The notes below the pieces were generated by a model. It ran no database searches, was not told the origin of the DNA, and saw only the letters and a list, made by a program, of their open reading frames with translations. The position numbers and the translations under genes were made by a program. A stretch of 64,000 nucleotides of DNA from an uncultured Colwellia sp. (GTDB taxonomy: Bacteria > Pseudomonadota > Gammaproteobacteria > Enterobacterales > Alteromonadaceae): NCBI GenBank assembly GCA_913061475.1, contig CAJXUN010000012.1, positions 28,013-92,012 of the forward strand, in the 5' to 3' direction. Below are positions 1-64,000 of the stretch, one piece after another. Every line of letters starts with the position of its first letter. Positions within the stretch are counted from its first letter, which is position 1.

Positions 1-1
1 T

Positions 2-253
2 GGCGACGAATTCGCTATTATTGTCGCTGATGCGTCTGAACAATCATTAGCGGTGATAGAACAAAGAATTTACCAAGCAATAGCCCAAGATGCATTATTA
101 GCAAAATATAATGTTACCAGTAGCTTAGGCTTGGCATTTATGAATAAAGCTGACAATCCGATCAGTTTTTTCCAACGAGCGGATGCTGCGCTATATTCAC
201 AAAAAATGAACATTCCTTGCAAATTAAGCGTAGTGACACAGCAAACCAGCTAA
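2..253 (+). CDS. GGDEF diguanylate cyclase domain, C-terminal part (5' truncated by window edge)
   Basis: The open frame begins at the window edge and reads GDEFAIIVADA, so the window opens inside the GG(D/E)EF signature of a diguanylate cyclase. The remaining 83 codons supply the end of the domain, including the typical SLGLAF strand and a FFQRADAALYSQK helix that matches the usual 'ADxALYxAK' closing motif of the family. The family makes cyclic di-GMP from two GTP. Because the upstream part is missing, any sensory domain and the state of the inhibitory I-site cannot be judged. The protein ends about 40 residues after the closing helix, so no EAL domain follows. Confidence 0.9.
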   Translation, partial: GDEFAIIVADASEQSLAVIEQRIYQAIAQDALLAKYNVTSSLGLAFMNKADNPISFFQRADAALYSQKMNIPCKLSVVTQQTS

Positions 254-263
254 AGCGTGTGTT

Positions 264-902
264 TTAGAGATCACGCAATGCGCGTGATTTCTCTAACGGC
301 GTGGCACCAATGTATAAGCGGCAATACCTTACCGCTTGGGCAAATTTTTCTGGACCAATTTTTGCCAAAATTTGACGTAAAAACATTGCGTCTAGACGAA
401 AGTTTTCACTGTAAGACTCAATAGCCTCTTCAATGCTCGGGTAACAAACACCGTCAAAGGTAAAACTATCACTGATATTGTCTTTTTCAATTTCAACACC
501 GTCAAGCACAAGCGGCCAACCAGAAAAATTCACCCGATCTTTTGCCACTTCATACATAAACCATGCACTGCGTTGAAAACCTGAAAAACTGCCGCCCTCA
601 AAACCCGAGTTAGCGAGTTCTTCACGTGTCCAATTTAGTCCAATGGCTAAATCTTTTTTGTATTTTTGCATCAGAAACTTTTTGACCTGCTGCTCTACTT
701 GCCAAATATTTCTAACTTTGGCTTTAAGTGCGGCATTTGCACACTCACTGCAGCTGGGTACTGTTAATGTAGGATGTTGGCAGTCTAAAATTAGGTGCTG
801 CTGATGCGGAAAGGAAAAATAGCTAGCGGCTGGCTCTGCACAAAACCAGCACTGATGCCTATTTTCAAACGGTATTTCTACAAAACTATCATGTTCAGAC
901 AT
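264..902 (-). CDS. Conserved hypothetical protein with paired Cys motifs
   Basis: A 212-residue protein I do not recognise. Near the N-terminus it has CWFC (residues about 18-21) and CSEC (about 51-54), a spacing that would suit a small zinc-binding fold. The rest is a helical, soluble region with no signal peptide or membrane segment. It converges with the GGDEF gene (10 nt between stops) and lies 45 nt downstream of rhlE on the same strand, so it could be co-transcribed with rhlE. The zinc-binding role is inferred only from the two CxxC pairs; no function is assigned. Confidence 0.75.
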   Translation of the reverse strand: MSEHDSFVEIPFENRHQCWFCAEPAASYFSFPHQQHLILDCQHPTLTVPSCSECANAALKAKVRNIWQVEQQVKKFLMQKYKKDLAIGLNWTREELANSGFEGGSFSGFQRSAWFMYEVAKDRVNFSGWPLVLDGVEIEKDNISDSFTFDGVCYPSIEEAIESYSENFRLDAMFLRQILAKIGPEKFAQAVRYCRLYIGATPLEKSRALRDL

Positions 903-947
903 TGTGCATTATTTTATTAATCTTTACTCAAAAGAAATAGGCGCTAA

Positions 948-2276
948 TTAGCGTCTCTTTCCAGCAGTTTTAGTTTTTTGTTTTTGTGATTTGGCTCGAC
1001 GTTTTGCTGCCGGTGTCTCACTTTCTTTTTTACGTGCTAGCATTTGATTTTTTTCTTGCGTCGCTTTATAACGGCTTTTCTTCAGTGGTGCATCTTCTTT
1101 CGCGTCATATTGGCCAGGCAACGCTCGATCCAACTCATAACCAGGGACAATAATACGCTCAAATTTGCGCTCTATTAACGCTTCAATGTTATCAAGAAAT
1201 TGCTCATCTTTTGGGCTTACCAATGATATCGCTGTTCCTGACTTACCAGCACGGCCAGTACGTCCAATACGATGAACATAGTCTTCAGCAAGAAATGGCA
1301 AATGAAAGTTAACCACATAAGGTAAGTTAGCAATATCAAGTCCGCGGGCCGCAACATCGGTAGCCACTAAAACTCGAACACTACCGTCAACAAATTGCTC
1401 AAGGGCTTTATTACGAGCACCTTGCGTTTTATCGCCATGACATAAAGCGGTTTTTATACCATCGAGTTTTAACTCTTTGGCTAAAATATTAGCGCTTTCT
1501 TTAGTGCCGGCAAACACCAGTACTTGTTGCCAATTATTCACGCCAATAAGCTCAGAAAGTAACTCTGCTTTGCGCGTTTCAGACACCCAGTAAACGGATT
1601 GCTTTACTTTACCTGAGGTAGAGTTTTGACGTGCTACTTCAATTGTTTTTGGCGTTTTAAGTATTTTCTTCGCTAAAGTTTTAACTTTATTTGAGAATGT
1701 AGCAGAAAACATTAAGGTTTGGTGTTTCGCCTTAATCATAGCAACAATGCGTTCAATATCGTTATAAAAGCCCATATCAAGCATGCGATCGGCTTCATCT
1801 AGTACCAGGTATTGCACTTGTGATAGGTCGACATTACGCTGTTCAAGATGTTCAATTAAACGACCCGGTGTTGCCACGAGTACATCAACACCACTTTTAA
1901 GCATTTTAGTTTGTGGTGGCATATTTACACCACCAAAAATAACACCCGAGCGCAACGGTAAAAACTCACTATAAGCTTTCACGTTTTTTTCAACTTGCGC
2001 AGCTAATTCACGTGTTGGCGTTAAAATTAACGCTTTAACTGTACTTGTGGTATCAAAACCATCTGCATTAGCTTTTACTTTTTTCGCTAAACCATCAAGA
2101 ATTGGCAAGGTAAATGCTGCCGTTTTTCCCGTGCCTGTTTGCGCACTTGCTAAAACATCAACGCCTGTACGAATAACAGGAATAGCTTGTTGCTGAATCG
2201 GTGTTAAATTTTTATAACCGCATGCTTTTACCGCTTTTAGTAAATTAGCCGATAAACCTATTGCATCCACACTCAT
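948..2276 (-). CDS. rhlE: DEAD-box ATP-dependent RNA helicase RhlE
   Basis: Superfamily 2 RNA helicase. Visible motifs (numbered from the GTG one codon upstream) are the Q motif with TPIQQQ (about 26-31), Walker A AQTGTGKT (46-53), TPTRELA, TPGR, DEAD (161-164), SAT (192-194), ARGLDI and HRIGRTGR (337-344). The lysine/arginine-rich tail of about 60 residues is typical of RhlE. The family remodels rRNA and mRNA structure, notably during ribosome assembly and in the cold. GTG 2279 and ATG 2276 are adjacent candidate starts; ATG is chosen. DEAD-box proteins are hard to tell apart, but the short core plus basic tail fits RhlE better than SrmB, DeaD or RhlB. Confidence 0.93.
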   Translation of the reverse strand: MSVDAIGLSANLLKAVKACGYKNLTPIQQQAIPVIRTGVDVLASAQTGTGKTAAFTLPILDGLAKKVKANADGFDTTSTVKALILTPTRELAAQVEKNVKAYSEFLPLRSGVIFGGVNMPPQTKMLKSGVDVLVATPGRLIEHLEQRNVDLSQVQYLVLDEADRMLDMGFYNDIERIVAMIKAKHQTLMFSATFSNKVKTLAKKILKTPKTIEVARQNSTSGKVKQSVYWVSETRKAELLSELIGVNNWQQVLVFAGTKESANILAKELKLDGIKTALCHGDKTQGARNKALEQFVDGSVRVLVATDVAARGLDIANLPYVVNFHLPFLAEDYVHRIGRTGRAGKSGTAISLVSPKDEQFLDNIEALIERKFERIIVPGYELDRALPGQYDAKEDAPLKKSRYKATQEKNQMLARKKESETPAAKRRAKSQKQKTKTAGKRR

Positions 2277-2537
2277 CACATCACCATTTCTGTATTATCG
2301 TAAACGACGCAGTTAGCTAAATCGCTATGCGCCAAAATATTAAGGCGCGCATTATAGCAGCTTTGTTGCAAGTTGTTGCTATTAAATATTCAGACTAATG
2401 CTGTTCAATTAATTGTGACTTAGCACCTATTAGCGATTTAATAAATAACGTAACATCGTAGTAATTACTAAGCCTGTTAAGTTATTTTTCCACAACAATA
2501 ACAACAGGCTAGTGATAATAACGATACAGCAAAAACC

Positions 2538-3974
2538 TTACTTTTTATGCCAAATATCTTTAGTCAAATTAAAGTCTTTTTGCTCTTGCTCATCCGGCTG
2601 ATAAGTGGGCAGTAAACCTTTGTCTTGCTGTTGATGGTAATCCTTGGTTATTTTCACCACCACACCAGAGAGCATAAATAAGGCGCTAACATTAACTATC
2701 GTCATTAATCCTGTCGATAAATCGGCTAAAGCTATCACTTCAGGTAACGTCGCTATTGAGCCAAAGACCAACATTAATAAAAAACCAATACGCAGAAACC
2801 ATCGCCCTTGCATGTTATCCATTTTCAAGTATTTTAAATTGTTATCTGCATAGGCATAATTTGCCACAATTGAGGTAAAGGCAAATAATAATATAGCGAT
2901 AGAAATAAAGTCACTGCCCCAAGCACCGACTTGATAAGCAAGTGCTTGTTGGGTTAATTGAATACCTTGTGCTTGGCTACCGGTCTCTTTAAAAAGTAAA
3001 ATCAAAATAGCGGTGCAAGAACAGATAACAATAGTATCAAAAAACACCGCCAACATTTGAATGTAACCTTGAGATACAGGATGCGGAGGAAACGGTTCAG
3101 CAGCTGCGGCGGCATTAGGTGAACTACCCATACCCGCCTCATTAGAGTACAAACCACGTTTAACTCCTTGCACAATAGCCGCACCAACCAAGCCACTGCC
3201 GGCCTCTTTTATGCCAAACGCCGAGGCAAATATATCATTAATAACCGCTGGCACTTTTTCAATATTTAGCCAAATAACCCCTAAACAAACCAGTATGTAA
3301 AGCAAACCCATAAAAGGTACGGTTAACTCAGCAAAACGAGCTATATTTTTTAACCCCCCCATAACAATAAAAGCCGCAGCAAACGTAATTGCAATACCGG
3401 TATAGAATGGTTCAAAACCGTATGAGCCACTAAATGCGCTAGTGATGGAGTTTGCCTGAACGGCACTAAATACAAAGCCATAACCAAAAAACAAACATAG
3501 CGAGAATGTTATCGCTAATTTTTTATTATTTAAGCCTTTACTCATGTAATAAGCGGGACCACCACGGAAATTTCCGTTGCTGTCACGTTCTTTATAAAGT
3601 TGGCCTAAGGCACTTTCAGCAAATGCTGTTGCCATGCCTATTAAGGCAATTGCCCACATCCAAAAAACAGCACCCGCGCCGCCTAGCGAAATAGCAACCG
3701 CCACCCCCATCAAGTTTCCTGTACCAACACGGGCTGCCAACGACGTACATAAAGCTTGAAAAGAAGAAATACCATGAGTCGAACTTTTTCGGCTCGACTT
3801 TAAAATCGTAAACATATGAAAGAAGCGCCTAATTTGCAGCCCCTTCAAACGAATAGTGAACCATATACCACAAGCACTGAGCAGATAAATTAAAATACTG
3901 CCCCATAAATAACCGTTAATAGTTCCTACCCACAACTCAATGAAACTGGGTTCAATTACACTTGGTTCTACCAC
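2538..3974 (-). CDS. Alanine/glycine:cation symporter family protein (AGCS)
   Basis: A 478-residue integral membrane protein of the AGCS (AlsT/DagA) family, which couples uptake of alanine or glycine to Na+ (or H+). Family hallmarks visible are GTGNLMGVAVA near residue 80, GGPAYYMSKGL near 140, and NEAGMGSSPNAAAAA near 280. About ten hydrophobic segments are spread over the protein and the tail is charged. The start at 3974 follows a GGAG-type Shine-Dalgarno on the minus strand (ctccga just beyond the start on plus). It is a single gene with 489 bp before pntB. The exact amino-acid substrate cannot be read from sequence. Confidence 0.92.
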   Translation of the reverse strand: MVEPSVIEPSFIELWVGTINGYLWGSILIYLLSACGIWFTIRLKGLQIRRFFHMFTILKSSRKSSTHGISSFQALCTSLAARVGTGNLMGVAVAISLGGAGAVFWMWAIALIGMATAFAESALGQLYKERDSNGNFRGGPAYYMSKGLNNKKLAITFSLCLFFGYGFVFSAVQANSITSAFSGSYGFEPFYTGIAITFAAAFIVMGGLKNIARFAELTVPFMGLLYILVCLGVIWLNIEKVPAVINDIFASAFGIKEAGSGLVGAAIVQGVKRGLYSNEAGMGSSPNAAAAAEPFPPHPVSQGYIQMLAVFFDTIVICSCTAILILLFKETGSQAQGIQLTQQALAYQVGAWGSDFISIAILLFAFTSIVANYAYADNNLKYLKMDNMQGRWFLRIGFLLMLVFGSIATLPEVIALADLSTGLMTIVNVSALFMLSGVVVKITKDYHQQQDKGLLPTYQPDEQEQKDFNLTKDIWHKK

Positions 3975-4405
3975 GTTATTCTCCGAAGGATTAGTTGTTA
4001 GTTATAACTCAGCATATTTTTAGGGTGATTAAACCTGCTACCAAGATTTACGCATGGCAAAAATCACCCTAGTGACTGCATTAAATAACCGGTTTGAATG
4101 TTGAGCGTAATTTAAGAAGTTAAAGAAGCTATATAAAGCCGTATAAACCTTGCCGGCAGATATAACTTTTCAAGCTAAAAAATACTTTTATGATCCAAGC
4201 TGAGGTTAACTAATTAATTTTTATTTTGAATAGCTTAACAAAATTGCTTACTAGATAAATAACTTTATCACCGCCAGATAAAATAAAACCAGCAACTACG
4301 TAAGCCGTCATAAATAATCCGCAAGGAAAAGTGCAAAAAAGCAAGGTGGAAATTTAGAAGCCAGTATTGGTATTAGCTAGCTAAAACTAATTTAATGATA
4401 AAAAA
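3975..4405. other. Intergenic, no gene seen
   Basis: AT-rich spacer between the pntB terminator and the upstream side of the AGCS symporter gene. I see no convincing ORF, RNA or repeat. It should contain the promoter of the symporter gene. Confidence 0.6.
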
Positions 4406-4430
4406 AATGCCGATAATGATTATCGGCATT
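4406..4430 (-). terminator. Rho-independent terminator of pntAB
   Basis: An 11-bp perfect stem (AATGCCGATAA / TTATCGGCATT) with a 3-nt loop. Read on the minus strand it is followed by a run of seven T. It lies 33 nt beyond the pntB stop. Confidence 0.9.
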
Positions 4431-4463
4431 TTAAGTCTAACTATTTAAGTTTTAAGTGAGAAA

Positions 4464-5867
4464 CTAGAGCGCTTTAAATATTGCTTCCACAGAGTCTTTA
4501 GCATCACCAAACAACATTTGTGTGTTGTCTTTGAAAAACAAGGGATTTTGCACACCAGCATAGCCTGTTGCCATTGAGCGTTTAAACACCACAACATTTT
4601 TTGCTTTCCACACTTCTAATACCGGCATACCCGCAATCGGGCTAGTAGGATCTTCAGCCGCCGCGGGGTTAACCGTATCGTTAGCGCCAATAACTAGCAC
4701 CACATCAGTTTCAGGGAAGTCATCATTGATTTCTTCCATACCTAAAACAATATCATAAGGCACTTTTGCTTCAGCTAATAACACGTTCATGTGACCTGGT
4801 AATCGACCAGCTACCGGATGAATAGCAAAACGTACATCTACGCCTTTATCTTTTAAGGTTTGAGTCAATTTATAAACTGGGTATTGAGCTTGTGCTACCG
4901 CCATGCCGTAACCTGGGGCAATGATCACCGACTTCGCGCCATTTAACATATCAGCCACAGCTTCTGCGTTTATTTCAAAGTGATCGCCATAGTCGGTATC
5001 CGTATCGATCACCACATTAGTACCAAAACCACCGGCAATCACGCTGATAAAAGAACGGTTCATCGCCTTACACATAATGTAGGAAAGAATTGCACCTGAA
5101 GACCCTACTAACGCCCCCGTAACAATTAACAAATCATTACTCAGCATAAAACCTGCAGCCGCAGCAGCCCAACCAGAATAAGAATTAAGCATAGAAACAA
5201 CCACCGGCATATCGGCGCCGCCAATTGACGCAACTAAATGCCAACCAAAAACAAAGGCAATTAAGGCCATTAAATACAGTAAATTATCACCACCACCTTG
5301 CTGAACAAAAAGCACCATCAAGACAAAGGATAAAACACCAGCGGCTAAATTTAACTTATGACGATGAGGCAGCATTAACGCGGCTGAATTAATAATGCCA
5401 CGTAACTTACCAAAGGCAACAATCGAGCCGGTAAAGGTTACCGCGCCAATAAACACACCAAGAAACACTTCCACTAAATGGATATTAGTCGCCATTTGCT
5501 GACTGTCGGTAAAGTTGGCCATTACAGAATGGTCCATTTCAAAGTAACTATTGAAACCCACCAATACCGCAGCTAAACCAACAAAACTGTGCAAAATAGC
5601 CACTAACTCTGGCATTTGCGTCATTTCAACTTTTTTCGCCAACTGCAAACCGATAGTTGCACCAATGAGCATAGTTACTAAAATTATCCAAACATTGTCG
5701 ACACGGGGATCAGCAATGGTGGCAATAAGCGCAATAGCCATACCGACAATACCGTACCAATTACCCGTTTCTGCGGTTTGCTGCTTACTCAATCCCGACA
5801 AACTAAAAATAAACAATAACGCAGCTAAAATATAAGCAGCACTGATTAAACCTTGAGAAAATTCCAT
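4464..5867 (-). CDS. pntB: NAD(P) transhydrogenase subunit beta
   Basis: 467 residues, the usual PntB length. The first half holds eight or nine hydrophobic segments of the proton channel. The C-terminal half is the NADP(H)-binding domain III, with [11 protein letters not shown] and [14 protein letters not shown]. With PntA it forms the membrane-bound proton-translocating transhydrogenase, which uses the proton gradient to drive hydride transfer from NADH to NADP+. The start is 10 nt after the pntA stop, so the pair is one operon ending in the strong hairpin at 4406-4430. Confidence 0.97.
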
Positions 5868-5877
5868 TACATCGCCC

Positions 5878-7416
5878 TTATTTTCTAAACATTTTTAACA
5901 TACGTTTAGTGACCACAAAGCCACCAACAATATTGATCGTCGCGATAAGTATGGCGACACCGGCGAGCACTTGAATTAACGGGTTACTATTACCCACCTG
6001 CAAAACTGCACCAACAACGATAATGCCAGATATAGCATTAGTAACACTCATCAATGGCGTATGCAGTGAGTGACTGACATTCCAAACCACGTTGTAACCA
6101 ATAACACAGGCTAAAACAAACACCGTAAAGTGTGAGAGAAAGTCAGCCGGTGCAACACTAGCAACCCAGGCAAAAAGCAAAGCACCTGCGGCCATGAAAA
6201 TATGCTTTTTCCCTTGGCTCATGGATTCTTCTTTTTTCACCTCTACCGCTTTTACTGGTTCAGCCTTCGGTTTAACTGGTGCTGCACTCACTTGAATAGG
6301 TGGTGGCGGAAAGGTAATTTCGTTGCCTTTCACAACCGTCATATTACGAATAACAACATCTTCAAAATCAATATTGAACGTGCCATTTTTTTCTTTACAC
6401 AACAACTTTGCCAAACTGACTAGGTTATTGGCGTACAACTGTGACGATTGATTCGGTAGCCGAGAAACTAAGTCGGTATAGCCAATAATTTTAACGCCAT
6501 TCGCATTAACTACCTTACCTGCCTCAGTTAACTCACAATTTCCGCCCCCAGCCGCGGCTAAATCAACCACGATGCTGCCAGTTTTCATCGACTCAACCAT
6601 GGCAGTGGTAATCAATTTAGGTGCGGGCTTACCTGGGATCATCGCGGTGGTAATAATAATATCAACATCTTTTGCTTGTTCTGCAAACAAGGCCATTTCC
6701 GCGTCGATAAAGGCTTTGCTCATTTCTTTTGCATAACCATCGCCAGAGCCGGTATCTTCAGGCTCTTCATAGTCAAGCTCAAGAAACTCAGCCCCCATAC
6801 TTTCTATTTGTTCTTTCACTTCAGGGCGGGTATCAAAGGCACGGACAATAGCGCCTAAACTACTGGCTGTGCCAATAGCAGCGAGCCCTGCAACACCGGC
6901 ACCAATAATCATCACTTTAGCGGGCGGCATTTTACCTGCAGCGGTTATTTGGCCAGTTAAAAAACGGCCAAAGTGATGTGTCGCTTCAATAACGGCACGA
7001 TAACCGGCAATGTTCGCCATCGAACTTAGCGCATCCATTGATTGACTGCGGGTCATTCTTGGCACCATTTCCATCGCTAACGTGGTAATACTTTTCGCCT
7101 TTAACGCCGCTAAAATATCGTCATTTTGTGCTGGTGCAATAAAACTGATCAGATTTGCACCGTCTTTCATTAACTCGATTTCTTCAATGCTCGGAGGATT
7201 TACTTTAAAAATAATATCGGACTGCCAAACATTTTTTTTGGTAACAACACTGGCACCCGCCTCAATAAATTCTTGATCGGTAAAACTTGCTTTAGTACCA
7301 CAGCCTTTTTGTACTTGCACTTCAAAGCCCAGCTTTAACAAAGCAGCTACCGCGGTTGGCGCGCTAGCGACTCGGTTTTCACCTGATAATGTTTCTTTCG
7401 GTATACCAATAATCAT
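5878..7416 (-). CDS. pntA: NAD(P) transhydrogenase subunit alpha
   Basis: 512 residues. It opens with GIPKET, typical of the alanine dehydrogenase/PntA fold, and has the NAD-binding loop [11 protein letters not shown] at about 172-182. A Pro/Lys/Glu-rich linker near 375-400 leads to the C-terminal membrane domain with about four hydrophobic helices. It is the fused, enterobacterial-type alpha subunit rather than the split PntAA/PntAB form. It is the first gene of the pntA-pntB operon, with its promoter in the 303-bp gap to the divergent gene at 7720. Confidence 0.97.
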
Positions 7417-7719
7417 AAATCACCTTTATTCATCACAAAAATTTCATCATAAAAATAGCGCTTCACAAGTGAAGTAAATAGTTTGTTTTCTTGTTTTTAC
7501 TTGCGAGGTATTTCATGCAACTGAATGTTAAAATTATAATTAACTCGATTAATTAGACTAATGTTTTACCATTATTCGTTTACTTTTCATACATCAAGCT
7601 TATTTATTTTCGCTATAAGCTAGCCGATATAACTTTATCGCTTATAGCCCAAAGGTCTAGTTTGCTCTGTGGCGATAATAGATTAATATATTGAAATACA
7701 TGCTAATAAGGATAGAAAG
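7417..7719. other. Divergent promoter region between pntA and the carbonic-anhydrase-like gene
   Basis: 303 bp of AT-rich DNA upstream of both divergent genes. I see no ORF, hairpin terminator or clear operator. Promoters for both flanking genes must lie here. Confidence 0.55.
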
Positions 7720-8244
7720 ATGATTTATCAACTCGCTAACGTAGCGCCAAGCTTAACTGACAGCAATTTTATCGCCCCCAATGCCACACTTATCGGTGAC
7801 GTAGTGTTGGCTGAACATGCCAGTGTTTGGTTTAATGTTGTTATTCGTGCTGACATGGAAACCATCAAAATTGGTGAAAATAGCAATATTCAAGATGGTT
7901 CGATATTACATGTTGATACAGGCTTTCCAATAACCATTGGGCGTGATGTCACCATTGGCCATAAAGTGATGCTCCATGGTTGTACCATTGGCGATAATAC
8001 CTTAGTTGGCATGAATGCCGTGGTACTTAACGGCGCTAATATAGGTAAAAATTGTTTAATTGGCGCCAACAGCTTGGTGACTGAAAACATGCAAGTGCCT
8101 GATGGCCATTTAGTCATGGGTTCACCGGCAAAAGTTGTCAAAGCCCTTGATGATGCGACACGCGCAATGTTTACAAAGTCTGCGATGCATTATGTCGACA
8201 ATGGTCAGCGCTATTTAAATGAATTAACTGAGGTAAAGCGCTAA
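7720..8244 (+). CDS. Gamma carbonic anhydrase family protein (YrdA-like)
   Basis: A 174-residue left-handed beta-helix protein built from hexapeptide repeats over residues about 15-150. Metal-ligand histidines typical of gamma-class carbonic anhydrases are present: the His of ILHVD and the two of GHKVMLHGCTIG. Length and the closing helix match the YrdA/CaiE/PaaY group, trimeric cytoplasmic proteins whose carbonic anhydrase activity is often weak or unproven. GGATAGAAAG lies just upstream of the ATG. It is the last housekeeping gene before the accessory cassette region. Confidence 0.9.
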   Translation: MIYQLANVAPSLTDSNFIAPNATLIGDVVLAEHASVWFNVVIRADMETIKIGENSNIQDGSILHVDTGFPITIGRDVTIGHKVMLHGCTIGDNTLVGMNAVVLNGANIGKNCLIGANSLVTENMQVPDGHLVMGSPAKVVKALDDATRAMFTKSAMHYVDNGQRYLNELTEVKR

Positions 8245-8393
8245 CATTTAGCATTTAAATGACTTCGCCCTTTTAACTTAGCGACGGCATTAATTAATGA
8301 TCACGATACAGCTTCAATTTGATAGATTTATTTCACATCAATCACTTTTTGGGGCTGTTTTATTCACATCACTCGAGTATTTCCTCCCAAGTC

Positions 8394-8422
8394 ATGAAAT
8401 GAGGAACATTTCCTCATTTCAT
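8394..8422. promoter_or_regulatory. 13-bp-arm palindrome with core GAGGAA-N3-TTCCTC
   Basis: ATGAAATGAGGAA - CAT - TTCCTCATTTCAT is a perfect 13-bp inverted repeat with a 3-nt loop and no T run. The inner GAGGAA-N3-TTCCTC recurs at 8530-8544. It could be an operator, or the hairpin end of the preceding transcript. It lies in the 348-bp gap 8245-8592, which holds no gene that I can see. Confidence 0.55.
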
Positions 8423-8529
8423 CGAAAATAAAATTATTCACTTTACCTGCAGGTAACAAATGGCAATGGCTGTAATGATTTGTTATAAATAGGTAAAATA
8501 AATAAGGTGGAAATATTTTTTATGTAAAA

Positions 8530-8544
8530 GAGGAAAGTTTCCTC
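8530..8544. promoter_or_regulatory. Second copy of the GAGGAA-N3-TTCCTC palindrome
   Basis: GAGGAAAGTTTCCTC lies 48 bp before the DUF4393 start and 129 bp (centre to centre) from the first copy. Just after it, GTTAGGGC at 8555-8562 resembles an attC/attI core site and may mark the left edge of the cassette block. A paired-operator role is inference only. Confidence 0.5.
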
Positions 8545-8592
8545 CTATTAAGTTGTTAGGGCTTTTGCCGCACAAAACATAAGGAGTATTAA

Positions 8593-9267
8593 ATGTCTGA
8601 AGGAGATAACAGTATGGATTTAACTGGAGCGGGAAAACTGGCTAATGCTATTCCCAAAGAAGGTTGGAAAAAATTAATTGATACCGCCTGTACAACATTT
8701 TCTGACTTAGTTGCTCCTATAACTAAAACAACTGCTGGTTTAGGAGGATTAATTCAAGCTAAGTTCGATACAATGATTGATGCACAAAAAGTTTTTGCTG
8801 CGGATGCTTTGTATAATGCGAAAGACAAGGTAGATAGGTCGGGAAAAACAATCACAGGAATTCCAAAATCTAAAGTTCTATTGCCTTCAATTGAAAATGC
8901 TTCTTTAGAATCTGATGATGGCTTAAGGGATATTTGGTCTAATTTAATTGCAAATGAAATGTTGGACGGGAGTGTACATCCTGAATTCCCTCTTGTTTTA
9001 TCTAGATTAAGCTCTAACGATGCTAGTGTTTTATCTGAAATTGCTGCCAATAATAGTAAAATAACTGTTCAGTCAGCGGCAAAAGCTCTTACTGTTTCTT
9101 TAAGTATTATGGGAATTAGTTTTAGTCAGTTATTAGAAGAGCCAGCAGACTTTAGTAGAGAACACTTAGAAAGGCTTAATCTAATTCAAAAAGGAAATGG
9201 GAAATGGATGCTAACGTACTTTGGTGAAGAGTTCGTCAAAGCTGTTACAGACCCAAATTTTGAATAG
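8593..9267 (+). CDS. DUF4393 / Abi-alpha-type protein (putative abortive-infection cassette gene)
   Basis: A 224-residue soluble protein resembling the DUF4393 (Abi_alpha) family. The conserved centre reads LLPSIENASLESDDGLRDIW and continues with a segment similar to the family's 'LWANLLANAMD' stretch, then PEFPLVLSRLS. The N-terminal half is glycine/alanine-rich and may be membrane-associated. Members of this Pfam family were first linked to abortive infection of phage. The start is fixed by AGGAG 7 nt before the ATG. The coding DNA is more AT-rich than its housekeeping neighbours, and an attC-like site follows 11 nt after the stop, so it is read as a gene cassette. Family assignment is from pattern memory and a defence role is inference. 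Confidence 0.72.
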   Translation: MSEGDNSMDLTGAGKLANAIPKEGWKKLIDTACTTFSDLVAPITKTTAGLGGLIQAKFDTMIDAQKVFAADALYNAKDKVDRSGKTITGIPKSKVLLPSIENASLESDDGLRDIWSNLIANEMLDGSVHPEFPLVLSRLSSNDASVLSEIAANNSKITVQSAAKALTVSLSIMGISFSQLLEEPADFSREHLERLNLIQKGNGKWMLTYFGEEFVKAVTDPNFE

Positions 9268-9278
9268 GCTAATTCACA

Positions 9279-9378
9279 GCCCTAACAAGTCAATTCAGCA
9301 GGACAAAAAACAGCTGGTTTTGCTCCTGCGTCGCTTATTTTAACCAACTATTTTTTGCCTCTGATTGAGGCGTTAGCT
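9279..9378 (+). repeat. attC-like recombination site 1
   Basis: It starts with the core-like GCCCTAACAAG and ends with GAGGCGTTAGC. In between are nested inverted repeats (GCAGGACAAAA with TTTTGCTCCTGC, and TTGCCTC with GAGGCG). The inner GGACAAAAAACAG and TGGTTTT blocks and the end are nearly identical to site 3 at 10375-10457. The layout matches attC (59-be) sites of chromosomal integrons. Confidence 0.78.
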
Positions 9379-9393
9379 TTAAATAAGGAAGTC

Positions 9394-9897
9394 ATGGTGA
9401 AATTTTCAGTAATATTAATAACGTTCATATGTATGTTTTCAATTTGTACATATGCAAATGAAGAGATAGATAAACTTACATTACCAATAATGGAATCAAT
9501 CCAAAAAGGAAAAATTAGTAATATCTTTTCGATGGCCTTTCCAAAAGATAGTCCTAGCAGAAGATATTTTTCTGACTCTGAAATTGAGCAATATGATAAT
9601 AAGTTTCAAGGTAGCTTTCAGACTCTAGGTAAATCTAGTGGTTATTTTGAGTATCTTCACTCAGATATACCAGACGTATTAGTTTTAAAATATTATGTTG
9701 TTAAATTTGATGTGGAGCCTGCCATTATTAAATTCATATTATATAAACAGGATAAAGAGTGGAGAATCAACTCTTTTGCAATTGACGATACACTTGATGA
9801 TTATCTTGAGGAGTCCGCAAAGTATCGTATGGGTTCATTAAGTCATAAAGATGTCCGTGATGAAATTAAAGCTAAGCCACTCAAGCAGGAAAAATAA
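9394..9897 (+). CDS. Small secreted hypothetical protein in cassette
   Basis: 167 residues starting at ATG 9394, chosen because the upstream extension runs through the attC site and because AAGGA precedes it. Residues 1-22 form a signal peptide ending near TYANEE. The mature part of about 145 residues is mixed alpha/beta with no Cys pair and no membrane segment. I do not recognise the family. The fold might resemble small NTF2-like or DUF-type periplasmic domains, but nothing proves that. It sits between two attC-like sites, so it is a cassette gene of unknown role, AT-rich like its neighbours. Confidence 0.75.
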   Translation: MVKFSVILITFICMFSICTYANEEIDKLTLPIMESIQKGKISNIFSMAFPKDSPSRRYFSDSEIEQYDNKFQGSFQTLGKSSGYFEYLHSDIPDVLVLKYYVVKFDVEPAIIKFILYKQDKEWRINSFAIDDTLDDYLEESAKYRMGSLSHKDVRDEIKAKPLKQEK

Positions 9898-9961
9898 CAG
9901 TTGGTTAGGTTACGCTTCACATTTTAACCAACTATTATTTGCGTCTTAGTGGGGGCGTTAT
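9893..9961 (+). repeat. attC-like recombination site 2 (short form)
   Basis: AATAACAGTTGGTTA and TAACCAACT form an inverted repeat, and the site ends in GGGCGTTAT. The segment TTTTAACCAACTATT is shared with site 1. It overlaps the stop codon of the preceding gene, as is common for cassettes. Confidence 0.65.
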
Positions 9962-9974
9962 AAATTTCCCAAGG

Positions 9975-10379
9975 ATGGAGTTTAATTTGAAATATTTATC
10001 TTTTTTATTGTTGTATTGTTTCTCTTTATATTTTCTTATAGCTAGTAATGCAACTATTGGACTTGCTTCACATGAAAGTGAACAATGGAAATACATCTAT
10101 TTATTTTGTTTCATTGGTCTAATATCAATACCAATCTCAACTGTAGTTTTTGTATTTAAAAGTAGAAGTATGGGATTAGATTATAAAAATAGACTTCAAA
10201 AAAAACTTAATTTGTCGTTAGTTGCTATTGTCGCCTTGGTGTTCTTTGCGGAGTTGTCTTTGACGCCAAAAACGAATATTAGAATAGATCTTTTACTAGT
10301 CATACCCGCTCTAATTGCACACGGCATTACTTTTTTAATTTTCACATTCAGTGTTAAAAAAGGTACACAAAACTTATAA
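9975..10379 (+). CDS. Four-helix membrane protein in cassette
   Basis: 134 residues with about four hydrophobic segments (near 6-26, 40-60, 78-98 and 104-125), so an inner-membrane protein of unknown function. The ATG at 9975 has no well-spaced ribosome site. An in-frame TTG at 9987 has GGAG 6 nt upstream and may be the true start. The gene lies alone between attC-like sites 2 and 3. No catalytic motif is visible and I do not recognise a family. Such small membrane proteins are common in cassette arrays, where some act in stress, immunity or toxin systems; that is a hint only. Confidence 0.65.
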   Translation: MEFNLKYLSFLLLYCFSLYFLIASNATIGLASHESEQWKYIYLFCFIGLISIPISTVVFVFKSRSMGLDYKNRLQKKLNLSLVAIVALVFFAELSLTPKTNIRIDLLLVIPALIAHGITFLIFTFSVKKGTQNL

Positions 10380-10457
10380 GCTATTCAAGCGGGACAAAAA
10401 ACAGTTGGTTTTTGCTCGTGGCTCGCTTATTTTATTGCCTCTTAATGAGGCGTTAGC
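10375..10457 (+). repeat. attC-like recombination site 3
   Basis: It contains CGGGACAAAAAACAGTTGG, CTCGCTTATTTT and TTGCCTCTTAATGAGGCGTTAGC. It is close to site 1 but lacks the AACCAACT block. The 5' core is degenerate (TTATAAGC). Confidence 0.75.
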
Positions 10458-10465
10458 ATTACTAA

Positions 10466-11263
10466 ATGGAGATTGGTGCAATTATTAAACTGAGTAGTTA
10501 CTTTTATATTAATGGTGAAACGGCTTTACATAAAAACTTTTTGTTTTGGTTTGCGACTTTATTCCCATTGATTTTAGCTTTTTGTTTTGCATATCCTTTA
10601 TCACATGGACTTAAATTGTCAGGAACTGTTGAAGCGTATTCTAATTTTATTTCAATATTTAAATTACCTTTATGGATTGCGTCTGGAAGCTTGATACTCG
10701 GAGTAACAGTTAGTCGGTTCCATAGCTCAGAGCAGCGAGCTATAACAATTAAACAAAGTATAAATCAAAATAACTTTGCTAATTACTTAAACCATCGAGA
10801 TCATTTTCAAAAATACCTAACCCCAATAGCTGCAAATTTTGATGTAGAAGTAGATCCTTTTAAGATATACGGCATTATTTTTAGTTCCTCTACACCATAT
10901 AATGCAAACGTAAAATTGTCAGATGGAATATTTGACTTCTTTTCCGAAAAATTAGAAACAGAGTTTTGGTCAAAAATGAAATTTTCAGCGCCAAATTTCA
11001 CTAATCAAGAGGTTAATATTTATTTCCCCAGATTTGCTAAATCAATTGGCATTAATGCAGAAAATATTACTCTAAGTGACTTTGAAGAATTAAAGACATT
11101 ATTAGTTAAAATTCGTAAAATATATCGCCGTGCTATGGAGTATGGAATAACTAGAGAAACATCAGAATCTTTCCAAGAAATAGAAGAATCTGGATTTTCT
11201 ATGCTAATAGGTGAGTTTAGTCAGTGGGCACATGAAAACAACTTTAAGAAGCGGTGGCCGTAA
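10466..11263 (+). CDS. Two-TM protein with large cytoplasmic domain in cassette
   Basis: 265 residues. Two membrane helices (about 25-45 and 65-85) are followed by a conserved-looking segment SRFHSSEQRAITIKQS and a soluble C-terminal domain of about 170 residues. This layout (short N-terminus, two TMs, then an arginine/glutamine-rich helix of 'SEQ.xxxI' style) recurs in membrane proteins of phage-defence and retron loci, but I cannot assign a family. The gene is bounded by attC-like site 3 on the left and a half attC at 11265. It is AT-rich like its neighbours. Treat as an unknown cassette gene, possibly a membrane effector. Confidence 0.65.
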   Translation: MEIGAIIKLSSYFYINGETALHKNFLFWFATLFPLILAFCFAYPLSHGLKLSGTVEAYSNFISIFKLPLWIASGSLILGVTVSRFHSSEQRAITIKQSINQNNFANYLNHRDHFQKYLTPIAANFDVEVDPFKIYGIIFSSSTPYNANVKLSDGIFDFFSEKLETEFWSKMKFSAPNFTNQEVNIYFPRFAKSIGINAENITLSDFEELKTLLVKIRKIYRRAMEYGITRETSESFQEIEESGFSMLIGEFSQWAHENNFKKRWP

Positions 11264-11264
11264 T

Positions 11265-11273
11265 GCTAACAAG
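11265..11273 (+). repeat. Half attC core, interrupted
   Basis: GCTAACAAG immediately follows the stop of the two-TM gene, as in the left end of site 1 (CTAACAAG). The rest of an attC is not seen here; a decayed transposase sequence begins about 20 bp further on. Confidence 0.5.
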
Positions 11274-11291
11274 TGACTATGGTGTCAATTC

Positions 11292-11481
11292 TTAATTATT
11301 ATTCATTTTTGGTTCCCAATAAACACCATCCCTCACCATCGAATTTAAGACCACTATCATCTTTCTCACGCACACTATAATCGCTATTTTTTCGGTTTCC
11401 AGCGGCGATTAGTCGCTAATATGTTGCTTTAAAAACCGGTTGTATTGCATCGCTGACATCATCGACATGAACATCGCTGTG
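11292..11481 (-). pseudogene. Decayed IS110-family transposase, C-terminal fragment
   Basis: Read on the minus strand, the three frames together give the C-terminus of an IS110/IS1111 transposase. The order is AMFMSMMSAMQYN, then (frameshift) QPVFKATY, a TAG stop, RLIAAG, a 1-base deletion, and PKKIAIIVCVRKM. It continues in frame through VLNSMVRDGVYWEP to a TAA at 11292. The series matches the conserved 'AxMSAxxYNPVFK-YxRLxAAGKPKK-ALVAxxRKMxxxLNxMxRD' tail of the family. At least two frameshifts and one stop show it is dead. Only about 65 codons remain and the N-terminal DEDD catalytic domain is absent. Confidence 0.8.
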
Positions 11482-11498
11482 GGTATTTGGTGATGTGA

Positions 11499-11774
11499 AA
11501 AATTTCAGCGCAAAAAGAACCAACAGAAAATGTCAAAAAAGAAAGAATTGAAATTGAAGTCAAAAAATTATGTATTATAAAACCATATAGAAAGTGCTTT
11601 CCCTATATATTTGGTTTTGTTGCAGGATTTGGGGCTATACTATGTTGGTTTGGTTTTCGTCAAAGGATTGTAGATATTTATCCTGATGAAGAAGCTTTGC
11701 GTAAAGAACAACTTAAGAGTTTAATAATTGCTAACAGGGCAGCGTCACGAGTTAAGTTTAAAAAACGTAGATAA
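11499..11774 (+). pseudogene. 5'-truncated membrane-protein fragment without a start codon
   Basis: The frame is open from just after the TGA at 11496-11498 to TAA 11774 (91 codons). It has no ATG, and no GTG or TTG until deep inside the frame. It encodes a charged N-terminal stretch, one clear membrane helix (FPYIFGFVAGFGAILCWFGF) and a basic tail ending FKKRR. It probably lost its 5' end when the neighbouring IS sequence inserted or rearranged. The parent family is not recognised. Confidence 0.5.
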
Positions 11775-11793
11775 AAAGCAAATCAACTACGAT

Positions 11794-11852
11794 AACTAAC
11801 AGTTTGCTAGACTTCGCTATACAAATTTTTTGCCTGGTATTAAGGCGTCAAT
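11794..11852 (+). repeat. attC-like recombination site 4 (degenerate)
   Basis: AACTAACAGTTTG ... TTTTTTGCCTGGTATTAAGGCGTCAA has the same arrangement as site 2, with a GCCT/AGGC stem. The right core is GCGTCAA instead of GTTAG. Confidence 0.55.
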
Positions 11853-11870
11853 CACTTCTAGGAAAAGTCT

Positions 11871-12833
11871 ATGAAACCGTTTATCTGCATAATTTCCATT
11901 TTATTTGTTTCTTCATGCACTACACCAATAAGTGTTAAAGCAAATTCCACCGAGTTAACGAGTCATCAGATATCCACTATTGCTAAATCGGATTGGATTC
12001 ATGGCTCTGAAAATTGTAAAACTAATCAAGAATCAACGTTTGATGTTTATAAACATGATGAGCAGAGTTTTATTATTCGACAAAACAAATGCCTAACCTT
12101 TGAAGCGCCTTTTAGCTATATTTTGGTTGGAGCTCAACAAATTTTGGTCTTAGATACGGGTGCGTTAAGTGATAATCCTGAGTTTTCTTTGTATGCAGAG
12201 TTAGAGAAAATCATTGGAAAAAGTCAATTAGCCGTTAAGAAATTACTTGTCGTTCACTCACATAGTCACAGCGATCATTATCAAGGCGATGTTTATTTTA
12301 ATGGACGGAAAAATGTTGAAGTCGTTAAAAAATCAGCGTCAGACGTCAGGTCATTTTTTAGTTTTTCCGATTGGCCTCAAGAAGAAAAAACAATTGATCT
12401 TGGAGGCAGAAAAATAGTTGTTATACCTACGCCTGGTCATCAAGAAGAAGCAATAAGTATATATGACCATCATACAAAATGGCTAATGACAGGAGATACA
12501 TTATACCCTGGTTATATTTATGTAAAAAACTGGCAAGCATACAAAGATAGTATTGATAGATTAACACACTTTACTAAAAATAATGCTGTTACAGCCATCA
12601 TGGGGGCACATATAGAAAAGCAAAAATCACCAAATTCCTATTTTCCTATTGGTTCAATCTACCAACCCAATGAGGCAAACCTTGATTTAACAGTTGAAAG
12701 CTTGCAGCTTCTAAATAAAGAGCTAAAACACCACAATAAACCACGTGAAATTATATTAGATGACTTCATTATAAAACCGATGAGTAGCTTACAAAAAATG
12801 CTAAGTAATACTGCAAGGTGGTTCACTCAATAG
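11871..12833 (+). CDS. MBL-fold metallo-hydrolase lipoprotein
   Basis: 320 residues. The N-terminus is a lipoprotein signal with FVSSC, so Cys16 is the likely lipidated residue. The metallo-beta-lactamase core shows the metal motif HSHSHSDH near residue 130, then PTPGHQE, MTGDTLYPG and MGAHIE, which are the expected positions of the later metal ligands. The superfamily hydrolyses lactams, lactones, thioesters and phosphoesters; the substrate cannot be read here. It starts 19 nt after attC-like site 4, so it may also be a cassette gene, though its right border has no clear attC. Activity against beta-lactams is not implied. Confidence 0.88.
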   Translation: MKPFICIISILFVSSCTTPISVKANSTELTSHQISTIAKSDWIHGSENCKTNQESTFDVYKHDEQSFIIRQNKCLTFEAPFSYILVGAQQILVLDTGALSDNPEFSLYAELEKIIGKSQLAVKKLLVVHSHSHSDHYQGDVYFNGRKNVEVVKKSASDVRSFFSFSDWPQEEKTIDLGGRKIVVIPTPGHQEEAISIYDHHTKWLMTGDTLYPGYIYVKNWQAYKDSIDRLTHFTKNNAVTAIMGAHIEKQKSPNSYFPIGSIYQPNEANLDLTVESLQLLNKELKHHNKPREIILDDFIIKPMSSLQKMLSNTARWFTQ

Positions 12834-12903
12834 CAACAGTATTCAAGCCACACAAGCAGTGATGCGGTAATTTTCGGTCACATAGATATGACTGTCGATG
12901 TAA

Positions 12904-13086
12904 TCAAGATCAATAACGCCAAATACTGATACTTTTGGTTTAAATATCAGCGAATACCTTGGGTATTTTCATCGACATGATGAAGGCAACGATACATGGC
13001 GCTATATATTTACACCGCCAAAAAAAATTAACCCAATACCTGTAACGGCTAAATTATTATTGTATTGCGTAAATAGTAATAAGTAG
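12904..13086 (+). pseudogene. Residual open frame without start
   Basis: After an in-frame TAA at 12901, 60 codons run to TAG 13086. They read like real protein (FGLNISEYLGYF, then DTWRYIFTPP) but contain no ATG. The flanking DNA 12834-13149 holds nothing else that I can identify. It is probably the tail of a deleted gene; the family is unknown. Confidence 0.35.
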
Positions 13087-13149
13087 GTATAAAACTATCG
13101 GTCTCGCTGATTGTAGTCCCTTATTAGGCCTTAAATGTATAGGATAATC

Positions 13150-13503
13150 ATGTACAAACTCATAGTTTTAAGCTCAATATTGATAACCGCTATTTTTTCA
13201 GCAAAGGTTAAAAGTAGTGAATGTGATATTTCAGGTATTTGGGATCACAGCGCTAAACCTGCAAAACTTTTTATTGATCTAACTAAAGGTGAAATATCAG
13301 TTCATTCTCACGATGTAACCCCTAAATCAATTGGTTTGGTGGTTTTGAAAAATCTTAAACTTGGGACAACGAAATATGCGTGGGATGCAAAAATGTACAG
13401 CGCAGCAGAAGATGCATTTGTTGATGTTGAAATAACGTCAAAAAGCTGTAACCAATTAAGTGTTGATTTTCATGGTGAAGAAGTTTTACGACTGATCAGG
13501 TAA
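13150..13503 (+). CDS. Small exported hypothetical protein
   Basis: 117 residues from ATG 13150, preferred over 13135 because AGGA lies 5 nt upstream. The first 22 residues are a signal peptide ending about KVKSSE. The mature protein has two cysteines (in SECDIS and SKSCNQ) that could form a disulfide, and a segment GIWDHSAKPAKLFIDL reminiscent of small periplasmic beta-domains. The family is not recognised. It belongs to the same run of small AT-rich plus-strand genes, but no attC-like site flanks it clearly. Confidence 0.7.
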   Translation: MYKLIVLSSILITAIFSAKVKSSECDISGIWDHSAKPAKLFIDLTKGEISVHSHDVTPKSIGLVVLKNLKLGTTKYAWDAKMYSAAEDAFVDVEITSKSCNQLSVDFHGEEVLRLIR

Positions 13504-13629
13504 GTTTAAACATTATCGACTGTTCTAGATGAATAAAACAGACAATTAAAGCTGCTCTCGGCACCACTGTGGTAGATAGCTTTTAGTTTCATCAAAAAAC
13601 TTTAACCATCATGTAGACAAGGAAGCATA

Positions 13630-14034
13630 GTGAGTAAATTAACAGTTATATTGATTATATTTTTCATGGTTGGATGCACATCAACTGACAATAGTAAGCT
13701 GGGTTATAATGGAGTAACTCAATCAACTCCTGATAATTTAGGCGCATTACAAACGCTAGAAAGCCTTAAAAGTAACCCTGATGCGCGGTTTAGCAATCAA
13801 AGTGGTTGGATTATCATTAATGTTGACGTTGCAGATGAACAAGCAATCTATTCGTTTACTCCTAAATCCCACCCAGCTTATCCATCGATAGTGAAAAGAG
13901 AAATAGTAGAGAGAAACGGCGCTATACACATAGACATGAGCGCAAAGTGTAGCGCATCAAAGGCGGTGTGTGATGAGCTTATCCAGCAATTTTTAGCACT
14001 AAACAATCAAATCAAGCAATCAATGCAAAGATAG
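13630..14034 (+). CDS. Small lipoprotein of unknown function
   Basis: 134 residues beginning at GTG 13630 with AAGGAAG upstream. The signal ends in the lipobox MVGC, so lipidation at Cys16 is expected. The mature region has a SGWIIINVDVADEQAIYSF strand pattern and two cysteines (KCSASKAVC) spaced by six residues near the C-terminus. I do not recognise the family. It is the last plus-strand gene of the accessory block. Confidence 0.7.
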   Translation: MSKLTVILIIFFMVGCTSTDNSKLGYNGVTQSTPDNLGALQTLESLKSNPDARFSNQSGWIIINVDVADEQAIYSFTPKSHPAYPSIVKREIVERNGAIHIDMSAKCSASKAVCDELIQQFLALNNQIKQSMQR

Positions 14035-14041
14035 TAAGCGC

Positions 14042-14098
14042 CTAACAATAATACAGAGTATTAAATCGCCACTAACACAGAGTAATATTAGATAGTGG
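14042..14098. other. Core-like GCCTAACAA followed by a hairpin
   Basis: GCCTAACAA (14042-14050) looks like the left core of an attC site. It is followed by the stem CCACTA / TAGTGG (14073-14098). It may be the right border of the cassette block, or just a terminator between convergent genes. Weak evidence. Confidence 0.35.
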
Positions 14099-14105
14099 CT
14101 AGCAC

Positions 14106-14324
14106 TTATAAACCGGCTTGGATCATTGCTTTAATTTTATGGGCCTTAACAAAGTGATCTAATTTATGCGTTTGAATCCACCAAGTAGCGGCTTCCATAA
14201 GCAGCTCAGGGGTATCATTTTTATTGGCAAAAAAAGCATAAAATGAAAGGCCAACATCATCACCTTTACTGGCAATCTTTTTATCACAAACCTTGATGAT
14301 TTTAGCTCTTAATTCTGCTCTCAT
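14106..14324 (-). CDS. Small conserved protein (DUF6500-like)
   Basis: A 72-residue soluble protein with a lysine-rich helix, a SFYAFFANKNDTPELLMEAA centre and the end ATWWIQTHKLDHFVKAHKIK. The pattern seems familiar from small conserved proteins of marine gammaproteobacteria now called DUF6500, but I hold that name loosely. There is no signal or membrane segment. It lies 29 nt downstream of the ycgN-family gene on the same strand and is probably co-transcribed. Confidence 0.65.
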   Translation of the reverse strand: MRAELRAKIIKVCDKKIASKGDDVGLSFYAFFANKNDTPELLMEAATWWIQTHKLDHFVKAHKIKAMIQAGL

Positions 14325-14353
14325 TATTTACTCGTCAGGTTAAATTTTTGGTT

Positions 14354-14908
14354 TTAATCCACATCATGCAAAGGCCACAACACGATATAATCTTCGAAGT
14401 CTTCCAATTCAACATCGTTATCTTTAATGATTTTGCCACGTACCGACATGCCTGCTTGATGCATGGCTGACTTTTTACCGTTATGTAATAACGGGTGCCA
14501 AGACGGCATGCCTCTGCCCTCTTTTAAGCGTCGATAAGTACAGCTTGGTGGCATAAAAAACACATCGTCTAAGTTTTCTTGCGTAAGCTGAACACAATCT
14601 GGCACTAACACAGTACGTTGCTCATATTTGGAACACTGGCAACTTTTATCGTTAAGTAAATGACAAGCAATGTTTGAGTAGTTCATTTGCTCACCCTCCA
14701 CAATATGCGTTGTCGGCATTAATTCAGTTTCATCTGTGGTACTTTCATCATCAATAAACTTGTGTAAACAGCATTTAGCACAGCCGTCACATAATGACTC
14801 CCACTCAGGTCGGGTCATTTCGTTGAGTGTTTTGGTTTCCCAAAAACGCTCTATCGGCATTTTTTTTGCTTTGTCTTTTGACAACGAGCGATTACTTTTT
14901 TTACTCAT
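14354..14908 (-). CDS. YcgN family cysteine-cluster protein (UPF0260)
   Basis: 184 residues. The conserved Cys cluster CDGCAKCCLHK lies near residues 40-50, with further cysteines in IACHLL, CQCSKY and PDCVQL that could bind a metal or Fe-S cluster. Length and the ending VLWPLHD are typical of YcgN/UPF0260. The biochemical role of the family is unknown; it resembles the CxxxCxxC proteins grouped as 'zinc- or iron-chelating domain'. It is followed by the MltB-like gene and ycgL, an order similar to other Alteromonadales. Confidence 0.9.
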   Translation of the reverse strand: MSKKSNRSLSKDKAKKMPIERFWETKTLNEMTRPEWESLCDGCAKCCLHKFIDDESTTDETELMPTTHIVEGEQMNYSNIACHLLNDKSCQCSKYEQRTVLVPDCVQLTQENLDDVFFMPPSCTYRRLKEGRGMPSWHPLLHNGKKSAMHQAGMSVRGKIIKDNDVELEDFEDYIVLWPLHDVD

Positions 14909-14946
14909 AGCGCTACTTATTACACTTAGTTATGGTTTATAGAGGC

Positions 14947-16005
14947 TTATTTAATCGCTGGGTATTTAATATGATCAGATAAATGCCCAACCGAGCTAAC
15001 AAAATAGTATGACAAGTTCCAATGCATCAAACTTTTATAGTTATTGTAAGCCAGATAAGCACGACCTTTTACGCCATCAGGAAAAACTAATGTTGCATTA
15101 ACATCTACCTGAGGCAAGTTAGTGCCGTCGGTACGTCGAACACCTAATGTCTGCCATTGTGCTAAGGTTTTTTCACTTTTAGCCCAGGCTTTTAGCCAGT
15201 TTTTACGTCCACCGGTTTTTTGAGGGATTGCCAGTGAGGTATCAAAATCACTAGGTAACTTAACTTGTCGTCCCCACGTTAGCGCGTCGTTCCAACCTTC
15301 ATTCTTTAAGTAATTTGCCATTGAAGCAAAAACATCAGCTTGATTGCCCCAAATGTCTTTTTTACCGTCACCATCACCATCAACCGCATAGGCAACAAAT
15401 GAGGTTGGCATAAACTGGTTTTGTCCCATAGCACCGGCCCAAGAGCCTTTCATGCTAGCGCTATCAATATGGCCTTCTTTCAATATTGTTAACGCTGCCC
15501 ATAATTGCTTTTTAAAGAACGCTTCGCGACGCCCTTCATACGCTAAGGTTGAAAGTGCAGAGACGACATTATAGTTGCCCATGATTTTGCCAAAGTTAGT
15601 CTCTAGCCCCCAAAGGGCAACAATAAATCGGGCTTGTACACCATATTCAGCAGCAACTTTGCTCAATAATTCTTGGTGTTCTTTATACATGGCTCTGGCG
15701 CGTTTTATTTTCCATTCAGGTAAACGCTTAGGTAAATAGCTATCGAGTGTTTCAACTTTTTCTGGTTGGCTACGATCCGCTTTTACCGCACGTTGATGAA
15801 AAACTGCATGAGCAAAAGACTCATCAATTAAGGTTTGTTCAAAACCCTTAGCAAGTGCTTCTTGTTTAAGCTTTACAAGGTATTGCTCAAACCCTGCTTG
15901 GGTAAGTGTTGGGGTTGTTTTAGTTTCAGCAGCCAATGTAGCTTGAGAGCACAGCGCTAAAAAAAGTGAAAATGATAAGCTTTTGACAGATTTAATATAA
16001 CGCAT
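14947..16005 (-). CDS. Lytic murein transglycosylase, MltB family
   Basis: 352 residues with a signal peptide (cleavage near ATLAAE, about 26). The catalytic Glu lies in ALWGLETNFG near residue 135, and the substrate groove motif GSWAGAMGQNQFMP is near 185. A DGDGDGKKDIW loop resembles the Ca-binding loop of MltB/Slt35. No lipobox Cys is seen, so it is a soluble periplasmic form. The family cleaves peptidoglycan glycan strands to 1,6-anhydromuropeptides. The gene stops 38 nt before ycgN and begins 2 nt after the ycgL stop, so the three are likely one transcript. Confidence 0.92.
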   Translation of the reverse strand: MRYIKSVKSLSFSLFLALCSQATLAAETKTTPTLTQAGFEQYLVKLKQEALAKGFEQTLIDESFAHAVFHQRAVKADRSQPEKVETLDSYLPKRLPEWKIKRARAMYKEHQELLSKVAAEYGVQARFIVALWGLETNFGKIMGNYNVVSALSTLAYEGRREAFFKKQLWAALTILKEGHIDSASMKGSWAGAMGQNQFMPTSFVAYAVDGDGDGKKDIWGNQADVFASMANYLKNEGWNDALTWGRQVKLPSDFDTSLAIPQKTGGRKNWLKAWAKSEKTLAQWQTLGVRRTDGTNLPQVDVNATLVFPDGVKGRAYLAYNNYKSLMHWNLSYYFVSSVGHLSDHIKYPAIK

Positions 16006-16007
16006 AA

Positions 16008-16304
16008 TTATTCCTCTGTGCTTTTCTGGTTGGCTAGGGTCATATTGGCTTTATGCGCTTTTAATAAATCATCTTCTTTCGGCGTTAATTGCAAATAGTA
16101 ACCTTGCTCAGCTAAGTTTTCTTTTACTTTGTCAATATCAGCAAAACCTAGCTTCACCTTTGTGGCAAGATTAAGCACGGTAACCATAATGGGTGTACCA
16201 AACATTTTCATTAGCGTTTCAGGTACATCGGAGAAATCATCCCGTTTATTAATAAAGAGATAGGTTTGCGCTTTTTTTGAACTTTTATAAACACTACACA
16301 GCAT
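16008..16304 (-). CDS. YcgL domain protein
   Basis: 98 residues, the usual size for the YcgL family (UPF0745). It starts LCSVYKSSKK, continues TYLFINKRDDFSDVPE and ends YYLQLTPKEDDLLKAH, all recognisable parts of the domain. It is a small cytoplasmic alpha/beta protein whose biochemical role is undefined. It is the upstream member of the ycgL-mltB-ycgN run. Confidence 0.92.
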   Translation of the reverse strand: MLCSVYKSSKKAQTYLFINKRDDFSDVPETLMKMFGTPIMVTVLNLATKVKLGFADIDKVKENLAEQGYYLQLTPKEDDLLKAHKANMTLANQKSTEE

Positions 16305-16469
16305 AATGGAGACCTATGATTGAATGGAATTTGGAAATTTTTTCATTTACGTTCTTAACACTATTTTTGTTAAATGTGCATATAACCTAACACTGCAGCA
16401 CCACAAACTATTTACATACCGTGTGTCATACTTTACTCACGGAATGTATTACTCACATCAGTTACTGGC

Positions 16470-16521
16470 ATTGATTGCTGACATTAGTGGCTAACATTAG
16501 TGACTAACATTGATGACAGCC
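16470..16521. repeat. Four imperfect 13-bp tandem repeats
   Basis: The units are ATTGATTGCTGAC, ATTAGTGGCTAAC, ATTAGTGACTAAC and ATTGATGACAGCC. They lie between the rnd stop and the start of ycgL. No function is evident. Confidence 0.7.
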
Positions 16522-16535
16522 ATTAACACGTCACT

Positions 16536-17687
16536 CTATTTGAAATCATTCTCAACAAATGCTAACAATTTATCACCGCATACTGGCTTGCGCCAGCCAC
16601 GCATAACATCAACTAAGTGAATATTATGCTCAGCGTCATTAAGTTTAAAGTGCCAAGATAAGAACTGGTTTATTTGTTTTTTTGAGGCCAAATTTTCTGT
16701 CAGTAAATTGGCTTGCTCACTTATTTTACCAAGATAACTTTTAACTTTTTTAAAGTTTTGTTTATAACCTGGATATTCATCAAGGCGTACGATTGGCTCT
16801 GGCAATTCAGGGTTTTTCTCTTCATTAACTCGTTTTAATACCGATAGCATCGCATTACCTTTGTGCCTCACATCAAGCGTTTCAACCCCTTCAATATTCG
16901 CCATAATAGCAACATTAGCAGGATTAACTTGCGCGATGGCTAATAAAGTATGATCTTTCACGATAAAGCCAATAGGACGATCTTTTTGTTTTGCCTGTTG
17001 GTAGCGCCAAATGGTTAATTGCTGCAATATGTATAACTGCTGAGGGCTTAAGCGCCAAGCCATTTTAATATTACGATACAACAGGCTTTCATCAATCGGG
17101 GTAAATTTACGCTCAACCATTAAGTCACTTTCTTCTTGCGCTGCCGCTAGCCAGCCAGACTTTTCAATATCGGCCATTAACAAAGGTAAAACATTAAATA
17201 AATGTTCAACGTCTGCCTCAGCATACTTAAGCTGTTTAGTGGTTAATGGTCGCTTCATCCAATCAGTTCGGGATTCAGACTTGTCGAGTTCAATATCCGT
17301 GTAATGCGCAATCATAGCCGCATAACCCATTGATAAGCCGTGGCCTAAAAATGCCATAATAATTTGGCTATCAATTAAGTTTACCGGTCGACAATTACCG
17401 GCAGTGAGGAAAACTTCGAGATCTTCCGAGCAAGCATGTAGTACTTTTTGAATGTGAGGATTTTCAAGTAACTGCCAAAAAGGTGATAAATCAGCTAAAG
17501 CAACGGGGTCAATTAACGCCAGTGTATTGCCGTCATTTATCTGAATAAGCCCTAATTTAGGGTAGAGTGTTCGGGTGCGAACAAACTCGGTATCAATAGC
17601 AAGCACAGGCGCTTGCGCATAACGTTGACAGACTTGATGTAATTGTTCAGGGCTTTCGACATAAATTCTTTCAAGAGTTGCTTGCAC
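16536..17687 (-). CDS. rnd: Ribonuclease D
   Basis: 383 residues from GTG 17687, chosen because AGGA lies 6 nt upstream; a longer in-frame TTG at 17708 has no site. The N-terminal DEDD exonuclease domain shows AIDTEFVRTRTL (Exo I), SEDLEVF (Exo II) and a YAEADVEHL (Exo III) region. An HRDC-type helical domain begins near residue 210. RNase D trims the 3' ends of tRNA precursors and other stable RNAs. It is a single gene with 269 bp to rluB. Confidence 0.94.
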   Translation of the reverse strand: MQATLERIYVESPEQLHQVCQRYAQAPVLAIDTEFVRTRTLYPKLGLIQINDGNTLALIDPVALADLSPFWQLLENPHIQKVLHACSEDLEVFLTAGNCRPVNLIDSQIIMAFLGHGLSMGYAAMIAHYTDIELDKSESRTDWMKRPLTTKQLKYAEADVEHLFNVLPLLMADIEKSGWLAAAQEESDLMVERKFTPIDESLLYRNIKMAWRLSPQQLYILQQLTIWRYQQAKQKDRPIGFIVKDHTLLAIAQVNPANVAIMANIEGVETLDVRHKGNAMLSVLKRVNEEKNPELPEPIVRLDEYPGYKQNFKKVKSYLGKISEQANLLTENLASKKQINQFLSWHFKLNDAEHNIHLVDVMRGWRKPVCGDKLLAFVENDFK

Positions 17688-17840
17688 GTAATATCCTATA
17701 TAAATCAAATACTGGGCTGAATGTTTTCACTACGCTAACATCATAAATATGGGCAATGGAAATAGCGAAAATATATTCAGCGTTACAATATCTTATTTTC
17801 TAGCGCTTGCCAAAATGAAATTTAATGGTGCTGCGCAAAT

Positions 17841-17882
17841 AAAAATGACAAGCTCAACCTTTTAGGGCGCTTGTCATTTTTT
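17841..17882 (-). terminator. Rho-independent terminator downstream of rluB
   Basis: AAAAATGACAAGC ... GCTTGTCATTTTTT is a 13-bp stem flanked by A and T runs, so it could work in both directions. It lies about 75 nt beyond the rluB stop. Confidence 0.85.
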
Positions 17883-17956
17883 ACTTATTAGAAAGTACTG
17901 ATTAAAGCCTGCTTATTAAAACAAACCTTAGCCAACTGAACTTGACCACACAGCTA

Positions 17957-18817
17957 TTAACGTCTGCGCCTTGTTGCTTGTTGGCTGCGGTGTTGATGTT
18001 TTTTCACTGAACGACGAATTCTTCTACTTTTCGCATTATCCATCGCTTTTTCATCTACTTTCACTTTACTTTGTGTTTCAGGCGCTAAATCAACCAGTTT
18101 TCTGTAGTAGTTAACATCTTGTAAATTCAGCTCAGTCCAACCACCTAATGGCAATTGACGCTTCATTTCTAAATCGCCGTAGCGAACACGGATCAAGCGG
18201 CTAACTTGTACATCTTGGCTTTCCCATAAGCGACGAACTTCGCGGTTACGCCCTTCTGACAATACCACGTGGAACCAATGATTACGACCTTCACCGCCTC
18301 GATAGGTTATTTTTTGAAACTTAGCAGGACCGTCTTCTAACTTAACGCCATGACGTAATGTTTGCAGCATAGCTTCGTTAACTTCGCCAAAAACACGTAC
18401 CGCATATTCACGTTCAACCTGCTTAGACGGGTGCATTAAACGGTTTGCTAGCTCACCATCGGTAGTGAAAAGCAACATACCCGAGGTATTAATATCTAAA
18501 CGACCAACCGCAATCCAACGACTGCCCTCTAATTTCGGTAAGCGGTCAAATACGGTTGGACGCCCTTCTGGATCTTTGCGCGTACACATTTCGCCTTCTG
18601 GCTTGTTGTACATTAATACCCGGCACAAATCGTCTTCTAATGGTTTAAGCTTAATTTGGTGGCCATCGACACGAATAAGTTCGTTGCCTTCGACACGGTC
18701 GCCCAAATAAGCGGTTTTACCTTCAACACTAACGCGGCCAGCGCTGATATAGGTTTCCATTTCTCGGCGTGAACCTGCTCCGGCTCGTGCGAGTACTTTT
18801 TGCAATTTTTCAGACAT
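17957..18817 (-). CDS. rluB: 23S rRNA pseudouridine(2605) synthase
   Basis: 286 residues from ATG 18817 ([13 protein letters not shown]). An S4 RNA-binding domain occupies residues 3-50. The RluB/RsuA catalytic core follows, with the active Asp in [13 protein letters not shown]. Further core motifs are [15 protein letters not shown] and [12 protein letters not shown]. The C-terminal tail is rich in Lys/Arg/His/Gln, as in many RluB proteins. It isomerises one uridine in helix 93 of 23S rRNA. It sits downstream of scpA-scpB, as in many gammaproteobacteria. Confidence 0.95.
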
Positions 18818-18949
18818 AGGTCTTAACTCTCTTACGTCAGTAACTTCACAGTGCGTCACGGTGTAAACCGCGCGACTATTACGTCTCTGTCTCTTTAAGT
18901 TTAGGGTTTATAAAACCCTGCGATTTATTTGTAATATTTTTACCGAGCT

Positions 18950-19513
18950 TTAGTCAGTCAATTCTGCCATCGGCATTAATGCCGGCAATTGGTCAAGTGA
19001 GGTTAACGAAAAGTAGTCAAGAAATTCTTGTGTACTCGCGTATAACACAGGCCGACCCGGTACTTCTTTATGGCCAACCGTTTTGATCCAATTTCTTTCC
19101 GTTAGTGTTTTAATAATCTGACTACTAACGGCAACACCGCGGATATCTTCAATTTCACCGCGGGTTATCGGTTGTTTATAGGCGATTAGCGCTAAGGTCT
19201 CTAAAATGGCACGTGAATATTTTGGTGCCTTTTCTTGGTATAAATGCGCTAAATCGTCACTAAGCTCTTTTGGTGTTTGAAAACGATAGCCTGTGGCTAC
19301 TTTATTAAGTTCAACACCACGACCTTTATAATGAGCCTGAATAGCGATAATTATATCACGAATTCGAAGATTGCTAACACGATATTCAATTAAAAAATCA
19401 CGTTTAAGTAATTGCACCGATAACGGCTTGTCGGCGATAAATAATGCCGCTTCTACTAAGCGCTGTAACTTCTCATCGTCAATATCTTTATGGCGTATTT
19501 TCTCAGCTATCAT
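18950..19513 (-). CDS. scpB: Segregation and condensation protein B
   Basis: 187 residues made of two winged-helix domains, the standard ScpB build. Family marks include LVEAALFIADKPLS at the start of the first domain and YKQPITRGEIEDIRGVAV in the second. It binds ScpA and the SMC/MukB-like complex for chromosome folding. Its start is 26 nt after the scpA stop, so the two are translated from one message; rluB follows 132 nt later. Confidence 0.95.
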   Translation of the reverse strand: MIAEKIRHKDIDDEKLQRLVEAALFIADKPLSVQLLKRDFLIEYRVSNLRIRDIIIAIQAHYKGRGVELNKVATGYRFQTPKELSDDLAHLYQEKAPKYSRAILETLALIAYKQPITRGEIEDIRGVAVSSQIIKTLTERNWIKTVGHKEVPGRPVLYASTQEFLDYFSLTSLDQLPALMPMAELTD

Positions 19514-19539
19514 TTGCTATCTAATCCGTTATTTTTCTA

Positions 19540-20403
19540 TTACTGCTTAGGAAGGCACACGTGAATTTCGCCGTAAACTTTCGCTTGTACACATTCGATT
19601 AACGACTCTTTTATCAGTTCAAGTATGGCCAAAAAAGTCACGACCACCCCTTGTCGACCTTCTTTTATGCTAAACAGATCGCTAAAATCACAATAAGAAT
19701 TGGTACTTTGAGCGTCTTTGAGTGTAGCTAAAATTTTTGCCATGCGCTCTCGTGTCGATAACGACTCTTTTTGAATATGGTGATGTTCAAAAGCCTGTGT
19801 CCGCTTTATTATGCCCTGCAGCGCCGTAACCAGCTCAGCTAAATCAACCTGACTATTAATCACTGGCGCAACAAAATTATCCGCTAGATCAACGTTAGCG
19901 ATAAAACTATCACGGTCGATTCTGGGTAATTCATCAAGATTCTCAGCCGCTTTTTTAATGACCTCATATTCTTGCAGTTTTCTCACTAATTCGGCTCGGG
20001 GATCGCCCTCTTCTTCATCAACCGCTTGCTTGGGTAATAGTAAGCGTGATTTTATTTCCGCTAAAATAGCCGCCATCACTAAGTATTCGGCCGCCAATTC
20101 CAATTTAATGTCTTTCATTAAATCGACGTACGTCATGTACTGCGTGGTGATAGGGGAAATAGGTAAATCTAAAATATCAAACTTTTGTTTGCGAATTAAA
20201 TATAGTAGTAAGTCGAGCGGCCCTTCAAACATCTCTAAAATAACTTCTAAAGCATCGGGCGGAATAAATAAATCTTGCGGCTTCTCCACCATAGCTTCAC
20301 CGCGTAATAACGCGAATGGCAGTACTTGTTGCAGCATAACGCCCGACGTAGGGCTTTTACTTTGCGTACTGGTAGTCGATAATTTAGCCTTGGGATCAGA
20401 CAT
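19540..20403 (-). CDS. scpA: Segregation and condensation protein A (kleisin)
   Basis: 287 residues. The kleisin N-terminal motif FEGPLDLLLYLIRKQKFDI is near residues 59-77 and is preceded by a 55-residue extension. The middle is acidic, and the C-terminal winged-helix end has FLAILELIKESLI. ScpA bridges the heads of an SMC dimer together with ScpB. It lies 73 nt downstream of the YciO-like gene. Confidence 0.95.
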   Translation of the reverse strand: MSDPKAKLSTTSTQSKSPTSGVMLQQVLPFALLRGEAMVEKPQDLFIPPDALEVILEMFEGPLDLLLYLIRKQKFDILDLPISPITTQYMTYVDLMKDIKLELAAEYLVMAAILAEIKSRLLLPKQAVDEEEGDPRAELVRKLQEYEVIKKAAENLDELPRIDRDSFIANVDLADNFVAPVINSQVDLAELVTALQGIIKRTQAFEHHHIQKESLSTRERMAKILATLKDAQSTNSYCDFSDLFSIKEGRQGVVVTFLAILELIKESLIECVQAKVYGEIHVCLPKQ

Positions 20404-20476
20404 AGTGAGCTTTTAGCCTTAAAGCAGTATGATTACGTTATCTAGCATGGTGTTCAATAAAGCGCGTGAGCGAGTG

Positions 20477-21097
20477 TTATTGAAATGGCGTAGGATCGCC
20501 TTCGCCAACACGAATAATTTCTACGCTATCATTGGAAAAATCGATCACGGTTGTTGGGTGCTCACCCAAATGACCACCATTGATGATCAAATCAACTTGG
20601 TGCTCTAAAATATCGCGAATGTGTTCGGGATCAAACTCTGCCATTTCAGCGCCGGGCATGATCAAGGTTGTCGACATGATCGGTTCACCTAATTCGGCTA
20701 ATAAGGCTTGTGCAATATTATTATCAGGCACACGGATACCTATGGTTTTACGCTTCGGATTCAGTAAACGTTTAGGCACTTCTTTTGAGCCTTTAAAAAT
20801 GAAGGTATAAGGCCCCGGAGTATTGTTTTTTAATAATCGGAAGTAACTGTTATCAACGCGGGTATATTCTGATAATTCAGATAGGTCGCTACACATCAAG
20901 GTAAAGTTATGCGCTTTATCAATCGAGCGGATGTTACAAATTCGCTCCAAGGCTTTTTTATCCCCTATATGGCAACCTAAAGCATAGCCAGAGTCGGTTG
21001 GATAAACAATAACACCTCCATCCTTAATAATGGCCGCTGCTTGCTTCATTAAACGCCCTTGCGGGTTATCGGGGTGAACATAAAAAAACTGACTCAT
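20477..21097 (-). CDS. YciO family protein (Sua5/YciO/YrdC fold)
   Basis: 206 residues from ATG 21097, which has GGAG 6 nt upstream. The YrdC-like fold is marked by GGVIVYPTDSGYALG near residue 28, a PGPYTFIFKGS loop near 90 and IGIRVPDN near 122. Relatives such as TsaC make threonylcarbamoyl-AMP for tRNA t6A, but YciO proteins are a separate clade and their cellular role is less certain. The run rnm-yciO-scpA-scpB-rluB, divergent from trp, is conserved in related bacteria. Confidence 0.92.
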   Translation of the reverse strand: MSQFFYVHPDNPQGRLMKQAAAIIKDGGVIVYPTDSGYALGCHIGDKKALERICNIRSIDKAHNFTLMCSDLSELSEYTRVDNSYFRLLKNNTPGPYTFIFKGSKEVPKRLLNPKRKTIGIRVPDNNIAQALLAELGEPIMSTTLIMPGAEMAEFDPEHIRDILEHQVDLIINGGHLGEHPTTVIDFSNDSVEIIRVGEGDPTPFQ

Positions 21098-21182
21098 AAT
21101 GAGCTCCAACTTATCACAGATTTATCATATAAACGTTGTTAACATCGCTACTGTACGAATCCAATGTTACGTTTTAACCATT

Positions 21183-22064
21183 TTATTTTCTTTGCCAAAG
21201 TTGCCAAATTGGACTTGCCTGCTCTGGCATAACTAAATTACGACCTAAATCACTCCAACGACTCGGCTGATGAAAATCAGAGCCCATCGATGCATGTAAA
21301 TCATATTCTAAACAAAAGCTTAGCATTAATTTACGTTGTTCATTGTTCATCTGCGGTAATACCACTTCTAAACCGTCGCCTTGTGCGGCTTTAAAATCAA
21401 CAATTAAGCGTCGTAGCCATTTCGTTGATAAGTCATATCGGATCGGGTGTGCCATGACAGCGACACCACCGGCGGCATGAATGGTTGCTACGGCTTCATC
21501 GATACTACACCAATTAGGATTGACATAAGCGCGTTTGCCTTTGCCAATGTACTTATCAAAGGCCGATTGCATTTTACTGACCACACCACGCTGTAACAAT
21601 ACTTTAGCAAAATGTGCTCGGGTAATAGAGCCTTCGCCGGCCATGGCTTTAGCTTGGCTGTAAACATCATCAAAGCCACACTTTGCCAACTTTTCCCCCA
21701 TGGCAGTAGCACGATCTTCACGACGTTGTTGTTGCTGTGCAATCAGCGCTTGTAATGCGCTACTTTCAGTGTCGATATTTAAACCGACAATATGAATTTC
21801 AAAACCTTGCCATTGTGTCGATATTTCAATGCCATCAATTAGCGTTAATGGAACATTTTTATCTAAAATAGTTTGTTTTGCACTATCGAGACCCGCCACC
21901 GTGTCGTGATCGGTGATCGCTAAAACATCAATTTGAAAGTTAACCGCCCGCTCTATCAGCTCTTGTGGCGTCAGTGCACCATCAGAGCAATTAGTATGGC
22001 TATGCAGATCAACGCGTAAGTTTGCTAGATCTTTATTATTTGTAAAATCAGTGGTTGACATCAT
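21183..22064 (-). CDS. rnm: PHP-domain RNase AM / nucleoside-bisphosphate phosphatase (YciV)
   Basis: 293 residues of the polymerase-and-histidinol-phosphatase (PHP) fold. Metal motifs are DLHSHTNCSDG near residue 20, AITDHDT near 52, GIEIS near 80, AHPIRY near 205 and GSDFH near 258. YciV/Rnm trims 5' ends of rRNAs and hydrolyses 3',5'-nucleoside bisphosphates. It lies divergent from trpE, the same place as in Escherichia coli. ATG 22064 and ATG 22061 are both possible starts. Confidence 0.93.
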   Translation of the reverse strand: MMSTTDFTNNKDLANLRVDLHSHTNCSDGALTPQELIERAVNFQIDVLAITDHDTVAGLDSAKQTILDKNVPLTLIDGIEISTQWQGFEIHIVGLNIDTESSALQALIAQQQQRREDRATAMGEKLAKCGFDDVYSQAKAMAGEGSITRAHFAKVLLQRGVVSKMQSAFDKYIGKGKRAYVNPNWCSIDEAVATIHAAGGVAVMAHPIRYDLSTKWLRRLIVDFKAAQGDGLEVVLPQMNNEQRKLMLSFCLEYDLHASMGSDFHQPSRWSDLGRNLVMPEQASPIWQLWQRK

Positions 22065-22118
22065 TAGCCGAATCGGTTCTTCTATAGGGACTTAAAGCTG
22101 CCTAACCTCAATATCACC

Positions 22119-22133
22119 TGTACAAAAAGTACA
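22119..22133. promoter_or_regulatory. TGTAC-N5-GTACA palindrome upstream of trpL (possible TrpR site)
   Basis: The sequence TGTACAAAAAGTACA is a perfect 5-bp inverted repeat in the rnm/trp divergent region, 53 bp before the leader peptide. TrpR operators also contain GTAC half-sites, but this spacing differs from the classical one, so the link is tentative. Confidence 0.35.
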
Positions 22134-22185
22134 AGTCACTCATTAGGCAAGTGAATAAAACAATTTTACTGAGATAAAACAGATA

Positions 22186-22242
22186 ATGATACAAGTAAAA
22201 CAAACTATTTCTTTGATTTGGTGGTGGCATAACTCTACATAA
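22186..22242 (+). CDS. trpL: trp operon leader peptide
   Basis: An 18-residue leader, MIQVKQTISLIWWWHNST, with three consecutive Trp codons. It is followed 38 nt later by the terminator hairpin at 22281-22306. GTGGGTT (22243-22249) can pair with AACCC of the terminator arm and so form the antiterminator. This is the classical tryptophan attenuation design: ribosome stalling at the Trp codons would prevent the terminator from forming. Confidence 0.92.
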   Translation: MIQVKQTISLIWWWHNST

Positions 22243-22280
22243 GTGGGTTGTGATGTTTACTTGTAAGTATAAACTTCGGA

Positions 22281-22306
22281 AACCCGCAAACTATTGCGGG
22301 TTTTTT
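22281..22306 (+). terminator. trp attenuator terminator
   Basis: AACCCGCAA - ACTA - TTGCGGGTT, a 9-bp stem whose last pairs run into six T. It sits between the trpL stop and the second leader-like ORF and matches the 3:4 hairpin of trp attenuators. Confidence 0.92.
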
Positions 22307-22356
22307 GTTTTTAAATATTCAATTAATTAATTAGTTAAAATAACGAGAGAGTAATT

Positions 22357-22419
22357 ATGTTACGCATTAAAGTTAAACGTTGGTTTTTATGGTGGCTGCT
22401 GCCTATTTACGCTGGATGA
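22357..22419 (+). CDS. Second Trp-rich mini-ORF upstream of trpE
   Basis: A 20-residue ORF (MLRIKVKRWFLWWLLPIYAG) with one plus two Trp codons. It begins 51 nt after the attenuator T run and ends 33 nt before trpE. A GAGAG sequence 7-11 nt upstream could serve as its ribosome site. It lies on mRNA that has already escaped attenuation, and no further terminator follows. It might tune trpE translation by Trp-dependent stalling, or encode a tiny membrane peptide; both are inference. Confidence 0.55.
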   Translation: MLRIKVKRWFLWWLLPIYAG

Positions 22420-22452
22420 CCGTTTTTAAATAGACTATTTGTAGGAATACCC

Positions 22453-24171
22453 ATGAGCAATATCCAAGAAAGTAACACCAATAAAATGCAGCTTGATACT
22501 GCACTCGATACCTTACAGCCAGGTGCTGTGACAACCATCACTGATAGTTTACGCTATCAAAGCGATCCGCTCGCTGTTTTTCATACCTTGTGTGCTGATA
22601 AAGAAAACACACTGTTACTCGAATCTGCAGAAGTTGATAAAAAGCATCAACTAAAAAGCTTATTACTGACCGATACTGCGGTTAAAATTGTTTGTAACGC
22701 GAATGTTGTCACCTTTACAGCAATAAGTAAAAATGGCGAAAATGCCTTGGCCTTTGCTAAACAAGCATTAGCTAAAGATGCTGAAATTTTCGATGATATC
22801 AATGGTCTCGGCAAAGGCTTTAGCGCAACTTTTGCTGATGTTGCTGAGCAATTAGATGAACGTTCACGTTTGCTTGCTATTAACCCTTTTCAAAGCTTGC
22901 GTTTATTTACTGAGCTTAAAAATAGCAACCATCACCCTTTCGCGGTATTTCTGGGCGGTGCCTTTGCGTTTGACATGATGGCAATGAGTGAAGCCTTACC
23001 CGAGGTTAGTGATGGTGAAAACACCTGTCCTGACTTTGTTTATTATCTAGCGGAAACCTTAATTGTTATTGATCATGAACAGCAAACCAGTGAAGTTATC
23101 GCCAATGTATTTACGGGTGATGATTATCAAGAAGCACAAAGCTTAGCGTTAGCAAAAATTGCCGCGATAAAATCAAGCTTATTAACCGATATAACAGCAA
23201 GCTTTGCGCAAAAATCACCAACAAGTGGCTCAAGTGCCAACGCACATGCAACACCTGCTTGCGATATTGACGATACGGCGTTTTGCAAGATAGTGAATGA
23301 CTTAAAAGAAAATATTTTAGCCGGTGATATTTTTCAAGTCGTGCCCTCTCGCACCTTTAGCTTAACTTGCTCTAATACATTAAACGCTTATAAAGCCTTA
23401 AAACATCGTAATCCCAGTCCTTACATGTTTTATCTGCAAGACAGTGAATTTTGTATCTTCGGCGCTTCACCAGAGTCAGCACTTAAATACCAACAAAGTA
23501 ACCGACAAGTAGAAATTTATCCCATTGCTGGTACGCGTCCTCGCGGTTTTAACACCGATGGCAGCTTATCACCGGATTTAGACAGCCGTATCGAACTGGA
23601 CTTGCGATTAGATAAAAAAGAACTAGCAGAGCACATTATGCTGGTAGATTTAGCTCGCAATGACATCGCTCGCGTTAGTCAACCCGGTACCCGTCACGTT
23701 GCTGATTTATTGAAAGTTGACCGATATTCGCACGTTATGCATTTAGTCTCTCGAGTTTGTGGCACCTTGGAGCATGAATTAGACGCGCTGCATGCTTACC
23801 AAGCTTGTATGAATATGGGTACGTTATCGGGTGCGCCAAAAGTTAAAGCAACCTCCCTGATACGTGAAGTTGAAGGTAAACGTCGTGGCAGTTATGGTGG
23901 CGCTGTTGGCTACTTAACGGGCGACGGTGATATGGACACCTGTATTGTTATTCGTTCTGCATTCGTTAAAAATAATCAAGCGCAAATTCAAGCCGGTGCC
24001 GGTGTGGTTTTTGACTCTGATCCACAATCAGAAGCTAACGAAACCAGACAAAAAGCCCAAGCGGTGATTAATGCTATTTATGAAGCGGAAACTAAGCAAT
24101 TACTGATTTCACAACAAGACAGCACTGAAATAAGCCGTAATACTTTACTGGCAAAGGAGACTAACTCATGA
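22453..24171 (+). CDS. trpE: Anthranilate synthase component I
   Basis: 572 residues. The feedback (tryptophan-binding) motif LLESAE is at 55-60, followed by the chorismate-binding domain with PSRTFSL, IAGTRPRG, DLARNDIARV and GAPKVKA. It converts chorismate and ammonia (from TrpG) to anthranilate. The presence of LLESAE implies it is inhibited by tryptophan. AGGA lies 7 nt before the ATG. It is the first enzyme gene of trpEGDCFBA and overlaps trpG by 4 nt (ATGA). Confidence 0.97.
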   Translation: MSNIQESNTNKMQLDTALDTLQPGAVTTITDSLRYQSDPLAVFHTLCADKENTLLLESAEVDKKHQLKSLLLTDTAVKIVCNANVVTFTAISKNGENALAFAKQALAKDAEIFDDINGLGKGFSATFADVAEQLDERSRLLAINPFQSLRLFTELKNSNHHPFAVFLGGAFAFDMMAMSEALPEVSDGENTCPDFVYYLAETLIVIDHEQQTSEVIANVFTGDDYQEAQSLALAKIAAIKSSLLTDITASFAQKSPTSGSSANAHATPACDIDDTAFCKIVNDLKENILAGDIFQVVPSRTFSLTCSNTLNAYKALKHRNPSPYMFYLQDSEFCIFGASPESALKYQQSNRQVEIYPIAGTRPRGFNTDGSLSPDLDSRIELDLRLDKKELAEHIMLVDLARNDIARVSQPGTRHVADLLKVDRYSHVMHLVSRVCGTLEHELDALHAYQACMNMGTLSGAPKVKATSLIREVEGKRRGSYGGAVGYLTGDGDMDTCIVIRSAFVKNNQAQIQAGAGVVFDSDPQSEANETRQKAQAVINAIYEAETKQLLISQQDSTEISRNTLLAKETNS

Positions 24172-24899
24172 CTGCTGCTGATTTATCAACAAACGCTTTG
24201 AGTTCGACAAGCAACTCTACACTCAGCTCGTTACCTGAGATTGTTATGCTAGATAATCTCGATTCATTTACCTATAACTTGGTTGATGAGTTTCGTTGCT
24301 TAGGCTACCAATTAACGATTTACCGCAATACCTTAAGTGCTGACTTTATTTTTGCCAAGTTACAAGAGAAACAGCAAAGCAATAATGCTGGCGTTATTTT
24401 AGTGCTTTCCCCTGGCCCCGGTGACCCAAGCCACGCGGGTTGTTTAATGCCATTGCTTAAACGTTGTGCTGGGCAATTCCCCATACTGGGCATTTGTTTA
24501 GGGCATCAAGCATTAATACAACATTATGGCGGTGTTATTGCCCGTGCACCTGAAGTGGTACATGGTAAGTCATCAGATATCAGCCATAACAATTTAGGCG
24601 CGTTCAAAAATATTGCTAATCCACTACCTGTGGCACGTTATCACTCACTTGTTGCCAGTGAAATGCCAGAGCAATTAACCATGACAGCACAAGTTAGTTT
24701 GACAATTAACAATGAAGATATTGTCTTACCTATGGCGGTTGAACATAGTAAAGACGCCGCGATTGGTTTTCAATTTCACCCTGAGTCAATACTGACCACC
24801 TTTGGTACACATTTATTAGCGCAAAGCCTCAGTCATTTATCAAACTTAGCTGATCAAACCATCTACAAAGTACAAGGCCATGCTCATGACAACCACTGA
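24168..24899 (+). CDS. trpG: Anthranilate synthase component II, glutamine amidotransferase
   Basis: 243 residues with a class I amidotransferase fold. The nucleophile Cys110 is in LGICLGHQAL and the His/Glu pair is in FQFHPES. It hydrolyses glutamine to supply ammonia to TrpE. The first 22 residues are a Ser/Thr/Asn-rich extension before VMLDNLDSF, longer than most TrpG proteins, so a later start is conceivable, but the ATGA overlap with trpE supports this one. It is separate from trpD, unlike the fused E. coli gene. Confidence 0.96.
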   Translation: MTAADLSTNALSSTSNSTLSSLPEIVMLDNLDSFTYNLVDEFRCLGYQLTIYRNTLSADFIFAKLQEKQQSNNAGVILVLSPGPGDPSHAGCLMPLLKRCAGQFPILGICLGHQALIQHYGGVIARAPEVVHGKSSDISHNNLGAFKNIANPLPVARYHSLVASEMPEQLTMTAQVSLTINNEDIVLPMAVEHSKDAAIGFQFHPESILTTFGTHLLAQSLSHLSNLADQTIYKVQGHAHDNH

Positions 24900-25989
24900 T
24901 CTTAACCTTACGTGTTCACAGAACAGCCAAAAAGCCAGTAATGATGATATTACGCATAGTGCGCTTAATAGCTTAGTTAGCGGTGATTCATTAACCCAAC
25001 AGCAGAGCTTTGAAGTTTTTCAACAAGTGATTAATGGCCATGTTGCCCCTGAGCGATTAGCCGCAATATTAACTGCCTTGAAAATGAAAGGTGAAACACC
25101 GGCTGAAATTGCCGGCGCTGCTATGGCCATTCGCGCTAATGCACAGGCGTTTCCAAGCCAAATTAATGCCGTTGCCGATTGTGTAGGAACCGGTGGCGAT
25201 GGTGCAAATACCATTAATATTTCTACCACGGCCGCCATTTTAGCCGCGGCTTGTGGTTTAAAAATGGCAAAACATGGGAATAGAAGTGTTTCGAGTATGT
25301 CTGGCTCTGCTGATTTACTTGAAGCCTTTGGTGTTAACTTAACCATGACACCTGAAGTGGCTAGCAAATGTTTAGCACAAGCGAATATTTGCTTTTTATA
25401 TGCCCCTGCTTACCACACGGGTTTTAAACATGCAGCGCCGGTGCGCAAAGCCATGGCGATTAGAACGCTATTTAATATTTTAGGGCCATTAGTTAACCCA
25501 GCAAAACCAGAAACTATGTTATTAGGGGTTTATATCCCTGAATTGATCACACCGATGGCGCAAGTATTATTACTCACTGGCGTTAAGCAAGCTTGGGTAG
25601 TTCATGGTAGTGGCTTAGATGAAATAGCCTTGCATGGTAAAACTCAAGTAACAGAAATTCGCCATGGTGAGTTGATTAAAAAAGCTATATCGCCTGCTGA
25701 CTTTGGTCTGAAAAGCTATACATTGGCTGATATTAAAGGTGGCACGCCAAAAGAAAATGCTGAAATAGTACAAGCAATTTTGGCTGGCAAAGGCCAAGAA
25801 GCGCATAACAGTGCTGTGATCATTAATTGTGCTGCCTTACTTTATCTGCATCGCGAACAACTAAACGGTAAAGCCGATACGCTATTATTAGCAGCGCAAC
25901 ATGCAGCATTAGTACTTAGCTCTGGCGTGGCAGCGAAAACCTTAGCAGACTTAGTGCGCCTATCGAATTCAGGAGCATCAGCATCGTGA
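24886..25989 (+). CDS. trpD: Anthranilate phosphoribosyltransferase
   Basis: 367 residues from ATG 24886, which has AAGG 8 nt upstream; ATG 24880 is also in frame. The PRPP/metal-binding signature CVGTGGDGANTINIST and the KHGNRSVSS loop are intact. It joins anthranilate with PRPP. It overlaps trpG by 14 nt and trpCF by 4 nt (GTGA), so translation is probably coupled through the operon. An N-terminal tail of about 25 residues precedes the usual start of the fold. Confidence 0.96.
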   Translation: MTTTDLNLTCSQNSQKASNDDITHSALNSLVSGDSLTQQQSFEVFQQVINGHVAPERLAAILTALKMKGETPAEIAGAAMAIRANAQAFPSQINAVADCVGTGGDGANTINISTTAAILAAACGLKMAKHGNRSVSSMSGSADLLEAFGVNLTMTPEVASKCLAQANICFLYAPAYHTGFKHAAPVRKAMAIRTLFNILGPLVNPAKPETMLLGVYIPELITPMAQVLLLTGVKQAWVVHGSGLDEIALHGKTQVTEIRHGELIKKAISPADFGLKSYTLADIKGGTPKENAEIVQAILAGKGQEAHNSAVIINCAALLYLHREQLNGKADTLLLAAQHAALVLSSGVAAKTLADLVRLSNSGASAS

Positions 25990-27374
25990 GTAATATCCTT
26001 GAACAAATCGTCGATAATCGACGCATTGAAATAGCAAAACTTAAGCAAGAGTTGCCACTAGCAAGCTTTATTGATGACTTAGTGCCATCAACAAAAGACC
26101 TGTATCAAGCGTTAACACGCACGAAAGAAAAACCTTATGCCGGTTTTATCCTAGAATGCAAAAAAGCCTCACCATCAAAAGGCTTAATTAGAGCAGACTT
26201 TGATGTTGCTGAAATCGCCAGTATTTACGACAATTATGCCGCGGCTATTTCAGTATTAACTGAGCATAAATATTTTCAAGGTGACTTTAATTACCTCAAA
26301 ACGGTGAGTGACCTCGTCAATTGTCCGGTATTGAATAAAGACTTCTTTTTCGATAGCTATCAAGTCTATTTGGCAAGATACTATGGCGCTGATGCGATAT
26401 TGCTGATGTTAAGCGTGCTAAACGACGATGAATATACTGCCTTAGCCGCGGTTGCTCAATCGTTAAATTTAGCCATTCTAACCGAAGTATCAAATGAAGA
26501 AGAACGTGATCGTGCCATTGCCTTAAATGCTAAACTCATTGGCATTAATAATCGTAACTTACGTGATCTTTCTACTGATATATCGCGTACCTTTGACCTA
26601 GCCCCTACAATCCCAGATGACCGTATCATTATTTCCGAGTCTGGTATTTATAATAATGCTCAAGTCAGAGAACTTGCCCCCGCTGTTGATGGCTTTTTAG
26701 TCGGTAGTTCAGTGATGGCTGAAGCGGATATTGACCTCGCCTGTCGTCAGCTTATTTTTGGCCACCATAAAGTGTGCGGCTTAACTAGCCCTGAGCATGC
26801 CGGTTTTGCCATTGAGGCAGGTGCTGAATTTGGCGGGCTTATTTTTGCCGAGAAATCGCCAAGGTGCATTAGTAAAGCACAAGCAAAAGCCATTGTGAGC
26901 GAAAATCCAAGCCTAAAATATGTTGGCGTGTTTGTTAATCATGCTCAAGACGAAGTGATTGCATTAGCCAATGAATTAGCGCTTTGTGCTGTGCAGCTTC
27001 ATGGCCAAGAAAGCGATGAATATATTGCTAGCTTGCGTGAAAAGCTAAGCCAAGACTGTCAAATATTTAAAGCGCTACCCGTAGAGAGCATAGTGCCTAG
27101 CCTTACCAACCATGTTGAGCACATAGTACTTGACGGTAAACATGCCGGTAGTGGCGCAAGTTTTAACTGGCAAGCGTTAGCCGATAGCGAGCAAGACTTA
27201 TCCCGCTGTTTTTTAGCTGGTGGTTTAAAGGCAGAAAATATCACCCAAGCTTGTCAGCAACTGTGCAATCAAGAATTATTTGGCTTAGATATCAACTCAG
27301 GTGTTGAATCAAGTCCTGGCATTAAATGTCGCGATAAACTGCAACAAGTTTTCGCCCAAATACGGAATTATTAA
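25986..27374 (+). CDS. trpCF: Bifunctional indole-3-glycerol-phosphate synthase / phosphoribosylanthranilate isomerase
   Basis: 462 residues formed by two TIM barrels. The N-terminal TrpC half has [13 protein letters not shown] near residue 55 and ISESGIY near 217. The C-terminal TrpF half opens at [11 protein letters not shown] near 260 and ends in [13 protein letters not shown]. The two halves catalyse consecutive steps of tryptophan synthesis. The fusion is typical of gammaproteobacteria. It starts at GTG 25986, overlapping trpD, and is followed 1 nt later by trpB. Confidence 0.96.
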
Positions 27375-27375
27375 G

Positions 27376-28623
27376 ATGTTAGAATCGACTACTGAACACA
27401 AAGAAAAGAAAACACTACCGGCCTACTTTGGTGAATTTGGTGGCATGTTTGTAGGTGAATTATTGGTACCTGCGTTAGAGCAGCTTGAACAAGCATTTAT
27501 CGAGTCGCAAACCGATGAAGCGTTTTTACATGAGTTTAATAAACTGCTGACCAGTTATGCGGGCCGACCAACACCGCTGACTTTATGTCGTAATATTGTT
27601 AAAAACCCATTAGCAAAAATTTATTTAAAGCGTGAAGATTTACTGCATGGCGGCGCACATAAAACCAATCAAGTATTAGGCCAAGCATTACTGGCTAAAC
27701 GTATGGGTAAAACGGAAATAATTGCCGAAACAGGCGCGGGTCAACATGGTGTTGCCACCGCCATTGCGTGTTCGCTATTAGGTTTGAAATGTAAAGTTTA
27801 CATGGGCGCGGTCGATTGTCAGCGTCAACAACCCAATGTTTTTCGTATGCAACTTATGGGCGCTGAGGTTATCCCTGTAACCGCTGGCAGTGGCACGCTA
27901 AAAGATGCGGTTAATGAAGCATTACGCGATTGGTCAGCAAATTACGAAAATGCCCATTACCTATTAGGCACAGCGGCAGGTCCGCACCCTTTTCCAACCA
28001 TAGTGCGTGAATTTCAGAAAATGATCGGTGAAGAAGCCAAGCAGCAATTATTGGCAGAAGAAGGTCGCTTACCAGATTACGTTATTGCCTGTGTCGGTGG
28101 TGGCTCGAATGCTATTGGCATGTTTAACGACTTTATCGCTGATGAAGGCGTTAAGCTTATTGGTGTTGAGGCTGGTGGCAAAGGCACAGAGACTGCACAT
28201 CATGGTGCTACACTCGTTGCAGGCACTAAAGGTATGTTACACGGTAATTATACTTACATCATGCAAGATAAGGCCGGACAGATAGAAGAATCTTACTCAG
28301 TATCAGCGGGCCTTGATTACCCTGCCGTTGGCCCACAACATGCGCATTTAAAAGATACGGGGCGTGCGCAATATGTGCCAATAAACGATGATGAAGCACT
28401 CGAAGCGTTTCAGTTATTAGCTCGCAATGAAGGCATTATTCCGGCACTGGAATCGTCTCATGCCCTAGCTTACGCGCTGAAATTAGCTGATAAAGTCAGT
28501 CAAGAAACCATAATTTTAGTAAATCTATCAGGCCGAGGTGATAAAGATTTAGCCCATGTTAATGCGATTATATCACCAGAAACTGCGGAAAAAAGTGCAG
28601 TAAAACATAGAGGAGAAGCATAA
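27376..28623 (+). CDS. trpB: Tryptophan synthase beta chain
   Basis: 415 residues from ATG 27376, directly after the trpCF stop. A possible in-frame start 75 nt upstream would lie inside trpCF and is not used. The PLP lysine is in [13 protein letters not shown], the phosphate loop is GGGSNAIG, and AETGAGQHG is also present. It condenses indole with serine. It overlaps trpA by one base (TAATG). Confidence 0.97.
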
Positions 28624-29450
28624 TGAACCAAGCAACTAACCTTGGTCAGCGTTATGACCTAACCTTTGAAAAACTCGCAGCCAAAAATGAAGGGGCTTTT
28701 ATACCTTTCGTTACCATTGGAGACCCTAATGCAGAACAGTCGTTTGCCATCATAAAAACCTTGATTGACGCCGGCGCAGATGCTTTAGAACTGGGTATAC
28801 CGTTTTCTGATCCCAGTGCGGACGGGCTTACTATCCAAATGGCAGCTCTGCGGGCATTAAATGCCAATATTAATACCGATGTCTGTTTAGATATTTTAAC
28901 CCGTATTCGCGCTTATGCCCCCGATATTCCAATTGGCTTATTACTCTATGGTAACTTAGTCTTTGCTCGTGGCATTGATAACTTCTACCGTGATGTGGCG
29001 CACGCTGGCGTTGACTCTGTACTGATTGCGGATTTACCTATACGTGAGAGTGCCCCCTTCAGGCAAGCAGCAATAGCCAACGGTGTGGCGCCTATTTTTA
29101 TTGCGCCACCTAACGCTAGCGATACTACCTTACAAAAAGTCGCTGAATTTAGCGCCGGTTATACTTATGTATTAAGTCGAGTAGGTGTGACAGGGACAGA
29201 AACTGAAGCAGAAATGACCGGTCATAAGCTGATTGATGTGTTAGATAAATACCAAGCAGCACCAGCAGTTATAGGCTTTGGTATATCAAAACCTGAACAA
29301 GTTAAAGCGGCATTAGCAACCGGTGCAAAAGGCGCCATTAGTGGCTCCGCAGTGGTAAAGATTATTGAAAATAATTTAACTGATCATCAAGCCATGTTAA
29401 TAGCGTTAACTGAGTTTGTTCAAGCGATGAAACAAGCAACCAAGCTATAA
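28623..29450 (+). CDS. trpA: Tryptophan synthase alpha chain
   Basis: 275 residues, TIM barrel. The catalytic Glu and Asp are in [15 protein letters not shown] near residue 57-71, and the phosphate-binding end GFGISKPEQ is present. It cleaves indole-3-glycerol phosphate to indole, which passes to TrpB. It is the last gene of the operon; a 10-bp hairpin follows 17 nt later. Confidence 0.97.
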
Positions 29451-29466
29451 TTATAACTCACTGAGA

Positions 29467-29497
29467 TAGCCTAATCTAACAGAATTTGATTAGGCTA
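29467..29497 (+). terminator. Hairpin after trpA (possible terminator)
   Basis: TAGCCTAATC ... GATTAGGCTA is a 10-bp perfect stem with an 11-nt loop. The following AACCTCTATT is not a good T run, so termination is likely but not certain. Confidence 0.6.
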
Positions 29498-29536
29498 ACC
29501 TCTATTGCACAAAATTATAAGCGTAAGTAACTCCTG

Positions 29537-29567
29537 CACATCGACATACACAAGGTATTCATGTCGT
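29537..29567. repeat. Short dispersed palindromic repeat, copy A
   Basis: CACATCGACATACACAAGG followed by TATTCATGTCGT contains an imperfect inverted repeat (CGACAT / ATGTCG). A related copy is at 48811-48846. The rest of 29498-29700 shows no gene. Confidence 0.6.
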
Positions 29568-29700
29568 AAACCATCGACGTTGACTATTATATCTAATCAT
29601 CCAAACTTCGCCTAACACCTTTAAATATCAGAATATAACTAAATTTTATCGGTAACGATAAGTTTATTACTGTCGTTGATATTTCATATGTTAACGTTAG

Positions 29701-29898
29701 CTAATCTGCATTAGTAACTTCAACATAATTAGCTAGGTTGAATTTACGCTCAAAAGTACGGTTGGCTATACCGTGGTATAAAAATTTATGCTTTTCTTTA
29801 GCGTTTTTATCACCACGCACCATTAGAGCGCCTTTTTCAATTTGAATATCGAATTCCTCGTGAGAAAATCCAGCTACTGAATCAACTAAGGTCCACAT
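29701..29898 (-). pseudogene. Small heat-shock protein (Hsp20/IbpA) internal fragment
   Basis: 65 codons matching the middle of an IbpA-type alpha-crystallin domain: VAGFSHEEFDIQIEKG, then HGIANRTFERKFNLANYVEV. A complete IbpA has about 140 residues. Here the N-terminal third and the final strand with its IXI tail are missing, with a stop right after TNAD. It is either a decayed gene or a short remnant left by deletion. It is unlikely to be functional. Confidence 0.75.
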
Positions 29899-30003
29899 AA
29901 AATCAGAGTAATAAATCTAAGGCGCTTCCGCCCCGAAGTAAGATAGAAAAACTAATATAGGGCACCTAAAAGGGGCACTTTTATCTACATAGCTGCTAAG
30001 TTT

Positions 30004-31218
30004 TTACAATGACTTGAATATATTATAAAGTCTAATATGCATGCCGTATTTATAGATAAAATAACAACAAACAGCTAAAAACAAATTAAATACAGCTATG
30101 TAGATAAATAGCATATCACCTCCAAATTCGAGCATCAGATATGACGCCAAAATAGGTCCTAAAAATCCGCCCGATGCGTACGCAAGTAATAACCAGCTGC
30201 TTGATGCGATCGCTTTATCATTAGTAAGCTTAGCGTACGTCATTGCAACACTAATAGGGTATAAACACCCCATAGGAGCTCCTATAAAAACACCTAACAA
30301 AGGCAGTGGTATCTCGGTGCTAAAAAATATCACAACTAGCGCTGACATAGCCATTAAGACAAGTAAAAATATTAAAGTGTATTCACGTGAATATTTATCG
30401 GCAACTTTTCCTACCGAACGCTGTAATATTGCTCCCGAAAAGATAACTGCTGACATAAAAATAGAGAGTTCTACCATTGAGGGCGTTATACTTTTAATGA
30501 AAACTGGTGATAAATTAAACACCGCACCAATCGCATTCCCCGCACAAAAAGCGCCTAAGATACCACAAGGAGCAAGCTTAATAAGAGTGGTGATAGAGAT
30601 AGGCTTAGCTACCACCACTGGCGGATTTTCAATCCTTATTAAGGTAATGGGCATTAATGCAAAACACGACAAAATAGCTGCGATTAAAAAAATAGTCGAT
30701 AAATTTTCAGGAGATAAATTAATCAGTAACTGACCTGACCCCATCGCTACATAAAATACAATTTGATGTAAAGCTAACAATCGACTTCTATTCGAATTAA
30801 TACTTAATGTGTTAAACCAGCTCTCAATAACAATAAGCATTACCGCAGCAGAAATACCACTAAGAACTCTTAAAACGCCATAAAATACAATACTGTTCGT
30901 TAAACTATGTACAATAGCTGTTACTGTCGCAATAGCAGCAAAGCCCGCAAACGCTCTGACATGGCCAACCTGGGCTATTGTTTTTTTTCCTTGATAAGTA
31001 CCGATAATCAAGCCTACTGAATATAATGCCATTACTTGCCCAATAGTGTTTATTGAAGAGCCAACATCTGACAAACTCAAAGGAATAGCCAAGCCAAGTA
31101 AGCTAATAGCTTGCATTTGCGCAAATAAGCTTAATAGCAGTGAAAAAAGAGTAATAATATTTTGTTTATCGTTAAAAGGAGTATTCATGGGAGAGTCTAT
31201 TGATTGAAAACTCAACAT
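30004..31218 (-). CDS. MFS transporter (YcaD-like)
   Basis: 404 residues with about twelve membrane helices. The segments SVGLIIGTYQGKKTIAQVGH and VIESWFNTL (helix 5) resemble the YcaD/YfkF group of the major facilitator superfamily. Neither of two possible starts (31218, or ATG 31188) has a strong ribosome site. A partial copy of the LacI-type operator (TGACTCCGAAGTAC) sits 10 bp upstream of 31218, and the gene is divergent from the TonB receptor. It probably carries the island's substrate or a product across the inner membrane; that is inference. Confidence 0.85.
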   Translation of the reverse strand: MLSFQSIDSPMNTPFNDKQNIITLFSLLLSLFAQMQAISLLGLAIPLSLSDVGSSINTIGQVMALYSVGLIIGTYQGKKTIAQVGHVRAFAGFAAIATVTAIVHSLTNSIVFYGVLRVLSGISAAVMLIVIESWFNTLSINSNRSRLLALHQIVFYVAMGSGQLLINLSPENLSTIFLIAAILSCFALMPITLIRIENPPVVVAKPISITTLIKLAPCGILGAFCAGNAIGAVFNLSPVFIKSITPSMVELSIFMSAVIFSGAILQRSVGKVADKYSREYTLIFLLVLMAMSALVVIFFSTEIPLPLLGVFIGAPMGCLYPISVAMTYAKLTNDKAIASSSWLLLAYASGGFLGPILASYLMLEFGGDMLFIYIAVFNLFLAVCCYFIYKYGMHIRLYNIFKSL

Positions 31219-31228
31219 TAACCCATAA

Positions 31229-31242
31229 TGACTCCGAAGTAC
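31229..31242. promoter_or_regulatory. Partial LacI-type operator (TGACTCCGAAGTAC)
   Basis: 11 of 14 positions match the island consensus TGACTTCGAAGTCA. It lies directly in front of the MFS gene. Confidence 0.5.
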
Positions 31243-31361
31243 TTGATATCGATCATCTTATAAAATTGTTATCAAATAGCGCTAATAAGTGAAAAATCAG
31301 AATATAAATCAGCCGAAATAGTAAGATAAAATGTGATTTATTGACACAAAACAAAATAAAA

Positions 31362-31375
31362 TGACGTCGAAGTCA
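31362..31375. promoter_or_regulatory. LacI-type operator (TGACGTCGAAGTCA)
   Basis: 13 of 14 positions match TGACTTCGAAGTCA. It lies midway in the MFS/TonB-receptor divergent region (31219-31630), which has no other gene. Confidence 0.7.
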
Positions 31376-31517
31376 AAATAATAAAAACAAAAACCCACAA
31401 AAATGAAACTATATTAATTCAATAATTAACAGCTAGTTAATACAAAAAGAATCAATTAAACTTTATTTTTTGCATTGATTACCAATGCAAGCACCACGAA
31501 CACACTTGACATGAAAA

Positions 31518-31531
31518 TGATTCCGAAGTAC
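31518..31531. promoter_or_regulatory. Partial LacI-type operator (TGATTCCGAAGTAC)
   Basis: 10 of 14 positions match the consensus, 100 bp before the receptor start. Confidence 0.4.
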
Positions 31532-31630
31532 AAATATAAGTATGAAGATTATATAAAAATCTTCGTTGTACTTATAAATTATAATAAAACAATACGCACT
31601 CTATTGATTGATAGAAGGAAAAATTTACTC

Positions 31631-34021
31631 ATGAAACCAGCTACAACAAAAAAGATCACAAAATCGGCACTAGCATTAGCAGTTATCAGTGCTTGCTTAA
31701 ACCAGTCTGTATCCGCTGAAGAAACAGTAAAAGATGATAGTTCTAATAGAATTGAAAAAATAACAGTGACAGCTAACCGTCACTCACAAGATTTACAGGA
31801 AGTCTCTTCTTCTATTACAGCATTAGGTGCAGACGATGTTGAGCGTGCGGGTATTATCGATATCACTGGTTTACAACAAGTTGTACCTGGATTAAAAGTA
31901 GGTAGTTCTGGCGGCGAAGTTCGTCCCGCAATGCGTGGTGCACGTACCAACGAAGTCGGTGTGGCTGGTACGGGTATAGCTGAACAAATTGTAGGTATTT
32001 TTCAAGATGGTATTTATGTTCCAACCACCACAGCTGGCATGGGTGCATTTGTAGATATTGAAAGAATTGAAGTGTTACGTGGTCCACAAGGTACACTTTA
32101 TGGTCGTAATACCTTCGCAGGTAGTATTAATGTTATTACCAATCGACCGAATATGGATGAAGTTGAAGGTAATATAAAAATAACTACTGGTGCTTATAAT
32201 CGCAGCGCCTATGAAGGTGTATTAAACCTGCCTTTAGCTGACAATTTAGCGACTCGTATTGTTGTTGCTTCAGACCGACATGATGGTTATATTAAAAATC
32301 ATTTTTTACCCGGTCCATCAGATGATTTACGTGAAAAAAATTCTTTTTACGCACGCTCTGTAACACGCTATGAAGCAAGCGATAACTTTAATGCTACCTT
32401 CCGCTTAGATTACTCTAAGAAAGATGCAAACTCTGAAGCAATTTGGGGCTATCAACAAATTGCAGGGTATTCATTAACTGAAACCGCACCGGGCTCTGGT
32501 GTTTTCAACCCTAATGCAACGGTAACTAAAGGCCATATTTATCAGCCTGGCGATGCTGAGCGTAATGATCTTGGCCCTTATGATGTCTATCGAAATGCCA
32601 TGTCTCTTGATAAACAAGAAGCGTTTTCTGCAACAGCGACCTTAGAATGGTACACCGATGTTGCTGACTTTAAATGGACATCAAATTATTCTGAATTAAG
32701 TGGTAAGCAATTTTACGATAATGACTACAGTGATGGCGGCTTAGACTTTGTTGGTGGCTTTGGTCGTCAAGATGATCAAAAAACAATCTCAACCGAATTA
32801 CAAATATCATCAAATCATGACGGTCCATTACAATGGATAGCTGGTTTGTATTATTTTGACCAAGAAGCCGATTGGGAATGGATTTGGCGTGAAGATACCA
32901 CAGGTAATGGTGTCGCTGATTCGTTAGTGGTACCAAGCTGGGGTAACCCAGATCACGATCCGCATACTTCAGATTCAATCGCGGTATTTGGCCAATTACG
33001 TTATGAAGTATCTGATGACGTACGTCTTGTGGGCGGTTTACGTTATAACAAAGATGAGAAAACATTCACTGGCGATGACATTCCTGATTGGGATGACTCA
33101 GCCGTGCTATGGAAAGCTGCACTTGAGTTTGATCAAAGCGAAGACCTAATGCTTTATGCTTCAGCTGCTACAGGTGTTCGTACAGGTGGTGCTAACGATG
33201 GTCGTGTTGTTTCTCGCGGCGCAGACCCACTTTATGACAATGAAGAAGTTATATCTTATGAAGTTGGTATGAAAAGCACCTTACTTGACGGAGATATGCG
33301 TTTAAACGTTTCACTATTTTTAAATGACTATGACGATGTAAAAGCACAATTATTCGCCGTTGCATGTAGTGATAGTACCAGTACGGATACAGTATTAGAT
33401 TGTGTTAACGCTGGTACAACACAAAGCTTTGAATATTACGAGAATGGCGGCAGCATAGAAACAACAGGCTTAGAAGTTGATATGCAATGGTACCCAACAG
33501 ACAGTTTATCGCTTTCTGGTACGTTTACTTGGCTTGATGCTAAATTTTCTGATGATTATGCTGTGGGTAATGAATTATTACGCCCATTACTTGGCTTAGG
33601 AAATATTGAAGACCGCCAAGACATCAATGATAACAACAGCCAATTTAGTTTTGCTGGCTGGTCACCTGCGATGGCACCAGAATATACTATCGGATTAGCG
33701 GCAACCTATGAAGTGGATTTAGGTAATGGTGCATTCATTATTCCGCACATTCAAGTAAATTACAGTGATGATTATTATGCTTTTGATACGAACATTCCAG
33801 AAGCCAAAGTTGATGCCCATGCAATGGTTGACGCACGTGTAAGTTGGATTGTGGATGAAAATGTGCAAGTAGACTTTTTTGTTAAAAACCTAACCGATGA
33901 AGAAGTACTTACTCGTGCCGTTGTACACTCACAAATTCGTGATGCTAAGCCACTGAACTCAGTACAAGCTAACTGGAATGACCCTAGAACTTGGGGCGTA
34001 AGTTTAAAATATACTTTTTAA
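31631..34021 (+). CDS. TonB-dependent receptor of the catabolic island
   Basis: 796 residues from ATG 31631; an upstream in-frame extension lacks a signal peptide and is rejected. The signal peptide is residues 1-29. A TonB-box-like IEKITVTA is at 41-48, then the plug domain with QDLQEVSSSI and RIEVLRGPQGTLYGRN, then the beta barrel, ending in an aromatic residue (SLKYTF). It resembles receptors of the marine 'Caulobacter-type' class that import organic molecules rather than siderophores. The operators upstream tie it to the LacI-type regulon. A strong terminator follows at 34041. Confidence 0.95.
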   Translation: MKPATTKKITKSALALAVISACLNQSVSAEETVKDDSSNRIEKITVTANRHSQDLQEVSSSITALGADDVERAGIIDITGLQQVVPGLKVGSSGGEVRPAMRGARTNEVGVAGTGIAEQIVGIFQDGIYVPTTTAGMGAFVDIERIEVLRGPQGTLYGRNTFAGSINVITNRPNMDEVEGNIKITTGAYNRSAYEGVLNLPLADNLATRIVVASDRHDGYIKNHFLPGPSDDLREKNSFYARSVTRYEASDNFNATFRLDYSKKDANSEAIWGYQQIAGYSLTETAPGSGVFNPNATVTKGHIYQPGDAERNDLGPYDVYRNAMSLDKQEAFSATATLEWYTDVADFKWTSNYSELSGKQFYDNDYSDGGLDFVGGFGRQDDQKTISTELQISSNHDGPLQWIAGLYYFDQEADWEWIWREDTTGNGVADSLVVPSWGNPDHDPHTSDSIAVFGQLRYEVSDDVRLVGGLRYNKDEKTFTGDDIPDWDDSAVLWKAALEFDQSEDLMLYASAATGVRTGGANDGRVVSRGADPLYDNEEVISYEVGMKSTLLDGDMRLNVSLFLNDYDDVKAQLFAVACSDSTSTDTVLDCVNAGTTQSFEYYENGGSIETTGLEVDMQWYPTDSLSLSGTFTWLDAKFSDDYAVGNELLRPLLGLGNIEDRQDINDNNSQFSFAGWSPAMAPEYTIGLAATYEVDLGNGAFIIPHIQVNYSDDYYAFDTNIPEAKVDAHAMVDARVSWIVDENVQVDFFVKNLTDEEVLTRAVVHSQIRDAKPLNSVQANWNDPRTWGVSLKYTF

Positions 34022-34040
34022 CACCTAGCCACCTTGTAAT

Positions 34041-34072
34041 AAAAAAGTCGCATAAATATTTGCGACTTTTTT
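34041..34072 (+). terminator. Terminator of the TonB-receptor gene
   Basis: AAAAAAGTCGCA ... TGCGACTTTTTT, a 12-bp stem ending in six T, 20 nt after the stop. Confidence 0.92.
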
Positions 34073-34290
34073 ATGTCACCACATTACGTCCTCTTATTTC
34101 TTCCTATTGTGGCTGAGCCTAAACATAAATATGAAATAGCTAACACACTCAATATAAAACGTTTCAATATGTTTTAGAGAGCGACAGTAACAAGCAGCGA
34201 AAATGATATTGTATTGACTTTATATATGAGCCAAGTTCAGATCACATTTTTGAATGGATAATAATAGAATAAAGGCAATTGAGTTTGAGA

Positions 34291-34473
34291 TATACCCAAA
34301 CCACTTGAAGATGCCGTTTCAGAGCTAAGCTAGGAAATCAGGGCAAGGCGATAAAGGGTCATCTCCGGCGTTATTGATTTCGACAATGGAACAACCATTC
34401 TCTTCAATCCATGCCTTGGTGCTAATCCTTTCTCAACTTGCTGAACCCTGCATCTTCAAGTGGCTTGGGTATA
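34291..34473. mobile_element. 183-bp MITE-like element with 24-bp inverted ends
   Basis: The left end TATACCCAAACCACTTGAAG runs on to ATGC; the right end is its inverse with one mismatch (GCATCTTCAAGTGGCTTGGG, then TATA). There is no coding capacity inside. The ends resemble a repeat family seen in Colwellia-like genomes (from memory). A diverged half copy lies at 35160-35314. Confidence 0.75.
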
Positions 34474-34872
34474 GAAATAGTCACTTCAAAACAACTCGCG
34501 CTTATCATCAAAATAAGTCTTACAACCATGGTGCATTTCCAATAAGAAAATAAACTTCAAATAATGAAAGTTCCAAAAAACATGACATCACTAATCATGC
34601 AGTAAGTGCAAATACATACGCTAACGTATTTATTGAGCCTAAATATCTTTTGAGTAACAGCCAGTCAAAGCTCAACGAGTGCTCTGCTAGATATCGCCTA
34701 TTATTTAACCAAGCATGGGCGAATTATATAGGCAAAATAATGGAATAAACTTATTTTCTACAGAACTTGTACCTATGATATTCCTTACACATCGCAGAAG
34801 CTCGGTGCCCATATGTGGAGAGAACGATGCCGTTCCACTTAAAATGCAGGTTTAAACAAGTTAAGAAATAGG

Positions 34873-35105
34873 TAACCTGAACTCTGGATAAGCAGCACTT
34901 GCTCAATCCTCCCTTTTAACCCATTATCTGTGTTAAAACGTCGATAAATAGCTCGCTATTCATAAACGTTTTGCCTTGGAAATGGCATAAAATGAAGCAT
35001 TGATGGTGCCTATTAGTGATGTTCACCTTGCTATAGCATTTACTTTGCCACCTAAGCTTTTGATTCACTTGAGTATCAAGCACTCATTATCCAGAATTCA
35101 GGTTA
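34873..35105. mobile_element. 233-bp element with 18-bp inverted ends
   Basis: The ends are TAACCTGAACTCTGGATA and TATCCAGAATTCAGGTTA, which are inverse with one mismatch. There is no ORF inside. It is probably another non-autonomous element; the flanks show no clear target duplication. Confidence 0.65.
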
Positions 35106-35159
35106 GGTAGCTACAAAACATTGATATCGACAATATTTATTCTATTGTCGATATCAATT

Positions 35160-35314
35160 AGACCTCCTCACCTTTATCGGTTTGCCAGTAGGAAGCCAAG
35201 CTAAAAAATAAATCCTGCCTTGCAATGATAAGGCTAATCAATATGTACGTATCGCGCCTTGGCTTGGTACCTTAGCTTAACGCTGCAATTGCGTCTTCAA
35301 GTGGGGTGGGTATA
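35160..35314 (-). repeat. Diverged half copy of the 34291-34473 element
   Basis: On the minus strand it begins TATACCCACCCCACTTGAAG and keeps a TTAAGCTAAGG ... AAGGCGCGATA segment similar to GCTAAGCTAGG ... AAGGCGATAA of the full copy. The opposite end is not found. Confidence 0.5.
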
Positions 35315-35484
35315 TACTTTTAAAAACAATCGCTTGGTGAACGTTTTTAAAAGTACTAGGTAAATGGTTTTCCGAATAGCGGCTGGTTAATTGAGAAGCG
35401 TTCATCACCCTTAACTGCAGTCAAAGAGTGATGTACCGCACTTAGCTCCTATAAACAATATAAGTATCGATCCAAATAATGCAC

Positions 35485-36348
35485 TCACGCAAACGGATAA
35501 GTTAAGTTATATCCTTTACATATTGCTAACCAATCAACCTGAAACTGTTCAGCAACAATCATATTATCATTCAGTTCTATTATTGAGATGACAGGGATCC
35601 GAATACGCTTAATAGTATCTCCATCAAGATAGTCACCGTCAATATGCCATTGCACAGCGACACTTGCTTTATCGCTATCAAAACAAATATTTTCTAACTG
35701 GCAATAGCTGCGATTCATACGGTTATGTAATTTAAGCTGAAACTTACGCAAAGCAAAAAACCCATGGTTCACACCAATACCAGCCACATTAATCTCGGCA
35801 TCTTTGCTATAAATTTTATCAAAGCTCGCTAAATGTTTTTCTTGCCAAATATTCCACCATTGCGTAATCGTTTGATTGACTCCATCAGGCATTTCACAAA
35901 CATCTTGAGGTACCGCATGATAGCTTTGCGGGTGCATTTGATGATCAAATTGACTCAAAAATAAGGGGTCTGGCGCAGGTAATTGTGCAATAACTTGCTC
36001 TGGCGTTAAAGCTAATAGTTGAGCAAGTTTCGTCGTATCAATAACACAATGCAGACGCTTAAAATGCGCATTGTTGTGCTCCAAAAATAACGTTAAGGAA
36101 ATCGACTTTTCTTCATTGTCAGTGGCTAGTTCAAAATAAATAGCAGAAAATTCTTTTCCTTGAACTACCTGTTTTTTTGATAATGTTAAAAAACCAAATT
36201 GCTCAAGACTTTTTAACCAAAGCTTTTCAATTTGCATATTGCCATAAGCCGTAAAATCATGCTGTTTCCATGACGTACTATGCAAAATACTTTGTGACAA
36301 TTGTGCAATATCACCTTTGGTATAAAGCTCTATGAGTTTGTTGAACAT
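35485..36348 (-). CDS. SnoaL/NTF2-like protein, island paralog 1
   Basis: 287 residues, soluble. The C-terminal half (from about 155) is an NTF2/SnoaL-like fold: WWNIWQEKHLASFDKIYSKD opens it and a beta-sheet follows, closing with IIELNDNMIVAEQFQVDW. The N-terminal half probably repeats the fold in weaker form. SnoaL-like proteins act as cyclases, hydratases, epoxide hydrolases or isomerases, or only bind ligands, so no reaction is assigned. It is the third gene of a minus-strand operon with paralog 2 (2-nt gap) and the sodium:solute symporter. Confidence 0.75.
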   Translation of the reverse strand: MFNKLIELYTKGDIAQLSQSILHSTSWKQHDFTAYGNMQIEKLWLKSLEQFGFLTLSKKQVVQGKEFSAIYFELATDNEEKSISLTLFLEHNNAHFKRLHCVIDTTKLAQLLALTPEQVIAQLPAPDPLFLSQFDHQMHPQSYHAVPQDVCEMPDGVNQTITQWWNIWQEKHLASFDKIYSKDAEINVAGIGVNHGFFALRKFQLKLHNRMNRSYCQLENICFDSDKASVAVQWHIDGDYLDGDTIKRIRIPVISIIELNDNMIVAEQFQVDWLAICKGYNLTYPFA

Positions 36349-36350
36349 AA

Positions 36351-37460
36351 TTAAACTCCCTGCTCTAAAAGCGGCAACGTTTGCCCTGACTCTCGAATAA
36401 TATTCGCATAAAGTGAAATTTCATCAAAAACAGTTACTTCTTTAATAACCTTTTTATTTCTCACTCTTAAATGTGTACAACCCAACACAAAGAAACGCTG
36501 TCCTTTTATCATATTCAACCTATTGTCATGCGGTGTATATGTACCCGCAACAGACCAACGTAGCGCAATATCAATTGTTTCTTCATCAAAGCCAACGACG
36601 GCAACATGATCAACCGTCATTTTCGCATCTGGACATTGCGCTAACCATTGAATAATAGTGCCGCTGATTTGTGCCAATCCTGTTGATTTTCTCCCGCCTG
36701 GCCACTGATGAGCGGCTGCCACATGATAAAAACCAGTGAGAGTTGAAAATTGCTTTTGATTAAAAAGTGTTTGTGCCCATGACTGAACAAATGTTTCTAC
36801 TGTCCAGTTTTCATCGGTTAAATTAAATATCTGACGATGTTCTTTTTGCCGAACACGTGCAAATTCTTCATCATACCATGTCGTGAATGTGTCATTTGGC
36901 ACTAACTTAGCAAAGTGTATCGCCGCATCAATGAGGTCTAAACCTAGTTGCGCAATAAGAAAACTATTATCTCTTACTAGCCACTCTTTAATGATTTTAT
37001 TTTCGAAACATACACAGTCTGCGATGGTCGTTACTCGGCCTGTTTTATTTGTGGCTAAACCAAAGTCTGAATTACCCGTATTCGTCATAATGCTGGTGAT
37101 CAAGTGAGACGAGTAATATGTTTTGTCTTCCTCCTCTTTCCAAATCACGTTTTCACCAATTAAACTACGATCGGGAAATGCTGCAATGGTTTTTAAGGTA
37201 TTTTGCACTACTTGCTCAACACACTCTGAATAGCCGCCCAACATATATACAGGGCAAATATCGCTATAGTATTGATAACAAAGTCCAACGTTTTTTTGCT
37301 CCCAAATGCGGTGGGTTATACGAATAATGTAATCAACAATATCAATAAACTCGCCATCGAATCCTGGCAGTATTTGCGTTTTGTCTCCTGAAGGCTCTAA
37401 TAACTTAGTAAGCGGCTGCCAATGCACTTTGGTGATTTTATTATTAAGTTTAAAACTCAT
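36351..37460 (-). CDS. SnoaL/NTF2-like protein, island paralog 2
   Basis: 369 residues, probably two tandem SnoaL-like domains. The first (about 45-185) contains DIVDYIIRITHRIWEQKNVG and EWLVRDNSFLIAQLGLD. The second (about 200-350) contains WAQTLFNQKQFSTLTGFYH and a REV-like core TVDHVAVVGFDEETIDIALRW. No signal peptide. It lies 17 nt after the symporter stop and 2 nt before paralog 1, so it belongs to that operon. The function is unknown; it differs in motif from paralogs 3-5 because it lacks WYGP(A/S)GIG. Confidence 0.75.
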   Translation of the reverse strand: MSFKLNNKITKVHWQPLTKLLEPSGDKTQILPGFDGEFIDIVDYIIRITHRIWEQKNVGLCYQYYSDICPVYMLGGYSECVEQVVQNTLKTIAAFPDRSLIGENVIWKEEEDKTYYSSHLITSIMTNTGNSDFGLATNKTGRVTTIADCVCFENKIIKEWLVRDNSFLIAQLGLDLIDAAIHFAKLVPNDTFTTWYDEEFARVRQKEHRQIFNLTDENWTVETFVQSWAQTLFNQKQFSTLTGFYHVAAAHQWPGGRKSTGLAQISGTIIQWLAQCPDAKMTVDHVAVVGFDEETIDIALRWSVAGTYTPHDNRLNMIKGQRFFVLGCTHLRVRNKKVIKEVTVFDEISLYANIIRESGQTLPLLEQGV

Positions 37461-37477
37461 AGCTATTATCCGTTGCT

Positions 37478-39088
37478 CTAAATAAAGTATTCAAATGAAA
37501 AGAGAAATACTAATGTAAAAATGAAGAAGCCAAATAGCGCATAGCATACTTTGTCAACTTTGCCTGGAACGAGATACCAACCTTTTTCTTTTTCTGGGGC
37601 GCCACTGTCAGCAAATACTTTCATTTGCCCCTTAATAGAATAAGGTGAATACTCAGCTTGTTTACCATCAATGGCAATACTAGCAATAATGGTGAAAACA
37701 ACATTTACAAATGCCCCTATTGCAGCATACCAAGGCCACGCTACATCAGTATAAATGGCTGTGTAGGTAACAGCTAACACACCAACAAAAGTGCCCACCA
37801 GTAAACCACGTTCTGTGGCGTGTTTAGAGAAAAATCCTAAACCAAACATACCTAGTTGTGCGCCAACAAAGTAGGACCCCACTTTACTTAATACCTCTAA
37901 AATAGAGCCTGTACTGTGCAAGTGATACATAATTGCAGGGAAAATAATGATGGCCGCCCAGAACACCGTGAACGCTCTTGATACATTCAGATAATGATCT
38001 TCACTTTCATTAGGTTTAAAGTATTTTTTATAAAAATCGAGTGTTGATACAGTAGATAAAGAATTAAACGCTGAGTCTAGACTTGACATAGAAGCAGCCA
38101 TTACTGCTGCAGCAATAATCCCCATCAAGCCAGGCATGCCGTATTCTGCGGCAAACTCTAAAATAATAGTATTCTCATTTTCAAACGGTTTACCTTGGTA
38201 ATAATTGTAAAATAAGATGCCTAAAATGATAAAAAAGAAATAGACAAAAAATGCTAAAAAACCCATTAATAAATATGATTTTTTCGCATCACCAATATTT
38301 TTTGCAGCTAACGTGCGCTGAACCATCATTTGGTTCGTGCCGTAAACGGTAATATGGTAGAGGGTCATGGCTAATATGCCGGACCAAACAGTGGTAGTAT
38401 TTGCAAAATCAAAGTCAAAGTTGAGTGGATTAGTTTTTCCTTGCGCCTTAAGTTGCGCTAAGCTTTCCATAACAGGCGTTGTGCTACTTTCGATAAGAGC
38501 ATACATAATAATGCCTGCACCCAAAAATAATATGCCTGACTGAATAACATCGGTCCAAATAACGGCTGTTATCCCACCCATCACGGTATAGATAAGCGCA
38601 ATTATCGTGACAATAAATATCGCTGTTATCTCAGGTATTCCCGTAATAAAGCTCAACACAATAGAGGTAGCGTACAACACAGCTGCAGAGCTCATGGTTT
38701 GCGAAACTAACCAAATACCCGAAACCAGTGCTCTTGCTTTCTTACCAAAACGCTTTTCTTGATATTCATAAATAGATGCGACACCCGCATTATAAAAGAA
38801 TGGAAAGAAAAAGGTGATAACCGCAATAATAACCAGAGGATAATTAAGGTGAATAGCAATCACTGATAAGCCGTCTTTATATGCCCATGCTGGCGCACCT
38901 AAAAACGTTAAAGCACTAACATACGTCGCAATAACTGAAATACCAATGGCCCACCAAGGCGTTTGTTTTTGACCTAAATAGAAATCGTTTGCTGTGTTAA
39001 CTTTTTTACTGATCACAAAACCGAGTAAAAGGTTAGCTAAGACGTAAACAATTAAAATTGTCCAATTAAGGGTTCCAAATTCTGTCAT
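37478..39088 (-). CDS. Sodium:solute symporter (SSS family)
   Basis: 536 residues with about 13-14 membrane helices. SSS hallmarks include NDFYLGQKQTPWWAIGIS near residue 32, EKRFGKKARAL near 110 and AAVMAASMSSLDSAFNSLST near 325-345 (Na2-site region). The family couples import of sugars, organic acids or amino acids to Na+, which suits a marine host. The operator palindrome at 39146-39161 sits 58 bp upstream, shared with the divergent SnoaL paralog 3. It is likely the inner-membrane importer for the island's substrate; the substrate cannot be read. Confidence 0.92.
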   Translation of the reverse strand: MTEFGTLNWTILIVYVLANLLLGFVISKKVNTANDFYLGQKQTPWWAIGISVIATYVSALTFLGAPAWAYKDGLSVIAIHLNYPLVIIAVITFFFPFFYNAGVASIYEYQEKRFGKKARALVSGIWLVSQTMSSAAVLYATSIVLSFITGIPEITAIFIVTIIALIYTVMGGITAVIWTDVIQSGILFLGAGIIMYALIESSTTPVMESLAQLKAQGKTNPLNFDFDFANTTTVWSGILAMTLYHITVYGTNQMMVQRTLAAKNIGDAKKSYLLMGFLAFFVYFFFIILGILFYNYYQGKPFENENTIILEFAAEYGMPGLMGIIAAAVMAASMSSLDSAFNSLSTVSTLDFYKKYFKPNESEDHYLNVSRAFTVFWAAIIIFPAIMYHLHSTGSILEVLSKVGSYFVGAQLGMFGLGFFSKHATERGLLVGTFVGVLAVTYTAIYTDVAWPWYAAIGAFVNVVFTIIASIAIDGKQAEYSPYSIKGQMKVFADSGAPEKEKGWYLVPGKVDKVCYALFGFFIFTLVFLFSFEYFI

Positions 39089-39145
39089 GCATATATCTCT
39101 TGTTGTTTATAATTATAATTATGATTTTTTGCTACTTCAATCAAT

Positions 39146-39161
39146 TTGACTTCGAAGTCAA
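39146..39161. promoter_or_regulatory. LacI-type operator, perfect 16-bp palindrome
   Basis: TTGACTTCGAAGTCAA lies between the divergent symporter operon and SnoaL paralog 3. It has the even, CG-centred symmetry usual for LacI-family sites. Confidence 0.8.
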
Positions 39162-39337
39162 TTAAACATAGCATTGTTTAAAATATTTTAAAAGCAGAAC
39201 TTGTAATAATTGATGGACATTGTTGTTTAAATATATTATTTATTTTTAGCATGCTGCCCATTTTATAATAAACTTTAACAAATGAAGTGTATTAAATTCA
39301 GCTAAATAACACATCATAGACATTGAGGAAAATATTC

Positions 39338-40351
39338 GTGAAAAGCATTGAGTCACAAAATAAAGAACTCGTTTTGGCATATTACCAAGCAATAGAGCAA
39401 GCTAACTCCGAAACCATTGGCGATGTATTATCACACTACATGAGTAACGATTGCCATTGGCATGGTGTGTACCCTTTTAACGAACAGATTGGCCCTGAAG
39501 CGATCAACCATACTTTTTGGCAACCTTTTCTAAAGTCGTTTAAAAATATTCAACGCCGACAAGACATATTTATGGCCGGTGTCAGTGGCAACGATGGGGC
39601 TCATTGGGTCACCAGTATGGGCCATTTTATGGTGCAATTTGATCAAGACTGGTTGGGTATTCCAAGATCGGGTCAAGTGGCAATGATTCGCTACGCTGAT
39701 TTCAACTGCATAGAAAACGGTAAAATTGTTCGCGCTGGTTTTTTCTGTGACATTATCAGTGTTATGCATCAAGTGGGTATCAACCCGCTACCTCAAGCCA
39801 CTGGACACTCCTTTATTTATCCTGGCCCAAGGACACATGATGGTATTCAGTTGACAGACTTTGCTCCTGAAGAAGGCCAAAAAACAATAGCTATACTCAA
39901 TCAAATGATTGAAGACTTTTCACAACTTAACCAAACCGCTAATGACAATTACCCACCTGAAATATTGGAAAGAACATGGTCAAAAGATATGGTTTGGTAT
40001 GGCCCTGCGGGTATTGGAGCTACATACACCATCCCAAAATTTCAAGAACAGCACTCCTATCCTTTTAGGCAAGGTTTAAAAGATAAAAAATTTAATGGTC
40101 ATATTTGCCGTTACGCTGAAGGTAATTATGCTTGTTTCTTTGGATGGCCTAATTTAACCAGCACACCTTCTGGCGGTTTTTTAGGATTACCCGGTGGTAA
40201 TTTGCCTGCAGACATGCGTGTAGTTGATGTTTATCGCAGAGAAGGCGATAAACTTATTGAAAACTGGGTACTAATCGATATTCCTTATTGGTTAAAACAA
40301 CAAGGCTTAGATATTCTTGAGCGCAGTAGAAAAATAAACAATCCAAGTTAG
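39338..40351 (+). CDS. Two-domain SnoaL-like protein (ester-cyclase-type), island paralog 3
   Basis: 337 residues from GTG 39338 (GAGGA 8 nt upstream); a TTG 15 nt earlier is less likely. It consists of two SnoaL-like units, about 1-150 and 180-330. The second unit carries the group signature WYGPAGIG (220-227), then FFGWPNLTSTPSGGFLGLPG and NWVLIDIPYWLKQQGLD. Paralogs 4 and 5 share these positions. It is probably soluble and cytoplasmic. NTF2-like 'ester cyclases' are annotated by similarity to SnoaL, but no reaction is proven for this subgroup. Confidence 0.82.
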   Translation: MKSIESQNKELVLAYYQAIEQANSETIGDVLSHYMSNDCHWHGVYPFNEQIGPEAINHTFWQPFLKSFKNIQRRQDIFMAGVSGNDGAHWVTSMGHFMVQFDQDWLGIPRSGQVAMIRYADFNCIENGKIVRAGFFCDIISVMHQVGINPLPQATGHSFIYPGPRTHDGIQLTDFAPEEGQKTIAILNQMIEDFSQLNQTANDNYPPEILERTWSKDMVWYGPAGIGATYTIPKFQEQHSYPFRQGLKDKKFNGHICRYAEGNYACFFGWPNLTSTPSGGFLGLPGGNLPADMRVVDVYRREGDKLIENWVLIDIPYWLKQQGLDILERSRKINNPS

Positions 40352-40392
40352 AGCATCAAATAAAATTACTGTTCACACTTGTATTAAGGTAT

Positions 40393-40424
40393 AAAAAGGG
40401 TAGCGATTAACGTTTTCCCTTTTT
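40393..40424. terminator. Hairpin terminator between convergent genes
   Basis: AAAAAGGG ... CCCTTTTT, with an outer GTATTAA / TTAATAC stem. It can serve both paralog 3 (plus) and paralog 4 (minus). Confidence 0.75.
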
Positions 40425-40528
40425 ATTAATACCGTCTGATAATTATTTAGGCTAAGTTAAATGGAGCCAATTGATTAGCGCGATTAGTAACCTATTTATT
40501 GATCACCTTTGCTGGTTGACCTTAATGA

Positions 40529-41500
40529 TTAATCTAATTTCCCAGCAAATTGCTGTTTCATCATGGCGAAAACATCTAAGCCCATTTGCATACACATATC
40601 AATAATATCAATAGCCACCCAATTCTCTTTCAACAGTTCCCCGTCTCTACGCCAAATGTCCATAACACGTAAAGATAGCTCTTTATTACATGGTGGTAAA
40701 CCTAGCCATCCCCCTACAGAATGGGTGCCATGCATATGTGGCCAACCACCTGTTGCAACATAGTTATTATGTGCAACCAACGTCGCTTTATGATCAACAC
40801 TTCGATCAGGGAAGCTAAATACAAATGGCCCTTGATGATTATTTCTGAACCCTTCTATGCCACGTGTGGTACCAATACCTGCTGGTCCGTACCACATAAA
40901 ATCATCATGCCAAAAATTTTGTAACTGCATGCTTTGCAATGATTTACCATCAAAGCGACCTAGTTCATCAAGCATGTCAATAATAAGTTGTTGAGATTTT
41001 TTTGCTTCAATATCGTCTGATGCACCGTAACACAAGCCATCCATCGTTGTTGGCGGCATAACTAAGCCATCGTGACCTAGACTATTTCTTAATGGGTTAA
41101 CGCCCGCTTGATTCATTGCATCTAAAAAATCAACAATGATATAACACGTTTTAATTTTTTCATTTTTAAATTTAACAAGTTCGGTATAACGTAAATATAA
41201 GGTTCTATTAGTGGCAGGAATACCCAATAAATCCTGTGTAAATGTGCCAATAAAATAGCCCGTGCCTGCTGCCCATTGCTCTCCTTCGTATTGGCTTTCT
41301 AAATGAATAAATGGCTTTCTTTCAAGATCAGGTAACGCGGTAATTAATGGCTGCCAAAACTGACTTAACATTTGTGCTTTATTATGAAGATTATTAATCG
41401 GCGAACTAGCATGCCATTGCACATCTTCTGTAATATAGTCATCAATACTGTCAGTAGAAGATTTAAGTTGCTGATAAAATTTATCTAAAAGTGTCGTCAT
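40529..41500 (-). CDS. Two-domain SnoaL-like protein, island paralog 4
   Basis: 323 residues with the same two-unit build as paralog 3. The first unit ends near IIVDFLDAMNQAGVNPL (about 121-137), a segment that aligns with DIISVMHQVGINPL of paralog 3. The second unit has WYGPAGIG at 203-210, GGWLGLPP and ENWVAIDIIDMCMQMGLD. Its promoter is shared with paralog 5 across the operator at 41584. Gene duplication inside the island is evident from the motif order, but identity looks low, so the copies may have separate roles. Confidence 0.82.
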   Translation of the reverse strand: MTTLLDKFYQQLKSSTDSIDDYITEDVQWHASSPINNLHNKAQMLSQFWQPLITALPDLERKPFIHLESQYEGEQWAAGTGYFIGTFTQDLLGIPATNRTLYLRYTELVKFKNEKIKTCYIIVDFLDAMNQAGVNPLRNSLGHDGLVMPPTTMDGLCYGASDDIEAKKSQQLIIDMLDELGRFDGKSLQSMQLQNFWHDDFMWYGPAGIGTTRGIEGFRNNHQGPFVFSFPDRSVDHKATLVAHNNYVATGGWPHMHGTHSVGGWLGLPPCNKELSLRVMDIWRRDGELLKENWVAIDIIDMCMQMGLDVFAMMKQQFAGKLD

Positions 41501-41583
41501 TTAATTTCTCCATCTAAAAAGTTACTTTTTACGTTATGCATGTATTAATACTTGCATTATATTTTTGGCAGAGTACCATTAAA

Positions 41584-41597
41584 TGACTTCGAAGTCA
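41584..41597. promoter_or_regulatory. LacI-type operator, perfect 14-bp palindrome
   Basis: TGACTTCGAAGTCA between divergent paralogs 4 and 5, matching the core of the 39146 site exactly. Confidence 0.8.
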
Positions 41598-41660
41598 CAG
41601 CTTGTTTAACCTTCATTAATAGATTAAAGATTATCGTCAAAATTTTTCAACGAGAGCGAC

Positions 41661-42665
41661 ATGACAACATTACAAGACAAACACAAAACATTACTCGAAC
41701 CTTTAAGGGATGCTTTATATAACTTTGAAAATACAACCGTATTAACTGAACTAAATAAAGTATTAGCACCTAATGTACTCGTACAGTTGTCATTCCCACT
41801 TGAAACAATGCAAGGTGCACGGTCTTTTTTTGAAACTGCTTATGCCCCACTACATAAGGCTATTCCTGATTTAGAGCGTAGAGAAACCATAGTGGTGGCT
41901 GGTCATAGTGAAGACAAAAGTCACTGGGTTGGCTTTTGTGGCTATTACACCGGTAGCTTTGAAAGCAGCTGGCTAGATATCCCGCCTACAGGCCACCAAA
42001 TATCAATGCGATTTCATGAATTTTATCGTATTGAAAATAACCTTGTTGTCGAAATACAAGCACTTTGGGATATTCCTGAAGTGATGATGCAAGCGAATGC
42101 TTGGCCCATGGTACCAAGTTTAGGTAGAGAATGGCATGTGCCCGCACCAGCAACACAAGATGGCGTTAATATTCAAGATGCTCACTTAGCAGCGAAGAGT
42201 GTAAAGCTAGTTGAAGACATGTGTAACTCGTTAAGCGAATATGCCACAGGTGGTGTGGAAGCAATGGCGCTTGATAAATACTGGCATCCAAAATGTAGTT
42301 GGTATGGCCCATCTGGCATTGGTACAGGTAGAGGAATAAAAGGCTTTCGCAATTGGCATCAAATTCCCTTTCTAAATGGTATGCCTAATCGGGTGGGCGA
42401 TGTAGAAAAAGGTTACTTATTTGGTGAAGGTAATTATGTTGGTTTTACCGCATGGCCTGGTATGAAAATGACCATTAGCAACGATGGTTGGTTAGGTATT
42501 GCACCTGCAAATCAGCAAATAACCATGCGTAGTTTAGATTTTTGGCGTTGTGAAAATGGGCTACTTAGAGAAAACTGGGTACTAATTGATTTACTGCATG
42601 TATATCATCAACTCAACGTTGATGTGCTTGGCAGAATGAAGGACTTTAATAAAGCACGATATTAA
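41661..42665 (+). CDS. Two-domain SnoaL-like protein, island paralog 5
   Basis: 334 residues, two SnoaL-like units. The second carries WYGPSGIG (214-221), GRGIKGFRNWHQIPF, DGWLGIAP and ENWVLIDLLHVYHQLNVD. The first unit includes IPDLERRETIVVAG, matching LPDLERKPFIHLES of paralog 4. GAG-type ribosome site (gagagcgac) before ATG 41661. It ends at a bidirectional terminator shared with the aldolase operon. Confidence 0.82.
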   Translation: MTTLQDKHKTLLEPLRDALYNFENTTVLTELNKVLAPNVLVQLSFPLETMQGARSFFETAYAPLHKAIPDLERRETIVVAGHSEDKSHWVGFCGYYTGSFESSWLDIPPTGHQISMRFHEFYRIENNLVVEIQALWDIPEVMMQANAWPMVPSLGREWHVPAPATQDGVNIQDAHLAAKSVKLVEDMCNSLSEYATGGVEAMALDKYWHPKCSWYGPSGIGTGRGIKGFRNWHQIPFLNGMPNRVGDVEKGYLFGEGNYVGFTAWPGMKMTISNDGWLGIAPANQQITMRSLDFWRCENGLLRENWVLIDLLHVYHQLNVDVLGRMKDFNKARY

Positions 42666-42690
42666 TGATGTTAAAACATAAGCGATTAAA

Positions 42691-42711
42691 AAAGCGCCTG
42701 TTTGGCGCTTT
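42691..42711. terminator. Bidirectional terminator
   Basis: AAAGCGCC - TGTTT - GGCGCTTT between convergent paralog 5 and the aldolase gene. Confidence 0.8.
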
Positions 42712-42743
42712 ATGCTTTGTTCATCATTACATCAGAAAATGAC

Positions 42744-43514
42744 CTAATTTTTACTCTTTGCTATTGCATCAGTAAATGTTTGCTTTAATTGCGCGGCCCC
42801 GCTCAGCATAAAATTATGATCAGAACCTAATAAAAACAAACTAACCCCCATAGCAATCCAACGCGGTAGTTCGTTCAAATCACCCACAAACATCCCACAA
42901 TTTTTTCCATGCTTATTTGCTGCATCAACGACTTTTTCAACAGCTGCCATTACATCTGGGTGGCTTGCATTCGTGTGCTCTAAAGCAACAGTAAGATCCA
43001 TGCGGCCAATAAAAATGCAGTCGATACCTTCTACTTGGCATATTTCATCAATATTATTTACCGCTTCCATATCTTCAATTTGGGCAATAACACAAGTTTG
43101 ATTAGCATTATTTTTTAAGTTTTCAGGTAGTTTTTGGGTTGTATAGCTGGCAAACCTTGTAGAGCCAGCATACCCTCGCCCTTCTGGGCCATAAAAGCAT
43201 TTTTTAACCACTGCGCGTGCATGTTCAGCATTAAGTATATGTGGTAGTACCACACCATCAGCGCCGATATCTAAAGCATTTAATATTGACGAGTTTTCTG
43301 TATTAGGTACACGAATAATCACCGGTTTTTGTTGAGACTTTGCCGCTAATACGCATTTATCAAGGTCAGCTCTATCAAAAGGAGCGTGTTCCGCATCTAA
43401 ACATAAAACATCAAGGCTTGTGTGCGCTAACACTTCCGTATTATGAAAATGTGGTGTTTTAATAAAAGTGCCAATAATAGGCTGTTTTTTAGCTAATTTA
43501 TTTTTTAAAGACAT
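42744..43514 (-). CDS. HpcH/HpaI-type class II aldolase
   Basis: 256 residues with a PEP/pyruvate-type TIM barrel. Visible are DAEHAPFDRADL near residue 40 (the metal/substrate region of HpaI-type enzymes), GADGVVLPHI near 84 and VIAQIEDMEAV near 142 with the metal-binding Glu. Relatives cleave 4-hydroxy-2-oxo acids to pyruvate (or a pyruvate analogue) plus an aldehyde, using a divalent metal. It is last in the operon hisD-like, lacI-type, hydrolase, aldolase, so it probably performs the final carbon-carbon cleavage of the pathway. Substrate unknown. Confidence 0.9.
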   Translation of the reverse strand: MSLKNKLAKKQPIIGTFIKTPHFHNTEVLAHTSLDVLCLDAEHAPFDRADLDKCVLAAKSQQKPVIIRVPNTENSSILNALDIGADGVVLPHILNAEHARAVVKKCFYGPEGRGYAGSTRFASYTTQKLPENLKNNANQTCVIAQIEDMEAVNNIDEICQVEGIDCIFIGRMDLTVALEHTNASHPDVMAAVEKVVDAANKHGKNCGMFVGDLNELPRWIAMGVSLFLLGSDHNFMLSGAAQLKQTFTDAIAKSKN

Positions 43515-43544
43515 GACAGTTAACCTATGATTTAGATGATGAAG

Positions 43545-44252
43545 TTACAATGAGTGTGACGAATACCATTTAGCCAATAATGCTGAAACCTGCTCTGCTT
43601 GCTCTAAAGGTGAGAAGTGCCCACACTCCTCAAGTAAAGCTATTTCACTATGCTTCAACGCCTCATGCATCATTTTTTGGTGTTGTGCTGGGCATATTTT
43701 GTCTTGCATTCCTCCAATAATAAGCACCTCAACGTCAAGTTTTTCTAGTGTCGATAATGAATCATCACGACCTTCTAATGCTAATGCTTGCGCTTCAAAA
43801 CAATGAGCACCTAATGTTTCAGCCATATCAACAATCGTTTTCTCATGTTGGCTGTTAGTGGTATATAGATAATTGGGAAGAAACGTTTTCGTAATTAAGT
43901 CGGTAAAAGCACCTGAACGGGCTTGTTTAATTTGTGCAGCGCGAGGCGCTTTTCGTTCAGGAAGATCACCATGACAATTACTATTTACTAGTGCCAATTT
44001 TGCAATAAGATCCGGTCGTGTTTTTGCTAATGCTATTGCCACAATGCCGCCCATAGAAAAGCCTATCAAGGCGCAAGGTTTGTTATTAGCTGCGACAATG
44101 ACTTTCTCAGCCATTTCTACCAGTGTTTTTTCGGTAGTAAATTGCACAACTTTAATGTTATCGCAAAGTGCTGCAAGATGGTTTACCTGATGAGTAAACA
44201 TTGCCCCCGTACACAAAGTGCCGGGTAAAATTAATATCGGTAATTGAGACAT
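43545..44252 (-). CDS. Alpha/beta hydrolase
   Basis: 235 residues. The nucleophile elbow is GFSMGG near residue 64, an Asp follows in GGMQDKICP and the His is in EECGHFSPLEQ, giving a full Ser-Asp-His triad. Length and motif spacing resemble enol-lactonase (PcaD/RutD-like) hydrolases. No signal peptide. It may open an ester or lactone in the island's pathway. It starts 61 nt after the regulator gene and 30 nt precede the aldolase gene. Confidence 0.88.
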   Translation of the reverse strand: MSQLPILILPGTLCTGAMFTHQVNHLAALCDNIKVVQFTTEKTLVEMAEKVIVAANNKPCALIGFSMGGIVAIALAKTRPDLIAKLALVNSNCHGDLPERKAPRAAQIKQARSGAFTDLITKTFLPNYLYTTNSQHEKTIVDMAETLGAHCFEAQALALEGRDDSLSTLEKLDVEVLIIGGMQDKICPAQHQKMMHEALKHSEIALLEECGHFSPLEQAEQVSALLAKWYSSHSL

Positions 44253-44313
44253 GTATTTTCACTTTATAAGGCTTAGCGATATACCTATCTCAATTTGTTG
44301 AGTAGGCAAATAG

Positions 44314-45321
44314 CTATATGCGTTTAACTGAATTACCTTTTATCAACGCGCCTGTTAAAACACGTGATTCTGGCGGTGAATCAGGATTTTCAATATGCTC
44401 TAATAACATTTCGATAGCAGCTTTTACTAGTTGCTCAAGCGGCTGCTTAATCGTTGTTATTTGATAGCTTTTCCAAGCTGAAGACGTAATGCCATCAAAA
44501 CCAACAACCGACATGTCATTTGGAATATGAATATTATGGTTATCACGTGCTTCATCAATAACACCAATAGCCATCGTATCGTTACTACAAATAACAGCAT
44601 CAGGCGTTGGATTTTTCTCAAGCCATTGAGCTAAGCAATCTCGACCTGATTGATAAGAGTAATCCCCAAACAATACAGATACATCTTTGGCACCGAACTG
44701 TTTTAATAAACTTAACGCTATTTCTCGTCGCTCGTTAGCAACATCTGAATCTTTAGGGCCAGACAAGACTAAATAATTTTTAGGATTACTCTGCTCAAGC
44801 TCAAGAATAAGCTGTTTAATACCTTGTTCGTGATTACAACAAACGGTATTTGCCATAGCACCTGGTACGTTTCGATTGTACAAAACGACCGGTATTTTAT
44901 GCTGTTCAAATTGTGCGAGTTTTTCACTTTCAAAATGTGCAGCAAGTGCAATAACGCCATCAACTTGGAATGTCCATATTTGCTCAAATAAGTCATCGAG
45001 CCCTTCAGCGTCATCTAAAGTAAACAACAATACACGCTTATTTCGCGCAGCCAGCTGCTTACTTACTTGTGAAAGCACTTCAGGATAATTAACGTTAGCT
45101 CGTGATGACACAATAACTGCCACCATACCCGACTGTTTAGTAATTAACATTCTGGCAATCGCATTAGGCCGATAACCCATTGCGTTTGCTGCTGTCATTA
45201 CCTTATCGCGTGTTTTTTGAGAAACACTTAAGCCAGGTCTAAATACACGTGAAACGGCAGATTGAGATACACCCGCTTCACGCGCAACGTCATAAGAAGT
45301 TACTTTTTTATTTCTAGTCAA
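44314..45321 (-). CDS. LacI-family transcriptional regulator of the island
   Basis: 335 residues starting at TTG 45321, only 3 nt after the hisD-like stop, with AGGG upstream. The helix-turn-helix TSYDVAREAGVSQSAVSRVF occupies about 8-27 and the hinge-helix region GYRPNAIARML follows. The rest is a periplasmic-binding-protein-like effector domain with PKDSDVANERR and GFDGITSSAWKS. Six matches to one palindrome in the island's promoter regions are its likely operators. Since one lies ahead of its own operon (46681), it should control itself. The inducer is unknown. Confidence 0.93.
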   Translation of the reverse strand: MTRNKKVTSYDVAREAGVSQSAVSRVFRPGLSVSQKTRDKVMTAANAMGYRPNAIARMLITKQSGMVAVIVSSRANVNYPEVLSQVSKQLAARNKRVLLFTLDDAEGLDDLFEQIWTFQVDGVIALAAHFESEKLAQFEQHKIPVVLYNRNVPGAMANTVCCNHEQGIKQLILELEQSNPKNYLVLSGPKDSDVANERREIALSLLKQFGAKDVSVLFGDYSYQSGRDCLAQWLEKNPTPDAVICSNDTMAIGVIDEARDNHNIHIPNDMSVVGFDGITSSAWKSYQITTIKQPLEQLVKAAIEMLLEHIENPDSPPESRVLTGALIKGNSVKRI

Positions 45322-45324
45322 TGT

Positions 45325-46599
45325 TTACCCTTTATATCTTCTCAAGCGGATATCAGCTTGCTCCTTATGCCCGGCAAAACCTTCAACTGCACATAATCTA
45401 GAGCAATATTCACCCACAATAACAGAAGCTTCTTCTGTTGCGCTTTGGAACGTACACGTTTTAATAAACTTACCTACCCATAAGCCGCCAGTATAACGTG
45501 CTGCCTTACGAGTTGGAAGTGTATGATTTGTACCGATACATTTGTCGCCGTACGATACATTCGTTTCTGGACCTAAAAATAGAGCACCAAAATTACGCAT
45601 ATTTTCTTTAAAATATGGTACGTTTTGAGTCATGACTTGCACATGTTCAAAGGCTAAGTCGTTGGCAACTTCAACCATTTCTTCGTAAGTATCACAAACG
45701 ATAACTTCGCCATAGTCACGCCATGCAGCACCTGCAACATCTGCGGTAGGTAAAATCGTCAACTGTCGTTCAATTTCTGCCAACGTATCTTTTGCCAATT
45801 TATGGCTATTCGTTAGTAATATTGCTGGAGATGTTGGCCCATGTTCTGCTTGACCTAATAAGTCAGCTGCACACAATTCACCATCAACACTTTCATCTGC
45901 AATAACAAGTGTTTCTGTTGGCCCCGCAAATAAATCAATACCTACTCGTCCAAACAATTGGCGCTTAGCTTCAGCAACAAATGCGTTACCAGGGCCAACA
46001 ATCATATCAACAGGTGCAATGGTTTCTGTACCAATAGCCATTGCGGCTATCGCTTGAACACCACCAAAACAGTAGATTTCATCTGCGCCGGCAAGATCCA
46101 TCGCCACAACAATCGCAGGAGAAGGTCTGCCATTAAAAGGAGGAGCGGCCGCGATTACACGCTTTACGCCCGCAACTTTAGCCGTTACCACACTCATATG
46201 TGCAGAGGCTACTAACGGATACTTACCACCCGGTACATAACAACCAACACTTTCCATTGGAATGTGTTTGTGACCTAACGTAACGCCTGGAAGTGTCTCA
46301 ACTTCAACGTCTTTCATTGAATCACGTTGAATTTGAGCAAAATTTCGTACTTGAGTTTGTGCCCATTTAATATCTTCAATCACACTGTCATCAAGTTCTT
46401 CGTAGCAGGCTGAAATTTCTTCCTTACTCAACCTAAATGACTTCGGATTCCACTTATCAAAGGTTTCAGAGTATTTTGCAATCGCGCTATCTCCGTCATT
46501 TTCAACATCTTCAATAATGGTTTCAACTGTTGACTTAACCTGCTGTAAAAATTCTTTTTTTTCTTCTTCTTCCTTACCTTTTTTAACATATTTTATCAT
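45325..46599 (-). CDS. HisD-like dehydrogenase (histidinol dehydrogenase family, catabolic type)
   Basis: 424 residues of the HisD family. [39 protein letters not shown] and [14 protein letters not shown] (each quoted in part) correspond to the conserved core; QAEHGPTS holds metal/active-site residues and the tail has [13 protein letters not shown] lies 8 nt before the ATG. True HisD oxidises histidinol, but this copy stands with a LacI-type regulator, an aldolase and a hydrolase. It therefore resembles catabolic relatives such as sulfopropanediol dehydrogenase (HpsN), which oxidise an alcohol to an acid with NAD+ in two steps. The substrate here is not known. Confidence 0.88.
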
Positions 46600-46680
46600 T
46601 TTATAGTCTCCGATATATTTTAGCTAAACTAAACATTATTTTCATAATGTTCTTGAATATGAACAAACCTTACGCAATAA

Positions 46681-46694
46681 TGACTTCGAATGCA
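46681..46694. promoter_or_regulatory. LacI-type operator (TGACTTCGAATGCA)
   Basis: 12 of 14 positions match the island consensus. It sits between the divergent hisD-like operon and the SDR-cupin operon, 20 bp before the SDR start. Confidence 0.65.
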
Positions 46695-46714
46695 ATAATG
46701 ATTTTGAGATATTT

Positions 46715-47458
46715 ATGAACGGCTTTAATAACAATTTACTTCTTGATAAAACAATCCTTGTAGCAGGTGCTGGTAAAGGTATTGGCTTGGCATGCGCACT
46801 CATGGCGGCAGAATGTGGTGCAAATGTAGTCGCGGTAGCAAGAACACAAAGTGACTTAGATGCCTTAATTGCACAGCACCCTAAAAATATAACGGGTTGG
46901 GCAATGGATGTATCTAGTAATGAATTTTTTGATCTTATGAATACACTGCCTTATTTACATGGGCTGGTTAATAACGCGGGCATTAACCGCGTAGGTCCAA
47001 TGGATAAACAAACGAATGACAACATTGATGCTGTTATCGACTTAAACATTAGAACCCTATATAAAATTTCTCGTGCAGCCATTGCTCCTATGAGACGAGC
47101 AGGAAACGCCTCCATTGTTAACATGTCTTCACAAATGGGGTTTGTAGGCTCACCCAACAGAACCCTTTATTGTATGAGTAAACATGCTGTTGAAGGCGTC
47201 ACAAAGGCAATGGCCGTAGAATTAGCTGCTGACAATATTCGCGTAAATACCGTAGCACCAACATTTGTTATGACACCGATGACGGCCCCTATGTTTGAAG
47301 ATGAAACATTCAAAACATTTGTATTCGATATGATCCCGCTTGGTCGTTTAGGCAAAGTAGAAGATGTAGCAAACAGCTGTACATTTTTGTTAAGTGAACT
47401 TGCTGCAATGATCACCGGTACAAGCATTAAAGTAGACGGTGGCTGGACAGCTCGATAA
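46715..47458 (+). CDS. Short-chain dehydrogenase/reductase (SDR)
   Basis: 247 residues, classical SDR. The cofactor loop is GAGKGIGLA near residue 18, NNAGINR near 88, the catalytic Ser in NMSSQMGFVG and YCMSKHAV (Tyr and Lys) near 152. It ends in TGTSIKVDGGWTAR. Such enzymes oxidise or reduce hydroxyl/keto groups with NAD(P). It is first in an SDR-cupin operon divergent from the hisD-like operon. Substrate unknown; the operator at 46681 puts it in the same regulon. Confidence 0.92.
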   Translation: MNGFNNNLLLDKTILVAGAGKGIGLACALMAAECGANVVAVARTQSDLDALIAQHPKNITGWAMDVSSNEFFDLMNTLPYLHGLVNNAGINRVGPMDKQTNDNIDAVIDLNIRTLYKISRAAIAPMRRAGNASIVNMSSQMGFVGSPNRTLYCMSKHAVEGVTKAMAVELAADNIRVNTVAPTFVMTPMTAPMFEDETFKTFVFDMIPLGRLGKVEDVANSCTFLLSELAAMITGTSIKVDGGWTAR

Positions 47459-47506
47459 GCCTACATCGTACCCCCCCCATTTTAGCCTAAACATAAGGTA
47501 ACAAAC

Positions 47507-48505
47507 ATGACCGTTAAAAACAGACTCATTAAATACGCCGACTTAAAACCATGTACAAACGCATTCATTGATACGCGTAGTCCAGGTAGTGACAAAAAAG
47601 AAAACTTCACACTTATTGGTCCTGGTGTTGCAGAAAACCCAGATCAACACATACATATTTCAATTCCTCATGGATTCAATATTGGTGGAGCAAGACAACC
47701 CAGTGGTTGCTTAAACTCACAACATAGTCACCTTACTGAAGAGGTATTTGTTATTCACAAAGGTACATGGTCTTTTATTAGTGGTGTTAATGCCGATGAC
47801 GGTAAAGTTATCCTCAATGAAGGTGACATTATTTCAATTCCAATGGATATTTTTCGAGGGTTTGAAAATGTTGGTGACGATATTGGTTATTTACATGCAG
47901 TACTTGGTGGTGATGATCCTGGCCGTGTTACATGGGCGCCTAAAGTGTTCGACCTTGCTAAAGAGTATGGGCTAGTCTTGCTCGAAGACGGCAGTTTAGT
48001 TGATACAACGTTAGGTGAAGTGGTCCCTAATGATAAAAAGCCAATGCCAGTAACCTCTGCCAAAGAAATTGCTCAACATCGAATTGTAAACAGTGACGAT
48101 ATGAATGCAATTGTGCAACGTACCGCTGACTTTGACTGGTCAAAAAACACATGTTTATCACAGTTTGACGGCGTTGAAGAAGCCGCGCTTGTTGGAGCAG
48201 CATGCCCACAGGAAGCTTTGCTAAGTAGTAAATTAAATTGGTCACATAACTTTGTGGTTCGCGCATTAAAATTAAGTGCCGGTGCAAAAATTAACGAACA
48301 TATCAGATACGAAGAAGAAGTGCTCTTTGTCCATCAAGGCGAAGTTGAAATAACGGTCGATGATGAAACGTTGTTGCTAGAAAAGGGCGACACTTTCACA
48401 ACTCCTATTGAATCTATACGAAGTTTCGCTCAAAAAGGTAATCAAGATTGCGTTCTTTATATTACTAGACGCCATGACCAACCTAAAGCGCCTAAATTCA
48501 TTTAA
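47507..48505 (+). CDS. Two-domain cupin protein
   Basis: 332 residues with a cupin barrel in each half. The first shows NSQHSHLTEEVFVIHKG (about 74-90), matching the HxH-E metal motif. The second shows INEHIRYEEEVLFVHQGEVE near 263, in which the first metal His pair is only partly kept. Bicupins act as oxygenases, isomerases, lyases or simple sugar-acid binding proteins. It follows the SDR gene by 48 nt and is followed by a hairpin, so it ends the operon. No role beyond 'probable metal enzyme in the island' can be given. Confidence 0.85.
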   Translation: MTVKNRLIKYADLKPCTNAFIDTRSPGSDKKENFTLIGPGVAENPDQHIHISIPHGFNIGGARQPSGCLNSQHSHLTEEVFVIHKGTWSFISGVNADDGKVILNEGDIISIPMDIFRGFENVGDDIGYLHAVLGGDDPGRVTWAPKVFDLAKEYGLVLLEDGSLVDTTLGEVVPNDKKPMPVTSAKEIAQHRIVNSDDMNAIVQRTADFDWSKNTCLSQFDGVEEAALVGAACPQEALLSSKLNWSHNFVVRALKLSAGAKINEHIRYEEEVLFVHQGEVEITVDDETLLLEKGDTFTTPIESIRSFAQKGNQDCVLYITRRHDQPKAPKFI

Positions 48506-48537
48506 AGTATAAATTTATGTCGGCTAATTATCTGTCA

Positions 48538-48571
48538 GAAATAGTAAGCTAATCAGCTAGCTTACTATTTC
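48538..48571 (+). terminator. Terminator-like hairpin after the cupin gene
   Basis: GAAATAGTAAGCT ... AGCTTACTATTTC, a 13-bp perfect stem, 33 nt after the stop. The downstream T content is modest. Confidence 0.7.
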
Positions 48572-48691
48572 TTCATTGTTAATTCACATTATAATTTTTG
48601 ACTTTATAGATTTCTAATGAAATTTAGAACAATTCTATTATCTAACGCAGGGCTGATTTTTATCAGTTCAAATGTAGTTAGATAAGGCTAA

Positions 48692-48731
48692 CTACTAATG
48701 TCGTTTTAGCGCGCAAAGTTTACATTAGTAG
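48692..48731. other. 10-bp stem with 20-nt loop, function unknown
   Basis: CTACTAATGT ... ACATTAGTAG lies in the 540-bp gap between the cupin gene and glnS. It has no T run. It may be part of a small repeat element or a transcribed hairpin. Confidence 0.45.
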
Positions 48732-48810
48732 CTTTATAATGAACGACTGCTATGGTGAGTTTTCTACTGTCTGGCTTGATTAAAACTTATAAATTTGAAC
48801 ATCGTCATTC

Positions 48811-48846
48811 CTTCACATCGACATACAGGACGTATTAATGTCGTGA
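48811..48846. repeat. Short dispersed palindromic repeat, copy B
   Basis: TTCACATCGACATACAGG followed by ACGTATTAATGTCGTGAA is an inverted repeat (TTCAC-CGACAT / ATGTCG-GTGAA) related to 29537-29567. No gene is seen in 48572-48963. Confidence 0.65.
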
Positions 48847-48963
48847 AGCTAAGGATAGCTAAGAACGACCATGTGATCATGACATTGCCTACATGGATTT
48901 CATTATTAGGCACTGTTACTTAGTTTTGTCTGGAACAAAAAACTGACCGTTCATCCTGAACAT

Positions 48964-48998
48964 AAAAAGCTCATAAGTTTTAACTTATGAGCTTTTTT
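48964..48998 (-). terminator. Terminator of glnS
   Basis: AAAAAGCTCATAAG - TTTTAA - CTTATGAGCTTTTTT, about 50 nt beyond the glnS stop; usable in both directions. Confidence 0.9.
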
Positions 48999-49048
48999 AG
49001 CACTTAACTTTTGAAGCAAGGCACGACTAACTCGTCATTAGCTGATCA

Positions 49049-50731
49049 CTAATCGCCGATTTTTGCCCACGTATCACGTAAGCCTACCGTACGGTTAAAT
49101 ACTAGTTTTCCAGCGGCGCTATCTTCTGCTGATATTTTATTATCTAAACAGAAATAGCCTTGGCGCTCAAATTGAAATGCTTGCTCCGGTTTTGCCGTAG
49201 CTAATGATGGCTCAACCTTGGCATTGTTGATAATGACTAATGAATCAGGGTTCATCACACTATAAAAATCTTCTGCTGCACCTGGGTTAGGCACAGTAAA
49301 CAAACGTTCATACAAACGAATTTCAGCATCAAGACTTTGCTCAGCAGCAACCCAATGAATAACGCCTTTAGGTTTAGTACCGTCAGTTGGGTTTTTACCT
49401 AAAGTTTCAGGGTCGTATTGACAGTAAACCGTAGTCACTTTGCCGTCTTCATCTTTGTCACAACGTGTCGCCGTAACGACATAGGCACCGCGCAAGCGTA
49501 CGGCTTTATCTAGTACTAAGCGCTTATATTTTTTGTTCGCTTCTTCACGAAAATCTTCTGCTTCAATGTAAAGCGTTTTAGCAAATGGCACAATACGTGA
49601 GCCTTGGCTTTCATCACTTGGATGGTTTTTCACCTCAAGACTTTCAACGCTATCTTCAGGGTAATTCTCAATCACTAGTTTAATCGGATCAAGTACCGCC
49701 ATAGCTCGTGGTGCATTGTCGTTTAAGTCTTCACGGATACAAGCATCTAAGACACTCATTTCAACCGTATTGTCCATTTTCGTTACGCCAATGCGCTTAG
49801 AAAATTCACGTAATGAACCCGGTGTGAAACCTCTGCGACGAAATGCAGCAATGGTAGGCATACGCGGATCGTCCCAACCACTGACTAGCTTTTCTTCAAC
49901 AAGATTGTTTAGCTTGCGTTTACTCATCACGGTGTATTCTAGATTCAAACGTGAGAATTCATACTGACGCGGCGTAGTTTCAATAGAAATATTTTCAATC
50001 ACCCAATCATATAAACGACGGTTATCTTGAAACTCTAAGGTACAAATTGAATGAGTAATACCTTCAATAGCATCTGAAATACAATGGGTAAAGTCGTACA
50101 TTGGGTAAATGCACCACTTGTCAGCTGTTTGATGATGATGAGCAAATTTAACACGATAAATAATAGGATCACGCATACACATGAAGCTCGATGCCATGTC
50201 AATTTTAGCTCGCAGCGCGCATTCGCCCTCTTTAAAGCCTCCGTCTTTCATTTTTTCAAATAAAGCCAGGTTCTCTGCAACAGACGTGTCTCGATAAGGA
50301 CTGTTTTTGCCCGGCTGTTTTAATGTACCGCGATACTCTCGCGTTTCTTCAGCGTTTAAAAAACAAACATAAGCCAAACCTTTTTCGATAAGCTCAACAG
50401 CGTAGCCATACAAACGATCAAAATAGTCTGAAGAATAATGAATATCCCCCGCCCATTCAAAACCAAGCCACTTAACATCTGCTTGAATAGAGTTTACGTA
50501 ATCAATATCTTCTTTTTCAGGGTTAGTATCATCAAAACGTAAGTTACATAAACCATTGTAATCTTGAGCAATACCAAAATTTAAACAAATAGATTTAGCA
50601 TGACCTATATGTAAAAAACCATTAGGCTCAGGCGGAAAACGCGTTTGTACTTTGCTATGTTTACCGCTAGCAAGGTCAGCATCAATGATTTGACGAATAA
50701 AATTGGTTGGACGGTTTTCTACTTCCGACAT
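49049..50731 (-). CDS. glnS: Glutaminyl-tRNA synthetase
   Basis: 560 residues from ATG 50731. This is a class I synthetase with the HIGH motif in [15 protein letters not shown] near residue 36 and the KMSKS-like [11 protein letters not shown] near 268. [20 protein letters not shown] and the C-terminal beta-barrel anticodon domain are typical of GlnRS. It attaches glutamine to tRNA-Gln in the cytoplasm. Single gene with its own terminator. Confidence 0.97.
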
Positions 50732-51043
50732 CCACAAAACCCCTAAAAATGATTAAAATTTAAAAATATAATGGCGGATATTATATCAATAGAATTAACC
50801 TAAGCGCACCTAAAGAATGGAAAATCTGTCGTGAAATGGCAATATATAGTGAAATATCACTGGGTAATGCTCAGTGCCTAGTAAGTTAACTAAAAATAGC
50901 GCTAGCATTAAACCTGCTTTTTAAAGCTTATTTAATAAATATAACTATTCAGCGAAAGCTAGGTTAAGCCTGTAGTAATCGACAAACCCATTCACATCCG
51001 ACCAGTAAATTGCTATGTTATTGCTTCCGAGACTACTTTTTTG
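50732..51043. other. Intergenic, no gene seen
   Basis: 312 bp upstream of both glnS and the divergent hydrolase gene; promoters must lie here but no clear operator or hairpin stands out. Confidence 0.5.
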
Positions 51044-52003
51044 ATGGTTAAATATACCTCTATGTCTGATTATTCAACTCAACTCAGCGCTAATTCTCCG
51101 AACTCTCTGGTGCTTGAAAACACGCAAAAATGGCAACGTAAATCAAAAAGCGAAATGACCGTTAATGGCTATTTTCGAGCCGGTGCTAAAAATGCTAAAC
51201 GTATTCATTTATTGCACGGCACGGGTTTTTCCGCAATGACACTCGCAGCAATGGCTTCGCAACTCCCAAGTGACTGGTCACTTTGGTTAACGGATGTCCC
51301 TGGGCATGGTGATTCAACACAACCAACAACAAAAATGCCTAATTGGCAAAAAATGGCCAACACCGTCGCTGATGCACTTTATCAACAAGCGAATGTCAAA
51401 GAAGATGGGCCTTTAATCGGTATTGGCCATTCGATGGGCGGCGTTTTGACCTTGTTTGCCGCCACGAAATACCCCGATTTATTCAGTGAAATAATTTTGT
51501 TAGACCCAGTGCTATTTCAAACTGAAATGATCATAGCCCAGCAACTTATGCGAGCAACGGGAACATGGCGGCACAGAGCCTTGGTTAAGTCAGTGGCTAA
51601 TCGCACAGCAACATGGCCAAACTTAATGGCAATGAATAAAGATATTGCCAGCAAAGCTTTCTATCAAACCTGGCATCCGCAAGCAATCAAAGACTATTGC
51701 CAATTCTCGACATGTGAAACGAATGAAAACTCGATAAAACTCAGTTGTGATCCAAGCTGGGAAGCATCTATGTTTGGCTCGTACCCCAAGGGATTATGGC
51801 AAGCTGTTCATAACGTTGCTATACCGGTCAATATTTTATTAGCTCATAAAAGTTATTTCTTTATTCCTAAGGCCGTCAAAAAAGCAGCAAAAATCAACAG
51901 TAAAATTCAATGGCAAAAGTTTGGTCAAGGTCATTGTTTCCCAATGGAAGAGCCGGTAGAAACTGCTAAAAAGATAACATCAATGATCTTGGCTAAAAAC
52001 TGA
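51044..52003 (+). CDS. Alpha/beta hydrolase
   Basis: 319 residues if started at ATG 51044; ATG 51062 is the other candidate and neither has a strong ribosome site. The nucleophile elbow is GIGHSMGG near residue 127, HLLHGTGFSA near 52 forms the oxyanion region and GQGHCFPMEEP holds the His. No signal peptide. It is a general esterase-like or lactonase-like hydrolase with unknown substrate, and is not linked to the LacI-type regulon by any operator. Confidence 0.85.
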   Translation: MVKYTSMSDYSTQLSANSPNSLVLENTQKWQRKSKSEMTVNGYFRAGAKNAKRIHLLHGTGFSAMTLAAMASQLPSDWSLWLTDVPGHGDSTQPTTKMPNWQKMANTVADALYQQANVKEDGPLIGIGHSMGGVLTLFAATKYPDLFSEIILLDPVLFQTEMIIAQQLMRATGTWRHRALVKSVANRTATWPNLMAMNKDIASKAFYQTWHPQAIKDYCQFSTCETNENSIKLSCDPSWEASMFGSYPKGLWQAVHNVAIPVNILLAHKSYFFIPKAVKKAAKINSKIQWQKFGQGHCFPMEEPVETAKKITSMILAKN

Positions 52004-52164
52004 TATGAAGGTTTTAATCGAAATTACCATACCACTCAAATTTGGCTATTTTATTAATATTGCTTTATTTAAATAATATGAATTAAAGTCTGACAATGAG
52101 GATGATTTGAAAAGGTTAACTTTAACTGATGCCTTGTCGACACTATATATACAAGGATGTAAAA

Positions 52165-53205
52165 ATGAAAAAATTCAATATAATTAGTTTATTATCGACA
52201 CTTCTCATTGCTAATAATGCACTTTCGATGGAACTATCAAGGCATTTAAGTACTTCTAGCGAACCAACGCCTAAAATAAGAATTGAACCCAAGTATCCCG
52301 CATCTGCTGCCCGACAACGTCGTGAAGGTTGGGCCAATTTTAGTTTTATCATCGAAAAAGACGGCAGTGTATCTAATGTTATCACGCAGGAAACCTCTGG
52401 TAGCAAAGACATCACGCTAGCAGCTAAAAAAGCAGTGATGAAATGGCAATATGAACCAGCGATGGAAAATGGAGAGCCGGTACAGCAATGTGTTAATAGC
52501 GTACAGCTAAATTTTAGAATGCACAAAGATGGTGCTCAAGGAGTCACGCGTCGGTTTAAAAGTTTATATAACAAAACTAAAGAGGCATTAGATGCAAGAG
52601 ATTATACCAAGGTAAAAGAGCTATTAAGTAAATTTGCAACGCTAACTAATATGCATCTATCAGAATATAATTTTTTACAACTATTAAGTGCAAGATATGC
52701 TCGAGATATAGGCGACGACGCGATGCAACTTAGCCATTTAAAAAGAGTAAAGTTTGGCTCAGATAATAAAGACACTAAGCAAAAATTAGCCATATTAGAT
52801 CAGCGTTTTGTCTTGGAAATACAATTAAATCAACTCCAATCAGCATACAAAACCTATAAACGTATTGAGCGCATGGCTGTTGCCGCACCAGATTTAACAC
52901 GTTATAAGAAAATAATTAAGCATGTTGATGAATTTGTTAATTCAACCAATGAGCTAGTGATTAACGCTGATATACTTGATAATGACTATTTCCATCATGC
53001 GCTAGTACGTAATAAATTCACTATTACTAACATTTCTGGAGCATTAACTAAAATGGATATTCGTTGTGCTAATAAACGCCATTTGTATTCAATAGAAAGC
53101 AACAATACTTGGGCAATACCTGAAGCTTGGCAACAGTGTCATATCTTTATCTTTGGTGAAAAAAATTCCACATTTAACTTAATTGAACACCCATTTGAAG
53201 CTTAG
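52165..53205 (+). CDS. TonB-domain periplasmic protein
   Basis: 346 residues from ATG 52165 (AGGATG upstream). A signal peptide (residues 1-21, ending NALSMEL) leads straight into a TonB C-terminal domain at about 35-120: PKYPASAARQRREGWANFSF, ITQETSGSKDITLAAKKAV and KWQYEPAMENGEPV. The remaining 220 residues are helical and may form TPR-like repeats. Classical TonB has its domain at the end after a Pro-rich linker and a membrane anchor; this one has the reverse order and no anchor, so it is unlikely to energise receptors in the usual way. Function unknown. Confidence 0.85.
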   Translation: MKKFNIISLLSTLLIANNALSMELSRHLSTSSEPTPKIRIEPKYPASAARQRREGWANFSFIIEKDGSVSNVITQETSGSKDITLAAKKAVMKWQYEPAMENGEPVQQCVNSVQLNFRMHKDGAQGVTRRFKSLYNKTKEALDARDYTKVKELLSKFATLTNMHLSEYNFLQLLSARYARDIGDDAMQLSHLKRVKFGSDNKDTKQKLAILDQRFVLEIQLNQLQSAYKTYKRIERMAVAAPDLTRYKKIIKHVDEFVNSTNELVINADILDNDYFHHALVRNKFTITNISGALTKMDIRCANKRHLYSIESNNTWAIPEAWQQCHIFIFGEKNSTFNLIEHPFEA

Positions 53206-53229
53206 ATATAACTCAAGCCAACGTGGCCA

Positions 53230-53574
53230 TTAATTTATTCGTGTTCTAGCAACATCAGCTAGCTGAGGTGATAAACTAGATAGGTTATCTAACTCACCTT
53301 CAATAACACTTTTAGGGAGTTTTTTTATTAACAACTGACCGATTTCCATGGCATTTTTTTTTGCTGCAAAAATCAAAATATTATTATTGTCACAGAGAAC
53401 ATCACTAAACACTGTCCGTAACTTTAACCGGTTTGCCTTGAGTAACTTGCGTAATCGGCCTTTATCATCTACGGCGACGTATTCACAAATGTTTTGTGCG
53501 ATATTAAAACCATAACTTTTCGGAACATACAAACACGCAACAGAAATAATACAAACAAAGCAAAATAATTTCAT
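53230..53574 (-). CDS. Small exported protein, DUF3718-like
   Basis: 114 residues with a signal peptide (about 1-22, ending KSYGF). The mature part has NICEYVAVDDKGRLRKLLKA and a single later Cys in DVLCDNNN, so one disulfide is possible. The pattern resembles DUF3718 proteins common in Alteromonadales, where the role is unknown. It converges with the TonB-domain gene, 24 nt between stops. Confidence 0.7.
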   Translation of the reverse strand: MKLFCFVCIISVACLYVPKSYGFNIAQNICEYVAVDDKGRLRKLLKANRLKLRTVFSDVLCDNNNILIFAAKKNAMEIGQLLIKKLPKSVIEGELDNLSSLSPQLADVARTRIN

Positions 53575-53893
53575 ATACCCACCTACAGCTAATATGTTGT
53601 TAGAGTTAAAATAAGTTTAGCCTCATTTAGTCAAAATGCTTAATTATATACTTAATGAAATATTTATTTAAACACTCGTAAATCGAGAACTGCTGAGTAG
53701 CAGTTAAAATAGTAAAAAGTAGCAACAAACGCTTATTTCATAAACTAACTTTCCTGTAACTACGTTGAAACGACAGCACCAGCTATTTCCAGCACTGTTA
53801 GCTGAAAATATATAAATTAATCTGAATAGCAAATACCTAATTTCAGGTCAATGTTAATATACTTTCTGGACAATGAACCTAGCGAGTTAAAAT

Positions 53894-54001
53894 ATGCAGA
53901 TTCGATTACTTTTAATATCCCTAATGCGATGTAATCTAATAACGAGTTCCGCGACAGCTACAAACGAAGCATTAACTCAAGAAGTGATAACTAGCGGATA
54001 A
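53894..54001 (+). CDS. Possible 35-residue peptide
   Basis: ATG 53894 to TAA 54001. It starts MQIRLLLISLMRCNLITSSA, signal-like, and ends LTQEVITSG. A terminator follows 24 nt later, so a short transcript is plausible. It might also be the remnant of a small exported protein gene. No clear ribosome site; low certainty. The rest of 53575-54025 has no gene that I can see. Confidence 0.35.
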   Translation: MQIRLLLISLMRCNLITSSATATNEALTQEVITSG

Positions 54002-54025
54002 AAGTTTGCGCTATGCTGTTTAAAC

Positions 54026-54052
54026 AAAAAACGCAGGTAAACTGCGTTTTTT
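54026..54052. terminator. Hairpin terminator
   Basis: AAAAAACGCAG - GTAAA - CTGCGTTTTTT, between the small plus-strand ORF and the DUF4136 gene; can act on both strands. Confidence 0.88.
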
Positions 54053-54081
54053 TATTTCACTCAGCTACCTGTGTAATGTAT

Positions 54082-54642
54082 TTAGAATTGAGCAACCACT
54101 TGTTCAACAACCACTTTAATGGCTTTACTTGGGTTGTCTTGTTCAGAAGATTTAATGCGTTTTACAGCCCAACCATGCCATACCGGTTGATGAGTCTTTA
54201 CGTCATAAACGTCTATCGCTAATTTACCTTCGGTATAGTTTCGGACATGGTTATTGTTACTGATCCCTATGCCACCGTAATAACCGTGGCCCCAAACAAA
54301 AGCAGAACGATAGGTTGTTGGCAATGAATCGACTTTAACTTTATCTCGACTACCCATGGTATATGAAATCGTAAAGTCCGCGGCTTCGGCATCACTGATC
54401 AATTGATAACCTTTGGCAATAAAGGCTTGCTCAATGGCATTATCAATTCTCACTTTCATTACGGGGTTAACGTCCACAGGCTCTGCTAATACTTTATTCT
54501 CATTTAGCCATGCGAAAGTTTTATAATGTGATGTAGTAATCTTGTTATTGCGATCGAAGTCTACTCTAGCTTGCTGCGTTGACACACACCCAGTGAGTAC
54601 ACTAACAAGTGCTAACAGTACAATTAGTTTATTTTTTAACAT
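54082..54642 (-). CDS. DUF4136 lipoprotein
   Basis: 186 residues from ATG 54642, which has GGAGGG 5 nt upstream. The signal ends with the lipobox LTGC, so it is a lipoprotein. The DUF4136 domain is marked by YKTFAWLNE, then IDNAIEQAFIAKGYQL, ADFTISYTMG and a last segment KLAIDVYDVKTHQPVWHGWA. These proteins are probably outer-membrane or periplasmic and have no defined role. Confidence 0.88.
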   Translation of the reverse strand: MLKNKLIVLLALVSVLTGCVSTQQARVDFDRNNKITTSHYKTFAWLNENKVLAEPVDVNPVMKVRIDNAIEQAFIAKGYQLISDAEAADFTISYTMGSRDKVKVDSLPTTYRSAFVWGHGYYGGIGISNNNHVRNYTEGKLAIDVYDVKTHQPVWHGWAVKRIKSSEQDNPSKAIKVVVEQVVAQF

Positions 54643-55011
54643 AAATCCCTCCAATAACTTTGATATATTTCAAACTGAGATAACAGACTATCATAAATAC
54701 CTAGATAAGCTGTTGAAAAATGTAATTGCGTTACTACTGCAATACTAACAAATCTCAGCTAATACCAGCACACCTATTGATAACATCAATTATTTAAAAT
54801 TGAATTAAGTGCAAAAACGCTATTATCGTTCTGGCTTTAAAAATTCAATACCCACTTAAATGACCAAACTTTACATAAATTATGTCTCAAAATTTTTATT
54901 TGCTATAACAAAAAATAAAAACTTATAAATAATGAACACTTTTTCATTGACACATGTAAGCAAACCCCTTAAAACTATATACATTACTTTTCTCTATATT
55001 TATTTTTTAAC

Positions 55012-55092
55012 ATGAATTTAGCTAACACACTTTTATCTATCCTCATTCTCGTCGTGGTCCTAAAACCAATGCGTGGACGATATTGTGTGTAA
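55012..55092 (+). CDS. Branched-chain amino-acid leader peptide of ilvIH
   Basis: A 26-residue ORF with the Leu/Ile/Val stretch LLSILILVVVLKP, ending MRGRYCV. It lies 26 nt before the attenuator hairpin and 107 nt before ilvI. The composition is that expected of a leader that senses charged tRNA for Leu, Ile and Val, like ilvL or ivbL of enterobacteria. No strong ribosome site is visible. Confidence 0.82.
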   Translation: MNLANTLLSILILVVVLKPMRGRYCV

Positions 55093-55117
55093 AAAATAAA
55101 GTAAAAATTATCAACAA

Positions 55118-55152
55118 TAAACCCTCGCTCTGCAAAGACCGGGGGTTTTTTT
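55118..55152 (+). terminator. ilvIH attenuator
   Basis: AAACCC(TCG) ... CGGGGGTTTTTTT can form a GC-rich hairpin followed by seven T, between the leader ORF and ilvI. Confidence 0.78.
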
Positions 55153-55198
55153 ATCACTATTTATTAGTCACTAATTTTATTTACTCAAGGGATTACAT

Positions 55199-56923
55199 AT
55201 GACAACAGCGCAATTCTCAGGTGCAGAACTGGTAGTAAAAACCCTATCAGCACTTAAGGTAAAATACTTATTCGGTTATCCGGGAGGAACCGTATTAGAT
55301 ATTTATGATGCACTATTTCGCCAAGATGATGTCGAACACATTCTGGTGCGCCATGAGCAAGCAGCAACCCATATGGCGGACGGCTTTGCGCGAGCCACTG
55401 GCGAAGTGGGTGTGGTTTTAGCTACTTCAGGCCCTGGCGCGACTAACTGTATCACCGGTATAGCAACGGCCTACATGGATTCGATTCCGATGGTCGTGCT
55501 ATCTGGTCAAGTTCCAACCGGATTAATTGGTGATGACGCCTTTCAAGAAACTGACATTGTTGGTTGTTCTCGCCCGATAGTGAAACACAGTTTTAACTGT
55601 CGTAATGTTGCTGATATTCCAAACACCATTGCGAAAGCATTTTATATCGCCAGTACTGGCAGACCTGGGCCAGTTGTTATCGAATTACCCAAAGATATTT
55701 TAATGCCGCAATACACCGCTGAATTTACGCTAAATTCAGCAATTAATATGCGCTCTTATAACCCAACAGTGAAAGGGCATCATCGTCAAATCAAGAAAGC
55801 AGTGCAAGCAATATCAGATGCTAAACGCCTTGTTATCTACTCAGGTGGCGGTGTGATCATAGCAAATGCCGCTGAGTTACTTACCCAACTGGTGGAAAAG
55901 TTAAATGCCCCCGTTACGAATACATTAATGGGCTTAGGTGGCGTGTCAGGCCTGCATGAAAACTTTATTGGTATGTTAGGCATGCATGGTAGCTTAGAAG
56001 CGAATAAAGCCATGGCACATGCTGATGTTATTCTTGCCTTAGGAGCACGATTTGATGACAGAGTAACGAACAATGTTAAAAAGTTCTGCCCTAATGCCAC
56101 TATTGTGCATGTTGATATTGATCCCACCTCAATTTCAAAAACAATTAATGCTCACATTCCCGTTGTTGGCTTAGTTGACATCGTGATCAAGCAGTTAATT
56201 GCTGAACTTAACGAAAAGCAGTTTTCTATTAACGAGCAAGAAAATCAAACATGGTGGCAACAAATAGCACAATGGCGAGCAGTTAAGAGCATTAGCTACC
56301 AACAAACTAACGACACAATAAAACCGCAACGGGTTATTGAGGCGATGTATAAAGCAACCAATGGAGATGCTTACGTATGCTCGGATGTTGGTCAACACCA
56401 AATGTTTGCAGCACAATATTATCCCTTTGCCAAACCAAGACAATGGATAAACTCAGGTGGCTTGGGCACCATGGGCTTTGGGTTACCTGCAGCGATGGGC
56501 GTAAAACTAGCGTTTCCTGAAAGCCACGTTATTTGTATCACCGGTGACGGTTCAATCCAAATGAACATACAAGAGTTGTCGACGTGTCTGCAATATAATT
56601 TATCTGTGGTTATCATTTCATTAAATAACCGTTCATTAGGTATGGTACGCCAATGGCAAGACATGGTTTATGGCGGTCGCCACTCATCTTCTTATATGGA
56701 ATCTTTACCTGATTTTGTCAAATTGGCCGAGTCTTATGGCCATGTTGGCATTCAAATTAATGCCCTTGATGAATTAGAAGAAAAAATACAACAGGCATTT
56801 GCCATTAAAAATCGTCTTGTTTTTGTTGATGTGCTGGTTGACGAAAATGAACATGTATATCCTATGCAAATACGCACCGGGGCGATTGATGAAATGTGGA
56901 TTAAAAAGGGAGTAAAAGCATAA
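55199..56923 (+). CDS. ilvI: Acetolactate synthase large subunit
   Basis: 574 residues, ThDP-dependent. It shows [16 protein letters not shown] and the catalytic Glu region [16 protein letters not shown], then the FAD/central domain and the ThDP signature [15 protein letters not shown] near residue 446. It condenses two pyruvates, or pyruvate with 2-oxobutyrate, in valine, leucine and isoleucine synthesis. It overlaps the small-subunit gene by one base (TAATG). Length and pairing with a 166-residue ACT subunit fit the IlvIH type. Confidence 0.95.
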
Positions 56924-57423
56924 TGCGCAGAGTTTTAGCGATATTATTAGAGAACGAAGCTGGATCACTTTCACGTATTGTTGGTCTATTTTCACAACGG
57001 GCATTTAATATTGAGAGCTTAACCGTCGCGCCTACGGAAGATCCAAGCTTATCTCGCATCACCATCGCAACTAAAGGCAATGACAAAATACTCGAACAAA
57101 TTGTTAAGCAGGTAAACAAACTCATCGATGTGATTAAAGTTACTGATTTAACGGAACGCAGTCATGTGGAACGTGAGTTATTACTTATTAAAGTACTGGC
57201 GATGAACGATAAATCACGCACCGAGGTAAAGCGAATAACGGATATATTCAGGGGCGCGATAATCGACATAGGTAAACAAACTTACACTATTGAATTAACC
57301 GGTGACGCAGAAAAAATTAATGCCTTTATCTCAACGCTGGCTAACGAAACTGAGATCATTGAGTCAGTTAGATCAGGTTGTGTGGGTATTGCCCGTGGTG
57401 AAAAAGCATTAAGAGTGAAGTAA
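56923..57423 (+). CDS. ilvH: Acetolactate synthase small (regulatory) subunit
   Basis: 166 residues: an N-terminal ACT domain with LENEAGSLSRIVGLFSQRA and NIESLTVAPTEDP, then a C-terminal ACT-like domain. It binds valine and stimulates the large subunit, so the enzyme is expected to be valine-sensitive. Translation is coupled to ilvI. A strong terminator follows. Confidence 0.96.
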   Translation: MRRVLAILLENEAGSLSRIVGLFSQRAFNIESLTVAPTEDPSLSRITIATKGNDKILEQIVKQVNKLIDVIKVTDLTERSHVERELLLIKVLAMNDKSRTEVKRITDIFRGAIIDIGKQTYTIELTGDAEKINAFISTLANETEIIESVRSGCVGIARGEKALRVK

Positions 57424-57452
57424 TAAGCAACGCAATTGCTTAACTACATAAT

Positions 57453-57479
57453 AAAAAGCCAGCAAATTGCTGGCTTTTT
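57453..57479. terminator. Bidirectional terminator between ilvH and the DUF3466 gene
   Basis: AAAAAGCCAGCA - AAT - TGCTGGCTTTTT, a 12-bp perfect stem with A/T runs on both sides. Confidence 0.93.
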
Positions 57480-57502
57480 ATAAGGGACTTTCATCGTTCA
57501 GT

Positions 57503-59272
57503 TTATATTTTGACAAACCTACGACGTAAACCAACAAACACTAACAAGGCAAGGCTGCTTAAGCCAAAACCTGCTCCTTGTCGTTCTACTTTTTCTTCTA
57601 CTTTGCTACAGTCTTCAACTTCACCATTTATTGGCTTCAATGAAACAGCACGTACTACATCTTCAAACAGCTGCTCACCTTTATCATCAACCATTAACGC
57701 ACCTTTTGAATCATGGCGAGGCACTCTGACTAAAGCAGTTGCTGATATTTCATTGGCGTCATTAATATCACGCGCTTCGATGATAGTATAAGCACTATCA
57801 CAGGCTAAAAAATCATTTAGGTTAGTAAAAGTTTTACTGGTGATATCATATAAGAAACCGTGGGTTCTTCTCGGGGTACTGCCATTATTGTCGTTATGGG
57901 TTTCAACTTCACCTTCGCCGACAACTTTACCTGCTTCATTAATCGCACGAGCAGTACTTGAACTACCAGTAAAATAATCAGTAGGTAAAATCATTTCCAT
58001 CGTTTCAGCATTAGTGTCAACATGGTAAAACTTAGTACGTAAGTTACCATTGATATAGGTAGTCACATGCCCTACAGCAATACCCGCATCATTAATATCA
58101 TAAGCTTTCGAGCGGAAATATTTACTATGATCGTCGGTAAAATCTTTAACTTCGCCATTTTTATAAACTACGGCATAAAGCTCGCGTCGTTCATTAGCAC
58201 TTGGATTAGTTTCATTTTCGTCTTGCCAACCATAAGCAAAACCAACAGCAACCCCGTTATTATTAACCGCTTGTGCATAGTTAATATATTCACGAACATC
58301 ATCTTCATGTGGCGTAACTAAATGACCTAAAGTTTCAGCGCTAACAATACCTTGTGCGTCAATTGTCCACATCATTGCTTCTGTGTTGTAGATATTATCA
58401 ACAATTCGCTGTACACAAACCTCATAAGGTAAATCATCTAATACATTTGGATCTGCGCAGCCACCAGTATCATCGGCAATAAAGTCAAGAGCCTCTTGAT
58501 CGATACTTGTACTGGCATAACCTACGGCAATGTGAGATTCACTAATATCTAATATAGCTGATTGGCCGCCGAAACGTTGTTCTTCAGGTAAAGTAAGTTC
58601 ACTTGGCGGAGTAATTTCAATGATACTTGCGCCACCGTCCGGCGAGAAAAAACCTCTGGTGGTAAACTCTCTAACCCAATGCGTTACTTCGTCACCATCA
58701 CTTTCGGTAAAATCAAGCGGTAAGTAAGGTGCTGATGCATTACCGTAGACCCAACCCTCATTAGTGATGCCGCTAATATATTCTTTAGTAGAACGAGAAA
58801 GCACATCAGTACCAGCCAATTTCTGATCAAAAACATTAAACAATTCAGTTTGACCATTGAAATTCGTCATTGCGAATACGTCACCAACTTGTTGGTATAA
58901 CGAATTACCGGCTCTACCTTCAAGAAATAGAATCACCCAAGAAAGGTCATTGGCTGTTGGTGTGCCTGCACGCAAAGCCGCTTCATCTTCTATATCTTCT
59001 AAGTCATGAACTCTTTCATGACTGTTTTCAGCTAATGCCACAATAATGTCGTAGTCATCCTCATCAAGATATTGAAACTGAACTGGAAAATTATAAATAT
59101 CGGTGCCTGAAATTGCAGCTTCACCGTTATTATTTTCTTGTTGTGAGTAGGTATATTTTAATGAAGAAACATCACCTTTATCGATAACTTGATATGTGGC
59201 GGCATTAACGGCGGATAATCCTAATGCACTAGTAATTCCTAATGCTAAAATCGATTTTACAAATTTGTTCAT
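57503..59272 (-). CDS. DUF3466 family exported protein with GlyGly-CTERM-like tail
   Basis: 589 residues from ATG 59272 (MNKFVKSILALGI); an upstream 11-codon extension is not part of the signal peptide. The signal ends near SAVNAATY. The body holds several imperfect repeats of the type NNNGVAVGFAYG, NDAGIAVGHVTTY and NEAGKVVGEGEVE, which suggest a beta-propeller-like surface protein. The C-terminus GFGLSSLALLVFVGLRRR resembles a GlyGly-CTERM sorting signal processed by rhombosortase. It is the last gene of the rlmL-grx-uup operon. Function unknown. Confidence 0.85.
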   Translation of the reverse strand: MNKFVKSILALGITSALGLSAVNAATYQVIDKGDVSSLKYTYSQQENNNGEAAISGTDIYNFPVQFQYLDEDDYDIIVALAENSHERVHDLEDIEDEAALRAGTPTANDLSWVILFLEGRAGNSLYQQVGDVFAMTNFNGQTELFNVFDQKLAGTDVLSRSTKEYISGITNEGWVYGNASAPYLPLDFTESDGDEVTHWVREFTTRGFFSPDGGASIIEITPPSELTLPEEQRFGGQSAILDISESHIAVGYASTSIDQEALDFIADDTGGCADPNVLDDLPYEVCVQRIVDNIYNTEAMMWTIDAQGIVSAETLGHLVTPHEDDVREYINYAQAVNNNGVAVGFAYGWQDENETNPSANERRELYAVVYKNGEVKDFTDDHSKYFRSKAYDINDAGIAVGHVTTYINGNLRTKFYHVDTNAETMEMILPTDYFTGSSSTARAINEAGKVVGEGEVETHNDNNGSTPRRTHGFLYDITSKTFTNLNDFLACDSAYTIIEARDINDANEISATALVRVPRHDSKGALMVDDKGEQLFEDVVRAVSLKPINGEVEDCSKVEEKVERQGAGFGLSSLALLVFVGLRRRFVKI

Positions 59273-59297
59273 GTAACTACTAAGCTCACTTTCGTTA

Positions 59298-61208
59298 TTA
59301 ATCATCTAATTCTTGCCATCTAGCGTAGGCAACTTCGAGTTTGGACTCATTTTCGGCTAACTGGTTCAATATGGTATTTGTTTGCTCTGAGCTTTGATTA
59401 AAAAACTCAGCGCTATTTACTTGTTCTTGTAGGTCTGCAATAAGGTTTTCAAGCTCGTCAATAACCTTAGGTAACGCTTCTAACTCTCGCTGTTCTTTAT
59501 AAGAGAGTTTTTTCTTTGCGGTAAGTTCAATTTTTTCACTAACCACAGGCTGCTTTTCTTCTTGCTTGGTTTTAACCGATGCAGGTGCCATAGCTTGTCG
59601 TTGTTTATCTTTATGTTCAAGGTAGCTATCAACATCATCGTAACCACCGACAATTTGCGTAATATGACCACTACCATCAAAATATAGACAACTGCTAACA
59701 CAATTATTCACGAAATCACGGTCATGGCTGACTAAAATAACCGTTCCTGCATAATTTGCAACGACTTCTTCCAATAACTCTAATGTTTCAATATCCAAAT
59801 CGTTGGTTGGTTCATCCAATATCAACAGATTACTTGGACGTAAAAATAGACGCGCTAGTAATAAGCGATTTTTCTCACCACCGGATAAGGCACGAACAGG
59901 TGTACGAGCGCGTTTAGGGCTAAATAGAAAGTCTTGCAGGTAACCTAATACATGTCTAGGTTTACCGTTTACCATCACCTCTTGCTTACCTTCTCCGACA
60001 ATTTCTTGCACGGTTTTACTCAGGTCGAGCGCATCACGATGTTGGTCAAAGTAAGCGATATCTAAATTAACGCCCGAACGCATTTTACCACTGGTGGCTT
60101 GCTGTTTACCCATGATCATTTTAATCAAGGTCGACTTACCCGTTCCGTTGGCACCAATAAAAGCAATGCGATCGTTACGTGTAATAAGTAAATCTAAATT
60201 TTTAATGATAACTTTGTCATCAAAAGCGATCGTTAGATCTTCAGCTTCAAAAACCAACTTACCTGAACGATCACCGTGTGTAATATTCATCGTGCTTTGA
60301 TTGCGCACGTCACGACGCGCTTGACGTTCATTTCGAAGTTTTTCAAGCGCCCTTACTCGTCCTTCATTACGCGTACGACGTGCTTTAACACCTTGTCGTA
60401 TCCAAACTTCTTCTTCAGCTAGTTTTTTATCAAATAGCGCATTTTGTTGTGATTCAACTTGTAGATCATGAGCTTTTTGTTCGATGTAGAGATCGTAATT
60501 ACCTGGATAGCTTTTCAAAATACCACGGTCAAGGTCAATAATACGGGTAGATACACCACGAATGAATGCCCTATCATGGCTGATAAATAAAATAGTGCCG
60601 GCAAAATCTTTTAAAAATGACTCTAACCATAAAACGCTTTTAATATCTAAATGGTTAGTTGGCTCATCAAGTAACAATATATCTGGTGCTGTCACTAATG
60701 CTTTTGCTAACGCCAACTTACGTAACCAACCACCAGAAAGATCGCAAATTTTATCATCGGCATTTAGCGCCAATGTCGTCATCACGGTTTCAATACGTTG
60801 TTCATCTTGCCAAGCGTTTGCCAGCTCAAGTTGTTCTTGAACATTCGCCAATTTAGTGAGATTTTTTTCAGATGGGTCTTCAGTTACATCATGAATAATA
60901 ACGTGGTAACGCTTAATTAAATCCGCATTTTCCTTCACGCCTTGGGCAATATAGTCAAAAACACTGATATCTGATGATTCCGGTGGGTCTTGCTCTAACA
61001 TGGCCACTTGCATGGTACTAGATTTTAGCACTTGGCCATCATCTAAGGTCTGTAAGCCCATTAATACCTTCATTAAGGTTGACTTACCCGCACCATTTCT
61101 ACCGACTAAACAAATTCGTTCGCCTGTTTGTACACTTAGGTCTGCTTTATCTAAGACCTTGTCTTCACCAAAGGCTAATTCACCTTGTGAAATACGAATT
61201 AATTCCAT
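59298..61208 (-). CDS. uup: ABC-F ATPase Uup
   Basis: 636 residues with two ABC ATPase domains and no membrane segments. Walker A loops are GRNGAGKST (near 36) and GANGTGKST (near 352). Signature motifs are LSGGWLRKLALAKAL and LSGGEKNRLLLARL, with Walker B LLLDEPTNHLD and LILDEPTNDLD. The C-terminal 90 residues form a coiled coil, the DNA-binding tail of Uup. ABC-F proteins act on ribosomes; Uup also affects precise excision of transposons. It sits 3 nt after the glutaredoxin-like gene. Confidence 0.94.
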   Translation of the reverse strand: MELIRISQGELAFGEDKVLDKADLSVQTGERICLVGRNGAGKSTLMKVLMGLQTLDDGQVLKSSTMQVAMLEQDPPESSDISVFDYIAQGVKENADLIKRYHVIIHDVTEDPSEKNLTKLANVQEQLELANAWQDEQRIETVMTTLALNADDKICDLSGGWLRKLALAKALVTAPDILLLDEPTNHLDIKSVLWLESFLKDFAGTILFISHDRAFIRGVSTRIIDLDRGILKSYPGNYDLYIEQKAHDLQVESQQNALFDKKLAEEEVWIRQGVKARRTRNEGRVRALEKLRNERQARRDVRNQSTMNITHGDRSGKLVFEAEDLTIAFDDKVIIKNLDLLITRNDRIAFIGANGTGKSTLIKMIMGKQQATSGKMRSGVNLDIAYFDQHRDALDLSKTVQEIVGEGKQEVMVNGKPRHVLGYLQDFLFSPKRARTPVRALSGGEKNRLLLARLFLRPSNLLILDEPTNDLDIETLELLEEVVANYAGTVILVSHDRDFVNNCVSSCLYFDGSGHITQIVGGYDDVDSYLEHKDKQRQAMAPASVKTKQEEKQPVVSEKIELTAKKKLSYKEQRELEALPKVIDELENLIADLQEQVNSAEFFNQSSEQTNTILNQLAENESKLEVAYARWQELDD

Positions 61209-61211
61209 AAA

Positions 61212-61442
61212 TTACAACAACTCCAAAATTTGTGCTTGGTCAAATGGCCAAAATAGTTTTTTATGATCTGATAAACGCTCTAACACTGGAATGCTAATAC
61301 GATACAGTTCGAGCAGTTTTTCATCATCAATAATATCGACAACGCTTATTTCTTCAACAGAGATATCGGCTGTACATAGCGCCAATGCGTCATCACATAA
61401 ATGACAGCCCAAAGTGCCATATAAATTAAACTTAACCGACAT
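61212..61442 (-). CDS. Glutaredoxin-like protein
   Basis: 76 residues. The thioredoxin-fold start is NLYGTLGCHLCDDA, with a CxxC redox pair, and the cis-proline lies in ISIPVLER. The family (DUF836/YcgJ-like glutaredoxins) is found between rlmL and uup in related bacteria. It is translated almost without gaps to both neighbours (1 and 3 nt). The client protein is unknown. Confidence 0.88.
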   Translation of the reverse strand: MSVKFNLYGTLGCHLCDDALALCTADISVEEISVVDIIDDEKLLELYRISIPVLERLSDHKKLFWPFDQAQILELL

Positions 61443-61443
61443 A

Positions 61444-63573
61444 TTAATTTACCTTACGGGTGAACAACCAGCTGTTGTGAATATGCTTATTACGTTGAAA
61501 GTCTTTGTCGCGAGTTTTCTCGCTCATCTCTTGCACATTTAGGCCTAACGCAGCAATGGCTTCAAAATCCATTTTGAAATTACGTTTGTTATTGGTAAAA
61601 ATTAATTCACCTCCATCTGCGACCGATTTCATACCATCAGTTATTAAGCTAACGTGATCACGCTGTACGTCAAAACTTTCGCCCATACGCTTAGAATTAG
61701 AAAAAGTGGGTGGGTCAATAAATACCACGTCAAATTTTTCTTCATTCTTCTGTAGCCATTGCAAACAATCTGCTTGGATGAATTGATATTTATGGCCACT
61801 AAGATTATTCAGTAAAAAATTGTCTTGGGCCCAACTTAAATAGGTATTCGACATATCTACCGTAGTTACCGTACTGGCACCATGCAATGCTGCTTGCAAC
61901 GACACTGAGCCGGTATAGGCAAATAAATTTAATAGTGATTTTCCTTTCGACTTTTTAGCGACTATTTGACGAGTTTTACGATGATCAAGAAACAATCCCG
62001 TATCTAAGTAATCCCAAAGGTTTACTTTTAGCTTTGCACCATATTCATCAACAACCATTGATTTTTTGGTTTGCTCAACACGTTGGTACTGTTCTTTACC
62101 TTTTTGTTTTGCTCGGGTTTTAATAATGACTTTATCAGTAGGGACATCTAGCACTTTAGGCGCAAAATAAACCACTTCTTGTAGTCGTTTTGCAACTTTC
62201 TCTGGCTCAATAATCGATGGCGCACTGTATTCATGAATAACAAGATGATCGCCATAAACATCAACAGCAACATTGTACTCTGGAATATCAGCGTCATATA
62301 AACGGTAGCATTCGATTTGTTCTTGTTTAAGCCAGCCTTTTAAATTTTTCTTATTTTTCAACAAGCGATTAGCAAATGCCGAGTCTTTTTGTTCAAATTC
62401 AGCATTAACATTACTGCTAGAGACTTGTTTGTCATCTAAATTATAAAGTGCAAACTGACAATCTAACGGCCCGTTTTTAAACTTATAACGTTTAAAAGTC
62501 ACCATTTTCATCATTGCTAATAGCTCAACATTGGCTGTTAACACCGCTACTCGCCAATTAACAAAATGAGACTTGAATTTTTGTCCTAACAAAGCAAAAC
62601 TTTCAACTAGCTCAGGTAACTCACCAATTCGCTCGCCATAAGGAGGGTTAAATAAGATAGTTCCTTTCGGTCCAAAGGCATTTTTTATATCGTTGGCATT
62701 TTTACAAGAAAACTCAATAAACCTTTGTATACCAGCATTTTTAGCATTTTGCTGTGCCGTTTTTAGTACTCTGCTGTCTAAATCAACACCAAACACTTTT
62801 GTTTTTAGTTGCGTTAAACCAACGTGTGAATGTTCAATAGCTGCAGATTTAGCAGCTTTCCATGCATCTGCCTGATGGCCTAACCAATAATCAAAGCCCC
62901 AAATCCCTCTATCAATGCCTGGTGCATAGCCTGCCGCCATTAATACGGCTTCTATAACAATGGTTCCAGAACCACACATAGGATCAACTAGCGGTTTAGA
63001 GGTATCATCTAACCAACCAGAACGGGTAATAATAGCGGCCGCTAAATGTTCTTTCAGTGGTGCAGCACCAGTATTTTCGCGATAACCACGTTTAAATAAG
63101 CTACGACCAGAAAAATCTAGGTAAATAACCACTTTTTGCTTTAACAAGCGCGCCTGAAAACTGACTTGCGGAGCAGACTTATCTACTGATGGACGTTCTT
63201 GGTTTAAATCACGAAAATGATCAACAACAGCATCTTTAACCGTTAGCGCGCCAAATTGACTATTTCGGATTTCGTCACTGGTACCAACAAAATCAATGGC
63301 AAAAGTACTATCAACAGAAAATTGTTCAGACCAAACAACCGATTTTGCTGCTGCATAAAGCTCATCTTTGTTATTGGCATCGCCCTCACCAAGCTTGAGC
63401 AATACGCGAGTAGCTAAACGAACGTGTAGACAAATATGATACGCGTGCTCAATAGTTGCGTTAAAATAAACACCTTCAGGCTTTTGAACAACTTGCTCAG
63501 CGTTCAAATCTTTAAGTTCTTGTGCCAGTAATATTTCTATACCTGGAGAGGTTAATGCTAAAAATTGCTGCAT
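61444..63573 (-). CDS. rlmL: Bifunctional 23S rRNA methyltransferase RlmKL
   Basis: 709 residues: a THUMP domain (about 45-155), the RlmL methyltransferase with DPMCGSGTIVIEAVL and FNPPYGERIGE (m2G2445), and the RlmK domain with NLFAYTGSVSLQAALHGA and FIDPPTFSNSKRM (m7G2069). Both catalytic domains look complete. It is the first gene of a four-gene operon; about 350 bp separate it from the tRNA. Confidence 0.96.
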   Translation of the reverse strand: MQQFLALTSPGIEILLAQELKDLNAEQVVQKPEGVYFNATIEHAYHICLHVRLATRVLLKLGEGDANNKDELYAAAKSVVWSEQFSVDSTFAIDFVGTSDEIRNSQFGALTVKDAVVDHFRDLNQERPSVDKSAPQVSFQARLLKQKVVIYLDFSGRSLFKRGYRENTGAAPLKEHLAAAIITRSGWLDDTSKPLVDPMCGSGTIVIEAVLMAAGYAPGIDRGIWGFDYWLGHQADAWKAAKSAAIEHSHVGLTQLKTKVFGVDLDSRVLKTAQQNAKNAGIQRFIEFSCKNANDIKNAFGPKGTILFNPPYGERIGELPELVESFALLGQKFKSHFVNWRVAVLTANVELLAMMKMVTFKRYKFKNGPLDCQFALYNLDDKQVSSSNVNAEFEQKDSAFANRLLKNKKNLKGWLKQEQIECYRLYDADIPEYNVAVDVYGDHLVIHEYSAPSIIEPEKVAKRLQEVVYFAPKVLDVPTDKVIIKTRAKQKGKEQYQRVEQTKKSMVVDEYGAKLKVNLWDYLDTGLFLDHRKTRQIVAKKSKGKSLLNLFAYTGSVSLQAALHGASTVTTVDMSNTYLSWAQDNFLLNNLSGHKYQFIQADCLQWLQKNEEKFDVVFIDPPTFSNSKRMGESFDVQRDHVSLITDGMKSVADGGELIFTNNKRNFKMDFEAIAALGLNVQEMSEKTRDKDFQRNKHIHNSWLFTRKVN

Positions 63574-63921
63574 ATAGGTTTTCCAATCTAATTTATGCCG
63601 CGATTATAAACAAAGACACGTACTACTTATAGGCATTTTACAAATTACCGTAAACTATCTAAAAATTTATCTTGTATTTAATTCAATTTCGCCCTAATTA
63701 CCGCCAATTGCGTGAAATACGAGTTATTCGAGTACAAAAAACAAGCAAGCGAAAAATAGATTCAATAAAAGCTAAAATTAATATCAAAACAGGTTGCAAA
63801 TCACCTGATGTATCCTTATTATACGCCTCGCTTTCAGGGAAGCTCTACAGGGCAATCCTTTAAGTATTCTTAAGTTTGAATTAAAACATCTTGGCTTCCT
63901 AGTTTTACTAGGTCATTCGGA
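63574..63921. other. Intergenic with possible tRNA promoter
   Basis: A 63-codon open frame at 63672-63863 has no ribosome site or family look and is not called. TTGAAT (63876-63881) and TAGTTT (63900-63905) with an 18-bp gap may be the promoter of the tRNA gene. Confidence 0.45.
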
Positions 63922-63998
<77 letters not shown>

Positions 63999-64000
63999 AT

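Follow-up and report, generated by a model that had tools for sequence, protein, structure and literature searches.

A probable LacI-controlled catabolic regulon with five SnoaL-type proteins in an uncultured Colwellia

Background

The locus described here raises the question of whether a group of neighbouring genes in an uncultured Colwellia sp. serves a single degradative route and, if so, what kind of compound that route consumes. The window, the whole 64,000-nucleotide stretch of DNA that was analysed, contains an island of 14 genes (30004-48505) whose flanks, trp genes and glnS, are unrelated to it. The original prediction had described a catabolic gene set gathered around one LacI-type regulator. 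Our analysis indicates that the 14 genes probably constitute a single LacI-controlled regulon, which would import, oxidise, open and cleave one small organic compound to pyruvate. The best-fitting substrate would be a small ring or polyol compound that is carboxylated.

Results

The gene families of the island were confirmed one by one through Pfam profile searches. Every family named in the original prediction is present, and the named open reading frames all lie at the coordinates it had given.

30004..31218, minus: MFS transporter (MFS_1 1.5e-27), with an operator copy between it and the TonB receptor gene
31475..34021, plus: TonB-dependent receptor, longest open reading frame (TonB barrel 9.9e-39, Plug 6.6e-12)
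about 34604..34833, minus: Amidohydro_2 (lactonase-family) gene remnant, two pieces in different frames (tblastn)
35485..36348, minus: SnoaL A, 287 residues (SnoaL_2 1e-07)
36351..37460, minus: SnoaL B, 369 residues (SnoaL 2.2e-12)
37478..39088, minus: SSS-type sodium:solute symporter (SSF 3.7e-50), present in 27 of 27 loci
39323..40351, plus: SnoaL C, 342 residues, double domain (SnoaL 6.7e-13, two stretches)
40529..41500, minus: SnoaL D, 323 residues, modelled double NTF2 fold (SnoaL 1.9e-25; AlphaFold2 model)
41661..42665, plus: SnoaL E, 334 residues, double domain (SnoaL 2e-20, two stretches)
42744..43514, minus: HpcH/HpaI-type aldolase (HpcH_HpaI 2.6e-33)
43545..44252, minus: alpha/beta hydrolase (Pfam 2.7e-13; best NCBIfam models are enol-lactonase PcaD)
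44314..45321, minus: LacI-type regulator (LacI 1.2e-14, Peripla_BP_3 1.3e-22)
45325..46599, minus: HisD-like dehydrogenase, predicted third group, GKYPL motif (Histidinol_dh 1.6e-143)
46715..47458, plus: short-chain dehydrogenase, SDR (adh_short_C2 1.1e-53)
47507..48505, plus: bicupin (Cupin_2 2.3e-16)

Translation of the TonB receptor frame, inspected by eye, displays a signal-peptide-like start at about 31631. The amidohydrolase gene, overlooked in the original prediction, has decayed in this strain. Its remnant was found when the amidohydrolase copies of four related loci (L017, L019, L021 and L040), in each of which the gene adjoins SnoaL A, were searched against the gap at 34022-35484 (tblastn, E 4e-8 to 4e-7). 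The amidohydrolase scores 123 bits against a fuconolactonase model with a cut-off of 400.

The island has four divergent intergenic regions from which its genes point away. In each of them a palindrome recurs, either as TGACTTCGAAGTCA or in variant form.

31362..31375: operator copy 1, one mismatch, between the MFS and TonB receptor genes
39147..39160: operator copy 2, perfect palindrome, between the SSS and SnoaL C genes
41584..41597: operator copy 3, perfect palindrome, between the SnoaL D and SnoaL E genes
46681..46694: operator copy 4, two mismatches, TGCATTCGAAGTCA on the minus strand, between the HisD-like and SDR genes

A window scan allowing up to three mismatches returned 8 matches against 1.7 expected, a number reached by none of 100 shuffles; five lie in the divergent intergenic regions of the island, two of these in the MFS-receptor region. 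Of the other three, one falls within the HisD-like gene and two lie beyond the island. Within the 4.28 Mb genome there are three copies with at most one mismatch, all three inside the island, so that the palindrome stands beside the island genes with no equally good site elsewhere. At up to two mismatches the palindrome occurs in 14 places, below the 25 of a reversed-pattern control, and the argument therefore rests only on the sites with at most one mismatch and on their positions. Exact copies were present in 13 of 26 related loci scanned, corresponding to 12 genomes since two loci (L020 and L089) are the same contig; these belong to Colwellia, Pseudocolwellia, Pseudoalteromonas, Glaciecola and relatives. 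The copy 4 variant also lies beside hisD in related loci, including the Halieaceae-type L022, L025 and L036. No palindrome with fewer than two mismatches was found in eight Vibrio, Photobacterium, alphaproteobacterial and enterobacterial loci (L031, L032, L042, L049, L050, L071, L043 and L067). The palindrome is likely the operator at which the LacI-type regulator is predicted to bind.

Conservation of the gene set was evaluated in 27 loci found with SnoaL D alone, counting flanks of up to 10 kb. The SSS symporter was present in all 27, the aldolase and the LacI-type regulator in 22 each, the HisD-like enzyme in 21, the SDR and the bicupin in 19 each and the hydrolase in 13. A further 29 loci, taken from a phylum sample, were drawn by the HisD-like protein; SnoaL genes are present in 19, bicupins in 17 and aldolases of one type or the other in 17; the three occur together in 15, and each of the 17 bicupin loci also carries SnoaL. 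Ten of the 29 lack both SnoaL and bicupin, so this HisD group also serves other settings. On plasmids of Klebsiella, Rhizorhabdus and Thioclava, bicupin and aldolase genes occur without any annotated SnoaL in the vicinity, and SnoaL is therefore not needed in every case. The core recurs in Colwellia relatives, Pseudoalteromonas, Glaciecola, Halieaceae, Vibrio, Photobacterium, Rhodobacterales, Enterobacterales and sphingomonads, with co-occurrence conserved across at least five orders. The neighbourhood search that had been proposed as a check was thus run, and the genes do co-occur; together with the palindrome in all four divergent regions, this supports the claim of one LacI-linked catabolic island. 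The description of its substrate as marine proved too narrow, because the set also resides on plasmids of Klebsiella michiganensis (fishpond), Pantoea dispersa (leaf), Novosphingobium (freshwater) and Paracoccus alcaliphilus (soil), in which the SnoaL genes are fewer or absent. Sources of the hosts include seawater, sea ice, solar saltern and leaf. Two additional genes accompany some relatives: a MetE-like gene, single-copy in the 13 genomes that have it, is found no more than 10 kb from the HisD-like gene in all 13, and in two Halieaceae-type loci the intergenic region between SnoaL B and an L-serine ammonia-lyase gene carries an operator.

All five SnoaL-type proteins score above the curated Pfam cut-offs, as had been claimed (SnoaL A, SnoaL_2 32.9 bits against 27; SnoaL B, SnoaL 47.4 against 28.4; C, D and E, 49.0, 89.5 and 73.3 bits). 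The AlphaFold2 model of SnoaL D (pLDDT 90.9) consists of two SnoaL-like halves; as modelled, SnoaL D is a double NTF2 fold, and both halves have this fold in common with SnoaL, AknH, ketosteroid isomerase, limonene epoxide hydrolase and LinA. Superfamily membership is therefore indicated by Pfam score for all five proteins and by the modelled fold for SnoaL D. Known NTF2-like cyclases, isomerases and dehydratases differ from the island proteins, which have two fused domains, about 330 residues and three to five paralogues per catabolic cluster; among the matches listed, the solved NTF2-like proteins have about 105-190 residues and many derive from biosynthesis. Orthologues of SnoaL A occur in Colwellia relatives, with more distant ones in Glaciecola, those of SnoaL B in Colwellia, Glaciecola and Halieaceae-type loci, and those of SnoaL C and SnoaL E in Halieaceae-type, Glaciecola and Rhodobacterales loci. 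As old paralogues, SnoaL C, D and E form separate orthologue groups that persist across orders, in agreement with the predicted use of several SnoaL proteins by one pathway.

The closest solved chain to the HisD-like dehydrogenase is HpsN of Cupriavidus (1.3e-114, 387 bits), and the best solved chain named histidinol dehydrogenase reaches 292 bits. The protein passes the NCBIfam hisD model TIGR00069 (465 bits against 243.8), a model that does not separate the groups. Its catalytic residues, compared using the HpsN residue roles given in a published study (PMC11382572), are conserved across homologues. That study describes a GRY[A/S]H motif in HpsN, in which the sulfonate is bound by the His. 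The window protein and 20 of 20 rows have GKYPL instead, and G[KR][YF]P[LMI] occupies this position in 43 of 43 HisD-like sequences inspected, which argues against HpsN. Biosynthetic HisD was rejected as well: the position of the G-S-A-P-L-type motif is occupied by GKYPL, with the last Leu as in HisD, and no his genes are adjacent. Judged by its motif, the enzyme is a member of a third group of the PF00815 family, mostly GKYPL or GKFPM, that is neither biosynthetic HisD nor HpsN. With HpsN and its hpsNOP setting it shares the family, the zinc and catalytic residues and an SDR partner, and four-electron oxidation of a CH2OH group is the likely chemistry. It differs in lacking GRY[A/S]H and in its neighbours, which are SnoaL, bicupin and aldolase genes. 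Among the island genes, a search for hpsO, hpsP and sulfolyase counterparts found the SDR and neither a PF00107/PF08240 alcohol dehydrogenase nor a sulfolyase. The SDR scores best against a 'glucose 1-dehydrogenase' NCBIfam model (192 bits, cut-off 215), and KduD scores too.

The aldolase exceeds its Pfam cut-off widely (115.6 bits against 25), and H43, R68, E147 and D173 are conserved at 93% or more in 33 sequences, as expected for the family; we take Glu and Asp to bind the metal and His and Arg to be catalytic. This His/Arg/Glu/Asp pattern of the HpcH/HpaI type is the likeness found in comparison with HpcH/HpaI, GarL, RhmA and RraA-type HMG/CHA aldolases. The best NCBIfam scores, to GarL and HpaI models, fall below cut-off. 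The Rhodobacterales clusters, otherwise similar, have an RraA-type gene in place of the HpcH/HpaI gene, whose product stayed under every NCBIfam cut-off in a profile search. One type or the other occurs in the same clusters; in contrast to described class II pyruvate aldolases, all named equivalog cut-offs are missed. The exchange suggests that pyruvate release is the last step, and the HpcH/HpaI protein is, from its residues, a candidate pyruvate-releasing retro-aldolase. The alpha/beta hydrolase is closest to enol-lactonase PcaD models (82-89 bits, below cut-off), with S66, D184 and H212 conserved in 32 sequences.

The bicupin model matches the dioxygenase fold, resembling the quercetin dioxygenase YxaG, other dioxygenases, oxalate decarboxylase and vicilins, although seed-storage vicilins score as high as the dioxygenases. 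Identity to YxaG, gentisate/salicylate 1,2-dioxygenase and oxalate decarboxylase is about 10-15%. H73, H75, E79 and R117 are invariant in 15 sequences and conserved in 41, while H50, invariant in the 15, falls under 93% in the wider set of 41. A complete bicupin dioxygenase metal site consists of three His plus Glu, or of three His. The island protein has three of the four usual N-terminal ligands, with R117 at the position expected for the motif-2 His, and unlike known bicupins its C-terminal site is poorly conserved.

Discussion

A pathway may be proposed from these families and conserved residues, which agree with the import, hydrolysis, alcohol-to-acid oxidation and pyruvate-type aldol cleavage originally suggested. 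Uptake of the compound would be the task of the TonB receptor together with the SSS or MFS carrier; the carrier is exchanged for TRAP in eight Vibrio and Photobacterium loci and for a CUT1-type ABC transporter in Rhodobacterales. The HisD-like zinc enzyme would then use two NAD+ to convert a CH2OH beside a C-OH to the carboxylate, and oxidation or reduction of a second hydroxyl would fall to the SDR. The double-domain SnoaLs, each on its own intermediate, may perform proton-transfer chemistry (dehydration, isomerisation, water addition) on an enolisable compound, the bicupin and the enol-lactonase-like hydrolase could open a ring or lactone, and the HpcH/HpaI aldolase, or the RraA-family protein in Rhodobacterales, would cleave a 4-hydroxy-2-oxo acid to pyruvate plus an aldehyde or oxo acid. 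No published description of the gene set was found in the literature searched, where the claim of an undescribed pathway accordingly met no match.

Within the regulon, a non-phosphorylative sugar or sugar-acid route is a tentative candidate for the substrate class. The SDR would form a lactone opened by the hydrolases, a SnoaL or the bicupin would replace the usual dehydratase, the aldolase would release pyruvate and an aldehyde from a 2-oxo-3-deoxy acid, and that aldehyde or its alcohol would be oxidised by the HisD-like enzyme. LacI regulators and CUT1-type ABC transporters, typical for sugars, are both found in these clusters, and the SDR ('glucose 1-dehydrogenase', KduD), aldolase (GarL, HpaI) and amidohydrolase (fuconolactonase) scores point the same way, those with stated cut-offs lying below them. 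On a Thioclava plasmid the surroundings of bicupin, HpcH-type aldolase and hydrolase are those of sugar-acid metabolism, with CUT1 and 3-oxo-tetronate kinase genes, a second aldolase and a TIM-barrel gene, and a Novosphingobium copy adjoins glycoside hydrolase and IlvD/Edd genes. The island offers candidates for dehydrogenase, lactonase and aldolase but no known dehydratase family, and IlvD/Edd, enolase-type and FAH-type enzymes are absent from it. The route also leaves three to five SnoaLs and the MetE-like gene unexplained, and the TRAP carriers of some loci point to an acid, not a neutral sugar.

We consider this route likelier than mycosporine- or gadusol-type sunscreens as the substrate class; that the regulon is the missing bacterial pathway for such sunscreens appears rather unlikely. 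Their seven-carbon cyclohexenone core bears the C(OH)-CH2OH group that a HisD-type enzyme would convert to an acid, the SnoaLs would both remove the amino-acid arms and, like scytalone dehydratase, act on the enolic ring by dehydration or isomerisation, the quercetinase-like bicupin would cleave open the 2-oxygenated enone, and an HpcH- or RraA-type aldolase would split the C7 product, 4-carboxy-4-hydroxy-2-oxoadipate, into pyruvate and oxaloacetate. The L-serine ammonia-lyase gene, a haloarchaeal DesA/LigM relative, the MetE-like linkage and the host habitats are hints that fit.

That DesA/LigM O-demethylase relative, in a SnoaL cluster of Halobellus limi (470 bits against a cut-off of 800; 432 against 580), also speaks for a methoxylated-aromatic, lignin-type route, in which the HisD-like enzyme would act on an aryl side chain and 4-carboxy-4-hydroxy-2-oxoadipate and its aldolase would form the end. 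SnoaL enzymes cleaving lignin dimers exist, HisD-SDR pairs elsewhere accompany FAD monooxygenase, FAH and VOC genes, and in Rhizorhabdus wittichii the copy has genes for FAH, an intradiol dioxygenase and an FAD monooxygenase nearby. We regard this route as doubtful: at E <= 1e-40 a DesA/LigM relative occurred in none of 24 other genomes (22 with HisD-like and SnoaL) in a search without a known positive, the island has no extradiol dioxygenase, and aromatic routes do not usually involve LacI or sugar-type ABC carriers.

Sulfonate (DHPS) catabolism with the HisD-like enzyme acting as HpsN is very improbable; HpsN is its nearest solved relative and one annotator names a homologue hpsN, but the sulfonate-binding motif is replaced in all 43 sequences inspected and the sulfolactate sulfolyase, CuyA and Xsc families are absent among the island genes. 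That unrelated metabolic genes are chance neighbours, as catabolic islands of single genomes may be patchworks, is scarcely credible given the co-occurrence in at least five orders and the operator in every divergent region.

Conclusions

Among proteins clustered at 90%, the SnoaL-type protein has 3,161 relatives (E <= 1e-30) and the bicupin at least 6,849 (E <= 1e-20), the names given among the best 120 of each being generic; the cluster is widespread and not a local curiosity. In the rows inspected, most third-group HisD proteins bear the annotation histidinol dehydrogenase and one is labelled hpsN, and this group, if true, would correct gene counts for both histidine biosynthesis and DHPS catabolism. 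Single-domain SnoaL kin are known mainly from polyketide biosynthesis, and the double-domain proteins would, if the regulon is as proposed, gain a defined catabolic role. For experimental work the cluster would supply an operator, a screen for inducers and several enzymes that can be assayed.

Organization of the island

The genome containing the window measures 4.28 Mb and is spread over 88 contigs. Its closest named relatives, as judged by the 323-aa SnoaL-type protein (SnoaL D), are Pseudocolwellia, Colwellia and Pseudoalteromonas. The original prediction of a LacI-governed island with five SnoaL-type proteins was confirmed. All 14 genes are intact between the trp genes and glnS, and they encode an MFS carrier, a TonB receptor, SnoaL A-E, an SSS symporter, an HpcH/HpaI aldolase, an alpha/beta hydrolase, the LacI-type regulator, a HisD-like dehydrogenase, an SDR and a bicupin. 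The borders of the island and a gene remnant within it are as follows:

29450, end of the last trp gene, bordering the island on one side
34604-34833, minus strand, Amidohydro_2 remnant in two frame-shifted pieces, in the gap 34022-35484 between the TonB receptor and SnoaL A
49049, glnS, bordering the island on the other side

An open copy of the Amidohydro_2 gene adjoins SnoaL A in four related loci. Because these four relatives retain it, the strain of the window seems to have lost an optional island enzyme. Just left of the island, a six-ORF run at 22453-29450 resembles a trpE-G-D-CF-B-A operon; its trpCF, trpB and trpA were checked by Pfam, and the remaining ORFs by position and length only. 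An Rfam scan of the window returned one tRNA and nothing else, and structure prediction covered two of the 14 island proteins. SnoaL_4 (PF13577) was ruled out as the family concerned, having zero matches in the genome.

Probable shared control

Each of the 14 genes is read outward from one of four divergent intergenic regions, and four start regions could therefore be enough for the entire set. Copies of a 14-bp palindrome occur in each of these regions:

39147 and 41584, perfect palindrome TGACTTCGAAGTCA, in two of the four divergent regions
31362, copy with one mismatch, in the third divergent region
46681, copy with two mismatches, in the fourth divergent region

When up to three mismatches were allowed, the window contained 8 matches versus 1.7 expected, a number reached in 0 of 100 shuffles; the divergent regions account for five of these, the HisD-like gene contains one, and the other two lie beyond the island. 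Copies with at most one mismatch occupy three places in the whole genome, all in the divergent regions of the island. Relaxing the limit to two mismatches raises the number to 14, whereas a reversed control pattern gives 25, and the weaker sites therefore carry no meaning alone.

Among 26 selected related loci that were scanned for the palindrome, 13 carry exact copies; these represent 12 genomes of Colwellia, Pseudocolwellia, Pseudoalteromonas, Glaciecola and close relatives. A variant, TGCATTCGAAGTCA, adjoins hisD in 10 of the 13 exact-copy loci and in three further loci (L022, L025 and L036) that we take to be of the Halieaceae type. In L022 and L025, a second TGCATTCGAAGTCA copy is found in the intergenic stretch that SnoaL B shares with an L-serine ammonia-lyase gene, the L022 product of which scores 713 bits against a cut-off of 345. 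No copies with fewer than two mismatches were found in the eight scanned Vibrio, Photobacterium, alphaproteobacterial and enterobacterial loci. The LacI protein is predicted to bind the palindrome. A two-mismatch copy was also seen between the LacI and TonB receptor genes of a Novosphingobium plasmid, from a different bacterial class (L046, 17814-17827). Elsewhere in the genome of the window, a separate 14-mer, TGACTTCGATATCA, is present as such or as its complement at three positions (contig 1 at 97784, contig 4 at 140341 and contig 6 at 59334), where a different regulator may bind.

Co-occurrence of the gene set

The neighborhood search proposed along with the original prediction was carried out on two samples. 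In the first, genome contigs were scanned with the 323-aa protein, giving 27 loci with flanks of up to 10 kb. The SSS symporter is present in all 27, the HpcH/HpaI aldolase and LacI in 22 each, the HisD-like gene in 21, the SDR and the bicupin in 19 each and the hydrolase in 13, with some of the misses being contig ends. At locus L021, hisD, SDR, aldolase and bicupin sit in another stretch (L059) of the same contig, NZ_JAGHQT010000005.1.

For the second sample, 398 genomes of the phylum were searched with the HisD-like protein, which gave 31 matches at E <= 1e-150 including that of the window; 29 of the 30 others were analyzed, the one omitted being at a contig end. These 29 loci contain an SDR in 26 cases, LacI in 24, SnoaL in 19, bicupin in 17, an HpcH- or RraA-type aldolase in 17, a hydrolase in 15 and a MetE-like gene in 13. 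SnoaL, bicupin and aldolase stand together in 15 of the 29. Every bicupin locus (17/17) also has SnoaL, and 10 loci are without both. Neighbors were labeled by their best BLAST match to a purpose-built reference set, so that unlabeled ORFs may conceal relatives. The SnoaL tree was built without L038 and L039, whose split genes look like assembly products.

The counts in both samples rule out a chance neighborhood. The claim of an undescribed pathway using several SnoaL enzymes under LacI survives this search, and no description of this pathway or gene set was found in the open-licence PubMed Central literature. Its restriction to a marine setting does not stand, as the set is distributed more widely.

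Cluster variants across hosts

A Klebsiella michiganensis plasmid carries LacI-hisD-SDR-MFS-hydrolase-HpcH-cupin as its core, and no SnoaL gene is annotated within 10 kb of it; in Pantoea dispersa this core is joined by another hisD and by two SnoaL-type genes. Clusters of Ruegeria, Octadecabacter and Paracoccus combine hisD, SDR, LacI, bicupin, hydrolase, an RraA-type gene and four to five SnoaL-type genes with a CUT1 ABC transporter, and those of Ruegeria and Octadecabacter include a MetE-like gene. The Marinovum cluster is similar. Three SnoaL-type genes are annotated in it but no SDR, it includes a MetE-like gene, and the position of the RraA-type gene is taken by one annotated as demethylmenaquinone methyltransferase. 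In the archaeon Halobellus limi, a MetE-like gene accompanies five SnoaL genes, an aldolase gene lies about 11 kb away, and neither hisD nor bicupin is annotated there. TRAP transporter genes occur in 8 of the 27 loci of the first sample, all from Vibrio or Photobacterium. Bicupin, aldolase and hydrolase also occur together on plasmids of Rhizorhabdus and Thioclava, where no SnoaL gene is annotated alongside them. The Thioclava electrotropha plasmid (L107) has CUT1 genes and one for a 3-oxo-tetronate kinase beside a distant bicupin (35%), a hydrolase and an aldolase of the HpcH type, and neither hisD nor SnoaL is annotated there. Across the variants the enzymes stay and the carrier differs.

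The HisD-like group

Judged by sequence, the HisD-like enzyme is a distinct group. The 10 loci of the second sample without SnoaL and bicupin, together with the Emticicia, K84 and Shinella plasmids, show that this group serves other pathways too. Among 381 matching plasmid records, 125 have 60-80% identity to the HisD-like protein of the window; the GKYPL-type motif was checked in plasmid loci L043, L046, L047 and L050. On many plasmids, genes similar in sequence to the HisD-like gene of the window (L043, L054, L055, L056 and others) are annotated as hisD of histidine biosynthesis, and once as hpsN.

In Emticicia, Rhizobium rhizogenes K84 and another genome (L047, L057, L064), the group and an SDR stand beside FAH and VOC genes and partly beside FAD monooxygenase or cyclase-family genes, which suggests a second, aromatic-like pathway. 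A third setting, in Shinella and two other genomes (L058, L082, L087), comprises a TPP-dependent enzyme, the HisD-like gene, a CUT1 ABC transporter and one or two GMC oxidoreductases. In Shinella and Priestia, the TPP enzyme next to HisD raised the idea of a cyclohexane hydrolase, which would have favored a ring substrate. This argument was abandoned, since the two enzymes reach 391 and 406 bits with acetolactate synthase but only 301 and 306 bits with IolD, all below the cut-off.

Candidate substrates

A sugar-acid route is a tentative reading of the island, possible but somewhat short of probable. It accounts for the SDR, the lactonase-like enzymes, the aldolase, LacI, CUT1 and the Thioclava neighbors, and the bicupin has sugar-acid neighbors in Thioclava and Novosphingobium, but the SnoaL set is left unexplained.

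A sunscreen of the mycosporine or gadusol type is an unlikely substrate. Here the HisD-like enzyme would act on the ring C(OH)-CH2OH, the SnoaL proteins would work on the enolic ring and the bicupin would be quercetinase-like; by our own carbon count from the structures of these compounds, the C7 product would be exactly a known aldolase substrate. The MetE-like gene, found in 13 of 25 genomes and in 13/13 within 10 kb of the HisD-like gene, is consistent with such a substrate, as is a relative of the O-demethylases DesA/LigM in the Halobellus cluster, which scores below both cut-offs. However, such a relative was found in 0 of the 24 other genomes and the MetE-like gene is absent in 12 of 25, the genome of the window included, and both facts weaken the sunscreen proposal, while other clusters (Rhizorhabdus, Novosphingobium, Thioclava) show sugar-acid and aromatic neighbors. 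The operator-bearing serine deaminase (L-serine ammonia-lyase) gene of L022 and L025 would also fit, but it occurs in just 2 of the 27 loci of the first sample. The serine argument is weak because, in Vibrio pelagius WXL662, this enzyme is also encoded in a sarcosine oxidase cluster, adjoining SnoaL genes. One paper mentions a suggestion that hydrolysis by Vibrio harveyi converts shinorine and porphyra-334 to mycosporine-glycine (PMC3083659). A further point against the sunscreen proposal is that no gene-level account of bacterial mycosporine breakdown was found for comparison in the open-licence PubMed Central literature. The DHPS/HpsN route was rejected because of the HisD-like motif and because no sulfolyases occur among the island genes.

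RraA-type proteins include pyruvate-releasing aldolases, and the exchange of HpcH/HpaI for RraA is for that reason the best hint at the last step; the RraA-type protein matches CHA aldolase models weakly. One palindrome fronts carriers, two dehydrogenases, hydrolases, several SnoaL-type proteins, a bicupin and an aldolase, and the substrate of this set would be a small compound, probably acidic, whose breakdown ends in pyruvate.
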